Source: Tubulanus polymorphus
Lineage: Eukaryota; Nemertea; Palaeonemertea; Tubulaniformes; Tubulanidae
DNA length: 64,000 nucleotides
Reading direction: 5' to 3'
Assembly: GCF_964204645.1 (NCBI RefSeq)
Contig: NC_134027.1
Location: 22,804,485-22,868,484 of the forward strand
The notes beneath the pieces were generated by a model. That model did not search any database. It was not told the origin of the DNA and saw nothing but the letters and a program-made list of their open reading frames with translations. Positions 1-64,000 of this stretch are shown piece after piece (the stretch's first letter is position 1; every line of letters begins with the position of its first letter). Both the position numbers and the translations under genes were made by a program.

Positions 1-3284
<3,284 letters not shown>

Positions 3285-3835
3285 TGATGATGTCATAAGG
3301 GATTTTAGGAGGAAGTCATATTCAATGTGTGAGGTACTATATGTTATATGTAATACGTCTTGGGAGTAACGCATGTGAATATGGATTTTAGGAGGAAGCC
3401 ATCTTCAATGTGTGAGGTACTATATGTAATACGTCTTGAGAGTAACTCAAGTGAATATGGATTTTAGGAGGAAGCCATCTTCAATGTGTGAGGTACTATG
3501 TGTAATACGTCTTGAGAGTAACTCAAGTGAATATGGATTTTAGGAGGAAGCCATCTTCAATGTGTGAGGTACTATATGTAATACGTCTTGAGAGTAACTC
3601 AAGTGAATATGGATTTTAGGAGGAAGCCATCTTCAATGTGTGAGGTACTATATGTAATACGTCTTGGGAGTAACTCAAGTGAATATGGATTTTAGGAGGA
3701 AGCCATCTTTAATGTGTGAGGTACTATATGTAATATGTCTTGGGAGTAACTCAAGTGAATATGGATTTTAGGAGGAAGCCATCTTTAATGTGTGAGGTAC
3801 TATATGTAATACGTCTTGGGAGTAACATTTCGATT
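3285..3835. repeat. 76-bp minisatellite array
   Basis: About seven head-to-tail copies of a 76-bp unit. The word GTGAATATGGATTTTAGGAG recurs at 3375, 3451, 3527, 3603, 3679 and 3755. The first copy (about 3285-3374) is divergent and begins GATGATGTCATAAGGGATTT, which links it to the degenerate repeats at 37.3-37.8 kb. Later copies differ by only a few substitutions, so the array expanded recently. Confidence 0.93.
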
Positions 3836-4523
3836 ACAATCGAAATTCTTAATGCAAACTATACCAAATTTCGATGAATCCAGTGGTATATCTTTCGGTG
3901 GCGATATTTGGGGCTGCCTTAGAATCTATTTCGAAGTCGATTGTTGAAAATGAACTGCGTCGATACTGACTTCAGTAAGTCGTACTATGTGGTACAGTTA
4001 CTCGAGTTGAGGGTAAAATTTGCTCATGTTTGAAAATAATTGGAGGCCGGGTTTTCATACGAATTCGAAACCTATGAAGGCAGTAATCTCTTCTTGGAGT
4101 AACTCAAGTGAATATGGATTTTAGGAGGAAGCCATCTTCAATGTGTGAGGTACTATATGTAATACGTCTTGGGAGTAACTCAAGTGAATATGGATTTTAG
4201 GAGGAAGCCATCTTTAATGTGTGAGGTACTATATGTAATACGTCTTGGGAGTAACATTTCGATTACAATCGAAATTCTTAATGCAAACTATACCAAATTT
4301 CGATGAATCCAGTGGTATATCTTTCGGTGGCGATATTTGGGGCTGCCTTAGAATCTATTTCGAAGTCGATTGTTGAAAATGAACTGCGTCGATACTGACT
4401 TCAGTAAGTCGTACTATGTGGTACAGTTACTCGAGTTGAGGGTAAAATTTGCTCATGTTTGAAAATAATTGGAGGCCGGGTTTTCATACGAATTCGAAAC
4501 CTATGAAGGCAGTAATCTCTTCT
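3667..4523. repeat. 428-bp higher-order tandem duplication
   Basis: The block 3667-4095 (two minisatellite units plus about 270 bp of unique sequence) is repeated almost perfectly at 4095-4523. Each unique part starts with a small palindrome with arms ATTTCGATT and AATCGAAAT. The near-identity points to a very recent duplication, or possibly an assembly repeat. Confidence 0.9.
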
Positions 4524-5621
4524 ACGTAGATTAACCTATAAATATCATAACAATTATCTATTGATCATTCTATCATCGATTAAATAACTAAGATAAAAAC
4601 TAATATTAGACAATATACACAAAAATAATATACATACGCATACGGTTCATAAAACACCATGATGTTGAAATAGATATTGTAAACGATAGCTATTTCAACA
4701 AAATATCTTTACGTCTTGTTCCTGAGTTATATACATTAGAAGAAAAACTAGCTGCTCGATATATTTTGACTATACTTGCTGCGGGATCGACGTTCGCTAC
4801 GTCGTTGAAATTGCGTGGAAAACAGAATGCTTTTGAGTTACGTATATACAATATTATGCAATTCATCATGGGTGTACCCTTTTATCAGAGCGGAGAATCC
4901 GTTTGCCTCTAATCCTACTAATATTATTGTTAACGTGACCATTTTGGAGAGTCCGAAAACCTCCTTTTTGTCGACGTGGTGCAATTCGGATTTACCGTTT
5001 AGCCAACCGGAGATTTCGGGCGTCATAAAAGAGCACGCCCCGTAACATTAACAGGGCCGTACTTGGCGAAGATCATCGCCTCCAAGAAATTTAGATAAAA
5101 GTGCCCTTTTCGCGTCGGTTGCTTGTAACCTTTTTGAGAATCCTGATTGAATTCCGTCACTTGAAACCGAAATGAATTTTGTAATAGGCGTAACAAGATT
5201 TTTGTTGCCGTTTAAAAGAAAAATATTTATAATTAGCAAAAATAACATAACGGCAATTTTTTACTCTTTATATGAGCCTCAGCGGGAACGAATTTCGAAA
5301 TTTGTCTTTTCAACATGATAAAAAATCAATATTAAAGGCGCATGACACGTTAATAAAGAATCTACCTGTTTGACTATATAGCTGCCCCCAGGAACCGGAG
5401 AACTGTGTCCAAGAGGTAGCTGGGCTAGATATAGAGGAGAGTTGACCCTGCGACCGATTGCGCGGGAAGGTACGGAAACCGGAAAAATAACCGACGATCG
5501 TGACGGCCTCCTGACCTAGAAGTTCATATCACAGTTTGAAGCCGGAACTACCCTAGTCACAGAGGATAAATACAATCTATAGAACGTCCACCCGACTGAT
5601 TGAACACGGTGTAAGAAACAA
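4524..5621. other. 3' flank of receptor gene A
   Basis: No coding pattern recognised. The part next to 5622 probably holds the 3' UTR of gene A, but I could not find a convincing polyadenylation signal on the minus strand here. Confidence 0.35.
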
Positions 5622-5852
5622 TCATCGATCATCAACAACTCTGATCTGCTTCTCGAGTTCTTCGCGTTGTCTGCGTCGTTCGGCCTCTTCTGCTTCGAAA
5701 CGAGCGACGAGTTCGGCTTGAACTTGCGGCTCAACGACGCGACCGAGTTCTGAGTACGTCGGAAAATCATTCAAATCAGCACCGATGAGAACACTAGGGG
5801 GCGCTTGATGTCCGATGTTGTTAACGACGTGTAGATAGATCGGTTCTTTTAT
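5622..5852 (-). CDS. Gene A last exon: C-terminal tail, PIYLHV and TYSEL
   Basis: Encodes 76 residues and a stop. It contains PIYLHV and, about 30 residues later, TYSEL, both fitting Yxx-hydrophobic motifs bound by SH2 or AP-2 proteins. A charged helix follows (EEAERRRQREELEKQ). Homologous last exons end genes B (25762-25544) and E (62163-61945) with over 80 percent apparent identity, so this is the shared C-terminus of the A/B/E tail type. The acceptor CTTATCAG precedes an in-frame ATA AAA. Confidence 0.85.
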   Translation of the reverse strand: MKEPIYLHVVNNIGHQAPPSVLIGADLNDFPTYSELGRVVEPQVQAELVARFEAEEAERRRQREELEKQIRVVDDR

Positions 5853-8800
5853 CTGATAAGAAAAAATCATTCTATTTTTCAACAAATTCAAATCTTTTTC
5901 TACTTTTCTAACGAATAAATGCGTAGATTTGCCCCATAAACGTTTGATACTAAACCATTATATTCGAAATAAAACGTGGTCGATTTTTTGGCGACAGTAA
6001 AAATGCCGTCATATAACAAGAATATTTTAATAAACACGACGAAAATAATGGACAATTTATTGTTGTTAGATCTACACTTCATGATCCAGTTCCAATTCAA
6101 TTCAATTCAATTCAATTCAAATTTTATTGCTCACAAAAAAGTAATTTGCATAGAGCAAAAAGTACAGATTTACAAAAATTGTTTTTAACAAAATGGAAAA
6201 TAAACAATAGTTCAAAAGTATTTCAAGCCTTTTCTAATTTAAAGAACTAGTTGAGAAGTTGAGACGAGTTCTTCCTGTAGAGTTTATTCACGATTATGTG
6301 TTAGAATTTGACTCATGGTTTAAAAACTATTTATCTTAAATATACTGAGCCAAATTACCTAACTGACTGTTTTGACTTGGGTCAAAGTTTGCAATAAGCG
6401 TTTCATTGGGGACCTGTGGCACTCGGTCTTAGGTCCTCATAATTAGTTCACTTTCTATCAATAAACTTCGAACTAGATTTTTAGGCTCCCGAATACATAC
6501 ATATTAATCACAGGATCCATCATATATACCGTACATGAATTTTTGATTTTTCTAATCAGAAATGGGGAAAATGGGGAACTCGCAACGCCAGAGCTACAAC
6601 ATTCTTGATTGCCACAGTACGTAGGCCTAGCGGTCCGGGTACGCCATTGGTTAGTTTTCATTTATATTGATTTATCTGAGGGTAAATTCTTACTGAAATG
6701 ATGATCATAGAAGACATTGAACGCAGAATACCCGAGTAGCTACTCGCGAACCTGGCGGATCATTGCATGCCATAAGAGGAATCCTCGACTGCCGCAGTAG
6801 CGTTTGTAAGTCCCCATTCGAGCAAGATTATCAAATTCAAATCAATTAACCGTTCAAATGAAATGACTGCCTGACTGGTTTTGATATTTACCTCATCTGC
6901 GTTGAACGCAGGGTTGTCGACACCAAAATTAACGTACTTAACGTTATCACCATCGCCATCGTGGTGAATGTCTTCATAAGGATTCTCTTCGTCAACTGTT
7001 TGATATGGATTTTCGTCTGAAATCATACGCGTAACAACATTTAGTGAATTCAATGTATATATAATCTATGGCACGTTTTAGTTCACTAGTCTTCATATGG
7101 TAATTGAAGGTTTCATCAAATCTATACACTCTTCCCTAAAGAGTGAACATCGTTAAGCCTGCCCGTAATAGTGATTGGATCTTTATTCCACGCCCTGTTT
7201 ACTACAGTAAATCCAGCACCTTATCTGTATCGTTCCCGGCATGTGCGGTGGGTTTGCAAGGGATGCATAACTAAATTCAAATCGGAAACAACCAATCGAA
7301 TCAATGAAATAGATAAGAGGGAAAATTCCCGATTTCAAGATCAGATTCTGGAGTTAAGTCTACATCAGAACAGTAGTAAAGGAATGATAATGTCATGAAA
7401 AACTTGTTTGGAAGTGCATGCATATTTTTATTCCAACGAACAATGTACTGAGCCGCCGTTCTCACAGTCTATCCCATTATACTGAACCACAGGCAAACAA
7501 TCAAAAACCTGTACAAAGTTATGGTTTATGTTCGAGACAATAGAGACACCAGTCACCCACGCCTGCATGGCACGTTTGAGGAATATGCTTTAATTTTCCA
7601 TTTTAGAAACAGTATTTTAGAGTTAGCGTATCGGACATAGTATAGTCTGATTTTCCCGTTTGGAATCGATGTACATGTAGAACTCACCCATTTCATAGTT
7701 CACATTCTTCTCTGCTTTTTTCGCCTTCTTGCCATCACGTTTTTTATTTTTATCGACTTGCGCGTACAAAGGTGAGTAGATTGGACCAGTAGCTTCTGCA
7801 CCACCCATGACTGCAACAAACGATTCAATGAAATCATGTAATCAACGAAAACATTCACATTCCCGATAACAATAGCAATTCATGCAGTAACATGATTTCA
7901 ATGATCGAAGAAAATCATGATTAGTTTCCTAACTGCGTTCTTTCATTGAAAGTGACTTTATCGATTCTGTAGAATTATCACAAATTTTCATTGACGACAA
8001 TCATCGTGTTCTCAATGACTTCAACGAATCGGTTAAAATCATGATTAGTTTCTAATGGAAGCCTCTCGGCTACACCGTAGTCTATTCACAAATACTGGTG
8101 GTAACATGCAAGACAAGATTGCTTTAATCCCTAATCTAATACACTGTAAATGGAAAAAATCGTTGTGAAAAATATTTTTTGATTTTGTTCATTTATGTTA
8201 GTTGTTTTCATGAATCGATATTTGAAAGGTTAGAGATTTTTCCATTTCCACGGGTGTATCGGTAAGTTATTGATAAATAAAGGGCACTTGCAATTCCGTT
8301 ATTCTAAAAGCATTTCACTTCCATATCATCTTGTTTACCTTGATTCTGAGATCGTTTTTTTCGTTTTGTCAACTTGTGCGTAAACCGACTATCCTGAAAA
8401 TGAATATGAAAATCTATTTCGATTGCCCCTTATGATTCTCTGGCCATTGATCGACAATTTATTTTATTTTTTTTTCAAGATTTCAGATTAAGCCATCAAA
8501 TATCTGATCGCCGTACACTACCGAACATTGCCGAACACCGCCGTTCACTTCGATCAGCGCGTTCAGGAATATCAACGAACATAATCTGAATTCACCAAAC
8601 GTTAAATCAACCTTTGACCTAATCGTTAGATCGATATTCATGGCGATCAAAGGACTAAAAAATTGAGATTATGAATATCATAATTGATTTGCGGCTCGGA
8701 TATACTCGGTGGTTTTCGGAAATATTCGGCGATTATCGGTCAGTTCAAAATTCGAAACGGGTTTCGTAGCATAAAGATAAACAACTCTCACCAGTTTTCT

Positions 8801-11800
8801 TGATTTCATCATCAGAAACTACGAATATAGAAATGAAACTACTTAAGTATTAATGTATTAGTTCTCATTCTCTAGAAATCAAAATATCCGCGATGCAGTA
8901 AGACGTAAATCCTAGAAGGAATTTTCTAATAATTTTCGTATAAATATTGCTAGCGAATTTACAATTCTGCCATTCTACTTCTTACAAGTAGTTCGAATAT
9001 CGAGAAAATATCTTTATTTTTCGAAAGAGACGTGACTATATGCGGATATGGGTCGACTTTTGGGTTTTCTGTTGACTTGCGCGTACACGTCACCTAACAC
9101 GGAAAGAAAAACAAATATTTAGAAAAATCAAATTCAAATTGTACAGTTGAGATGAAACAGTTGAAATGGCTAACTTTACCTGTAGGCCCGGCTACATGTT
9201 CACCAATATCGCTGTTTGGTGGAGGGACTGAAGCTTGACTGTAAAAAGGGAAAAATATATTTATGTAGCGGGATATGAACGATTGGAAAAGGAATCTGTT
9301 GTGTTTAGATTAAGCTAATCGAAAAGGGTAGGAAAGTTTCTATTATCGTATTGTTTTTCGAAAAATGAGATTAAGTCAGACCAACCTTTTCATGCGATAT
9401 TTAGTCCAGATCCATCGACGCCTTTTCACGACGACGAGCACAATGACGATGAGGGCGACCAACACGACACCTAAGACAACACCTCCGATCAATCCAACAT
9501 TGGTAGTAACTGAGCGGATAAGAAAATGGGGCAAGCTCTGATAAAAGCAAGTGTCAATCCGTCTGGTTTTCACCAGACACAATTTTCGTTGAAAATAAAC
9601 TAGAAATGTACTGAAAACAATAGATATTTATCTATCTTATGCATTCATCAATTTTTCAGTTTATCTTTGTACTCAATGTTTGGATCGTGGTCAATTATTT
9701 AGTTTATCCAGGGAAGTGTGATGACACTTCCCTGGTTTATCTTTATATCCAACGCTCGGATAGTGGTTTGCCGCGGCTAACATTACTGGGTAGCTCAGTA
9801 AACTCGCACATCGGAACGGCATGTGTAGCCGCTCTATAGCAGCCAGCAGGACTCGAACCCAGCACTGGTATGTGAACAGCAACTCGATCACTGACCTACG
9901 GAGTACGCTTCAAACTATGAGCGGTAGTTTGAACGGTTCGAATCCCGGGATTAATACACGATTATCATAAGACGCTTCATTAATCCGCGGTTACATCGAA
10001 TAAACGAGACAACCACTGAATGAAGGCGTGTGGTTTTAAACGGATCACCGCGGTCAAACGGTGGATTAACCAAAAAGCCGTGGATTAAAGAAACCCATCA
10101 ATAAAGGCATTTGGATTTTTGTTCATAACGTCGACCATGTGACCAAACAAAATGGCGCTATCGTGTGAACGAGAATTCGCTCTTGTCGCGATTATTCATT
10201 TGCTACTAAAACGACGCCGTCGTCGACGACGAAGAATCCACAAGAGGAATAGAAAAAAGTTAATGTTATATCATCGGCGATCTTACCACCGCCCGAGCCA
10301 ATATAGGATTTAGGAAGCAAGGATATCATAATTCGACAGTAGCCTCTTAAACACAGAGCAGAACTCTATGTATACCTGGCTGGAACAGAAATATGTAGCC
10401 TATCTACCTGGAATTTCAATCTGATGGCTCAGAATCACGTCGCTACTCTCAGTTACAATCAGTTGGTAACTGTATGCTCGATCGGGATCGATTTTAATCT
10501 CGATACTAATCGGATCACCGGTAGTTTCTTGTTTCGTAGAATTAAAACATTCGTTCGTATTTTTGACACAGTATTTCACGTAGACGCTGTAATTCGACGG
10601 AAACGACGACAATTTTATCAGGATACTATTTCCTTTCTGTGTTACTGTCGCTTGCTCCAATGCGGTGTTTATAGCGCTTGGAAAAGCTGAAAAAAATGAG
10701 AAAAAATAGAAACAATCGTGGCCATCATCTATTCGGAACGAGTGCGTACCGGAATCCGATATTAGTATCAGTCCTGAAAATGCCGACATCTTTGAAAACA
10801 CAATGATGATATCGGTGAAATTAAACGATAGGATCATTCGGAGCAGCTCATCATCGACGGTAACAAACAGTTGAACCAAATGAGAAACAGGGGCCGGTTG
10901 CATAGTCATGGCTTAGACTTAAGACCAGTCTAAGACCAACTTAGTTCTATAGCCAATCTAACAACTTAAGACCAGTCTTAAGATTTAAGACCACTTTTTG
11001 ACTGAAGGACTGTGCAACTGGCCCCTGAAATATTCAAGTAATCTACAGCGCTGAAGAATGATAATTGACTCGTGTATCTTATGCTCTCCAATTAATGTGA
11101 CTATAAGAAAGTTCAGTATCTTACCATTTGTTCTAGTTGTAACTATATCTGTGAATGGACTTGTATTAACACCGGGATTTAAGTTGATACTTTTCACTTT
11201 GAACTGATAATCAGTTGCTGGTTTTAACCCGGTTATTTTTGTTTGCACCAGTTTTCTATAACCGGGGTCGGGTATTTCAGCTTTATTCACGAATTGTGTA
11301 ACACCCGAAGCCCTGTAACTGACGGTGAACGTTTGTTTGGAATCTCCCTCGATTTCTGATACCCAACTCAGCGTGACTGATACCGCTGTCTTAGCAATAA
11401 CTGTCAGATGTGATGGTGTTTGTGGAGGTCCTGGAATAAATAAACAAACACACGACGATATTCGTAGGATAAGTCACATGCAGCGTTGAATAGGATTCCA
11501 CGTTCAGCAAAATGTAGTCTGATATAAACATTGTGTTGAGGTTAAATCTGAAGCCTGTGCTCGGCACTCCTTCAGTTACACGACACTTTGGAACGACTAG
11601 AAGAAGTTTCTCTGAAAGAATTTTGGGTTGTAATCGATCAGCGTGTTTCAGAAGAATTTCTAGAGGTGGTAAATTATGCATGTTAGGTGTGCAATTCTAA
11701 TGAAAATTATTCGAAATAGTAAATCATTCTTACTAGTGTCTATGAATTTCAGTGTTATTTCTACGCTACCAACTGAATTCTTGAGTCTAGACGAATAAGA

Positions 11801-14521
11801 TCCATAATCAGACGCCTGAACTGATTGTATGATGACGTTCCACTGCGTTAAACTGGTACTTTTCATTACATGTCTGCCATTGGTTGAGTTATGACTGCAA
11901 TTTAAAGTTGTCGCTGATGGATTCGCGTCGAAGTTAATCGTAAATTTTGCAGTTTCTTCTATTTTCGCGGCAACGGGTTCGACATTTTCTGAGAGCTTAG
12001 GTGCATCTATTGCAAAAGGAAACATGTTTGGTGAAACTGTTTTGAACCGTCTGAAAACGATTCCAATAAAAAATAGCGAGGTTATCTGGACCCAATAAGA
12101 TGTATGTATTCATTCTCTGCTGCCTTTCTAAATAAAGACTTAGATTGAACATCGACAGTAGTGATATAACTGGTAGTAAAACCTCCTGTATTTGTCACTG
12201 TGCATCTGTATTCTCCAGTATCAGTTTTTGATAAATTGTCTAGTGCAAGATGATCATTTCCAGATCTTGCGATTAACTCCCATATACTCGGTACAGTCGA
12301 GTTGAATTGTCACTTGTAAGTGTAACTATCAGGGTTTCCACCAGATGGTTCACAGTTCAACCGAATTGAATTGCCTTCTGTAACTACAGACTTTACTGGA
12401 GTCAGCGAAACAAAATCAGCCGGATCTGTAGAATAGAACCAAGTACTTATTATACAAGAATAAAGAATATTGTGAAAATACAACTTGTTTGATACAATTG
12501 AAAGAACGATACTTTAGGTGTTTTGAATAACGGTTAATAACGCGCTAATTTACACTTACACAATATAGACAATGTCGTGGAGTTGGTGACACCATTAACA
12601 GGATGACTGCTCTGATAAGCTGTACATCTATATTGTCTTCCATTCTTACCCTTATCAGTTGGAACTACAAGACTACTGGTAGATATCAGTCCACTGTGGA
12701 TTACTGCTGGATTGGGCGAAATATTTATCCACGTTGTCGTGCCAGAGCTGTACGCCCACATAATTGTAGACACCGGGTTTTGGAGTCAGTTATAGTCAGT
12801 CACGTGAAAGGGATGAAAAGGCGATTCTTTACTTACAGTGAACGGTTATTGTTGTGTCATTGTTAAGATTTCCAGTTTGACATCTGTATCGAGCCTGATT
12901 CATAGTTTTAGTTGCAGTAATAGATACTGTACTATTAGCCACAAACCCGTGATTGGCGGCACTTGTTTGACTCGTAGCTGGTTGAGAGACAAGTAGTGTC
13001 CATGTTGTAGAGGAATATATGAACCACTGAATCTGTACAGCCGGGTTTGACGAGTCAGTTCTACACTCTATCTGTTGATTATCGTTTACTAATACATAAT
13101 CTGCCGGTTTCTTATCAATTGTCAACTTTGTTGCTTGAACTAAAAATGAATTCATTTCTATTGATGTGGCTGTTTTCGACAATACGAGGAGCAATTTTTG
13201 TTGTTATTATTAAATGAAATGAACCATGGAAATGCACATAATGATTACTTCTACTGAAACTACTGTAGTTTTGGACGAAATGATGGATCATCGTAAAAAC
13301 GTTACATGTCCAACACTTACACAATATAGACAATGCAGCCGTGGAGTTGTCGACACCATTAACAGGTTGATTGTTCTGATAAGCTGTACATCTGTATTGT
13401 CTTCGATTCTTATCCTTATCAGTTGGTACTACTAGACTACTGGTAGATATCTGTCCGCTGTGAGATCCGGTTTTATGATTTACTTCTGGGTTGAGTAAAA
13501 TATACATCCACATCGTCCCAGAGCTGTACGCCCAAACAATCGTAGACACCGGGTTACTGGAGTCAGTTGTACACGTCAGAGTTTTCGATGTACCGTGAAC
13601 AACTGGACCGTTTGGAATTTCAGTCAGTGTAATTGACTCGGGTGGAACTGTAAATGAACATTGAAAGCCATGATTTATACTTCATTAAACGTCACGTGAA
13701 AGATATGAAAAAGTGATTCTTTACTTACAGTGAACGGTAATTGTTGTATCCTTGAAGAGATATCCAGTTTGACATCTGTATCGAACTTGATTCATAGTTT
13801 TAGTTGCAGTAATAGATAATGTACTAGTAGCCACAAACCCGTGATTGGTTCCAGTAGTTTGAATCGTAGCTGGCTGAGAGTCAAGTAGTGTCAATGTTGC
13901 AGAGGATGTGAACCACTGAAACCATTGAATCTGTACAGCCGGGTTTGACGAGTCTGTTTTACACTCTATCTGTTGATTATTGTTTACTAACACATAATCT
14001 TCCGGTTTCTTTAGTGGCATTGTCAGTGTTGTTGCTGAGACTAAAAAGAAATTGATACCATTTTTGTCCAAATTCAGGGGGTGGGGGACGTTGACGTTGC
14101 AAACGGCAGAATAACATTCACTTCATGAGAATAATGAGTGATTTGTACACTATCTGATCTGTAGTACTTCTGTTTTTGAACCAAAGCGTACCTGAATAAA
14201 CTAAAGAGCATAACGATTTATTTATTAACTATCCGTAGTACTTACAGGTGACATTCAATTTGACTTTATTAGAAATCACTGGTATCGGTATACCAGCCCC
14301 AGTAGCTGTACATTGATATTCTGCCTGGTTATCTGTTCTAGTGACGGATGTTGAATATTTCAAAGGGCTAACTCCCTGTTTGACAGTGCTGCCCCCTGGT
14401 GTTCTAGTTATGGCGAGGTTCGGTACCGGGTTACCGCCAGTAGTTGTACATGTTAAATCAACAGATGTTGATTCCTGAACGGATGACGTCGGTCCTTGTA
14501 ATGTTACACTAGCAGGCGGGT
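5622..14521 (-). CDS. Ig/FN3 transmembrane receptor, gene A (5' end not found)
   Basis: Multi-exon type I receptor of the immunoglobulin superfamily; ligand unknown. In transcript order the exons (minus strand) are: Ig-D 14521-14246, Ig-V 14040-13729, Ig-P 13647-13321, Ig-V 13139-12837, Ig-Am 12006-11734, FN3 11430-11125, FN3b 10686-10408, TM 9509-9386, then tail exons 9238-9180, 7810-7688, 7016-6892 and 5852-5622 (stop). All junctions are GT-AG. Ectodomain exons are phase 1-1 and the tail phases join in frame. A P-type fragment (about 12790-12560), a Y-type exon (12425-12144) and two extra YAQV tail exons look dead and must be skipped for an open frame. No signal peptide, Q or S exon is visible upstream, where retrotransposons lie, so the gene may be 5'-truncated. 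Am has lost a core Ig Cys (SYSSR where paralogue B has SYSCK). It could be functional with a distant 5' end, or a young pseudogene. Confidence 0.75.
6087..6190 (-). mobile_element. Probable retroelement 3' tail with (AATTG)n
   Basis: Pentamer run (CAATT repeated from about 6090 to 6115) followed by an AATAAAA-like motif read on the minus strand. The arrangement resembles the 3' end of a LINE or SINE ending in a microsatellite tail, and is similar in style to 52419-52600. It lies in the last-intron region of gene A. The family was not identified. Confidence 0.4.
6892..7016 (-). CDS. Gene A tail exon with NPYQTV, NPYEDI, KYVNF, NPAF
   Basis: Acidic cytoplasmic exon starting DENPYQTVDEENPYEDI and ending DNPAFNADE. 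Phase 1 in, phase 0 out. KYVNF fits the YxN motif recognised by Grb2-type SH2 domains. NPAF is the A version of the NPAY PTB-type motif kept in B and E. Confidence 0.85.
7688..7810 (-). CDS. Gene A tail exon with SPLYAQV motif
   Basis: Encodes a basic tail segment with PLYAQVDKNKKRDGKKAKK and a final VNYEM. Phase 1-1, flanked by TTGCAG and GTGAGT. The homologous exon in E is 63380-63276. Gene B has lost it. Confidence 0.85.
8339..8393 (-). pseudogene. Decayed YAQV tail exon in gene A
   Basis: One frame reads SVYAQVDKTKK, clearly homologous to the other YAQV exons. The phase needed to join the flanking exons places a TAG just before it, and the alternative acceptor inside GATAG gives the wrong phase. 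It is probably not used. Confidence 0.6.
9025..9093 (-). pseudogene. Probable decayed DVYAQVN tail exon in gene A
   Basis: Acceptor GTGTTAG then G-DVYAQVNRKPKSRP, matching the intact E exon 63711-63634. The E exon ends at a clean GT donor. Here the homologous donor is missing and the frame runs into TAA. The 3' boundary is uncertain. Confidence 0.55.
9180..9238 (-). CDS. Gene A juxtamembrane tail exon
   Basis: A 59-bp exon, phase 2 in and 1 out, encoding a Pro-rich linker (ASVPPPNSDIGEH). Exactly 59-bp homologues occur in B (26823-26765) and E (63861-63803), which fixes the boundaries. Confidence 0.85.
9386..9509 (-). CDS. Gene A transmembrane exon
   Basis: Encodes TTNVGLIGGVVLGVV and a long Val/Leu/Ile stretch, then a basic stop-transfer (VVKRRRWIWTKYR). 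A single-pass helix with the basic side facing the cytoplasm. Homologous to 27126-26973 in B. Confidence 0.9.
9708..9735. repeat. Perfect 12-bp-arm hairpin
   Basis: CCAGGGAAGTGT and ACACTTCCCTGG are separated by GATG. A short direct repeat (TTATCTTTRTA...) flanks it on both sides. It lies in the gene A intron between TM and FN3b. Confidence 0.8.
9838..9905 (-). mobile_element. tRNA-like SINE fragment
   Basis: The minus strand reads GTAGGTCAGTGATCGAG, then GGTTCGAGTCC about 30 bases later. These resemble the A and B boxes of a tRNA-derived Pol III promoter. No complete cloverleaf or CCA-end stem could be drawn, so this is a SINE head or tRNA relic, not a tRNA gene. Confidence 0.4.
10408..10686 (-). 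CDS. Gene A membrane-proximal FN3b exon
   Basis: A 279-bp phase 1-1 exon encoding about 93 residues with a beta-sandwich pattern (YSVYVKYCV, YSYQLIVTESS), probably a divergent fibronectin III domain. Same length as 27530-27252 in B. In C only a broken relic remains (52134-52262). Confidence 0.75.
10888..11027. mobile_element. Foldback MITE, GGGGCCGGTTGC type (1)
   Basis: About 140 bp with imperfect inverted ends: CAGGGGCCGGTTGCATAGT left, ACTGTGCAACTGGCCCCTG right. The interior repeats TTAAGACCAGTCTAAG-like palindromes. It inserted into the intron between FN3b and FN3. A similar element lies at 36260-36392. Confidence 0.75.
12144..12425 (-). pseudogene. Dead Y-type Ig exon in gene A (stop plus lost donor)
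   Basis: Aligns end to end with the intact Y exon of C (50147-50422). The codon for the core Ig Trp (TYTWQ in C) is TGA here (TYK-stop-Q), and the donor GT is CT (TTCAATCTAAG). Either lesion would exclude it from a functional transcript. Being phase 1-1, it can be skipped without a frame change. Confidence 0.85.
12560..12790 (-). pseudogene. 5'-truncated P-type Ig exon in gene A
   Basis: Retains the 3' part of a P domain (IMWAYSSG... to TLSI) and its GT donor. It lacks the first third with GPVVQGTSKTL, the first core Cys and the acceptor. A one-base deletion lies near the break. The sequence joins directly to the intron that follows the V exon. Confidence 0.8.
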
Positions 14522-14625
14522 CTGAAATGAGGGACATTAAATTTGTATTAAAAAATCTTATCATTCTAACGTACATTGAGATTGCGAGAAACACAATAAG
14601 GTGGAATTTTGTCACCTCTCCTTTT

Positions 14626-15480
14626 TTGTATATATTTAAATGACCTTAGTGTCAAACTCAATTCTTTCAATATTGGCTGCATAAACTATGGTACTCTAAT
14701 AAATCATTTAATATATGCCGACGACATTTGCATTTTTTGTCCGTCTGCAAAGGGTCTACAAACTCTAATCAATATGTAATAACTATGCAAGCCAGCATGA
14801 CATAACATTTAATATAGATAAAACTCAGTGTATAGTTTTTAAGCCATCTGGCTTCGTTTTCTATGGCAATGTTGTGCCGCCAGTGTATATGAATAATTGC
14901 CTCATAAAATATGTAAATGATGTAAAATATCTAGGATATTACATTTCATCTGCTTTATCTGATGATGCAGACATGATTAATCAAAGCAAATTGCTCTGCA
15001 TCCGTGCAAACTCTATTATCCGTAAATTTTCTTCCTGCAGCAATGTTGTGAAAAACAAACTGTTTTCTAGCTATTGTACGCCCTTTTATAGTATGCCTAT
15101 TTGGTCAAATTTTTCTAAACAAACTTACAACCGCTTACGTGTGTGTTTCAATAATGCGTTCAGGCGCCTGCATCATTTTGAACCGGGGTGTAGGGCTTCC
15201 GCAATGTTTTTCAATAATCATGTGAAAAGCTTCGGCGAGATTTACCGCAAAATAGTCTACTCTATTGAATCCGGTATTCTGTCTCATCCAAACACTCTTG
15301 TTCAATTGATCTCTAGCTCAATTTCATTCTACTTTTCATCACTATTTAAAACATCGGACAGTATACTGTACACATAATAAAGTCGTGTCCTTAAAACAGT
15401 GCTATGTATTTTGTATATTTATCATAATAATATTTTTGTAAAAAAAAAAATTGTTATATGGACTTATGTCTGAAATAAAA
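14626..15480 (+). mobile_element. Non-LTR reverse transcriptase fragment (3' part)
   Basis: The frame begins with HLIYADDICIFCPSAKGLQT, which contains the RT YADD motif, is then interrupted by stops and frameshifts, and resumes at 14874-15377 with the thumb/connection region (VKYLGYYIS, RKFSSCSNVVKNKLF, YCTPFY). It ends in an AATAAA- and AAT-rich tail. It is 5'-truncated and inactive, and lies just upstream of the first gene A exon seen, in antisense. Confidence 0.85.
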
Positions 15481-15484
15481 CATA

Positions 15485-18400
15485 ATAAAAGAAAAAAAAT
15501 AATAATAATTGTCTCTTACGTAGAGCGCTATTCCAGGGACGAGGTCCTTGTTCACTGCGTTGTCCCTCTATGCCCTCACAAATAAAAAGGACTTCAGGGA
15601 AGGTTTGAACTGATCGATATTGTCTATAAGTTTGATTTTGTGTGGTAACAGATTCCAAAATTTAGCACCATACACTGTAAAGCTCCTATCACCAAGACAT
15701 GATTTTGTCCTCCTTAAATCAACGACTAAACCAGATGACGATCTGGTGGTTCTTGCGGACTGTTTCAGAACAATGAGGTCTTGAAGGTATTTAGGAGCCG
15801 CACCATGGATACACTTAAATAATTGAAGTGCAATCTTATAGACAATCCTTTCTCTGACTGGCAACCAGTGAAGCTCATGTAATGTTGGTGTGATGTGTTG
15901 AAACTTCTTAACCTTGCACACAACTCATGCAGCTGAGTTTTGCACACTTTTGGAGTGGAGCTAGCATGTTGCTAGGAAGGCCAGCTAAGATCCCATTATT
16001 ACAGTCGATTCGCGAAGTTACAAATGCATGTATCAACCGCTCGGTACTAAACCTGTCCAGGTATTTTCTAAGGCGGCCGATACGGTACAGATTTGCGAAC
16101 GCCGATTTGCAAACAGACTTTACATGTATGTCTATTTTCACATGTTTATCAATAATGACACCGAGATCTTTTACACAGTCTGACGTTGGTATCCAAACAC
16201 CATCAACACAGATCCCAGTCACGGAACCGATTCTACGCGACGATACTAGATTAACGACATCAGTCTTCGGAGCATTTAGGGATAGTTTATTTTCGAACAA
16301 CCAACTCTTAATTTCACCGACGCAGTATTCTACACTCGAAACCATTTCTATGGTCTCTTTCCTATCTCCACACTTTGCAGCAGACTCAAGTTGATTGTCA
16401 CCTGCATACAATTGGTACTGGACATCATTTTCACGCATCACATCACCTAATGGGATGGTATAAATGGTAAAAAGTATAGGTCCGAGCACGGACCCCCGCG
16501 GAACTCCACACTCTACAGGTGTAGGACGTGAACATTCATTAGCAACCATTACAGACTGATTCCTCTTAGACAGATAAGAGGCAAACCACTGTAGTACAGA
16601 GTCCTTCATGCCGCAGGATCTCCTGAGCCGATTTAACAATATTCCGTGATCGACCGTATCAAAAGCAGCAGACAAGTCCAATAACACCAATAGGAACTCG
16701 TTGCCTTCATCAAGAGAACACAAAATATCATTCATGACACGAAGGAGAACTGTCTCTGTGCTATGGCCTTGTCGGTACTAAGCCGATTGATTGGGATCAT
16801 AAAGACAGTTTGAAGATAAATGCCTCGTGAGGCGAGACGCAATTATCCGCTCGATTAATTTCGACAGGTATGTTAGATTTGAAACTGGACGATAATTAGC
16901 GAGAACTCGCTTGTCCAATGTAGGTTTCTTTAGAAGTGGCTTCACTAAAGCAGACTTCAATGCGATTGGCATTCGACCAGATGATAATGATGTGTTTACT
17001 ATTCGCATAAGAACAGGCAACAGCAGATCAACACACTTTTTTAGTAGACTTGTGGGTAATAGGTCAAGGGAGCACCCCTTTGCCGGTAACGAGAGAATCA
17101 AAGTCCTAATTTCAGCCTCTGACGCTGGACTAAAATCGGAAAGCGGCGGCACCTCAGCGACTGGTTCAGTCTACCGGTAAACCTTCATTGAGCTCTAGAC
17201 GGATCCTGCCTATCTTCTCGTTGAAGAATAGACTAAATCGTTCAGCTAACTGTTGTGGATCAGAATGATCTGGCAGCGGGGAGATAGCATTCTTGCCAAG
17301 GAGATCACTAACTATCCGAAATAAGTCTTTGCTACAACTAGACGTGATCTTGCAACTATAAAAATCTGTTTCGCTTTCTCGACCAAATGGCAAACTATAT
17401 TCGACTGTGCACGATAGAGTTGGCGATTTATCACAGTGCGATCCTTTCGCCACTTCCTCTCAAGATTACGACGAATGGCTCTAGCTTCGCTGATCTCAGG
17501 TGCGAACCACGGAGCTTTATCCCTCACCACAATAGTACGAGATATTTCTGGAGCATGCTTATCTACTAAAGGTCTCAGGATGTTGTTATATTCATCCACT
17601 AACTTATTCAAGTCACTACTTGGCGCTGTGATGAGATCTGATGACATGATATCTTCACCGAACTGCACTGAGTCGATTTTACCAAGCTTTCTGTAGGCAA
17701 CTTTCTTCCTCTCTGGAGCAGGTTTACTGAGATTAAATCCACAGTGCACTGGAAAATGGTCAGATTGTAGAGACGGCTCAATGAGAACATCCCTAATCAA
17801 TGATGGATCATTGTCTCTGGTTACGAGTAGGTCAATAATATGACCACTAACATGAGTGCTTTCCAAAAACATGCTGAGCGGCACCGAAGGACTCGAGGAG
17901 CTGGTTATATTTTATCACTCCGGGATCTGCAACCTTGTCCATATGAATATTGAAATCCCCGGTGATGATAAAATGCTTATAGGTGGCAGCTACTTTTTCC
18001 AAAAGGGAGGCAAATTCATTGATGAACTCACTAAGGAATCGCGGGTACGGGTTAGGTCTGTATACAATGACTATGTAAATCGATTCCGACTTATGTAAAA
18101 CAGACAATTCAAGGCACTCAAAGAAACTATATAGAGAACTTCCATGATGTTTCACTTTCATGCCCCCACGGACAAGGGCAGCAACTCCACCTCCACGCTT
18201 TGATGATCTAAACTGTTGCACCAAAGTTAAACCTTGCAGTTGATTTGTAGTGCTTGATATAGTCACATTGTCTGTTTCCCACCACTGAGCAAAGTCTCAG
18301 TGAGAATAAAGATATCAGTTCTTCTATCTATAATTGATTCACACAATGCGGCTACTTTCTGTGTTATTGATCTAGCATTCCAGTTAGTCAGTTTTATTAA

Positions 18401-18600
18401 CTCCACTTTTCTCGCAACATGTCTCCCTGCTCGTGTTGAACGCCTGGTTGAGGACCTTTTAAAGAGATTAATAGCCTTCAAGGAAGTAACATGGCTAGTG
18501 TTCTGGTAGACTGCACGCGATTTTATATCTAGTAATTCCTCTCTGGTATACATGTAAGTCATGGTGTCATGTATGAAAGTCCACAATACTAAACAGATAC
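15485..18600 (-). mobile_element. Decayed CR1/L2-type LINE (endonuclease and RT)
   Basis: Reads on the minus strand through several frames. Endonuclease: WNARSITQK, then FIITGDFNIHM, then SDHFPVHCGF. Reverse transcriptase: LANYRPVSNLTYLSKL, LLDLSAAFDTVDH, GVPRGSVLGPILFTIY. C-terminal part: GDRSFTVYGAKFWNLLP. Frameshifts and stops break the frame, including a TAG before YRQGHSTETV (about 16778). The active-site box reads YAGD instead of YADD. This is a dead copy of the Jockey/CR1/L2 group. Its 3' end abuts the 3' end of the opposite-strand RT fragment near 15.48 kb. Confidence 0.9.
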
Positions 18601-18864
18601 AGTCTATGTCCTTGTCACAAATATGGCTGCCATTCTAGAATCCAAAATGTATTCCAGAAAAACTGCACCACACAAACAGACAGTGTTCTGATATGAGCTG
18701 AGTTGTAGTAGTTATCAATTCCAGCTCTTGGACACTTCACAAAAATTGTCAGACAGTTTATCACTAGTTCTGTAACCTAACTTAGTAAAAAATTTGCAAT
18801 ATCCTGGAGAGACTCAAGGAGCAGCTACCAAGCGCTACACTTGACACTTGACACTTGACCAATT

Positions 18865-19676
18865 AGACCAACCAACAAGCAATGATGCTACAGTTACAAA
18901 TACATGATTATATTAATGACGATGGTATCTCGTTTTCCGTGAGTGCTCGGTAAATTCCGTCAATCTCCGATTAGGTCCTCACATCACTCGCCACCCTCAT
19001 GTGACTCGGACCAAATCGTCTCCGTATGATCGCGGCTAAACATTAGATAAACTGCCTAACTTTGGGGTGTCATAGATCCGAACCCAGTTATTACTGAACC
19101 AGGTTGCTTTTTACCAGCACGGAATATTTTTCATCGTAAAATATGTATTGACCCCGTCATATATTTGATTGGTAGATTTCGTTTTGTTTTCGATCTTGGT
19201 GTCCCTTACAAACCTACCACACCTGCCCCGCGATCGAAACAGGGGGTTTGTTATCGGCCCCGAATGACCACACAAACTGTGAAGTGAGAACTCTCGTATT
19301 TATGAGTGTGGTTTGTGTGAAAGCGATGCGCGATTATTTCAGTAAAATATTCCAGAAAGATTCACCTATATCTACATAAATATGTATGAATAGAGAAAGA
19401 ATTTAGTACCGAAGGCTTAACAAAACTTTATCTTATAAGATATGAGAATTAAATTCAATTCACTCCTCTGCGACCGATGTTGAACACATCTATTCAAATG
19501 TTCCACGATGGTTAATAAGCTGAACAGCATTCAACAGAGATGATATAATGATAACTTGGTGAAACGTGACTTGATTGGTCGGATATACTCGGCAGGAGTC
19601 TGATGTAACAATGGTCCAATTTACTTCAATTTATCATTTAACAGATCGTCCAACATGATCCATACAGCAGTCGAAA
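18865..19676 (+). repeat. Duplicated 5' flank of GPCR1
   Basis: From the words AGCAATGATGCTACAGTTAC and TCTCCGA onward, this matches the flanks before GPCR2 (39170-40354) and GPCR3 (42165-43301), including CGTGACTTGATTGGTCGG and TTCATTTAACAGATCGT-like words just before the start codon. The promoter and 5' UTR probably lie here. No core promoter element was identified. Confidence 0.8.
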
Positions 19677-20741
19677 ATGTTCGCTAATAGTGACAATACG
19701 ACAAGTGGCCCGGTCCTGCAGCTCAGCGCTTGTCAGAGAGTCCAAACTCATCCGGTTAATGTCAAATCAAAATTCAATGTTCTAATGTATTTGGGATGTT
19801 ATCTACCGGCGTGTGTTTTAGGTATAACATTCAACGCATTCACGCTGTTAGTTCTAAAACGGTTTAAATCTGATGTTTATTTTCTCATCAAAATTCTCGC
19901 TATAAACGACCTGTTGTTTATGATCGCTACATTCATTCTTTATCCGCTGAGAACTGCGTACATTTACGCCGTTTTAGGAGATATTCTTTTTCGGGTAAAC
20001 AGCGACTGGAATTTCGGGTGGATTTTTATTTCAATATCTTTGCCGTTTTTCTATATATTTCAGATGACACGTAACTGGTGCACTGTACTGCTCAGTCTAG
20101 AGCGGTTAATCGTCGTATTGTTTCCAATGAAATCTCGTAGAATTCCAAGAAAGCTGATCGCACAGGGCGCAATGTTTTTAATTTTTTTGTTGGGTTTTTG
20201 TGGTCATTTAGGTCAATTTATACCCCGCAAACAACTTGGATTCCTGAACTGTCCTGACTATTGGCCTTATATCACAGTACGGCGTCGATTTATACGGTAC
20301 AATTTTAAAATAAGTGTCTGGGTTTATACAGTTTCTGAGTATATTTTTTTCTTTGTTTTCACTGTCTCGATTCCACTTTTCATGCTGGTTTTCATTAATG
20401 TTATTCTTATTTCGTCGACATTTTACCGTCGGGTTACTCGACGTTCACAACTCGGTGTAACTGATGAATCGTCTAGAAGGGAAATGAGGGTTTTAAGGAT
20501 GGTTTTATCAGTTGTTTTATTGTTTATTATTTGCGAAGGTTTGGGCTTTGTGGATCGTAAACGAAATTGGTTCCCCATAAAGGAAATCGGTTTTTCTTTT
20601 AGATTAATCGCATTGGCATTTTCTATTGTTGATTCATCCGTAAATGTCATTATATATTGTGTGACAAATGACAAATTCAGAAAGTCGTCCGTTGACATTC
20701 TTAGTAAAGCCTGTCCTAGAAAAGTTTCTTGTTTTCGATGA
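19677..20741 (+). CDS. Class A (rhodopsin-like) GPCR, paralogue 1
   Basis: Intronless 354-residue seven-helix receptor of the plasma membrane; ligand unknown. The N-terminus has an N-glycosylation sequon (N7-T-T). Helices lie at about 37-60, 68-95, 115-140, 162-182, 216-247, 271-292 and 304-328. Class A marks: the TM2 Asp (AIND, residue 78) and a TM7 NxxIY (N323-Y327) followed by a basic helix-8 start (KFRK). The DRY box reads ERL (142-144) and the CWxP of TM6 is CEGL. The style resembles invertebrate FMRFamide-type peptide receptors, but the subfamily is not certain. The Met at 19677 aligns with the starts of the two other copies. Confidence 0.9.
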   Translation: MFANSDNTTSGPVLQLSACQRVQTHPVNVKSKFNVLMYLGCYLPACVLGITFNAFTLLVLKRFKSDVYFLIKILAINDLLFMIATFILYPLRTAYIYAVLGDILFRVNSDWNFGWIFISISLPFFYIFQMTRNWCTVLLSLERLIVVLFPMKSRRIPRKLIAQGAMFLIFLLGFCGHLGQFIPRKQLGFLNCPDYWPYITVRRRFIRYNFKISVWVYTVSEYIFFFVFTVSIPLFMLVFINVILISSTFYRRVTRRSQLGVTDESSRREMRVLRMVLSVVLLFIICEGLGFVDRKRNWFPIKEIGFSFRLIALAFSIVDSSVNVIIYCVTNDKFRKSSVDILSKACPRKVSCFR

Positions 20742-20867
20742 ATAGCTAGCGTGAGTTGAGATGAGACAATCCTACGGTGGAACTCGCTTCGGATTTCCTT
20801 TTAGTTCGGATGAAATATTCGGTCCACCTAAACAGAAATCTTTAGTAAAAGGCGAAAGATTTAAACG
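20742..20867 (+). repeat. GPCR1 3' flank fused to the next flank copy
   Basis: The 3' flank matches that of GPCR2 (41417-41510) until about 20840. The sequence then switches to AAATCTTTAGTAAAAGGCG, the start of the upstream flank found before GPCR2 and GPCR3. The tract ends at a poly-T that is the 3' tail of a minus-strand LINE. Confidence 0.75.
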
Positions 20868-23340
20868 TTTTTTTTTTACATATGAACTTTATATTACAAA
20901 AGGAAAGCTCCATAACAACTACATCACACCCACTGGAGTCAGGTGGGGGACTGGAGGTGTTTTCATCATATTCCAAGTAATCATAAATGTATATTTAATT
21001 CTCTTCAATTCGATTTAAACGTTATTCATTAACACTGGTTTGTAACAGTCGTATATGTATAAGACAATTCAAACTGCATTAACTGGAACATTTCACTACA
21101 CATCGTACATCATCGTTTAACTCTTTCCAATATCTACACATTATCCGTAATGACACAAATTATTCTTTATATTTACAAAATAGGAATACTTTTGTCTAGT
21201 ATAGAAATATCAAATCATCATTCACAGTCACATGTATAGTATGTATAAAACGATTTAATTGCTATTTACAGAAACCTAAACGCTTTTCTGACCTTACAAA
21301 ATATCATTAATCGTACTGAGTGCTATTTCATTTATGAAGTAATTATTTCCGTTGCATCTGATCAGAGTTTCATTTTGAGTCCAAACATTAATATTTTTTC
21401 TAGCCGTTATCTCCTGTTTCAATCGTCTGGCTATAAAATTACGAGCGTAACTTTTCATATCTAGTTCAGTTTCTCCTGTGCATGCCTTGCGATGATTCTT
21501 ATACAGTGTCCATTTCAAGACATTTATCAAATAGTTACATATACGCCTACTGTGTGGATTTATGATTGCTTGTGTAGGAAAACCAAAACAAATTGTACGT
21601 TTAGTTAAGAGAGCTGGTTGTTCTGCTACCTGAGCTATTATCGTTTGAAATCTAGTAAAAAGTTTTACGGCTGCCGGACATTCAATTATGACATGCGTTT
21701 AGTGGCTGCACGGCCGCATATTTTACAGGTAGGGTCGTTAGAAACTTGCCATGTCACGAGTTTAGTTGCTGTAGCTAGGGTATCGTGTATAAACCTCCAT
21801 TGCATATCCCCTAATTTATTCTCAGTTATTGGATGATAAATGTCTCCCCATATTTGAGCCCAATTTATGTTATGTTCGTTTAGGATGGTTTGGATTTTAT
21901 TTTGACTAATTGGTTTTATGTGGCCGAATTTTGCATGGACTATGGCATTATATATTTCGCACATGGAAGTATCAACTTATGGTTTTCTAAAGTTCTGTGT
22001 TTTAATTGTGTAAGCTGATTTTTTATTATCATCAATGGTTTCGTCACCCAGGGTGACCCGCCATTCGCGGGGTATAGCAGCGTAGATTCGGCTGTGTTAT
22101 CCTTCGTCTACTAATATCGGCGTAAAATTATCAATATCTTTAAAATTACCGTATTCATCGAAGAAATGCTTGACATTTGTTAGACCTATGTCAGCATATT
22201 CTGGATAATTCAAGGTCCTACCATTGACAGTTATTGAGGGGTTATTAAACACTAAGTTATTCTTAATATCGTGCTTCGACCATTTCGGTTCAACGAGGGC
22301 CATAACATACTTCCACGCGGTTAAAAGGCTTTTATAGCATGAATTCCGAGTTTCTCTATTTCTGAAATTTTCATTTATTAGGGAATCTATCGACCAGCCC
22401 TGTCCTAGCACTTGATTAAGATAATAATTCAGTAATGGTCTCCATTTAGATCCTCGATTCATTTCTACTAGGATATTGGGCCATTACTCTACAACTAATG
22501 ATATTAATTGCTAATCCACCACTGCTTAAGGGTTGATAGATTATCTCCGCTCTTACATAATGTTTGCCATAAGACCAAAGAAAATCGTTAATTTTTTTCT
22601 GAATACGTTCGACGTAAATATTGGGTATAGGATAAATTTCTGAGACATACCATAAGACAGGTAAAATGAACGAATTAATAACTACCCGTTTGCCTTTATA
22701 CGACAGTTTAGTCTGTCGCCATTGATTTATTATGTTTGTAATTGTGTTAATCTTTCGTTCCCAATTTAGTTTTTCGATGTCGCCAAGACCAAAATACATG
22801 CCATATATTTAATGAGTCTGTTTGACCAATTTAGGTTTAGGGGTTTATCCGTTCTATTCTTGGAGGCACCAATCCATAAACCTTCCGTCTTTTCTTTGTT
22901 GATTTTGGCTCCAGAAGATTGCTCAAATTCCGTTAGAACATGGAAAAGTTTCTTGATTGATTCAATACTTGTTAAGGTAAGGGTTGTATCGTCAGCATAT
23001 TGTTTCATTTTACACACTTCCCCGTTTGGCAAGGTGATACCCTCAATTTCTGGATCGCGCCTTATTCTAATTGCTAAGGTTTCAGCTACAATAATATAGA
23101 GAAGCGCACTCATTGGGCACCCTTGTCTTACTCCTCGTTCAAGAGAGAATGGATTTGTAAGGAAACCATTACTTTTAATCAAAGACTTGGGATCAGAATA
23201 ACACATTTCGATGTATTTGATTATATTTTCGGCGAAGCCAAACGATTTCAGGGATTTGAACATATGTGACCAATCTACTCGTTCAAATGCCTTCATCTGA
23301 TCGATCGCTAATAGAAAGGCCTCAATATTTTCATCGTTGG
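20868..23340 (-). mobile_element. 5'-truncated L1/Tx1-type LINE
   Basis: Minus-strand ORF2 remnant. RT: KAFERVDWSHMF, RGVRQGCPMSALLYI, MKQYADDTTLT (23296-22766). It then continues with a frameshift near 22.79 kb into the connection region (KGKRVVINSFILPVLWY) and a C-terminal part with WRFIHDTLAT and CKICGRAA. The poly-T at about 20868 is its poly(A) tail. It interrupts a GPCR flank copy: 20867 ends in TTAAACG and 23341 resumes at TACCCCGAAACC, with about 50 bp of target lost and no target-site duplication seen. Confidence 0.88.
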
Positions 23341-23600
23341 TACCCCGAAACCATTGCCTTTAAACACGGTGTTTTACTTTCGCCAAAATTCAGATTTTTT
23401 TCCGCCACAAAATCGGTCTTTTAGCCAGAAGGTTCCACAGATTTCAGTCAGAATTTTATCCAAATTTATATTACACTTAATTAGATCAATCAACAACATG
23501 ATGCTACAGTTACAAATATATGATTATATTCATGATGATGGTAACTCGTTTTCCGTGAGCTCTCGGTAAATTCCGTCAATCTCCGACCACGCCCACGTCT
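23341..23600 (+). repeat. Orphan fourth copy of the GPCR 5' flank
   Basis: Matches 39300-39545 and 42310-42570 closely (TACCCCGAAACC, then CAGATTTCAGTCAGAATTTT). No GPCR follows. Similarity fades after CAATCTCCGAC. Confidence 0.85.
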
Positions 23601-25543
23601 CTTACAATGTACACGCGTGTTGTGACATCTGGGGTCACCCGGCACGTGACCGATACACTGACTGACTTCTCCTAGAGAGGCTTCTATCATCAGGCGTGTT
23701 TGAAATATCTTATTTAAGGCCATTTTATCTTACATTAGGCCAAAAAATTGCTTCACATATCTGCTGAGGTTAAAATTTGACCCGGCCGGACGCCTATCTG
23801 TACATTATTTTTTTCTTTAAAATCATGATCAAGCTAACAATAACAGGCCCGTCAGTTATAGAAAATGAACTGATTTGAAATTTTATTGCTGTTTACAAAA
23901 ATGAACACAACATGGCTACTAATTGAACGGAGCCAAATTTCCGATGTTTACGGCTCGACAGTGCCTTTATAACGTGGATTTATCAAAATTCCCATGCAGT
24001 ATCTGGAGATTGAAGTGAGCTGAAGGATATCATACGGATTGTATCGGCGACAGCGGTAAAGGTAAGGAAGCCTTTACACTTTTAACAAAATCTATGTGGA
24101 AAAGGGGAAAAAATAATAGTAATCACGCGAATTTCAATAGGGTTTTCTGTGAAGAAACAGAAAACCCTAATAATGTACATTGTACATATACGTGATTGAA
24201 GCTATTTCTATTGAAAATAAATCTATATCACAAAATTGTTTGTAATGCAAATATGGCAATAATTAGATCATCAAGTATATAACAAGCAAATATATAACAA
24301 ATATAACAAATAGTAATACCTTGAACAAGTGAGTATAGAAATATAAATGTAAAAAGCCATAGGTGCAAAAATAACTGCTACTTGAATCCCAGTATAACAT
24401 GAAAAAATGCCGTTAGATAAATATAATGATATCAAAATTTTCAAAACAATTTTATTGATAATTAATAATAAGTCAGTGAGCTCACAATAGAATATTAGGC
24501 AATACTTGGTCTAAGCATTATTGTTGATATCCTGTAACTGTCCCGTATAGAAAGATATATAATTGTACGTACTATGTTCTTATGTGAATTTGAATGTAGT
24601 TCTGCGTTAAGTCAAGTTCAGTTGGCTTAGATTGGAAAGGCGCTCCTGCTCGAAAGTCCTGAGACGATGCACAAAGGAGTGACCCATAATAAGTACGTCA
24701 ATCGGCATAATCGACTTCAAATTTAAGCACTAACCTTGAATGATTGAAATAGAAGTAAACGAAATGAATTCAGTAAAACGCAGTTAGTGAAAATATTGAA
24801 TTGAAGTCAGTGAAAATAACGAAGTATCCTACTCGTGTTTCTCCGAGGGAATGCGTTGTCAGGAGGGGCGGAGGCAAGGAGTAACTGACAACTGATAAGT
24901 AACACGTGACTCCGCGTGATCTCACAAAACATTTTATTCTCTACAAAAATAAAATTCATTTCTGGCACATACTTGTTCCCAAACCCATCGTGTGGTGATT
25001 TTGGTCTTCTACGTAGCAAGTAAGCATTGTACACAGATATTACGTATGCATGCAAATCGAAGGGCTTTATTAAAATCATATGTCAAAATTCCCCAACCAA
25101 ATTTCTAAAACTGTTAGAAATCGGCAATATTTTGTCAAAACATTACAAGATAGACGCCAGATCCAGTTTCACCATGATAACCGTCGATATCTGATTCGAC
25201 GGTTCAAAGGTTTAAATTGAAATACGTATGTAACTTAAAACCTTTGAATCAAACCTAATCGAAAACGGTAGAACTGCATCCAGAAAATGGCTCTGCTAGA
25301 TAATGAGATTGTTCTAGGGGCGGATTGCGCAAACGATTATTGAACACCGGTGAGAACGATAGGATCTGAACGAGGTCTGAACGATAGGATCTGAACAGGA
25401 TGACACAGACGTTACCTCGACAGTCATATGATATTAGTGATAACATGCTACATACAATCCCTAGAACCTCACTCGACTCGTGGGTGAGACGCATACAATC
25501 CCTAGAACCTCACTCGACTCGTGGGTGAGACAACAAACGACGA
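23601..25543. other. Spacer and gene B 3' flank
   Basis: No gene recognised. A perfect hairpin (TAGGGTTTTCTGT with its complement, 24138-24169) is present. A minus-strand AATAAA at 25071-25066, 473 bp after the gene B stop, is a possible polyadenylation signal. At 25452-25532 a 40-bp unit containing CTAGAACCTCACTCGACTCG is tandemly duplicated. The block 25255-25330 resembles 61680-61745 beside gene E, so part of the 3' flank duplicated with the genes. Confidence 0.5.
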
Positions 25544-25762
25544 TCAATAACTCTTTTTCTGCTGCTCTTTTTCTTCGCGTTGTCTGCGTCGTTCGGCCTC
25601 TTCTGCTTCCAAACGAGCGACGAGTTCAGCTTGAACTTGCGGCTCAACGACGCGACCGAGTTCCGAGTACGTCGAAAAATCATCGAAATCACCGATCAGT
25701 ACACCAGGGGGTGCTTGATGTTTGATGTTGTTAACGATGTGTAGATAGATCGGTTCTTTTTT
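25544..25762 (-). CDS. Gene B last exon: C-terminal tail
   Basis: 72 residues and TGA. Has PIYLHIVNN and STYSELGRVV, then a charged helix ending EQQKKSY. Same 219-bp length as the last exon of E. Confidence 0.88.
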   Translation of the reverse strand, partial: KKEPIYLHIVNNIKHQAPPGVLIGDFDDFSTYSELGRVVEPQVQAELVARLEAEEAERRRQREEKEQQKKSY

Positions 25763-28700
25763 CTATCATGGAAGTAAATATGATAAGAAATAAATTCCGT
25801 TTGTCAACAAAGTCGGCTTTTTAGCTTTTCTAAAAAAGCAGATTTGCTACTCGTTTGGGTTCATTCCCATTTCGCCTCTTCCCCTTTCGCCCCATTTTTC
25901 CGTTTCAAAAGAAGCTACGTTTAATGTAACATGAATGTACTAACCGCGCTTGCGTATACTTCAGCAGTCATTTAGCTTATGTGAATATCCATCAAAAACA
26001 CAGAAAGGGTCCAGGTGGGAAAAGAGCAAATCAAAAAAAAATGGGAAGGGGCGAAATGGAAAAAGGGGCGAATATTGGGCCAATTGGGATGAGGCAAGAT
26101 GGGGAGGGGCAAAAGGGGAATAGATTAAGAGGGAAAGGGAAGGAACGGGAAGGGTCGAAATGGGAGGACGCCATACGTTTGGTTTTAACCAAATGTTCGA
26201 AGTTGAATTTCGTTGATTTTTTGGCGATGGTAAAAAGCCGTCTTAAAGATGGAGTCGCCAACGATTGAATATTTTAATAAACACATCGAAAATGAAAATA
26301 TGTTTCTATTATAACTGCTGTTTGATATAAAGTTTGATTGTTCAGTTCCACATGAAAATAATTTCAACTATTGAGCTAAACGCAACTAAAAAGCACAAAA
26401 CGGGGCTTAAGATTGCAACAACTAAAACACTGTAGGATAATTCAATTCAAATTAAATTAAACAATACAAATGAAACCAGTCTCACTCTCTTTGATTATAT
26501 CTACCTCATCAACAATATATGCTGGATTGTCGACACCACAGATTGCGAACTCCTGGATTTCCTCATCGTCATCGTTGTAAACGTCTTGATATGGATTATC
26601 TTCGTCACCGACTATTTGATAGGGATTTTCATCTGAAAATACGCAAAATCATTCTGCGAACTCAATTTACAAACATCACTTGTAATACAGGTAAGGAAAA
26701 AAAAATTTAAAAATCGTATTATACATTAGTAAAGGCGAAAAATATTCAAAATGACAGATGTTACCACTAGGTCCGATTTCATGTCCATCAATATCGTTAT
26801 TTGGAGGAGGGACTGGAGCCGAACTGTAAACAAGGTGAAAATAAATTTTCTGTTACATACGGTGGTCAGGAGCGGATCGGAAAAGGCATATTATGATATC
26901 AGATTGAGCTGAACCGGTAAGAAAGGAAATCTCCAGTACCGTATGAAATTTAAAAACAAAAAATAACCTAACCTATTCCCGCGATATTTTGTCCAGATCC
27001 ATTGACCGTCGCGACGCCCTTTCACGAATAGCAACACGAACACAATGACGATGATGGCGACGAACAATACACCCACAACAACACCTCCGATCAATCCAAT
27101 ATTGATGGTAGTAGTGGTTGGATTAACTGAGAGAATAACAAACGAAAGTACCAATCTGCCTTCATTTCACGCATGACATTTCTTGTCGAAAATGAACTAA
27201 AACATCAGACACATTTTAACGGAAAACACAGAACTCCTATATCTAGAATACCTGGAATTTCAACCTGCTGGCTCACAATGACGTCACTACTCTCAATTAC
27301 AATCAGTTGGTAACTGTATGCTTGATCGGGATCGATTTCAATAGTTATACTTATCAAACCATCCGTGCTTTCTATCGGTTCGGTAGATTTACACTTGTTC
27401 GTATATTTCGTGCAGTATTTCACGTAGACGCTGTACTTCGACGGAAACGATGACAATTTTAGCAGAACAAGATTTCCTTCTCGTGTTATTGTGGCTTGCT
27501 TCAATGCGGTGTTTATAGCCCTTGGAATATCTACAAAATGAGAAAAGTACATTCGATTTTGACGAAATCTTCCTTACGACATTCATAAACCTATCGTTGT
27601 CGTCGTCGTCGTGGTCAATCGTCGTCGTCGTCGTCAATCGTCGTCGTCGACGTCGTCTCGTCATCGTCATCGTCATCGTCATCATCATCTTTTAGAAGGA
27701 AGTATGTGCAGCAAATTCTACCAGTTAGAACAAACAGGCAAAGTAAAACGTTCATAATCTGGATAAAGGGCTGGCATGATATCGCTTCGGATCCTGAATC
27801 CGAAATCTGAATTCGTATCAGTGACGGGGAACTCCTGAACTCTGGGTGTGGGCTGAAAATGCCGACATCGATTGTGAATGATATCGGTGAAGTTGAGTGA
27901 TAACATCATTCGGAAGAGTTTTTCAATTTAACTGTGACGGGAACTAACAGACTAATTCTTAACGAAATGTGAAGTTAACATGTGATTAATCTACCGTGCT
28001 TAAGAATATATTAAGACGTGCTTAAGAATATGCCTTTGTATATCTTATAAAACCTCCCAAACTATGTATATAGCCTCCAATCTTACCATTTGTTCTAGTT
28101 GTAACTATATCGGTAAATGGACTTGTATTATCACCAGGATTTGAGTTGACACTTTTCACTTTGAACTGATAATCAGTTGCTGGTTTTAATCCGGTTATTT
28201 TCGTTTGCACCAGTTTTCTATAACCGGGATCGGGTATTTCAGCTATATCGACGAATTGTGTTGAATCGGAAGTCTTCTGGCTGAGGATGAACGTTTGTTC
28301 GGAGCCACCCTCAAATTCAGACTGCCAATTGAGCGTCACTGATACCGCAGTTTTTGCAATCACTGTCAGATTTGACGGTGTTTGTGGAGGTCCTGAAATA
28401 AATAGAAACAAGATGAAATTCGTAGGATAAGTCACATGCAGCGTTGTATGTTCCCAGATCAGCAAAATCCAGTCTGTGATTGAGCGTTGAAGATATAGAT
28501 CTCAAGCCTGGGCCCAGCACCCCTTTAAACATTAAACACTTTAGTAGTACAATAACCACACTCAAACGTGGAGAACGGATAATTAGATTTTTTGAATAAA
28601 CAAATTCTCGATTTTGAAAATTAATTAATTTGTACGTAGTGTTTAATAATATAAAAACCCACTTTGTTAACCATATCTGAAAAATTTCTCTGAAGACAGG

Positions 28701-31700
28701 TTACAGATCGATATCTGTAGGTTTCATTAAGATTTCAAGATGGCAAACAGAGAAAATGACTGGAAATCTCTTAATGATTCAAATCTGAAATAGCACATCG
28801 TACTAACCAGTCTCTGTGAGTTTCAGTGTTATCTCTATGCTACCAACTGAATTATTGAGTTTACACGAATAAGATCCATAATCAGACGCCTGAACTGATT
28901 GTATGATGATATCCCACTCTGTTAAACTGGTACGATTCATCTTATGTTTGCCATTTGATGAATTGTGACTGCAATTTAAATTTGTCGCTGATGGGTTCGC
29001 GTCGTAGTTTATCGTAAATCGTGCAGTTTCTCCCATTGCTGCAGCTCTGGGTTCGATTTGTGAAGATAGTTGTGGTTTATCTAAAATGGGAAAAACACGT
29101 AATGTTGGATATAATCTATGAAACCTTTTTTGATAGCTACATTAGAACTATTTTATCAGCACTTAGATACAATATACTCTATGTGTGTATTATGAGAAGG
29201 GCAGCAAAAATGTACTTTAAAATCATGTAGTTTCAAATGAAGATATGATCTCTTAAAAATTGCACTAAAATTGTGACGAATTTGATTCCTTTGAGTTATG
29301 AGTTCAGAATGAAATCCGAAAAGGATTGATAAGAATATTTTCCGATAAAAATAACGACGTTCTCAGGACACGTTCGTAGTACTGGGTATATGCTGGTTGC
29401 TTACATCGCACGTCGGCAATATATACAAATATTACTGATAGATAAACCCCCAACATAGCCATCAGCTTTGCCTGCAATCATTTTGCCTTGATTTTTTCTA
29501 TGTCAAATTGACTTCCAGACTCCCAGTAAAATTGACAAGTGAACGTGAAACTATCAGGGTTTTCACCAGCCGTTATGAAATTCCTTATATTTAACTCCAC
29601 AATTTTGTTACATATAATCAGTTGGGTGTATTTGATTTGACATGTTTTACGGCGTAAAAGATATAATCTTTTTATTTCAATGCCTCCATTAGTGTACCGG
29701 GTATATTAGAGATCTCAAAGAAACGGGTATGAAATACGTCTGCTTATTACGAACTAACATTTGCTTAGAAAATAAATCGCCTAAAATGTTACTATACCAC
29801 ACTTACACAATATAGACAAAGTCGTGGAGTTGCTGACACCATTAACATCAGGATAACTGTTCTGATAAGCTGTACATCTATATTGTCTTCCATTCTTATC
29901 CTTATCAGTTGGTACTAATAGATTACTAGTAGATGTCAGTCCACTGTGAGATCCGGGTTTATGATTTGTTACTGGGTTTGGTGAAATATTTATCCATCGC
30001 GTTATCGTCCCAGATCTGTACGCCCACATAATAGAAGACACCGGGTTACTTGAGTCAGTTGTACACGTCAGAGTTTTTGATGTACCTTGAACAACTGGAC
30101 CGTTTGGAATATCAGTCAGTGTAATTGACTCTGCTAAAACTGTCAACATGAAATCAAAAGCCATTTCTTTATTTCATTAAACGGTCACTGAAAACAGAGA
30201 ATTGATTATCCTCACTTACAATGAACGGTAATCATCGGTAACTATTTGCAAAACTTACAATTGACCGTTAATATAACTTTATTAGTAGTCATTGGTGTTG
30301 GTATACCAGCCCCAGTAGCTGTACATTGATATTCTGCCTGGTTATCTGGTTTAGTGACGGATATTGAAGATGTTAAAGGACTAACTCCCTGTTTCACAGT
30401 GCCGCCCCCTGGTGTTCTGGTAATGGTGAGGTTCGCTACCGGGTTACCCCCAGTAGCTGAACACGTGAAGTTAACAGATGTTGATTCCTGAACGGGTGAC
30501 GTCGGTCCTTGTAATGTTATACTATCAGGCGGGTCTGAAAATAAAGAGTATTTGGAAAATAGTATTCAATCGATAACTAAAGTGCAACAGCAGTAACAGA
30601 TTACTTTGAGCAATTCTAGAGTTCCTGGTTTAGGAAAAAATTCGACATTGTCTCCAAATTTATTTCAAAAATCTTATCAATGCAAACCGAATTTCATAAA
30701 GATTTTTCCGAGATATTTTAGTTCATCCAACGAAAAATTAAAAAAGATTAAGTGTAAGAATTGCCCAAAAATAAATTCGCAAAATAAGTCTCTTTTTTAT
30801 AGTATTTTGATCGTTGCGGTTCACTGTTTAACTGCCGGATGATTTTGTTACCTGATCATCACTGTGACAAATATACTTCATAATAGGGGAACGTTCAAAT
30901 AGTACGTACACGGTCAATTATGCCGTTTTAGACAACCCCAACACGTATACGATCTTGGTACTTACTTGATCGATCCCCCACCCGTACGTACATTTTGAAA
31001 GACCCCCACCAACAAATTTTTCATAATACAATGCTTAAATTGTTGACCTACCTTATTAAGCCTTTTTACAGTTTCCAGGCGCCATTTTTTTGGGTACCCG
31101 CCGGGTCCGCATTGTTGAATTTTTTGTCCCTATTTTTTCCCCGTTTAATATTTTTATTTCGTTCATATCTCTGGATTGGATAAAGATAGAAACAAAGTGA
31201 AAATATTGATTGACTCAGCTGATAATTAGTTTTTTTACTATGTTACTCAATCATAAAGTTAATGCAACAATGCGCGCTGGTGAGGTTATAAGCATTGATA
31301 TCGTTTTCCCGATAATTCAACTTGAATTATTGCTCAGCTCATTCAAAAGTTCGTAATTCTTACAAATTTTAATCTACATTTTTGAAATTTTCAGGATCAA
31401 TAGCCATCTATATGTGGTCTTATATACTTTTTACCGTTTTCAATTATCTTTATTAATTTCTAAGTAATTGCGAGTCAAACTTCCAAAACACGTTTTCCCG
31501 GGTCCCCTGGGTGCATCTTTATATCAGGAAATTTCACAATTTCACCGTTTCCTACTTTGTTGAAAATCAATTTATTAAGTAACCATGGAAATAAGGGCAC
31601 CTAGGTTTTTGAAAAATGGTTATTAAAGATATATATTCTCTAGGATTTGTCAAAATAAACAAAATAACCCAGGTGTTGCTTTAACCAGCTACCTAGGTTC

Positions 31701-34700
31701 ACAACAGATCATTTTGTCCAACGTGTTTCATTCGATTCCAAAACTGCACGTACGGGTATACGATTGCAAATGTGAAAGTCAGACATTATGTGGCACATGT
31801 ATGAGAACCACAGTCTCAATGCTGCGTCGCATTGACGTCGCAAATTTGCATGGCTACTTACGTGAAGTGGGCTAATACAGACCTTGTATGATCAAAACTG
31901 ACTTAGAATTCGTGCCAAATCTCAAAATAACTATCAAACACACGAGATCAATTTTGACAGAAAGTAAACGAATGTTATGTTCCTCAATATATACTAATAT
32001 ATTCCAAAGTTCCAATCTTTCCAACACAATCGACTAAGCCTAATATATTCAAATTCAATTTGAAACACCTTCCAGCTCGTGTCACGATCAGTAATAAAGA
32101 TCGAACATCGAACGTTCTCAAAAAAGCAAACCCGATCCAACGGTTTGCAAACGTCAAGTTTGACACAACCGTGGCTGCTTCCATTTGCGTGGAGCTGCTG
32201 CTGAAAATTCAAAAATGTAAATCGGGTACCGGTATTTAACTGAAGACCGAGCGCTCGCCATTACACCATGGTATTTCTGATGGTTAACTTTTGAGCAACT
32301 GGCTCCAGAATCACCTGCCAACGGCCATATTTCATTGATGCAATATACTGTGAAACGATATAATATAGACGGGAGATCAATGAAACTTAAATGCCTGACA
32401 CTAAGACTTATTTCGACTTTTTTGACTATCTTAGATGATTGGGAGAGGGGTCCAAAAATAAGGACATTTTCCGTAGATTTAGGCTGTGAGTAGGGTGCCC
32501 CTCGGTGTTGAAACAAATACATCCAAAACAATTTAATTTGCAAGAGGATGAATGTTAGATTTGTAAGTTTTATGCGATCACTGTCTTGACAAAGATGGTA
32601 ATCTTAATGGGAAGGAGCAGGGGTCCGGACTACCGACCCTCCAAACCCGTAGTCTGTCCCTGTGTTACTAGAAATATATCTCTATTTACCATTTTTTTTC
32701 AAATAACTAGGTGCCCTTGTTTCCATAGTTACTGAAAATTTTGATTTTAACAATGTAGGACCGGTTAAATTGGCAAATTTCTTGATATAAATATGCACAC
32801 ATGATACTCTAGAAAACGTGTTTTGGAAGTTTGACTCGCAATTACTTAAAAACTAATAAAGATAATTAAAAACGGTAAAATGTATATAAGACCACATATA
32901 GATGGCTATTGATCCTGAAAATTTCAAAAATGTAGATTAATATTTGTAAGAATTACGGACTTTTGAATGAGATGAGCAATAATTCGAGTTGAATTATCGG
33001 GAAGACGATATCAATGTTTATAACTTCACCAGCGCACATTGTTGCATTAACTTTATAAATGAGTGATATCATAAAAAAGTTTATTATCAGCCGAGTTCAT
33101 CGATATTTCTACTTTGTTTCTATCTTAATCAAATCCAGAGATATGAACGAAATAAAAAAATTAAACCGGAGAAAAATAGGGACAAAAAATTCAACAATGC
33201 GGACCCGGCGGGTACCCAAAAAAATGGCGCCTGGAAACTGTAAAAAGGCTTAATAAGCTTCCAAGAGAGTCGCTCGAATTCAATAGCGACGATGTGTCTA
33301 TTGTATAAAAACGTGCAAATCTGAGAATATTTAGAGTGGGGTGATGTTAGGACACTGTAATCTAATATTTCGTGTAAGTGTTTGACGTAATTTGGATATG
33401 TCTCGTCCACTCATCTGACGCACATTTTTTCACGATATACCCTACATAATTTGTTTACCAACCCCCCTCCCCCAGAAAAAAACAACTTATATACGTAATA
33501 TTTGAATGCTCCCTAAAGGGAAATCGGATGAAGACTGACTGGTAAAAAGACTGGACATTTGGATGAAATATGTCTGAGGTGTTTGAAGGGCATTATACAT
33601 CTCTTAGCGTCCAGTGACATGGATGTGTTTATCAAAAATTGGTTAAGTTGGTTTTTTCTTTATCAAAAACGATTACACGCACTTTTGATACATAGATTCC
33701 TTCGAATTGATTATTTGAAACCAATTGTTGTTTCAAACTGTGTAACATGAAGAGTAAAATGACACATGTTCATAGATATAGATACTTACAAAGAACATTG
33801 ATAGTAATATTACCAGTAACTGATCCTGCTGTATTCGATACTGTACATGTATAAACACCTGAATCAGTTTTACTGATTCGTGTAAAACTGAGTTTATTAT
33901 TAGACTGTCCTGATAGATTGACACCACTCCATTTATACGTCAGTCCTGTAGCTCCAGACTGTGAACCGTCACATGTGATTGTTAACGGTGAATTCTCCTG
34001 TACTATGACGATGTTGTTGTTGGCGGTGTTTGGTTGAGATGTTAGAACTGGTCCACTCGGGGGCGCTGTAAATATGAAAACCATGCAGAAATATTAAAAA
34101 TTTGATGGTACTTTTTTATGTGTTTTCTAGATTCGCTTTAACTTTGGCAAGTATTCAAACATATCATCAACGGATGTCACATTTTGTAAAACAATGTGCG
34201 ACAATGACGTAAATGGATTAGGAGTATTGCACGCTTTACCAACTCGTCGGAAACTTTTTTTCAACTTAAAATAGAGATTAGCAATTTTATTTATTTGATT
34301 GTTGAATTTTGTTCGATTTTCAAGATGGAAACATCCAAGATTTCCATATTTTTGACATCGTCGAAATCAATGATTAGAATGTATCAGATCAAGTGTTGAA
34401 TACAATTTCACAATCTATTATCCATCTCATCTACTACAGTTATTACTGTTTCACTATTTGGGAACAAGCTCATGTACGTAGTCACATGACCATTCTCCAG
34501 CATCATCCATACTTATTTTCAGATTCGACTATACTCAATCAAAAATGTAACAAAGCACAGCGGGGACATATCTACGGAAGCGTCCTTGGGACATAATTAA
34601 ATTTTGATCTATATTTTGCTGATTAAGAAATCATAATATTAAATCAAAATTCGATTTTATATTAAATGTTATGATTTTTTTCGCCCGGCGTTGATTTATT

Positions 34701-36742
34701 TCCGACTTTTTTCACGGAATCAAATTACCGCCGGTTCAATAAAAATGATTTAATTCCGTAAAAAAGTCGGAATTAAATCGCCGCCTGTCGAAAAAAATGT
34801 GAACTTTAATTAAAAATTCGATTTTTTATTAACTGTTATGTTTTTTTTCGAGCGGAGTTGATTTAATTCCGATTTTTTGCATGGAATTAAATAATTTGTT
34901 CAACGGTCAAAAGAAACATAGCATTTTAATAAAAAAATCGAATTTCTTTTTAATTTTATAATCTTTAAATCACCAAAAAATTAGAAAATTAGTTATGTCC
35001 GCAGGATGCTTCCGTACTCCCGTACGTATCAGACGGGTTTCCGTGTGCTTTTTTTCAGAAATACATCAAAGAAGAGTCGGCAGAAAAAAACTACTCATAC
35101 GAAATTAATTTTCTTAGAGAATGTAAAACTCGCAAAAATACAAATATCGATCGTATGTATTGTCTCAAAGACGCTTTTTAATAAGACATTATTAGAAATA
35201 TACGAACGGTACAGCTTAGAATTAACTTTTAACGAAAATTGCTCATCGTTTATGTAATGAAAGCGTTGCGTTCTCATTTATTATAGTTCCAATTGAAACG
35301 CATCGTACACACGCGATTGGAACGCGATTTAAGGCTGATACAACGATGTACAGAACGCGTTTAATTCCGTTCCAAAACGCTTACCGTTTTTCCGTTTTTA
35401 AACGTAAACGGAACGGATAATAAACGTTAACGATATCAATTTCATTCAAAGCTGTCCCGTATGCATGTTTTATATCATCGTTCTACATTTTGTCCGTCTC
35501 ACCTACTACAGTAACTACTGTTTTAGTATTTGGGAAAGAGTTCATGTAGTCACATGACCATTCTCCAGCATCGGTCATCTGTACGTTAGTGATACGTATA
35601 CCATAACGTCCAGCTGTGACGTCACATTCTACAGCGTTGTTTTCAGTGATAGTTCCACGAGGACAGTCGGTCTTATCAAGCGCAAACTGCCGTGAGGGGC
35701 TACTCAGTGTTATTCCGTGCCCGCAGAAATCTTCACTGGTTGGTGAAACCTGACATTGTACGACAGTGGTGCCACCTAGTGTTACAACTGCTGGTGTTAC
35801 AGCCATCGTGATTGTCGTATCCGCTGCATCTATACAATTCTGCTGCTGTCCTAGAAATATACAAATACCGTTAAATCCAATTGAGGTGAAATTAAGAGCT
35901 TCAATTTGTCTGTGATTTCTTCTTGATTTTCATACCAAATATCTTTCAAACTCCATTTCAAACAGCCGAATAGCATTGTCAAATTTCAATTTTTTCGAAT
36001 GTATGGGTTTTTAAGTATCGTTGTTCACCGCCTGTCACCATGTCAATTGGGGATATATCGAATTCTCGTAGTTTTTAAATAGGTGGTATTTTACCTGTTG
36101 TATATTCAAATGTGAGGATAACAATCGCAAACACGATCCACACTACATTCTGAATAGAACAAAATTAAAACCGTTTTACATCATCAGGTTTGCTTTATTT
36201 CTAAATTAATTCTCCAATCGACGTCTAAATTGTTCGTATCCATTCCATCAAGGAAAAGACCTGGGGCCGGTTTCTCAAATGTTGTTTAAGTCTTAAACAG
36301 TCGTTAAATTGCTAAACGGGTCGCTAAAAATTAACCAGTCGTTAGTCTTAACGACTGGTTAAAATTAAACAACCTTTGAGCAACCGGCCCCTGATTTTAT
36401 CATGGACCCTAAAACGAGAACTTAATTTCAGAGTCCATGTTTTAATCAAGTCGTCTATAGGAATTCGTTTTTATTGACTTGTGAATCTGAATATTGATCA
36501 TTTTGAATAGAAGAAGACAATTTGTGTATGGATCTATTATAGACGGGTACTTGAAATCCAAAATCCTTCTAAAAAGGGTTTCGTTTAACCCAAATACCTT
36601 ATGGATAAGTTTGGTATTATTAACATTTCTTCGGTTATGAGAAGGCTGCTGTGGTTATACGTTGGCAACCCTTGTATACCTACGACATTATGGATAAAAA
36701 TATGCACTAGTATATACTCACTTGGACGCGTTGAAATTTCAT
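25544..36742 (-). CDS. Ig/FN3 transmembrane receptor, gene B (complete)
   Basis: My splice model has 13 GT-AG exons on the minus strand: 36742-36722, 36149-36095, 35850-35503, 34065-33790, 30534-30259, 30139-29807, 29080-28808, 28392-28087, 27530-27252, 27126-26973, 26823-26765, 26632-26505, 25762-25544. They total 2727 bp with consistent phases, giving 908 residues. Order: signal peptide (MKFQRVQ followed by NVVWIVFAIVILTF), five Ig domains (Q, S, D, P, Am), two FN3-like domains, one TM helix, and a tail with NPYQIV, DNPAYIV, PIYLHI and TYSEL. P resembles CD80-like C2-set domains. The tail has lost the YAQV exons present in A and E. Likely a cell-surface adhesion or recognition receptor. Relics of Q, V and Y exons lie in its introns. 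Confidence 0.87.
26505..26632 (-). CDS. Gene B tail exon with NPYQIV and NPAY
   Basis: 128-bp exon, phase 1 in and 0 out. Contains DENPYQIVGDEDNPYQDVY and VDNPAYIVDE. NPAY is a perfect NPxY PTB/endocytosis motif. Confidence 0.88.
26973..27126 (-). CDS. Gene B transmembrane exon
   Basis: NPTTTTINIGLIGGVVVG and a hydrophobic run end in KGRRDGQWIWTKYR. One helix with a basic cytoplasmic stop-transfer, followed by the 59-bp linker exon 26823-26765. Confidence 0.88.
27594..27691. repeat. (CGT)n/(CAT)n trinucleotide tract
   Basis: Imperfect CGTCGTCGT and CATCATCAT repeats in the intron between FN3 and FN3b of gene B. Antisense frames reading poly-Met-Thr/Arg are artefacts. Confidence 0.9.
29505..29580 (-). 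pseudogene. Relic of Y-type Ig exon in gene B
   Basis: The minus strand keeps GAAAACCCTGATAGTTTCAC, aligning with the start of the Y domain in A and C (NPDSYTY). The core Trp position reads Cys. The rest of the exon and its splice sites are unrecognisable. Confidence 0.6.
30208..30236 (-). pseudogene. 3' stub of a deleted V-type exon in gene B
   Basis: TTACCGTTCATTGTAAGTGA matches the last coding bases and donor of V exons, and the intron that follows also matches that of gene A (13685-13728). The body of the exon is gone, so the stub sits some 20 bp from the donor of the D exon. This is the scar of an exon deletion. Confidence 0.7.
31050..33255. mobile_element. 2.2-kb long-arm inverted-repeat element
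   Basis: Left arm about 31050-31650, right arm about 32670-33255, imperfect inverted copies. Ends read CTTATTAAGCC and GGCTTAATAAG. Landmarks in both arms include GGTACCCGCCGGGTCCGCAT and CATCTATATGTGGTCTTATA. The roughly 1-kb interior has no recognised protein. It lies in the gene B intron between the S and D exons. It may be a foldback or non-autonomous DNA transposon. No target-site duplication was settled. Confidence 0.75.
34425..34505 (-). pseudogene. Relic 3' half of a second Q-type Ig exon in gene B
   Basis: Matches the end of the Q exon (35590-35503): the minus strand has GGAGAATGGTCATGTGACTA and the following ACTGTAGTAG. The donor GTGAG has become ATGAG and the 5' half is missing. 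It sits between the intact Q and S exons, so gene B once had two Q exons in tandem. Confidence 0.75.
34574..35016. mobile_element. Foldback MITE in gene B intron
   Basis: Inverted ends GGAAGCGTCCTTGGGACATAA and TTATGTCCGCAGGATGCTTCC enclose AT-rich sequence with nested palindromes (TTCCGTAAAAAAGTCGGAA-like). A single end-like stretch, TTACGTCCCCAGGACGCTTTC, occurs at about 47152, in the equivalent Q-S intron of gene C. Confidence 0.7.
35503..35850 (-). CDS. Gene B distal Ig exon (Q type)
   Basis: 116-residue V-like Ig domain with first Cys in TVVQCQVSP, extra cysteines in DFCGHG and TDCPRG, and the DxGxxxC motif as DAGEWSC. It is nearly identical to the Q exon of C, and less close to that of D. 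Confidence 0.9.
36095..36149 (-). CDS. Gene B signal-peptide exon 2
   Basis: A 55-bp exon coding NVVWIVFAIVILTFEYTT, a hydrophobic secretion core. Exon 1 (36742-36722, MKFQRVQ, donor GTGAGT) joins in phase 0. Equal-length 55-bp exons occupy the same place in C (46148-46202) and D (56296-56350). Confidence 0.85.
36260..36392. mobile_element. Foldback MITE, GGGGCCGGTT type (2)
   Basis: Ends GGGGCCGGTTTCTCAAA and GAGCAACCGGCCCC are inverted. The interior has palindromic GTCGTTAGTCTTAACGAC. It lies in the intron between the first two exons of gene B. Confidence 0.75.
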
Positions 36743-37309
36743 TGTTTTCCGAGTAGTCTCGAATAGTTTAAAAAAGAGATGTCGTTTCGATAGTTTTTTT
36801 TTTTACAATAATCGTCAATCAATCCCTTGAAACACCTTGTTGAAACAGAATATAATATGCCAAATCTAAATCTTAGCTAAAACAATCCTGTCTTCGAGAA
36901 GGTATTGCGTAACATATTAATGCGTCGCAGAAATTCAATCCAAATTGAGATTTCTTTAAACTTCACTTCCTCGTCGCATTACACGGTGCATTAAGGCACT
37001 GCTTATGTTGAAATTCTTTCAATTTGCGATACTATACGATCTATACCTAGTTCTAGTATATTTCATAAAGGCTATTCAAACCATACTATTGTTTGGAAAA
37101 TGGGAAATACCCGCGCAGTAGGTTTTATTTTCGAGAATAGCTGAATTACGAAATAACCAAATTCCGATAATGGACATGAATTTATTGTTTAACCCTCTAT
37201 TGACCTCCGAAACCGGTATCTTCGGGAACCATTCGCTTATACACTGAGGTCTGCAGAACCACTTATCAAATAATTGTCGATTCGATTCCGTTCTGAGGTC
37301 TTGTCGATT

Positions 37310-37790
37310 GTTTGCTGATGTCATAGGGGGATTTATGTAAGTAATTCCCTAACTCGGTACCGATTCAATCACCACGTCAATCACTGATGATGTCATAGGG
37401 GGATTCATCCATACACTCATACTTCCTGGGAGTGTCTACATATCACTTCGATGATGTCATAGGAAGGTCTATGGGGACAGCCAACTTTTCTAGCAAGGAG
37501 TCTAGATCAATCTGATGATGTCATAGGGGGGTTTATGGGAGCAGCCATATTTACTAGCAAGGCGTCTAGATCAATCTGATGATCTCATAGGGGGATTTAT
37601 GGAAACAGTCCCCTTAACTACAACTGGTTCAATCACCACGCCAATCAATTTGATGATGTCATAGGGGGATTTATGAAATCAGCCATCTCCTCTTGAAGTG
37701 TCTTCTGTGTCATTTTCTGATGTCATGGGGTGGTTTATAGAGGCAGCCATCTTTTAGATTAGTTTGCTGATGTCGTAGGGGGATCTTATC
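37310..37790. repeat. Degenerate GATGTCATAGGGGG array
   Basis: About eight diverged copies, roughly 60-75 bp apart, share TGATGATGTCATAGGGGGRT, often followed by TTTATGGRAGCAGCCATCTT-like sequence. The same core appears in the first unit of the 3.3-kb minisatellite and, singly, at about 46455 (GATGATGTCGTTGGGGAGAT). Confidence 0.8.
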
Positions 37791-38888
37791 TAGAAATGCC
37801 ACTCGATGTTATTCCTTTTGATCACTATTGCTTTTAATATGGCTGACTGGCAGCCATCTTTGATTTTCAAAATCAACTATCCTCATCATCACTTTTTCAA
37901 GTAGAATCTCACTTTTCACAGGAACAATGTGAAGGTCATATTTTACTGGTTGGAACTTTGTTGTTTTGATTTCTCTCATTTTACCACTAGAACTGTTTAT
38001 ATCACGAAATCTGAAATATCCAGTTCCTAAGCAACACGACAATGTTCGCGTGAGATATTCGGTAAAATATTTTTTTTCGAACGCTTTTTTCGCACCCGGA
38101 AGGAATTCTCAACGGTGGTTTTTATCGTGTTATTGGATTCTCTGGCTACGGTTGTGCTGCCGTGTGAGTGTGTGAGTAAGGACCCCCCACCTCTCCCCTT
38201 TAGACCGTCATGAAACGAGTATCGACTCGAAAGTCGTTAGATTCGGTTTTCTGTAGTTTTTTTCTCCATTTTCTTCGTTTGTTGTTGCTTGGAGCAGACG
38301 ACCTTGATCTCACAGACAAGAGAAAACAGAAGTTCCTACATCACAGCGGCAATATTTGACCGATTCGTTGAGAGGCTACGAAATTTGCATTCATGAAAAA
38401 AAAAAAAATCGAAAATGAGATATCACGCGTGAAATGATATATCTCACAATGAAATATACACGTGATATTTGAGATGATAACACAGTTTTAGAGTCGGAAA
38501 ACTGGCAATTGGCGGCAGCAATTTGATATTTCGATACTATCTCACTCTCTCATCCCGAAGACGTCAAACGGCGATAAATCGGGAGAAATCGCGAGACTTA
38601 TTAACAAGAAACACTTTGTTTATATCACCAACGTTAACTTGGTCCAGCTTACGAGATTGCCAGTCCTAAAATCTGACTATATAATTCCAGGGATCTGAAT
38701 GACCAGACGATTTTATGACCTTACTGGCGGACGAAATATCGATTGCTTTCTAGGAACGAAATACTACGGTATTCATACGCTCGCTAATACCCTTACTCTT
38801 AAGAAGTGCATAGCGAACCAACTATATAGTGAGACTAGATGATACAATCGGGCGTGTAATTGTGGTATTTTTGATGATGACTTAACCT

Positions 38889-39005
38889 CCTGGACCCAGT
38901 TCCACAGTTGTGAGTTAGAGTTAACTCTGAGTTAAAGTTAGTTCATATTCAATGAGTTAACTCTGAGTTAAATCTTAACTTGGAACTGCGGAACTGAACC
39001 CTGGT
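38889..39005. mobile_element. Short foldback element
   Basis: CTGGACCCAGTTCCACAG and the inverted CGGAACTGAACCCTGG enclose AGTTAACTCTGAGTTAA repeats. Probably a small MITE related in style to the GGGGCCGGTT elements. Confidence 0.6.
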
Positions 39006-39169
39006 GAGGAGGGCTTCAAAAATCAGTATATAGACTCATTGGTTGTTCCTCTCCACGGAAATCTTTTTTTTTAAATCTTAACGCAGGGACTTCTTTGGCC
39101 GGTAGGTTGTGATTGAATTACAGTACATCTCTTATATTATTGTTTTAAGCTACCCTCCTGGTAAGGAGG

Positions 39170-40354
39170 GATTCAAAAATTACTGTTTAGACTCATCGAT
39201 TGTTCCTCTCCACGGAAATCTTTAGTAAAAGGCGAAAGATTTAAACGCAGTTGAAGAGAAACCAGAGTGCTCAAGCTGACATTCCTCGAGATACTTATAC
39301 CCCGAAACCATTGCCTTTACACACGGTGTTTTACTTTCGACAAAATTTAGATTTTTTTCCGCCACAAAATCAGTCTTTTAGCCAGAAGTTTCCACAGATT
39401 TTAGTCAGAATTTTATCCAAATTTAAATTACACTTAATTAGATCAATCAACAAGCAATGATGCTAAAGTTACAAATTTATGATTATATTCATGATGATGG
39501 TATCTCGTTTTCCGTGAGTGCTCGGTAAATTCCGTCAATCTCCGACTAGGTGCACCACTCACACTCGACTCTAAATAACAATATATTAATTAAACTCGCT
39601 AGATTTGTAAATGCTGGTCTCAAGCTACTCTAATATTAGACACGAGCCAAATTTGACTCGCACCAAAATAATCGTTTCCGTGTGTTCGCGGCTAAACATT
39701 AGTTAAACTGCCTTACTTTGGGGTAAACAGTGTTGTCATTGGTTCGAACCTAGTTACTACTGCTTTTTAACAGCACTGAATATTTTTTATCTTAAAATAT
39801 GTATTGACCCCGTTATATATTTGATTGGTAGATTCCGTTTGATTTTCGATCTTGGTGTCCAATACAAACCCATCACACCTGCCGGTATCGGAACAGGGGG
39901 TTTGTTATCGGCCCCAAATGACAACACAAACACATTTAAACTGAGAACTCCCGTATTCATGTATATGGTTTGTGTGAAAGCGATGCGCGATTATTTCAAT
40001 AAAATATTCCAGAAAGTTTTACCTATATCTACATAAATATGTATGAATAGAGAAAGAATTTAGGACCGAAGGCTAAACAGAAACTTTATTCAATAAGGTA
40101 TGAGAATTAGATTCAATTTATTCCTCTCCGACCGATGTAGAACACATTTATTCAAATGTTCCAATATGGTTAATGAGATGAACTGCATTCAACGGAGATA
40201 AAATAATGATCCTGGTGAAACGTGACTTGATTGGTCGGATATACTCGGCAGGAGTCTAATGTAACCAGGGTCCAATTTACTTCAATTTATCATTTAACAG
40301 ATCGTCCAACATGATTCGTACAATAGAACGCTTACGATAGACACAGCACTCAAA
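39170..40354 (+). repeat. Duplicated 5' flank of GPCR2
   Basis: Nearly collinear with 42165-43301 and in part with 18865-19676 and 23341-23600. Includes GGCGAAAGATTTAAACGCAG near its start and the CGTGACTTGATTGGTCGG block some 130 bp before the start codon, a candidate shared regulatory region. Confidence 0.85.
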
Positions 40355-41416
40355 ATGTTCACTCCTAGTGACAATACGACACGTGGCCCGGTCCCGCAGC
40401 TCCGCTGGTGTCAGAGCGTCCAAACTCGTCCGGTTAATGTCAAATTAAAATTCAATGTTCTAATGTATTTAGGATGTTATCTACCGGCGTCAGTACTGGG
40501 TATAACATTCAACGCATTCACGTTGTTAGTTCTAAAACGGTTTAAATCTGATGTTTATTTTCTCATCAAAATTCTCGCTATAAACGATCTGTTGTTTATG
40601 ATCGCTACATTCATTCTTTATCCGCTGAGAACTGCGTACATTTACGCCGTTTTGGGAGATATGTTGTTCCGCGTAGATGACTGGAATCTCGGGTGGATTT
40701 TTATTTCAATATCTATGCCGTTTTTCTATATATTTCAGATGACGCGTAACTGGTGCACTGTACTGCTCAGTCTAGAGCGGTTAATCGTCGTATTGTTTCC
40801 AATAAAATCTCGTAGAATTCCCAGAAAGCTGATCTCACAGGGCGCAATGTTATTTATTTCTTTGTTGGGTTTTTGTGGTCATTTAGGTCAATTTATACCC
40901 CGCCAACATCTTGGATTCATCAACTGTCCTGACTATTGGCCTTATATCACAAGACGGCGTGGAGTGATCCGGTACAATTTTAACATACGTTTCTGGATTT
41001 TTGCAGTTTCTGAGCAGGCTTTTTTCTTCTTTCTCACTGTCACGTTTCCACTTTTCATGCTTGTTTTCATGAATGTAATTCTTATTTCGGCGACATTTTA
41101 CCGTCGGGTTACTCGACGTTCACAGCTCGGTGTAACTGATGAATCGTCTAGAAGGGAAATGAGGGTTTTAAGGATGGTTTTATCAGTTGTTTTATTGTTT
41201 ATTATTTGCGAAGGTTTGGGATTTGTGGATCGTAGAAGAAATTGGTTCCGCATAAAGGAAATCGGTTTTTCTTTTAGATTAATCGCATTGGCATTTTCTA
41301 TTGTTGATTCATCAGTAAATTTCATTATATATTGTGTGACAAACGACAAATTCAGAAAATCGTCCGTTGACATTCTCAGGAAAGCTTGTTCTAGAAAAGT
41401 TTCTTGTTATCGATGA
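40355..41416 (+). CDS. Class A GPCR, paralogue 2
   Basis: 353 residues, no intron, about 90 percent identical by eye to the 19677 copy. Same TM2 AIND, ERL in place of DRY, CEGL in TM6, NFIIY in TM7 and a basic C-terminus ending KVSCYR. One residue shorter in the second extracellular-facing segment (VDDW against VNSDW). Changes concentrate in the second extracellular loop and TM5. The start is supported by alignment to the other two copies. Confidence 0.9.
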   Translation: MFTPSDNTTRGPVPQLRWCQSVQTRPVNVKLKFNVLMYLGCYLPASVLGITFNAFTLLVLKRFKSDVYFLIKILAINDLLFMIATFILYPLRTAYIYAVLGDMLFRVDDWNLGWIFISISMPFFYIFQMTRNWCTVLLSLERLIVVLFPIKSRRIPRKLISQGAMLFISLLGFCGHLGQFIPRQHLGFINCPDYWPYITRRRGVIRYNFNIRFWIFAVSEQAFFFFLTVTFPLFMLVFMNVILISATFYRRVTRRSQLGVTDESSRREMRVLRMVLSVVLLFIICEGLGFVDRRRNWFRIKEIGFSFRLIALAFSIVDSSVNFIIYCVTNDKFRKSSVDILRKACSRKVSCYR

Positions 41417-42164
41417 ATAGCTGGCGTGAGTTGAGATCAGACAATTCTACAGTGGAACTCGCTCCGGATTTCCTTCTAGTTCGGATGAAATATAATATTC
41501 GGTCCATCTGAACAGGAACCATCATCTAAACTATTATTTATAATCCGGGTTTAATTTAATTCGGGTGAATCTGGACGCCGTCCTTAGCTTTCCGTGTTGT
41601 AGTGATATCTACTGCGATCTTATTCAATTACCGGTATACATTGAACTCGCGCGGTCTTGCGAAGTTATTCACTTCTGAAAGTTAACAAAGATCATACTGT
41701 TTATATTAGTAAAAAAAACTGATTGAATATAAAATAGTTTGAACGTAAAGTAAGAAAAAACTCACAATTAAATTTTAAAGAAAATCTCGATGAGAATCTA
41801 ATACAGAGGCATCAAAACTGTCCGAACATTTCTCAAACTGGAAAAGAAAGGACAAAAAGGACGATGATATTTTAACAATGTTTTTACAACGGATGAATTC
41901 ATAAAACTGACACCAAAACTGGGAGGGGGTTAGTTTTTTGCAAAATAGGTTAATCTGCATTTCTTTTCTGTTTGAATTATCAGGTTGTAAAAATGCTACA
42001 GCAAATCACCCGCCCTAATGATAAAGCCTTATAAGTAGTCCAAGTGTTATCTTAATCCATTAGATCGATAGTAAAATGTTACATCGACTATATATTCAAA
42101 ATAGTCTTAGACTGGAGCTAATTCTAAGCTAGGCCACCGGCTGAATGGCATTTTACATTATCGT
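41417..42164. other. Spacer between GPCR2 and GPCR3
   Basis: The first 100 bp are shared with the GPCR1 3' flank. The rest is AT-rich with nothing recognised. Confidence 0.5.
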
Positions 42165-43301
42165 TGTAAATTACCCTCCCGGCAAGGTGGGCTTCAATAA
42201 TCAGTCTATACACTCATTGATTGTTCCTCTCCACGGAAATCTTTAGTAAAAGGCGAAAGATTTAGACGCGGTTGAAGAGAAACCAGAGTGCTCAGGTTGT
42301 CATTCCTCGAGATACTTATACCCCGAAACCGTTGCCTTTAAACTCGGTGTTTTACTTTCGACAAAATTCTGATTTTTTTTCCGCCAAAAAATCGGTCTTT
42401 TAGCCAGAAGTTTCCACAGATTTCAGTCAGAATTTTATCCAAATACATATTACACTTAATTAGATCAATCATAAAGCAATGATGCTACAGTTACAAATAT
42501 ATGATTATATTCATGATAATGGTATCTCGTTTTCCGTGAGTACTCGGTAAATTCCGTCAATCTCCGACTAGGTGCACGACTCACACTCAACACCCTCTAA
42601 TGTGACTCGGACCAAATCGTTTCCGTATGATCGCGGCTAAACATTACATAAAATGCCTAACTTTGGAGTGTCATAGGTTCGAACCCAGTTATTACTGAAC
42701 TAGGTTTCTTTAACAGCACAGAATATTTTTTATCTTAAAATAAGAATTGACCCCGTTATCTATTTGATTGGTAAATCCGTTTGATTTTCGATCTTGGTGT
42801 CCCTTACAAACCCACGACACCTGCCGGTATCGGAACAGGGGGTTTGTTATCGGCCCCGAATGACCACACAAACTGTGAAGTGAGAACTCTCGTATTCTTG
42901 TGTGTGGTTTGTGTGAAAGCGATGCGCGATTATTTCAGTAAAATATTCCAGAAAGTTTCACCTATATCTACATAAATATGTATGAATAGAGGAAGAATTT
43001 AGGACCGAAGGCTTAACAGAAACTTTATCTAATAAGATATGAAAATTAGATTCAATTCACTCCTCTGCGACCGATGTAGAACACATTTATTCAAATGTTC
43101 CGCGATGGTCTATAAGCTGAACTGCATTCAACAGAGATAAAATAATGATAACTTGGTGAAACGTGACTTGATTGGTCGGGTATATTCGGCAGGAGTCTGA
43201 TGTAACCAGGGTCCAATTTACTTCAATTTTTCATTTAACAGATCGTTCAACAAGTTTCGTACAATAGAACGCTAACGATAGACTTATTACAGCGGCCGAA
43301 A
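42165..43301 (+). repeat. Duplicated 5' flank of GPCR3
   Basis: Third full copy of the upstream flank, with the same order of shared words as 39170-40354. It begins near the CTCCCGGCAAGG-type motif also seen at about 39150. Confidence 0.85.
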
Positions 43302-44318
43302 ATGTTCGCTCCTAGCGACAATACGACACGTGGCCCGGTCCCGCAGCTCAGCTGGTGTCAGAGCGTCCAAACTAGTCCGGTTAATGTAAAATTTAAATTC
43401 AGTGTTCTAATGTATTTAGGATGTTATCTACCGGCGTCAGTATTGGGTATAACATTCAACGCATTCACGTTGTTAGTTCTAAAACGGTTTAAATCTGATG
43501 TTTATTTCCTCATCAAAATTCTCGCTATAAACGATATTTTGTTTATGGTCGCTACATTCATTCTTTATCCGCTGAGAGTTGCGTACCTTTACGCCGTTTT
43601 GGGAGATATTTTGTTCCGCGTAGATGACTGGAATTTCGGGTGGATTTTTGCTTCAATATCTATGCCGTTTTTCTATATATTTCAGATGACGCGTAACTGG
43701 TGCACTGTACTGCTCAGTCTAGAGCGGTTAATCGTCGTATTGTTTCCAATAAAATCTCGTAGAATTCCCAGAAAGCTGATCGCACAGGGTGCAATGTTGT
43801 TTATTTCATCGTTGGGTTTTTGTGGTCATTTAGGTCAACTTATACCCCGCAAACATCTTGGATTCATGAACTGTCCTGACTATTGGCCTTATATCACAAG
43901 AAGGCTTCGAATGATCCGGTACAATTTTAAAATAAGTGTCTGGGTTTATACAGTTTCTGAGCGTATTCTTTTCTTCTATCTTACCGTCTCGATTCCACTT
44001 TTCATGCTGGTTTTCGTCAATGTTATTCTTATTTCGGTGACATTTTACCGACGGGTTACTCGACGTTCAGAGCTCGGTGTAACTGATGATTCGTCTAGAA
44101 GGGAAATGAGGGTTTTAAGGATGGTTTTATCAGTAGTTTTATTGTTTATTATTTGCGAAGGTTTGGGATTTGTGGATCGTAGAAAACAATGGTTCCTCAT
44201 AAAGGAAATCGGTTTTTCTTTTAGATTAATCGCATTGGCATTTCCTATTGTTGATTCGTCAGTAAATTTCATTATATATTGTGTGACATATGCTGGTAAA
44301 AATGAACAATGTCTGTAG
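43302..44318 (+). CDS. Class A GPCR, paralogue 3, replaced C-terminus
   Basis: 338 residues, intronless. Close to the other two through TM7 (SSVNFIIYCVT). Homology then stops abruptly: the tail is YAGKNEQCL and a stop instead of the NDKFRKSSVD helix 8 and basic C-terminus. All seven helices are kept, so a membrane receptor is possible, but loss of helix 8 should impair G-protein coupling or trafficking. A LINE remnant 250 bp downstream suggests a rearrangement joined foreign sequence here. Confidence 0.85.
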   Translation: MFAPSDNTTRGPVPQLSWCQSVQTSPVNVKFKFSVLMYLGCYLPASVLGITFNAFTLLVLKRFKSDVYFLIKILAINDILFMVATFILYPLRVAYLYAVLGDILFRVDDWNFGWIFASISMPFFYIFQMTRNWCTVLLSLERLIVVLFPIKSRRIPRKLIAQGAMLFISSLGFCGHLGQLIPRKHLGFMNCPDYWPYITRRLRMIRYNFKISVWVYTVSERILFFYLTVSIPLFMLVFVNVILISVTFYRRVTRRSELGVTDDSSRREMRVLRMVLSVVLLFIICEGLGFVDRRKQWFLIKEIGFSFRLIALAFPIVDSSVNFIIYCVTYAGKNEQCL

Positions 44319-44570
44319 TTAATTTTCAATCCAAAGATCCGTTGCATGTCTAACATGATTTAACCTTTCTATGACGAAATACAAAATACTTTTGATGATT
44401 ATGTTGTTAACCCAGAAGCTAACCTCCAATTCACCGTTGTACTGTGAATCTCGTAGAATCATTTTTCTATAATCTATTTGCTGATAATTTCAGTTTGTAG
44501 TCCAAATTATGAACACACATTTATACCTATGCAGCTGTCATGATTCGACATTTTTACAACGGTGGGCAAA

Positions 44571-44905
44571 AGTGACGTTCTCAAAGCCAATCTCAAAGCG
44601 CGCAATAGGTGACAGGGCATTCCAATTTACAGCACCTGCCCTTTTGAACCAGCTGCCCCTAAGTATTAGACAACGTCCATGACCAGTGCAGTTTTAAGAA
44701 GAACTTGAAAACTTAATTTTTTAGAAAAGTTTATGACTACAGTTTATCTTAGTCACCTTTAAATTCTAACGAATATTTAGTCTCCAAGCGTTTTAAAATT
44801 ACAACTTTATCAGCTCATATTTATCGTATACTGATGTAAAGCGCACTGATTACACTTTGTAGGTGTGCGCTAAGAAAATGAATGTATTATTATCATTATG
44901 TTTTG
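44571..44905 (+). mobile_element. 3' end of a CR1/L2-type LINE
   Basis: Encodes GDRAFQFTAPALLNQLPLSI, the typical last segment of CR1/L2-group polymerases (compare GDRSFTVYGAKFWNLLP in the 15.5-18.6 kb LINE), then a 3' UTR ending AATGTATTATTATCATTATG. Heavily 5'-truncated. Confidence 0.75.
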
Positions 44906-46147
44906 GTGGTATGAAAGTGTTGTGATAAAAGTCATAAAATGCTGTTGTTTTTAGTTCAATTGGTAAATATGATTTTAAAAATAGTATGATATCTACATGT
45001 CGGCGGGGCTACATCCATAGGCAGCATATCATTTCATACATTCATTTAATAAGGTTGTTTTCTAAAGGTTGTGAATACAGCACCCGGTCACAATTCAACA
45101 ACCCTGCATATCACTTAGAAATACCGGATTCACGTTTTCTTAAACACCACGCACCTGAGTCGCTTTTACGTATATAATACTTCCTGGTTGGAATAGACAG
45201 ATGTTTTTAAGATATTCATTCGAGGGGAAATCTAAGGGTTCGATTTTTTAGTAGTGTTGATTTGCGTATCGTAAATTTTACTTCAGTCGCTTTACTTTAA
45301 AATTTATTTTCGTCATTTCTACTTTCGCTTTGCTGTTATTTCTTATTTACGTCATGATGATCACAAAACTCGATTTCCAAAGGTCAGAATAACACTTTCT
45401 ATTTATCGTTTTTCAGTATTACTTTCTACTATTATTATAGTATGTATTCTGATTCAGTATAACACTTCAGCCTTTTCGTGCAGCACTTGGAGAGGGCACG
45501 ATGTGATAGTCCATGATATGTCTATGCCTATTTAAAGATATTCCATGGTTCTTTGAGGTATACAGCATGTATAGGAAGGTAATTATCTGAGCTATATGTT
45601 GTCATGCATTATGATATCTAAAATAACTCTGGATGTGGTTCCATTGTTGGTTAACATTTGACCTTGTGACTGATACGCACGCATTCAATCATAATCTTGG
45701 ACCATATTATGCTATAGTAATATTTCTCACGTCCTACGTTTTCGGGCCCAGCTTCACAGATTTTATCAGAAACAGTACAAACGGACTATTCATAGCTTAT
45801 CTGGCTCAAACACATGCATAGCTACCTGTGATATTCTAATATCAACTAGATCTAATGAATGAATAAATTTATTTTCTAATTAATTTATCGCATCAATGAT
45901 GTTATGAATTAAAAGCATATACGATATTCTATGAATTTTAACACGGTGAAGGACCCCGGCAAGCCAATAGCTGTAAACAAATTGTGGCCGAGTCCTCTAA
46001 TAAATGAGAATGAACAAGAAAAAAAGACTAACAGAAGCAAAAGAAAAGAAGGAAAAATAAAATTAAAAGCAAAAGAAAAAAAGACGGGAAATATAATGAA
46101 GTAGAGTAAAACCATAATGCTAAATCAATACAGTATCTTCATTACAG
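44906..46147. other. Spacer and 5' region of gene C
   Basis: No independent gene recognised. A tentative gene C exon 1 is at 45567-45578 (ATG TAT AGG AAG, then GT), which would give an intron of about 570 bp, like that of gene B; sequence similarity does not support it. A-rich purine sequence occupies 46010-46095. Confidence 0.4.
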
Positions 46148-49100
46148 AATTGTTTAACATTGACTGTAGTGTTATTACTGATGATGTGCACAGGAATAAA
46201 CGGTAAGGGAAAATATAACAGTCACGTAGCTTCGAACTTTCCAAACTCATCTTTATTGAACTTTTACCGTGGTAAAATCAATGACGATCCATTCAGGAAT
46301 TCCAATCACATGAAATATTATGCTTATTACTCCTAGCTATTCTAAAAGAGGAAAAATGTATTTTTTTCATAACCTATATTTCATTCTGATTAACTTGGTG
46401 GCCGTTTATTTCAGCCCATATTTCTAAGGTGATTAACATTGCAACGTATTTGATGATGTCGTTGGGGAGATGGCGACGGTAGTTTTTCAAAGATGGGAGA
46501 AATTAGTTGATCATTGATGAAATTTCATTTCCACTTGTTAGTTGGTAATAAGAAACTCGTTGTTAAATATTTCTAGGGCAGCAGCAGAACTGTATAGACG
46601 CAGCGGATACGACGATCACGGCAGTTGCTACACCAGCAGTTGTAAAACTAGGTGGCACCACTGTCGTACAATGTCAGGTTTCACCAACCAGTAAAGATTT
46701 CTGCGGGCACGGAATAACACTGAGTAGCCCCTCACGGCAGTTTGCGCTTGATAAGACCGACTGTCCTCGTGGAACTATCACTGAAAACAACGCTGTAGAA
46801 TGTGACGTCACAGCTGGACGTTATGGTTTACGTATCACTAACGTACAGATGACTGATGCTGGAGAATGGTCATGTGACTACATGAACTCTTTCCCCAATA
46901 CTAAAACAGTTATTACCGTAGTAGGTGAGAATGACGAATAATAAAGAATATCATAGAAAATACGTGTATTTTTGATAACTTCCGAAAAATGTTTAGGTGA
47001 CAAAAGATTTTTATTTGAATTTTCTGCGAGTTTTTCCTTCATTCTTCTTACAAAAATTGATTAATAATAAGATAATCATTTTCGCTGCCTTTTATGGTGG
47101 GATGTTTTACTGAGAAAAAAACACGCAAAAATAGCGTCTGATTTTATGTTACGTCCCCAGGACGCTTTCGAACATTTTCGATTGAGAATCACCGAGTCTG
47201 ATGCATAGTTTAAGTCATTCTAATTTGAAACCCTTCACGAATAAACACTGTTTTCTACTATCCCGACGTGTCATATTTTGCTTGTAGTCCATTTATCCAT
47301 TGTGTCAGATAAGCTTGGGTGGCTTTACATTTACAGCGCCCCCGAGTGGACCAGTTCTAAGATCTCAACCAAACACCACCAACAACAACATCGTCGCAGT
47401 ACAGGAGAATTCACCATTAACAATCACATGTGACGGTTCACAGCCTGGAGCTACAGGACTGGCGTATATATGGAGTGGTGTCAATCTATCAGGACAGTCT
47501 AATAATAAACTCAGTTTTACAGCTGTCAGTAAAACTGATTCAGGTGTTTATACGTGTACAGTATCGAATACATATGGAACAGTTACTGGTAGAATCACTA
47601 TCAATGTTCAGTGTAAGTGAACACTTGTCATTTTATTCTTCATTTTAATCCATACATCCACATCAAATACTAATATAACGAATTGGTTTTCATAGACAAG
47701 CGACTGTAGTAAATTGAAGAAAAAGCCAAACAAAAGTTTCTGCTAAAGAAAAAACTATGTAGTTTTGTTAACTATGTAATGAGAAGACGTATATGTTTCT
47801 CTGATGGCTGATTAGGACGGCAAAAGAAATGTTTATGCTGCTCAATATTTCCAATTCAATATTTACGCAAACGTTCGAAACTGTGCGTTTTTTGATTTCT
47901 GTAGACCGTTGATCTACCAAATCTATTTCATGTAATCACCGTATCATTGAGTCAGCTATAATTTTACCAAAAATTCTGATTTTGCGAATTCGATACTCGC
48001 TGATAACATTTCTAGCCTCTGTCCAGTTTCACCAACTTCGATAACGGCGATTTAAGATTCTGGCAGCATACCGAGTTCGGTGGCATATCGGGGGTTAAAT
48101 CTGATTCGTTGCAGATGTTCCGTTCTCTGAAAAAAGCTGGCGTTAGGGGGGTGGGGGGTGGTGATTTTTCAGGGGGTTGTAGTAACCGTGTCGCTTATTA
48201 TACTTTCACAAATGCTCTTGTATGCTACGTCCATTTTGATTGGCTCAGAATTCAGTCCCTCTACGTCACTACTCGCATAGGTCTTCCTTGTAATCGTTAC
48301 TTTTCTTCAGTCTTTTTTTTCAATTTTAAGCATTACTTGTTTTGTCAGTTTAGGTCCGAGATTTCATAGTTAAATTCCGGGATTGAATGTTGACAAAAAA
48401 CTCTCTCACGTAGTCTTATGATGGAATGTATCTATAAGGTCACCAAATATCGAAGTAACTTACAGATTTATCAATATCAAAAGATAAAACTGTTTTTCTT
48501 ATCAGTCGATATTCAACAGATTCTCGTCTACATATAGATGAATTCAATTCGACACGATGATTATCGGGTTCTGTCCGGCTTTCGAAATCTTCCAGCATTT
48601 GAATCATGAACTGCAACAATCAAAATCTTAGATATTGATTGTGATTATGTTTGCAATTCCTCGGATACCAAATCAAATGTTTTAGCTTGTTGTTCATGTT
48701 GATTTGTTTCCCTGAAAGCCTATGAAATTAGAAGCGCAGATTTTGATATTTATTTACAGTTCCACCAGACGCGATAACACTGACTGAAATTCCAAACGGT
48801 CCAGTTGTTCGAGGTACATCAAAAACTCTGACGTGTACAACTGACTCCAGTAACCCGGTTTCTACAATTATGTGGGCGTACAGCTCTGGGACGATAACAT
48901 GGACAAATTTTTCACCCAACCCAGCATCCAATCATAAACCCGGATCTCACAGTGGACAGATATCTACCAGTAGTCTTGTAGTTCCAACTGATAAGGGTAA
49001 AAATGGAAGACAATATAGATGTACAGCTTATCAGAACAGTCAACCTGTTGATGGTGTCACCAACTCCACAACATTGTCGATATTGTGTAAGTGTTGGACA

Positions 49101-52100
49101 TGTACCGTTTTTACGATGATCCATCATTTCATCCAAAACAACAGTTGTTTCAGTAGAAGTAATCATTATTTGCATTTCCATGGTTCATTTCATATAATCA
49201 AAAATTGCTCCTCGTTTTTTTCGAAAACAGCCACATCAATAGAAATAAATTATTTTTAGTTCCAGCAACAAAACTGACAAATGTTAAGAAACCGGCAGAT
49301 TATGTATTAGTAAACGATAATCAACAGATAGAGTGTAAAACTGACTCGTCAAACCCGGCTGTACAGATTCAGTGGTTCACATATTCCTCTACAACATGGA
49401 CACTACTTGACCCTCAACCAGCTACGAGTCAAACTAGTGCAGCCTATCACGGGTTTGTGGCTAATAGTACATTATCTATTACTGCAACTAAAACTATGAA
49501 TCAGGCTCGATACAGATGTCAAACTGGAAATCTTTATAATGACACAACAATTACCGTTCACTGTAAGTAAATAATCGCATTTTCATCCCTTTCACATCGA
49601 CCGTTTAGTGAAGCATTAATCATGGCTTTCAATGTTCATTTACAGTTCCACCCGAGTCAATTACACTGACTGAAATTCCAAACGGTCCAGTTGTTCAAGG
49701 TACATCAAAAACTCTGACGTGTACAACTGACTCCAGTAACCCGGTGTCTTCAATTATGTGGGCGTACAACTCTGGGACGAAAACGTGGACAAATATTTCA
49801 CTCAATCCAGCAGTTAATCATAAACCTGGATCTCACAGTGGGCAGATATCTACTAGTAGTCTGGCAGTACCAACTGATAAGGATAAAAATCGAAGACAAT
49901 ATAGATGTACAGCTTATCAGAACAGTCAACCTGTTAATAGTGTCACCAAATCCATGACATTGTCTATATTGTGTGAGTGTGGAATTTAGTGATTCGTTGA
50001 TTATTATAATTTGACCTGTACTCATTACAAATGTTCATGGTTGAATTGAAAATTATCCATTTTTGATTTGGTAATAGTGAGATATTTTCCAACAAATCTT
50101 TCTTTTAATGCTTTTTTGAAAAAATGAAAAGTCTCTTGTTTTACAGATGCGGCTGATTCTGTTTCGCTGACTCCTTTTAAGTCTGTTATTAAAGAAGGCG
50201 ATTCAGTTCGGTTGAACTGTGAAGCAACTGGTGGAAATCTTGGTAGTTACACTTACACCTGGCAATACTTAACTGTATCGGGTGTCTGGAAATCAATCGC
50301 ATCCACAAATAAATATCTTGCCATAGAGAATTTATCAAGAGTTAATTCAGGACAATACAGATGTCAAATGACAAATACAGTCGGTTTTACTATCAGTAAT
50401 ATCGCTATAGTCGATGTCCAATGTAAGTAATCAGTCATATACCCAATAGTTTTCAAATTCATGCGCCATTAACCTATCCATTCATATTGAATCCCAGTTG
50501 AGGGATGAATATATGGCGATTGAAAATGATTCCGATGATCAGTGCCATCGGGATCCAAATCCGATGATAGTCAAATATTTGGCATTACGCCTACGAAATC
50601 GATTTCGAGAATCAGATATATCTCGAGACTGTGGAACCTAAATCCTATGTAGATTACTAAAATGCTTTTATACGCAAGATACAATTTTTGCTTTTAAAAT
50701 ATAATTCATTCTCATTTCGTATGCTAAGCGCGAGTGTTTTTAAATGGAGAAATATAAGATAATACAAACAGTATGTTGAATGTGTTTAAACAAGATACCC
50801 CCAATCATGTTTTCCATTTTCCATAGATGCACCGCAGCTTTCTTCACAAATCGAACCCGTTGCCGCAAAAATAGGAGAAAGTGGTAGATTTACGATCAAC
50901 TACGATGCGAATCCGCGAGCGACAACTTTAGATTGCAACCACGAGTTAGGATACAAAGCTATTTTGCCCACGCCGGTAAAAATGTATTGGATCGTTACTA
51001 TCAGATCAGTTCAGGCGGCTGATTACGGATCTCATTACTGTCAACTGAAGAATTTAGTTGGTAGCCTAAAAATAACATTGGATATCCTAGACATTGGTAA
51101 GCACTGCAGTGTGCAGAGATTTTCCATTTCAGGAATGAAACTATAAAACATAGTACGCATATAAACATATTTTGCCCAATTCCTAGAATTCTGAAGCCTA
51201 CATGAAATGCAGATATTGATTATTTGGCAGCCATGGAACTTCCCTTTACTCATTCGCAGTATTGATAAATGTTCGAGGTCTTTTATCAGTTTGTTATTTA
51301 TACTTATCAACTTATTTCTACAATAGACAGTTTAGCAATAGAAAATGATTTCGAAACTGTATCGATGAACTTTCCGATATGAGGTCTGGTTTCTATCAAG
51401 ATAAGTAGAAGTTGTGAACAGACGATTAAAATTTGGAGAATGGTCATTTCCAATGTTCGCCCGATATATTAGGACTGGATCCTGGATACAGATTGATTTT
51501 TGCAAACGTCTGTGTCACTACAATATGCTGTATGATTTTGCAGTAAAATGCTAAACAATCTGTGCAACATTCATATTCTCATTTCCGTTCATTCTAGGAC
51601 CGCCAAAACTCCCCTCAAATCTGACAATTGTCACAAAAACGGCTGTGTCTGTGACACTGACTTGGATATCTGAATTTGCATGTGGCTCCGTACAAACGTT
51701 CACTGTCAGTTACAGGGCATCACATTCCACTGAATTCGTGAATAAAGCTGAAATACCCGACCCCGGTTATAGAAAACTGGTACAAACAAAAATAACCGGA
51801 TTAAAACCAGCAACTGATTATCAGTTCAAAGTGAAAAGTGTCAACTCAAATCCTGGTGATAATACAAGTTCATTCACTGATATAGTTACAACTAGAACAG
51901 ATGGTGAGTTATATACACAGGTCTCTCCTTGGGTCACGGCTGTAGTATTGATTGTTACTGGAGACCTTCCTTGAATACTTTTTCGATTAGAATATTCTCG
52001 TCACTTAACGTCGAACTTTTCATCCATCTATGGCTGGTTGAAGCCCAGATGAAGGCCTCGGCTAACCCGTTCATGCGAGTTATAACCACTGTATTTTGGC

Positions 52101-53752
52101 TTTAAAATTCACCCTGGTGGGGGCCTTTGATGATTGCACGGATTAAATACTCAAATCGTAAACCCCTTTAAACTCCATATTGAAGCAAGTCGGATAACAA
52201 GAGAACGAAATCTTGTTCTGGTAAAATTGTCGTCCTTTCAGTCGAAGCGTCTACGTTATAATAGCAGAATATTGTATGTTTTTGTGCGACGCAGAAACGG
52301 GAATTTTATTTTGAACTCAAGATAGTGATTGATAGTTCAAAACAAAGATAATGAAGATTTTATATGCCGCAGCTTTTGCGACGTTTCAGCAAACCCATCT
52401 TATACTTCTACAGATTTGATTTGATTTGATTTGAACACTTTATTTTTCAAATATAATTTACAGCATAGTGTACAAAGCATAATACAAAATACAGTAAATT
52501 AGACCTGGAGGGGCCTGTAGAAACTAAGGAATAGTTTGTATAAAACAGGTCCCTCAAAAGAGAAAAAAAAGAGAAACGCAATAAAGAAAATAATATGCTC
52601 ACAGTCAACCCTTAACACACAAAATGCAATCAAAGTAAAGTAATTCAAAAAATTCAAATTATATTGAAATTACAATTACGCATTTTAAACGCCATTTCTT
52701 CATTCAGCTGATGACAAGTCAACGTCTCCGCTGATAATTGTCGGCGTTGTTTTTGGTATCATAGCGTTTGTTCTGATCGTGATATTATTGATTGCACTTT
52801 TAATAAAACAACTCAGAAACGGAGGTCTCGTCTTCATGAACAGATCAAGTGGAATGTGAGTGTTCATTAATTAAATCATTTGCTGTCCATTTGTTTTGCA
52901 CCAAGGCCCCCTCTCTTTGGATAGGATGTTATAAACAAATCATTGTCTCCTGCTCATTTATACTAGATACGGACCATCAAGAAATGACTGAGATATAGTC
53001 ATATGGGTTAATTGCAAAACAAGTGGATTTATTATTGTCTTCAAGCCACGAAATGGTAGGTTAAAAGGCTATTTAAAAAGGCACAATACCTAAACATGGG
53101 CTCTGAAAATATTCGTACTTAGTTACTCTTATCTCAATCGGTTCGAATCCCATTATTACGCCGTAGTTTGAATTTGTGAAAATATCTTTCTTTCATTTCA
53201 GGACAAATAAAACTAAAGATTCAACAACAGGTAAAATTGTTCAAAAATACATGTACGAGAAATATGAATTCGTTCTCCCCTGCTTCCGAAAACTGTATAT
53301 AATTGATAATATAATACTGCAATTGGATATTGTTGATAATTTGTGTTTTCATCATTTCAGTATATTCTAACAGCAACGAACTCAAGGACACAGATTCACG
53401 TATGTACATCCGGTACATTTTGAACTTATCGCGGCTTTCTGTCAATCATTTTACACATATATTGAAAAAAAAATATTTCAGGTGATTACGCCGCGGCGAC
53501 GCCGTATGTAAATGTAGCTTTTTGTGGTAAGTATTCACAAAAATTCGAGCGTATATAGTTCTATAAACATCTTTTAAAATTGTGTTGATGTGATCGTAAA
53601 TTTTCTCAGCTCCGCACGCATCCCTTTCGGGAAAGTAACTGAACATATATCGCGTTCCATTCATTTACTACGTAATATTGAACCTATTTTTATCTTCATT
53701 TAAAGCAGAGATCGAGCCCGAACCAAACAACTATGAAGAAGTCAGGAACTAA
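46148..53752 (+). CDS. Ig/FN3 transmembrane receptor, gene C, alternative tail
   Basis: Exons: 46148-46202 (signal core NCLTLTVVLLLMMCTGIN), 46577-46924 (Q), 47337-47612 (S), 48760-49086 (P), 49260-49562 (V), 49646-49972 (P), 50147-50422 (Y), 50827-51096 (Am), 51598-51903 (FN3), 52708-52855 (TM), 53202-53230, 53361-53399, 53482-53526, 53709-53752 (stop TAA). All are GT-AG and phases agree throughout, giving about 930 residues once a start exon is added. The ectodomain has seven Ig domains and one FN3. TM and tail differ from A/B/E: helix after STSPLIIVGVV, then a short tail with TPYVNVAF and NNYEEV. YVNV fits a Grb2-type YxN site and YEEV a general SH2 site. Polyadenylation signal AATAAA at 53836. 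Transcribed divergently from gene B, with two GPCRs between. Confidence 0.87.
46577..46924 (+). CDS. Gene C distal Ig exon (Q type)
   Basis: 348 bp, phase 1-1, V-like Ig domain with DAGEWSC. By eye it differs from the gene B Q exon at about one base in twenty, much closer than the membrane-proximal exons of the two genes. Confidence 0.9.
47613..48759. other. Gene C intron where a D-type exon is absent
   Basis: B has a D exon after S, whereas C goes directly to P. I saw no D relic here. The region has a G-rich stretch (about 48145-48180) and otherwise unremarkable AT-rich sequence. Confidence 0.5.
52134..52262 (+). pseudogene. Relic of FN3b exon in gene C
   Basis: GAACGAAATCTTGTTCTGGT and the following LVKLSSF-like frame match FN3b of B (GNLVLLKLSSFPSKYSVYV). 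The continuation is frame-shifted (SKRLRYNSR) and no acceptor or donor frames it. The TM exon follows FN3 directly in the spliced gene. Confidence 0.7.
52419..52600 (-). mobile_element. Probable retroelement 3' tail with (AATCA)n
   Basis: GATTTGATTTGATTTGATTT followed by a minus-strand AATAAA (ACTTTATTTTTC on plus) and about 150 bp of non-coding sequence. Typical of a 3' end with a microsatellite tail. Inserted between the FN3b relic and TM of gene C. Confidence 0.45.
52708..52855 (+). CDS. Gene C transmembrane exon (different type)
   Basis: DDKSTSPLIIVGVVFG and a long hydrophobic run end in LIKQLRNGG. No resemblance to the WIWTKYR stop-transfer of A/B/E. It joins in phase 2 to the 29-bp exon 53202-53230. 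Confidence 0.85.
53482..53752 (+). CDS. Gene C final tail exons with YVNV and YEEV
   Basis: Exon 53482-53526 encodes DYAAATPYVNVAFC and exon 53709-53752 encodes EIEPEPNNYEEVRN and TAA. The acceptors and donors are clean (TTTCAG, GTAAGT, AAGCAG). AATAAA lies 84 bp after the stop. Confidence 0.8.
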
Positions 53753-53904
53753 AAGATGCTAGACTATTGACCAGCTGGGCCTAGATACTTAATGCTCAGC
53801 TGGGACTTCTTACTGACTGAAAGATGTGTAATAGTAATAAAAACCCGTACAGATTAAAAGAATTTTAGAATCGAAAATTTATTTATTCAAAAAATCTAAT
53901 AGGT

Positions 53905-53950
53905 GAAATACACGACGTTTCGATTTCGCCCTAGAGATCATCGTCAGGTG
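53905..53950 (-). other. CTGACGA...CGAAA...ACGTC motif, possible Penelope-type remnant
   Basis: The minus strand reads CCTGACGATGATC, then GGGCGAAATCGAAACGTC. Penelope-like elements are known to carry hammerhead-type CTGANGA...GAAA motifs in their ends. The stem that should join the two boxes is weak here. A related motif is at 56178-56213. Confidence 0.3.
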
Positions 53951-56177
53951 TGACATTAATGTATAATAGTGTATGAATCAACCATGATGTGCCTTTGTAC
54001 ATCCTTGGAGTAATCATCTAACAAAAATGATTACTCCAAGGTACATCGTTTATTTCTCTTCCACCTCGGTTTTAACGCTTCGGATCAGAGATCTAGTTAT
54101 AACGGAAATAATGGGTCTGATAACATTCAAATTATAGATTAATACCTCGAGGAAAGTAGAGTAGCTCCGATCTGTGATAGGTGTCTCACTAAAGTGATAT
54201 TTTGTTCTAAATAATTGAACCATTTTCTTTGTTATGTTTTGTATGAATTTTACTGTATCGGCATGCGTACCTATATCTATATGCTTTTCCATTGTTTTAT
54301 ATGACGATAAGATTTATGTAAATTATTTTATCAAGGCTCTGCCTTACTCTGTAAAGTCGACCTGATACCAAGATGAAAATCATGGGAAATTGATGTTTTC
54401 CGTAATACATGTTAATTGTGTACAATCGATCATCCTTCTCTCTCTTATGCAATCTACGAAGAACCTTGATATTATGTCATTTGTTCGTTCATTGTCGAAA
54501 CGTCTTAGGTGATCTTCGCAACGCGAAAAGTGACACTCAGAAGATAACCATTGCGCTGGTAAGATCTCTAATGTCTGTCGTGTTTCATTAATAACTAATG
54601 CCTTTGTTAAAGTTCCGATCGAAAATCGGGAACATGGAGATAAAGGGTCGAATGAATGATGGTTCGATTTAGAATATTCCAGGTCAATTAGTCCCTGAAA
54701 TGACCAGCATTTCAGATGCAGCTACGTGTATGTTATTTCTGTTTGTTCATTTAAACAAGTTTATAGTGTTATTGAAGTTGTACATTTTCAACAGTGTAAT
54801 AAAATCTGTAAATTTAATGTTGTCCCTCTAATACCTGTAATGGGTTTGAGTGTAAATGAAATTGAATTGAAAATATTGTTCAAACGTTCATTTTTGATTT
54901 CTAAATGCCTGGATAATGTCTCAGGTACATATGAATTGAAACTCGCTTTCTCTATAGCCGTAAAAACATATTACTTCCTGGTTGGAATTTCTACGAACAC
55001 AATATAGAGAGATCAACAAAGTGAAATCTGTGTTACAAGTAGTTTCTTTTAGCAATCTCCTTACTTTCGGTAAGTTGTTCCAGTTCTCGTATTCATTTTC
55101 GCCTCCGCATTTTTTTGTCTATGAAGGCCGTAAAGTCTTTCGTTTTCAGTGTTGTCATACTTGACACAATTTTGGCTTGTGTCGTGATATTTGGTGCTGT
55201 AACCACAATAGAAAGCGGGAAACTAGCTCCTTAAACTAAGTAACTCACGTCTTTCTGCTATTACACGATATATAACGTGATTATAATCATACAATATACG
55301 TAATCTCTTTGTTGATACTTTCTTACAACGAATATCAAATCAACTATGATAAACATTAACAAGTCTGCAACCTTACTGCTCTTACAGCAAGATACCTTAA
55401 AAGTATTTAGCTATAATTTTGAATACTAAATCCGAAAAATTAGTTATTTCCTAGTTAAGATGAGCATTGCATGCGCCGTGTAAAAACAGAACATCAAAAA
55501 TGGGAAAAAAGAAAAAAAAAGAAAAAGGAAAAAAGAGAAAAAAACAGAACATAATAGTAAGCAGCAAAGTCAGATGCGTTTACCCTCTACTTTCTTTTAT
55601 AAATCATGTGACTTAACTGCACCATTTAGTATGATCATGTTCATATTCTTTATTAAGAGGAGCAGCCGGATTCCGCATCTTGATTGTGTCGAGTATCGCT
55701 CGAGATTGGAAAGGAAGAAAACATCCCTCTCATCTGACTCGTGACTGGAAAACGTTGATGAATGATTCAGAGGCAAATGTTTGGAAATGAACTTTCTTAA
55801 ATTCTTGAATATCATTAATCGCGTGTTATTTCGATTAGAGGAGTTTTGAATCTATATGCAAAACATGCACAGACACGTAAGAATACAGCTACATGTATTT
55901 CATCCACAATCAAATATCAGTACATAATTAAAGTCAAGGACATTTTACGATGAGTAACTTCTTTGTATTTTGTAAAAATGTCTATGAACATAGAATCATC
56001 TCATTAGTATAAATATCTCCCAAAGACTTGCACGATATATCTCAACTAAAACAAGATTTTTTGAAATATGAGTCGAGAAGATACACACTATCCGTATATG
56101 ATGGATAACGAGAGAAATCCCACAATGATTCAGTCAAAGATGAACAATTCTTGAATAGAAGAGTATACATTTTGAGC

Positions 56178-56213
56178 AACGTTTCGGCTTAACACTATTC
56201 ATCATCAGGCGTA
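56178..56213 (-). other. CCTGATGATG...CCGAAACGTT motif
   Basis: The minus strand reads GCCTGATGATGAATAG, then TTAAGCCGAAACGTTGC, the same two boxes (CTGATGA, GAAA) as at 53905-53950. Probably a short relic of the same kind of element, 70 bp before the gene D signal exon. Confidence 0.3.
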
Positions 56214-57201
56214 CTATTCAAGAATTGTTCATCTTTGACTAAATTATTGTGGGATTTCTCTCGTTTTTGAAATATCTTTAAAATTTATGATACAGAAGGG
56301 TTTGTTAGTGATTGTGGTGTCATGTCTAATGATGTGCAGTGGAATTATCGGTAAGTCAACACCTGTATAACTACAGAAACAATGTAACATCATTAATAAA
56401 ACCAGGTTTGTAACTGTGTCACGGGAAGAAAGTGACATTTTATTGATTTAAACTTATCATCCTGAAATGATATCGTGATGATGAGACATTCTAAAATATC
56501 ATGTAAACTTTATTGAAGAATAGCATGTTGGCTGATTCGAACCAAATTAAGAAAAATAAATTCCGTGCAATACGCCATGCTAAAATTGCCAAAAACGAAC
56601 ATTGACGCCAGAAACGTGCCAAAACTAGCGCAGAAACGCGTTTAATTTCCAAAGCGAAAACATTGACGCAGATACGAAGCAATACGATTTTCGCATGGCG
56701 TTTTGCACGGAATGTTTTTTTTCCTTACTTGGCCCGAATCAGCCGCCTTACGTAAGGATATTGAAAACTTACGAAACAAAAAGAGAAAAGCGAGTAATTG
56801 GATATCTAGGACTAAAACCTTGGATGTGAGTAATATGGGGTTTTCATAAACTTTGCAACCGTATTTATATTGGGGTGTAGAAATATATGTAAGTAGGTAG
56901 TGCATGTCTTTCTTTGCTGTAGAAGGGACACGCAGAATAATACTTTAATTTGTAATACAATAAAATGACAATAGATTAATAAACTCTGCTATAAGCTAGC
57001 TGGTAATTCTATATACCGAATATAGGCAACAAAATGCTCAACACTTTTTATGTTCTGGTTAGAAGTAACTAAAATCATTTTTAATATATGCGAATTATAA
57101 ACGTCTTAATGACAACCATTTAAGTACTGTCTGTTTCATACATTCAAGAATTGTTCTGACTTATGAGATTGAAAATTCATGAATGGAAAATCATTTTGTA
57201 G

Positions 57202-57551
57202 GAGAGCAGCAGAACTGTATAGACGCAGCAGATACGACACTCACGGCGGTTGCAACACCAGTTGATGTAAAACTAGGTGGCACCACTGTCGTACAATGTC
57301 AGGTTTCCCCAACCAGTAAAGATTTCTGCGGTCACAGAATAACATTGAGTAGCCCTTCAGGACAGTTTGAGTATGATAAGACAAACTGTCCTCATGGAAC
57401 TATTACTGCTCCCCGGTACACTGGACAATGTGACGTCACAGCTGGACGTTATGGTTTGCGTATCAATAATGTACAAATTGCTGATGCTGGAGAATGGTCA
57501 TGTGACTATAAAAGCGTTTTTGCAAATAGTAAACAGTAATAACGGTATTAG
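57202..57551 (+). pseudogene. Gene D Q exon with terminal frameshift
   Basis: Compared with C, AATACTAAAACAG is AATAGTAAACAG here, one A short. The frame then reads AAA CAG TAA. The splice donor after GGTATTAG is intact. The change is in an A run, where sequencing error is plausible. Confidence 0.75.
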
Positions 57552-58194
57552 GTGATAAACGATTTAATGATAGATCATTTCCAATCGTGTTCAGTAGTTA
57601 AGAATCATTTTCTAATCACTATGTATTCGAATATATCGCGAAGAATTACTTTGAAGTTTAATCCCGATGATGAAACGTATACCACATTTTACTCATAGTC
57701 CATTCATCGTGCCATTGTGGTGTATTGATTCATAAACTGTGATGTATGTTGATGATTCGTTTCAAACAGTGCCAAATACTATACGTGAATCAAGGAAATA
57801 CATTAGAAAATACGCTATCAAATATACATTGCATGGTTTCACATTTACAGCACCCCCGAGTGGACCAGTTTTAACATCTCAACCAAACACCACCACAAAC
57901 AACATCGTCAGAGTACAGGAGAATTCACAATTAACAATCACATGTGACGGTTCACAGTCTGGAGCTACAGGACTGACGTATAAATGGAGTGGTGTCAATC
58001 TATCTGGACAGTCTAATAATAAACTCAGTTTTACACGAATCAGTAAAACTGATTCAGGTGTTTATACGTGTACAGTATCGAATATAGCAGGATCAGTTAC
58101 TGGAAGAATTACTATCAATGTTTTATGTGAGTATTACATAAAAATTAAATAAATAATTAATAAACCTTTAATATTAACAGCTTCATCAGAATTG

Positions 58195-58342
58195 TCCCCG
58201 CACTGATCACAATTATCACATTTCAAATTTTCATCAATTCACCACTGATCGCCAAATTTGAAATTTTTTCGCACTGATCAACATTATCACATTTCAAATC
58301 TTCGTCAATTCACCACTGATTGTCACATTTGAAATTTTTGTC
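58195..58342. repeat. 72-bp tandem duplication
   Basis: Two copies (from about 58200 and 58272) of a unit with GCACTGATCACAATTATCAC-like start and CAATTCACCACTGAT. Intron of gene D. Confidence 0.8.
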
Positions 58343-58789
58343 CCCTGCCACATGATTTATGTTTACGATAAAACATCAGACACCTTTAAACAAACATTGA
58401 TAATAGATAATAATGTTGTGTAAAATGTATAATTCTATTTTGTCTAACGTCAGAAAAACATTACATACTAGGCGTTTTCATATCACGCAGTTCGTAATTG
58501 CAATTTGTTAAAAATAGAGTTCATTTATCAAATCTAAGGGTTATCGATTTTGGTAGAAGGACACATAACGCAGGCATTGCCGTTATTACGAAGTGCACCA
58601 ATATCGAAGTTGAAGTCTTAGTATTTATCCTCATCAAAAGATGTTTTTTGGCGACAATCATGATCAGGCGCAAAGACGATCCAGACATATATATTCCATT
58701 TAACTGACGGTCTTTTAACCGTTCGCTATTCATCTGATTCTACTCTGCATCTAGTCTATTCGTCACGATGATGATTGGCTGGGGTGCTC

Positions 58790-59010
58790 ATCCGTTGACT
58801 TAACGTGTGCAGCTACAGGGGGTAACCCGGAACCAAACCTCGCCATAACTAGAACACCAGGGGCAGCACTGTAAAACAGGGAGTTAGTCTTCTAACATAT
58901 TCAACATCCGTCACTAAAACAGATAACCAGGCAGAATATCAATGTACATCTACTGGGGCTGGTATACCAACACCAATGATTTCTGATAAACTTAGATTAA
59001 CTGTCAACTG
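58790..59010 (+). pseudogene. Truncated D-type Ig exon in gene D
   Basis: Keeps LTCAATGGNPEPNLAITRTP and the end with GT donor. The first 65 bp and the acceptor are replaced by unrelated sequence. A G is missing in the ACACCAGGGGCAGC run, followed by an in-frame stop change (GTCAAA to GTAAAA relative to gene A). Confidence 0.8.
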
Positions 59011-60465
59011 TAAGTATTGTAGATAGATACATTACTCCTTATACTCATGAAGTTAATGTGATTCTGGTTTTGACTAAATTTTGTTTCGCCAATATCCACA
59101 GATTTTAACAATATTGACAACAATAGTTAAATCTTTTAGTTCAAGCAACATCACTGACAATGGTGAAGAAACCGGCAGATTATGTATTAGTAAACGATAA
59201 TCAACAGGTAGAGTGTAAAACTGACTCGTCAAACCCGGCTGTACAGATTCAGTGGTTCAAATATTCTTCTACAACATGGACACTACTTGACCCTCAACCA
59301 GCTACGAGTCAAACTAGTGCAGCCTATCACGGGTTTATGGCTACTAGTACATTATCTGTTACTGCAGCTAAAACCATGAATCAAGCTCGATACAGATGTC
59401 AAACTGGTAATCTTTACAATGATACAACAATTACCGTTTATTGTAAGTATAGATAACTTCTTCCTTGGATACGAAATCACGTTTCAGATTTTTTTATATT
59501 CGTTTGTTTTCCCTGAAAGTCTTATGAAACAAGAAGCGCATATTACAATGTTTTTTTTTTTTAATAGTTCCACCAGAGTCAATGACACTGACTGAAATTC
59601 CAAACGGTCCAGTTGTTCAAGGTACATCAAAAACTCTTACGTGTACAACTGACTCCAGTAACCCGGTGTCTGTAATTGTCTGGGCGTGCAGCTCCGGGGC
59701 GACAACGTGGATACATATTTCACCCAACCCAGCAGTAAATCATAAACCCGGATCTCACAGTGGACAGATATCTACTAGTAGTCTAGTAGTACCAACTGAT
59801 AAGAATAAAAATGGAAGACAATATAGATGTACAGCTTATCAGAGCAGTCAACCTGTCAATGGTGTCACCAACTCCACGACATTGTCTATATCGTGTAAGT
59901 GTAAAATAGCGCACGTTATGTTTTGTTAAAAAGTCGGAAAGTCTGCATTTCCATGGTTCATATGATTGGGTCTTGACCAATTTTGCTGAAGGAATTATCA
60001 ATAATAGCAACATCATTGGGAATGAATTAATCGTTTTAGTTCAAGCAACAACTCTAACAATGGCGAAGAAACCAGCAGATCATGTATCAGTAAACGATAT
60101 TCAACAGATAGAGTGTAAAACTGACTCGTCAAACCCGGCTGTACAGATTCAGTGGTTCACATATTCCTCTACAACATGGACACTACTTGACTCTCAACCA
60201 GCTACGAGTCAAACTAGTTCAGCCAATCACGGGTTTGTGGCTACTAGTACATTATCTATTACTGCAACTAAAACTATGAATCAAGCTCGATACAAATGTC
60301 AAACTGGAAATCTTTACAATGATACAGCGATTACTGTTCACTGTAAGTATAAATTACTTCCTCCTCGGATACGAAATCACGTTTCAGATTTTTTTTTTCA
60401 CCTTCATTCGTTTTCCCTGAAAGTCTTATGAAATAAGAAGCGCATATTTCAATGTTTATTTGAAG

Positions 60466-60662
60466 TTCCACCAAAGTCAATGACACCGACTGAAATTCCA
60501 AACGGTCCAGTTGTTCAAGGTACATCAAAAACTCTGACGTCTACAACTGACCCCAGAAACCCGGTGTCAAGCATTGTCTGGACAAACAGCTCTGGGGCAA
60601 TGATATGCTTCGTATTTATTTGCGTTTCGGTCTCAGTTTACTTATTTAGTGGTATTTATTGA
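60466..60662 (+). CDS. Gene D last P fragment with hydrophobic C-end
   Basis: Continues in frame from a normal-looking phase 1 acceptor: EIPNGPVVQGTSKTL, VWTNSSG, then about 20 hydrophobic residues and TGA. The hydrophobic end is not part of a P domain and arose where homology to P ends. It could act as a membrane anchor or GPI signal, or be meaningless read-through. Confidence 0.4.
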
Positions 60663-60938
60663 TATTCATAACATCATCAATGAAAAAGTACACAAAAGTA
60701 CAGAATGTGTAACCGTTACAACAGTTATCAAAGCCAGATGGATCCAGGTTGGAACTGCGAGGCTTGAATAGCGATAAGAATGATGTATATATGTTTCTGT
60801 TCATAATCTAGTGGAAAAATCAGAAAAGAAACAAACACGCACGTGTGCAGTACAGAATATAAATGTAGAATAGTAGTTCATTAGAATTTATTATGTATTG
60901 TCAATAGAAAACTCTACGTAACGTTGACATTGCAAATG

Positions 60939-61042
60939 ATACTTGTTCATTAACCGGTGAAATGTATTGTAATATTCATCATTTACCGGTAAAATGTTTT
61001 GTAATATTCATCATTTACCGATAAAATGTATTGTAATATTGT
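60939..61042. repeat. 32-bp tandem repeat, about three copies
   Basis: AATATTCATCATTTACCGGT with AAAATGTTTTGT repeats at 60971 and 61003; partial copies lie on either side. Confidence 0.85.
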
Positions 61043-61261
61043 GAGTAATTAGAAATGTCCATTTAGAACTGCTACAACAATATAATCTGCCGCCTAAATC
61101 CCAGTATAAATGACATCTTCAGAACTGACGTTGAATATATATCACGTCGTCATCAAATTTGAGCTGTTTATCACCGAATCACTTGAAAATACACGCTTTG
61201 AGATTACGTCATCAGAGGGTATTAAGTGGATGAAAGATGTTAATTGATGGCACTTCCCTTA

Positions 61262-61345
61262 TAAGAGTAGCGCAGTTTCACTAGGGTTCGAACCCATCAC
61301 CTCGCTGCTTCGAGTCAATCACCTTCTAAGTCAATGAGACAGGGA
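61262..61345 (-). mobile_element. tRNA-like SINE fragment
   Basis: The minus strand has GGGTTCGAACCC (B-box like) preceded about 45 bases upstream by TCATTGACTTAGAAGG (weak A-box like). No full tRNA fold. Similar B-box words recur at 9838-9905 and 53137. Confidence 0.35.
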
Positions 61346-61944
61346 AAATAGCAATATTCGTACACGAGAAAATTCATTACAAACTAATTTTGTTTGAAAA
61401 AAATGTAAAATATTCAAGGGTAAGCTTATGCGGCAATAGATTGAGCAACGCGTCCTTCAAAGTGGGTTAAACACTAATATTAGACCAATGTAACATACAA
61501 ATTACTCGTACAGAATACACTTATACAATTTACATAACGGCATAAATAATTGTGAAAAACAACGATAGCCATATAAAAAACCTCCACCAAATGTTTACCT
61601 TGATAGGACGTACATTAGTAAATAAACTTCTTCGACACGATTAATTTCGGTTTAATTTTGAGCTTATTATTTGAAATGAGAACTGTAGAGCCGGATCCGG
61701 AAATCGCTCTGTTAGATATTGAGATTATGCTAGGGACAGATTGAGCATGGGATCAAGGTTGGTTCTGAGAACGAAGCATGTGATCGAGGCCTGAGAAAAA
61801 CCCCTGCCGTAACCTCGTCAGTCTTATGATATCAGTGATAGCATGGTTATACCTACAATCCACAGACCTCACTTAACTAAACCTCGGATAAATCTGATGA
61901 ATTACTCCCAGACTGAACACAGTGGAAAGGACAATAATCGACGA

Positions 61945-64000
61945 TCAGTAACTCTTTTTCTGCTTCTCGAGTTCTTCGCGTTGTTTGCGTCGTTCGGCCT
62001 CTTCTGCTTCCAAACGAGCGACGAGTTCAGCTTGAACTTGCGGCTCAACGACGCGACCGAGTTCTGAGTACGTCGAAAAATCATCGAAATCACCGATGAA
62101 TACACTAGGGGGCGCTTGATGTCCGATGTTGTTAACGACGTGTAGATAGATCGGTTCTTTTTTCTAAATTGAATATGATAAGAAATGAATTGGCTTTTTA
62201 GCATTTTCTGAATAATGCAGATTTTGCTACAAGTTTGGTTTTAACTAATGTATTCCAAGTAGAACTACTTTGTTGGTTTTTGGCGATAGTAAAATGCCGT
62301 TTCAAAAATGGAGTCGTCAAGGACTGAATGTTTTAATCAACAAGTCAAAAAATCAAAGAAGTTTCTTTTACTGCTGTTTGATATGTACTGCAAGGATCCA
62401 GTTCTACATGATTTGACTACTGAGCAAAAATCTAACTAAAAACTACGAAACTGGAGTCAATGTTGCAAAAAATAAAACTGTATGAAATAGAAATAGCCGT
62501 GAATAATAAGATATTGATTAATATCTACCTCATCAACAATATAAGCTGGATTGTCGACAACACAGATTGCGAACTTCTGGATTTCCTCATCGTTATCGTC
62601 ATCGACGTCTGGGTGATAAGGATTCTCTTCGTCACCGACTATTTGATAGGGATTTACGTCTGGAAATATGCGAAAACATTCTGCGAATTCAATATACAAC
62701 CCGTGTAACGATCCATAAAACATGCAGTTCGCTTAATTCCTTCTCTGAAAATCAAAGCTCGTCGTTCAAAGATCATTATATATATTTTGTAACGGAAATT
62801 TAACCAAGTTGTTTGAAAATGAATATATCAAACGATCAATCATACGTATACATCCTTGCACGGAAATGGGTTCTGCCCAACGGCTACTACAGATTGGATC
62901 ATCGTTTTGAAGCATAATTTCCTGAGTGTACATTCAAACGCTAGAAAACGATTGATGACGACATGAAGGAATTTGGATGTTGTCACTGTATGCATTGGGA
63001 AATCGGGAACCGCAGGCACAATATGCCTGGAACATTTGAGTATATATTTCCAATTACGATTTTAGAAACATAATTTACGGTTTAATCGCGCATCGGGGAT
63101 ATAACGAAGTACCTATCTTTCTCATTTGAATCGGTTTCGAACTCTGGTGGCGACAGAGTTTCTTGGTCGCAGATTCTTCTCTGGTCTCTCCCCATTGGAA
63201 AAACAAACATCGAACCCGTTGATGATGCACTGCATGGCGCTCAGTGGGTCGAGGGAATAAAAGTTTCGAACTCACCATTTTCGAATAGGATATTCTTCTG
63301 GGGGTTTTTCGCCTTCTTGCCATCACGTTTTTTATTTTTATCGACTTGCGCGTACAAAGGTTCTGCATTATCCACCGAACCTGATGAAAAAATACGGCAC
63401 GTAAAAATCTAAGGAACGTAATCTGTGTTGTCATTTTCGCGTAACCGGGCAAGCGATCGAATTTGAACCAAGCACAGTAAATTGTTATCGGAATATTCAT
63501 CTACAACCTAGACCTACCCTCCTCGCTCAAACATTTGAAACTTTACACAGCTTCACACTCCAAAAATACAGAAGGCGGGTGACTCCAGGCCGCACATGAA
63601 TACCCTAACGAGTGAACAACATTGTAATATTACCGTCATTGGTAGTGACGTGATTATCGTTAGCTGTCGGTCGACTTTTAGGTTTTTTGTTGACTTGCGC
63701 GTATACGTCGCCTAACACGGAAAAAAAAACAAAATATTGGAAAAATTTCATATGGAAAATGCATTAGTAGAGGTGAGAGCTATTCGAAATGGCAAATCTT
63801 ACCTGCAGGCCCGAATATATGTCCATCGGTATCGGTATTTGGAGAAGGGACTGAAGCCGAACTGTAAACAAATATGGCGGATCAGATTGGAATCTACTGA
63901 CATTAAGTTTAGCAGATCGAATAGGAAAGGAAATTACTAGTAATTTTATGAAATATCAACCTTTGCGCGCGATTTTTTGTCCAGATCCATTGACCGTCTC
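61945..64000 (-). CDS. Ig/FN3 receptor gene E, cytoplasmic tail (runs off window)
   Basis: Exons on the minus strand: 64000-63961 (stop-transfer DGQWIWTKNRAQ, continues past the edge), 63861-63803 (59-bp linker), 63711-63634 (DVYAQVNKKPKSRP), 63380-63276 (PLYAQVDKNKK), 62659-62529 (NPYQIV, DNPAYIV), 62163-61945 (PIYLHVV, TYSEL, stop). All phases join and the frame is open, so this is the most complete version of the A/B/E tail, with two YAQV exons. The ectodomain lies beyond the window. Confidence 0.85.

Follow-up and report, generated by a model that had tools for sequence, protein, structure and literature searches.

What kind of protein family does a dense array of related immunoglobulin-superfamily (IgSF) genes encode in the nemertean Tubulanus polymorphus, and how might its members work? 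The window that we analysed, a stretch of 64,000 nucleotides, is the left end of an IgSF gene cluster of ~410 kb within this 268-Mb genome, whose Hox signatures mark it as spiralian. Searches of the genome found no mitochondrial COX1, GFP, annelid haemoglobin linker or molluscan haemocyanin domain; the last three of these negatives are uninformative, as the control genomes gave no matches either. The cluster extends ~345 kb past the right edge of the window; the right end given in the earlier note is thus not the end of the feature. We read the locus as a probable paired-receptor-like recognition locus. No earlier description of this receptor cluster was found in the literature searched.

The window holds five related genes in mixed orientation, A(-), B(-), C(+), D(+) and E(-), and domain complement varies among them; both points had been made from the letters alone and are borne out. 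So are the relic exons, with breaks or stops in A, D and E and an FN3-like remnant in C, while B is complete. The features are as follows.

Gene B, 25.5-36.7 kb, minus strand: complete long-tail gene of 13 exons that encode 908 aa without an internal stop
36722..36742, minus: gene B exon 1 with start codon (MKFQRVQ, donor GTGAGT)
36095..36149, minus: gene B signal-peptide exon
35503..35850, minus: gene B distal V-like Ig exon ('Q'), six invariant Cys across 26 aligned copies
34425..34516, minus: V-like exon relic within a gene B intron
33790..34065, minus: gene B Ig2 exon
30259..30534, minus: gene B IgA exon
29807..30139, minus: gene B IgB exon
28808..29080, minus: gene B IgE exon (I-set, Pfam)
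28087..28392, minus: gene B FN3 exon (Pfam)
27252..27530, minus: gene B membrane-proximal 'FL' exon
26973..27126, minus: gene B transmembrane (TM) exon
25544..26823, minus: gene B long cytoplasmic tail (exons 26765-26823, 26505-26632, 25544-25762; 7 Tyr, NPAY, STYSEL)
Gene C, 46.1-53.8 kb, plus strand
46148..46202, plus: gene C signal-peptide exon, upstream start exon not assigned
46577..46924, plus: gene C distal V-like exon, 94% identity to that of gene B
47337..51903, plus: gene C ectodomain (Ig2 47337-47612, IgB 48760-49086, IgC 49266-49562, IgB 49646-49972, IgD 50147-50422, IgE 50827-51096, FN3 51598-51903)
52188..52259, plus: gene C FN3-like exon remnant
52708..53752, plus: gene C TM (52708-52855) followed by the short tail (53202-53230, 53706-53752), whose last residues are NYEEVRN
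5706..14521, minus: gene A, degraded long-tail gene
14521 down to 12837, minus: gene A distal Ig exons (IgA 14246-14521, IgC 13729-14034, IgB 13321-13647, IgC 12837-13133)
12779 down to 11734, minus: gene A IgB relic (12558-12779), IgD with a stop (12145-12426), IgE (11734-12006)
11430 down to 10408, minus: gene A FN3 (11125-11430) and FN3-like (10408-10686)
9627 down to 5706, minus: gene A open reading frame with TM (9379-9627) and tail exons (9154-9234, 6883-7017, 5706-5804)
56287..60620, plus: gene D, degraded; signal exon 56287-56350
57202 onward, plus: gene D V-like exon, frame break near 57533, close to the exon end
57851 to 59442, plus: gene D Ig2 (57851-58126), broken IgA (58788-59011), IgC (59146-59442)
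59577 to 60620, plus: gene D IgB (59577-59894), IgC (60046-60342) and a last, cut-off IgB relic (60474-60620)
61948..64000, minus: gene E tail (61948-62115, part with STYSEL; 62520-62660; 63768-63857) and beginning of the TM exon (63961-64108 in chromosome-continued coordinates); its ectodomain lies past the right edge of the window and reaches 68720

From its signal exon to the stop, gene C keeps an open frame of 901 aa, with the FN3-like exon reduced to its remnant. Neither a distal V-like nor an Ig2 exon was found in gene A, and neither a TM nor a tail in gene D, which has a second frame break inside IgA. The FN3 exon of gene E is truncated and contains a stop.

Genome-wide, the V-like distal exon has 40 matches, 30 of them strong (E ≤ 8.7e-38), and 36 of the 40 lie on a single contig. 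A single-copy gene of stable architecture, which had been named as evidence against a recognition family, is not what this genome contains, given these 40 matches and their varied domain complements. The architecture across the family consists of a V-set-like tip, Ig2, a variable run of Ig exons, FN3, FL, one TM and one of three tails. The claim of one domain per phase 1-1 exon also held: 83 of 93 full-length domain matches in the 264 kb scanned are flanked by AG and GT in the expected phase. Unlike these domain exons, the TM exon is phase 1-2. A second cluster holds three-Ig genes that end in a YEEI tail. Simple tandem duplication was rejected as the order of the cluster, because strands alternate and six divergent pairs occur, despite one 41-kb block duplicated in tandem.

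Pfam matches support both the Ig and the FN3 domains; in spliced gene B, the Ig-fold families Ig_3, I-set, V-set and C2-set_2 score over the cut-off. The distal domain matches V-set in all 26 copies scanned at E ≤ 0.01, with copy B scoring under the Pfam curated cut-off. In Foldseek, its predicted model (mean pLDDT 73) matched antibody V domains (E 6.5e-5), with TM scores of only 0.38-0.52 among the 50 matches listed. FL had no Pfam match and no PDB match with E below 0.87, and is apparently an undescribed membrane-proximal domain.

Tail type follows strand. The seven-tyrosine long tail has 11 matches, all on the minus strand, and the one-tyrosine YEEVRN short tail has eight, all on the plus strand (reversed-pattern control, 0); the YEEI tail of the second cluster is on the plus strand in 6/6 matches (control, 0). 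When each cluster-1 V-like exon was assigned the first tail that follows it downstream, a tail of the class of its strand was obtained for 9 of 11 minus copies and for 7 of 10 plus copies, and never one of the opposite class. All six divergent pairs found are long(-)/short(+), 4-11 kb apart. The replication behind this rule is inflated in part, because block duplication makes some copies pseudo-replicates. The tyrosine-rich tails described in the earlier note are confined to minus-strand genes (seven Tyr in B); that description does not extend to gene C, the short tail of which has one Tyr. STYSEL fits the ITIM consensus in tails B and 113, the only fit among seven tyrosines, and the PTYSEL of gene A does not fit. 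A single ITIM-like match is weak, because by our rough estimate the chance is ~1/20 per tyrosine and one match is unsurprising. The TM core carries no charged residue in short-tail gene C or in the plus gene at window +117 kb, so a DAP12-type activating partner, as in KIR or SIRP, is not indicated. The strand-linked tail classes were absent from the earlier note.

The outer domains do not follow the tails. For the V-like exon, distances within and between long- and short-tail genes were 0.166 and 0.169 (528/2000 permutations at least as large), and Ig2 likewise showed no difference (706/2000). These tests covered the 19 of 26 V-like and 11 of 16 Ig2 copies with an assigned tail, and omitted the C9 minus copy, despite its long tail, with its contig. 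Cluster-2 V-like exons are partly distinct (17/2000 permutations). Strand as a marker of ectodomain lineage was rejected for both the V-like exon (8 tree changes versus 8.9 in shuffles) and Ig2 (5 versus 3.5). FN3, FL and IgE trees contain too few plus copies to show the proximal half tracking the tail. Genome-wide, 9/9 cluster-1 minus FL copies matched the query at 72-95% and 9/11 full-length plus copies at 57-69%, a linkage that is only suggestive because the query is a consensus built mostly from minus copies. Between B and C, dS is 0.114 in the V-like exon and 0.081 in Ig2, against 0.444 in FN3 and 0.667 in IgE (P = 5.6e-9), and similarity breaks off near exon ends. Within the 41-kb duplication, exon synonymous sites differ more (99/1325) than flanking noncoding sites (782/17389; P = 4e-6). 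To judge from these sequences, the two outer domains, V-like and Ig2, are mosaics formed through exon-limited exchange among genes.

Plain dN/dS proved insufficient as evidence of selection. The site model was one that we implemented ourselves, with branch proportions fixed from FastTree and with F3x4 frequencies. M2a was preferred over M1a for the V-like exon (P = 8.7e-7) and Ig2 (P = 3.6e-5), and not for FN3 (P = 0.96; dN/dS 0.29). The V-like alignment (A2) held 26 copies, leaving out gene D (frame break), L020 and L054 (identical or nearly identical to others), L061 (not aligned to the end; the plus partner of one divergent pair), L065 (divergent) and L066 (stop). The recombinant null simulations were few (24 and 16, with LRT up to 12.1 and 10.3), and none reached the observed V-like and Ig2 values (0/16 and 0/24). 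IgA and IgB were weakly positive (P = 0.027 and 0.016, uncorrected for eight tests). Strong purifying selection in the distal domain had been proposed as evidence against fast turnover: it fits the whole V-like exon in part, with dN/dS 0.63 and pN < pS (CI -0.122 to -0.030), but not its site class with omega 3.4. For Ig2, pN minus pS was not significantly above 0. The site models point to positively selected sites in both outer domains and none in FN3.

We lean towards a cluster whose products are rapidly evolving type-I membrane receptors and which functions in the manner of a paired-receptor locus, because strand-linked tails occur in divergent pairs and the outer domains are alike across tails, are exchanged and contain positively selected sites. 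Matched ectodomains would recognise one and the same kind of fast-changing ligand and signal it via two different tyrosine-phosphorylation outputs. The long tail could serve as a scaffold through its ITIM-like STYSEL and NPxY/F, and the short tail could offer one Src-SH2-type site; how the cell responds would then depend on the balance between the two outputs. Partner specificity may stay matched, even as it changes, through exon-limited gene conversion. Opposing signals, and the ligand and tissue of the receptors, are what we infer. A fuller version is possible, and we offer it tentatively: an independently evolved protostome paired-receptor system of head-to-head genes with interchangeable, diversifying V-Ig2 tips, a seven-tyrosine inhibitory/phagocytic-type tail set against a YEEV Src-SH2-type site, a three-Ig YEEI satellite cluster, and exon-limited conversion matching partners against a changing ligand. 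The earlier note's multigene, fast-turnover family with related ectodomains on different tails stands, given the mosaic history and selected sites; its recognition or immune role is still something we infer.

As a working analogy, the head-to-head long/short-tail pairs are closer to vertebrate paired receptors such as Siglec-11/16 than to Hydractinia Alr. Two hallmarks of paired receptors were seen, namely similar ectodomains on two tail types and adjacent genes exchanging ectodomain sequence; the charged TM residue for an ITAM adaptor was not present in gene C or the +117 kb gene. Compared with vertebrate paired receptors, the short-tail partner here has its own tyrosine. CEACAM is reportedly another vertebrate comparison. 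Siglec-11 and Siglec-16, as described in PMC5701461, are head-to-head IgSF genes ~9 kb apart with different tails and gene conversion. The likeness lies in genes a few kb apart (4-11 kb here), a V-set tip, and a common ectodomain held similar through conversion over differing tails; the cluster differs in its dozens of genes, its numerous Ig exons, its FN3 and the undescribed membrane-proximal domain. The cluster is almost certainly independent of the vertebrate systems because its host is a protostome.

A clustered adhesion or cell-identity code of nephrin/SNS/SYG-2 or Dscam type, in nerves or epithelia, with homophilic or paired outer-domain binding and tails to the cytoskeleton, we consider unlikely. 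Nephrin, SNS and SYG-2 have many Ig domains, FN3 before the membrane, a TM and a tyrosine tail, a layout also seen here. The adhesion receptor SYG-2 is the best solved multi-domain match in the PDB (E 5.2e-16, query 82-342), and contactin, RPTP, Robo and Dscam, all adhesion/guidance proteins, also match. However, the six-Cys V-like tip, large cluster, variable Ig number and alternative tails differ from that layout. Fast turnover, broken copies, exon-limited exchange and tip selection would be unusual where a set must match in all individuals. That a single type of ectodomain carries two to three unrelated tails also counts against this reading.

Strict allorecognition of the Hydractinia Alr or Botryllus fuhc type, in which the V-like tip is a polymorphic self label, appears distinctly improbable, although clustered IgSF genes, a variable V-like tip and tyrosine tails agree with it. 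We saw no sign that the animal fuses or makes colonies, and one haplotype cannot single out two highly polymorphic controlling genes. The earlier comparison with Alr holds loosely, by layout: one genomic complex with many IgSF genes, a V-set-like first domain, then Ig domains, TM and tyrosine tail. The cluster differs in its FN3 and long Ig arrays, strand-linked tail classes and V-like domain with six invariant Cys. To our knowledge the Alr-type ectodomain lacks FN3, whereas an FN3 exon is present in genes A, B, C and the neighbours examined. The Alr family has 41 members (as cited in PMC11999971). Section 3.2.3 of the same source describes oyster CgIgIT2 as a single molecule with five Ig domains; it too is spiralian and combines several Ig domains and a TM with an immunoreceptor tyrosine motif, and the likeness is one of description. 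PMC12065747 reports ITIM-type motifs in Hydractinia and Botryllus allorecognition receptors. It gives the Botryllus fester co-receptors a V-type Ig, a C2 Ig, a TM and a long tail, the variants of which are of ITIM type or have a single tyrosine (YxxI/L/V). That family, as described there, is also large, at one locus and retained as adjacent pairs, but has a Sushi domain in place of FN3, and its pairs join receptor and co-receptor, whereas partners here share one ectodomain type.

Mostly neutral birth-and-death of a repetitive array, inflated by haplotypes left uncollapsed in tandem and with little special function, is very doubtful. Some copies match each other exactly or almost exactly (for example, pairs C3:23075590/23098227 and 24908506/24924616), the 4.5% difference between the 41-kb copies in alignable noncoding DNA could reflect alleles if the animal is highly heterozygous, and three of the five window genes are damaged. 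Nevertheless, splice phases and open frames conserved over many diverged copies, a complete gene B, purified FN3 and the tail rule argue that a long-lived function is needed. Gamete recognition or another reproductive role is most improbable: positive selection and copy turnover are likewise common in reproductive proteins, but long tyrosine tails and paired tails are unusual there, and nothing in the sequence points that way.

If partners with one ectodomain type signal oppositely, a balance logic like that of NK-type receptors would have evolved outside the chordates using unrelated parts. The cluster would then also be a genetically compact setting for studying how matched specificity is kept during sequence diversification, and a candidate system of receptors for self/non-self or pathogens in spiralians, a group in which little is known of such loci. 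Even without opposite signalling, strand-linked tails over an exchanging ectodomain offer a clean example from nature of gene conversion limited to exons.

The window lies at G000:C3:22804485-22868484, in a genome of 267.8 Mb and 77 contigs. Contig C6 of this genome carries ten Hox-type homeoboxes as an ordered set (5.32-5.63 Mb), which we take to be lab, pb, Hox3, Dfd, Scr, Lox5, Antp, Lox4, Lox2, and Post2; because of this set, we place the animal among spiralians. The distal V-like Ig exon of the receptors (Q) has 40 matches genome-wide at E ≤ 0.001, 30 of them at E ≤ 8.7e-38. These fall on C3 (36), C9 (2), and C57 (2, both partial), and those on C3 form a main cluster (22.80-23.21 Mb), a second cluster (24.89-24.93 Mb), and a few strays. 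With window exons as seeds, homologous exons were mapped across the window and the 100 kb flanking it on each side, 264 kb in all. The leftmost of them belongs to a tail and sits at window coordinate -6523, which makes the window the left edge of the main cluster; a single outlying match (45%) resembling the membrane-proximal domain (FL) lies about 190 kb further left. A satellite lies left of gene A (window 3345-4523); its repeat is 76 bases long and its higher-order unit 429 bases. Elsewhere, FN3 exons are densely arrayed at G000:C1:8389034-8477077; this very large region of FN3-repeat gene sequence is unrelated to the receptor cluster.

A canonical gene consists of a start exon, a signal exon, Q, a second Ig domain (Ig2), and a variable run of IgA, IgC, and IgB exons, followed by IgD in some genes and then IgE, FN3, FL, a transmembrane (TM) exon, and a tail. 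Of 93 full-length domain hits, 83 have splice sites in phase 1-1. Gene B can be read as 13 exons encoding 908 amino acids (start codon 36742, stop 25544), and gene C is open for 901 amino acids from signal exon to stop, without FL; genes A, D, and E are damaged. The Ig and FN3 domains have Pfam support, and all 26 Q copies scanned give a V-set match at E ≤ 0.01, with six invariant cysteines. For FL, Pfam gives nothing at E ≤ 0.01 and the PDB nothing better than E 0.87. An AlphaFold model of Q reached a mean pLDDT of 73 (28 to 73 across the five models) and a pTM of 0.68, and Foldseek pairs it with antibody V domains (best E 6.5e-5) at modest TM-scores. The best multi-domain solved match by sequence is SYG-2 (E 5.2e-16); titin fragments outscore it, but over one or two domains. 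From these matches, the parts are of the ordinary IgSF adhesion-receptor type, and what is unusual about the family is their arrangement.

Tail type follows strand. The gene B long tail has seven tyrosines, an NPAY, and one ITIM-like STYSEL. The C-terminal part of this tail has 11 matches, all on the minus strand; ten lie on C3, with E values no worse than 1e-4, and one on C9. The short-tail end, YEEVRN-stop, sought as a 21-base degenerate pattern, has eight matches genome-wide, all on the plus strand and all in the main cluster; a reversed control pattern gave none. When each intact Q of the main cluster was assigned the next tail downstream, minus-strand copies had the long tail in 9 of 11 cases and never the short one, and plus-strand copies had YEEV in 7 of 10 and never the long one. 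Divergent Q-to-Q neighbors within 20 kb of each other number six, and each is a long(-)/short(+) pair, with Q exons spaced 4.0 to 11.1 kb; in one pair, 19 kb separates Q from its YEEV exon, and the intervening exons seen are Q and Ig2 only. Because whole-pair blocks were duplicated, these tail, strand, and pair counts do not represent independent events. The second cluster is made up of three-Ig genes (one such gene was read, in locus L067) that end in GEEYEEI-stop, with six exact matches, all plus, and none for the control. These six ends (G000:C3:24892647-24935664) are identical across all 24 bases and their V-like exons differ; here again, a conserved tail lies beneath a changing tip. In the C9 receptor gene, the intron before the tail (L068 1004-2900) holds an array of ~30-base repeats that is open in one frame (EWVSNTLYR/S).

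The outer exons have been exchanged among genes. Had pairs been copied solely as units, Q would sort by tail, and it does not: mean Q distance is 0.166 within versus 0.169 between tail classes (8 long and 6 short copies; a difference of this size or more arose in 528 of 2000 permutations). Ig2 likewise lacks tail-class structure (706 of 2000), and Q becomes somewhat structured once the second cluster is added as a third class (17 of 2000). Genes B and C, head-to-head neighbors in the window, have exons in common but not introns, and similarity stops near exon ends. Their synonymous distance is 0.114 for Q and 0.081 for Ig2 versus 0.444 for FN3 and 0.667 for IgE (outer against inner domains, P 5.6e-9). 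Right of the window, a tandem duplication of ~41 kb, either real or an assembly haplotype, contains one whole long/short pair:

97.5-122.8 kb and 138.2-164.0 kb, window coordinates continued: tandem blocks (window 39-64 kb and loci L031-L040)

Between the blocks, 782 of 17389 alignable noncoding sites differ, compared with 331 of 4955 exon sites (P 1.8e-9) and 99 of 1325 synonymous sites alone (P 4e-6). This synonymous excess over noncoding sequence argues against selection alone and points to the exons having taken in sequence from other paralogues.

Diversifying selection was assessed with codon site models (M1a/M2a, own implementation). A positively selected class is favored for Q (LRT 27.9; omega 3.4 at 5% of sites) and Ig2 (LRT 20.5; omega 3.3 at 17% of sites), weakly for IgA (7.3) and IgB (8.3), and is unsupported for FN3 (0.08), FL (1.2), IgE (3.4), and IgC (3.6). 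Recombinant null simulations without a positive class gave maximum LRTs of 10.3 for Q (16 runs) and 12.1 for Ig2 (24 runs). Whole-exon averages speak against such a class: the one for Q does not exceed 1 (dN/dS 0.63, pN < pS), and the Ig2 ratio, 1.21, is not significantly above 1 (the confidence interval spans 0). For Ig2 in the recently duplicated blocks, dN is 0.095 and dS 0.041; its nonsynonymous divergence gives P 1.8e-4 when compared with noncoding sequence and P 0.10 when compared with its own synonymous sites.

Other elements lie among the receptor genes:

19677-20738, 40355-41413, and 43302-44288, plus strand: three single-exon rhodopsin-class GPCR genes (tblastn; 7tm_1 for the first)
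39152-39270 and 42173-42291, minus strand: two full-length U5 snRNA matches
20830-20873, minus strand: partial U5 snRNA match
15908-18634 and 21294-23359, minus strand: LINE-like retroelement fragments of two kinds (RVT_1 in the first, the second by eye)

The three GPCR copies, sited between receptor genes, are 87-88% identical to one another (tblastn), and every U5 match is close to one, as though GPCR and U5 had been copied together as a unit within the cluster. The LINE-like fragments lie between genes A and B, in the stretch expected to hold the distal exons that A lacks.

Common, exchanging, diversifying tips, two alternative tails, and head-to-head genes are the genetics of paired receptors. 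For Siglec-11 and Siglec-16, a head-to-head pair with about 9 kb between the genes, similarity is maintained by gene conversion (PMC5701461); Hydractinia and Botryllus allorecognition receptors carry ITIM-type motifs (PMC12065747); and responsiveness to bacteria is reported for an oyster receptor that combines five Ig domains with a tyrosine motif (PMC11999971). Searches of open-access journal papers turned up no account of such a receptor family in a spiralian. The two tail outputs may oppose each other, but the long tail's match to an ITIM is a weak one, and the charged TM residue of a classical activating partner is absent from the short-tail genes. Together, the paired-receptor genetics and the Hydractinia, Botryllus, and oyster parallels favor recognition, with two signaling outputs, as the most likely role of this receptor family.
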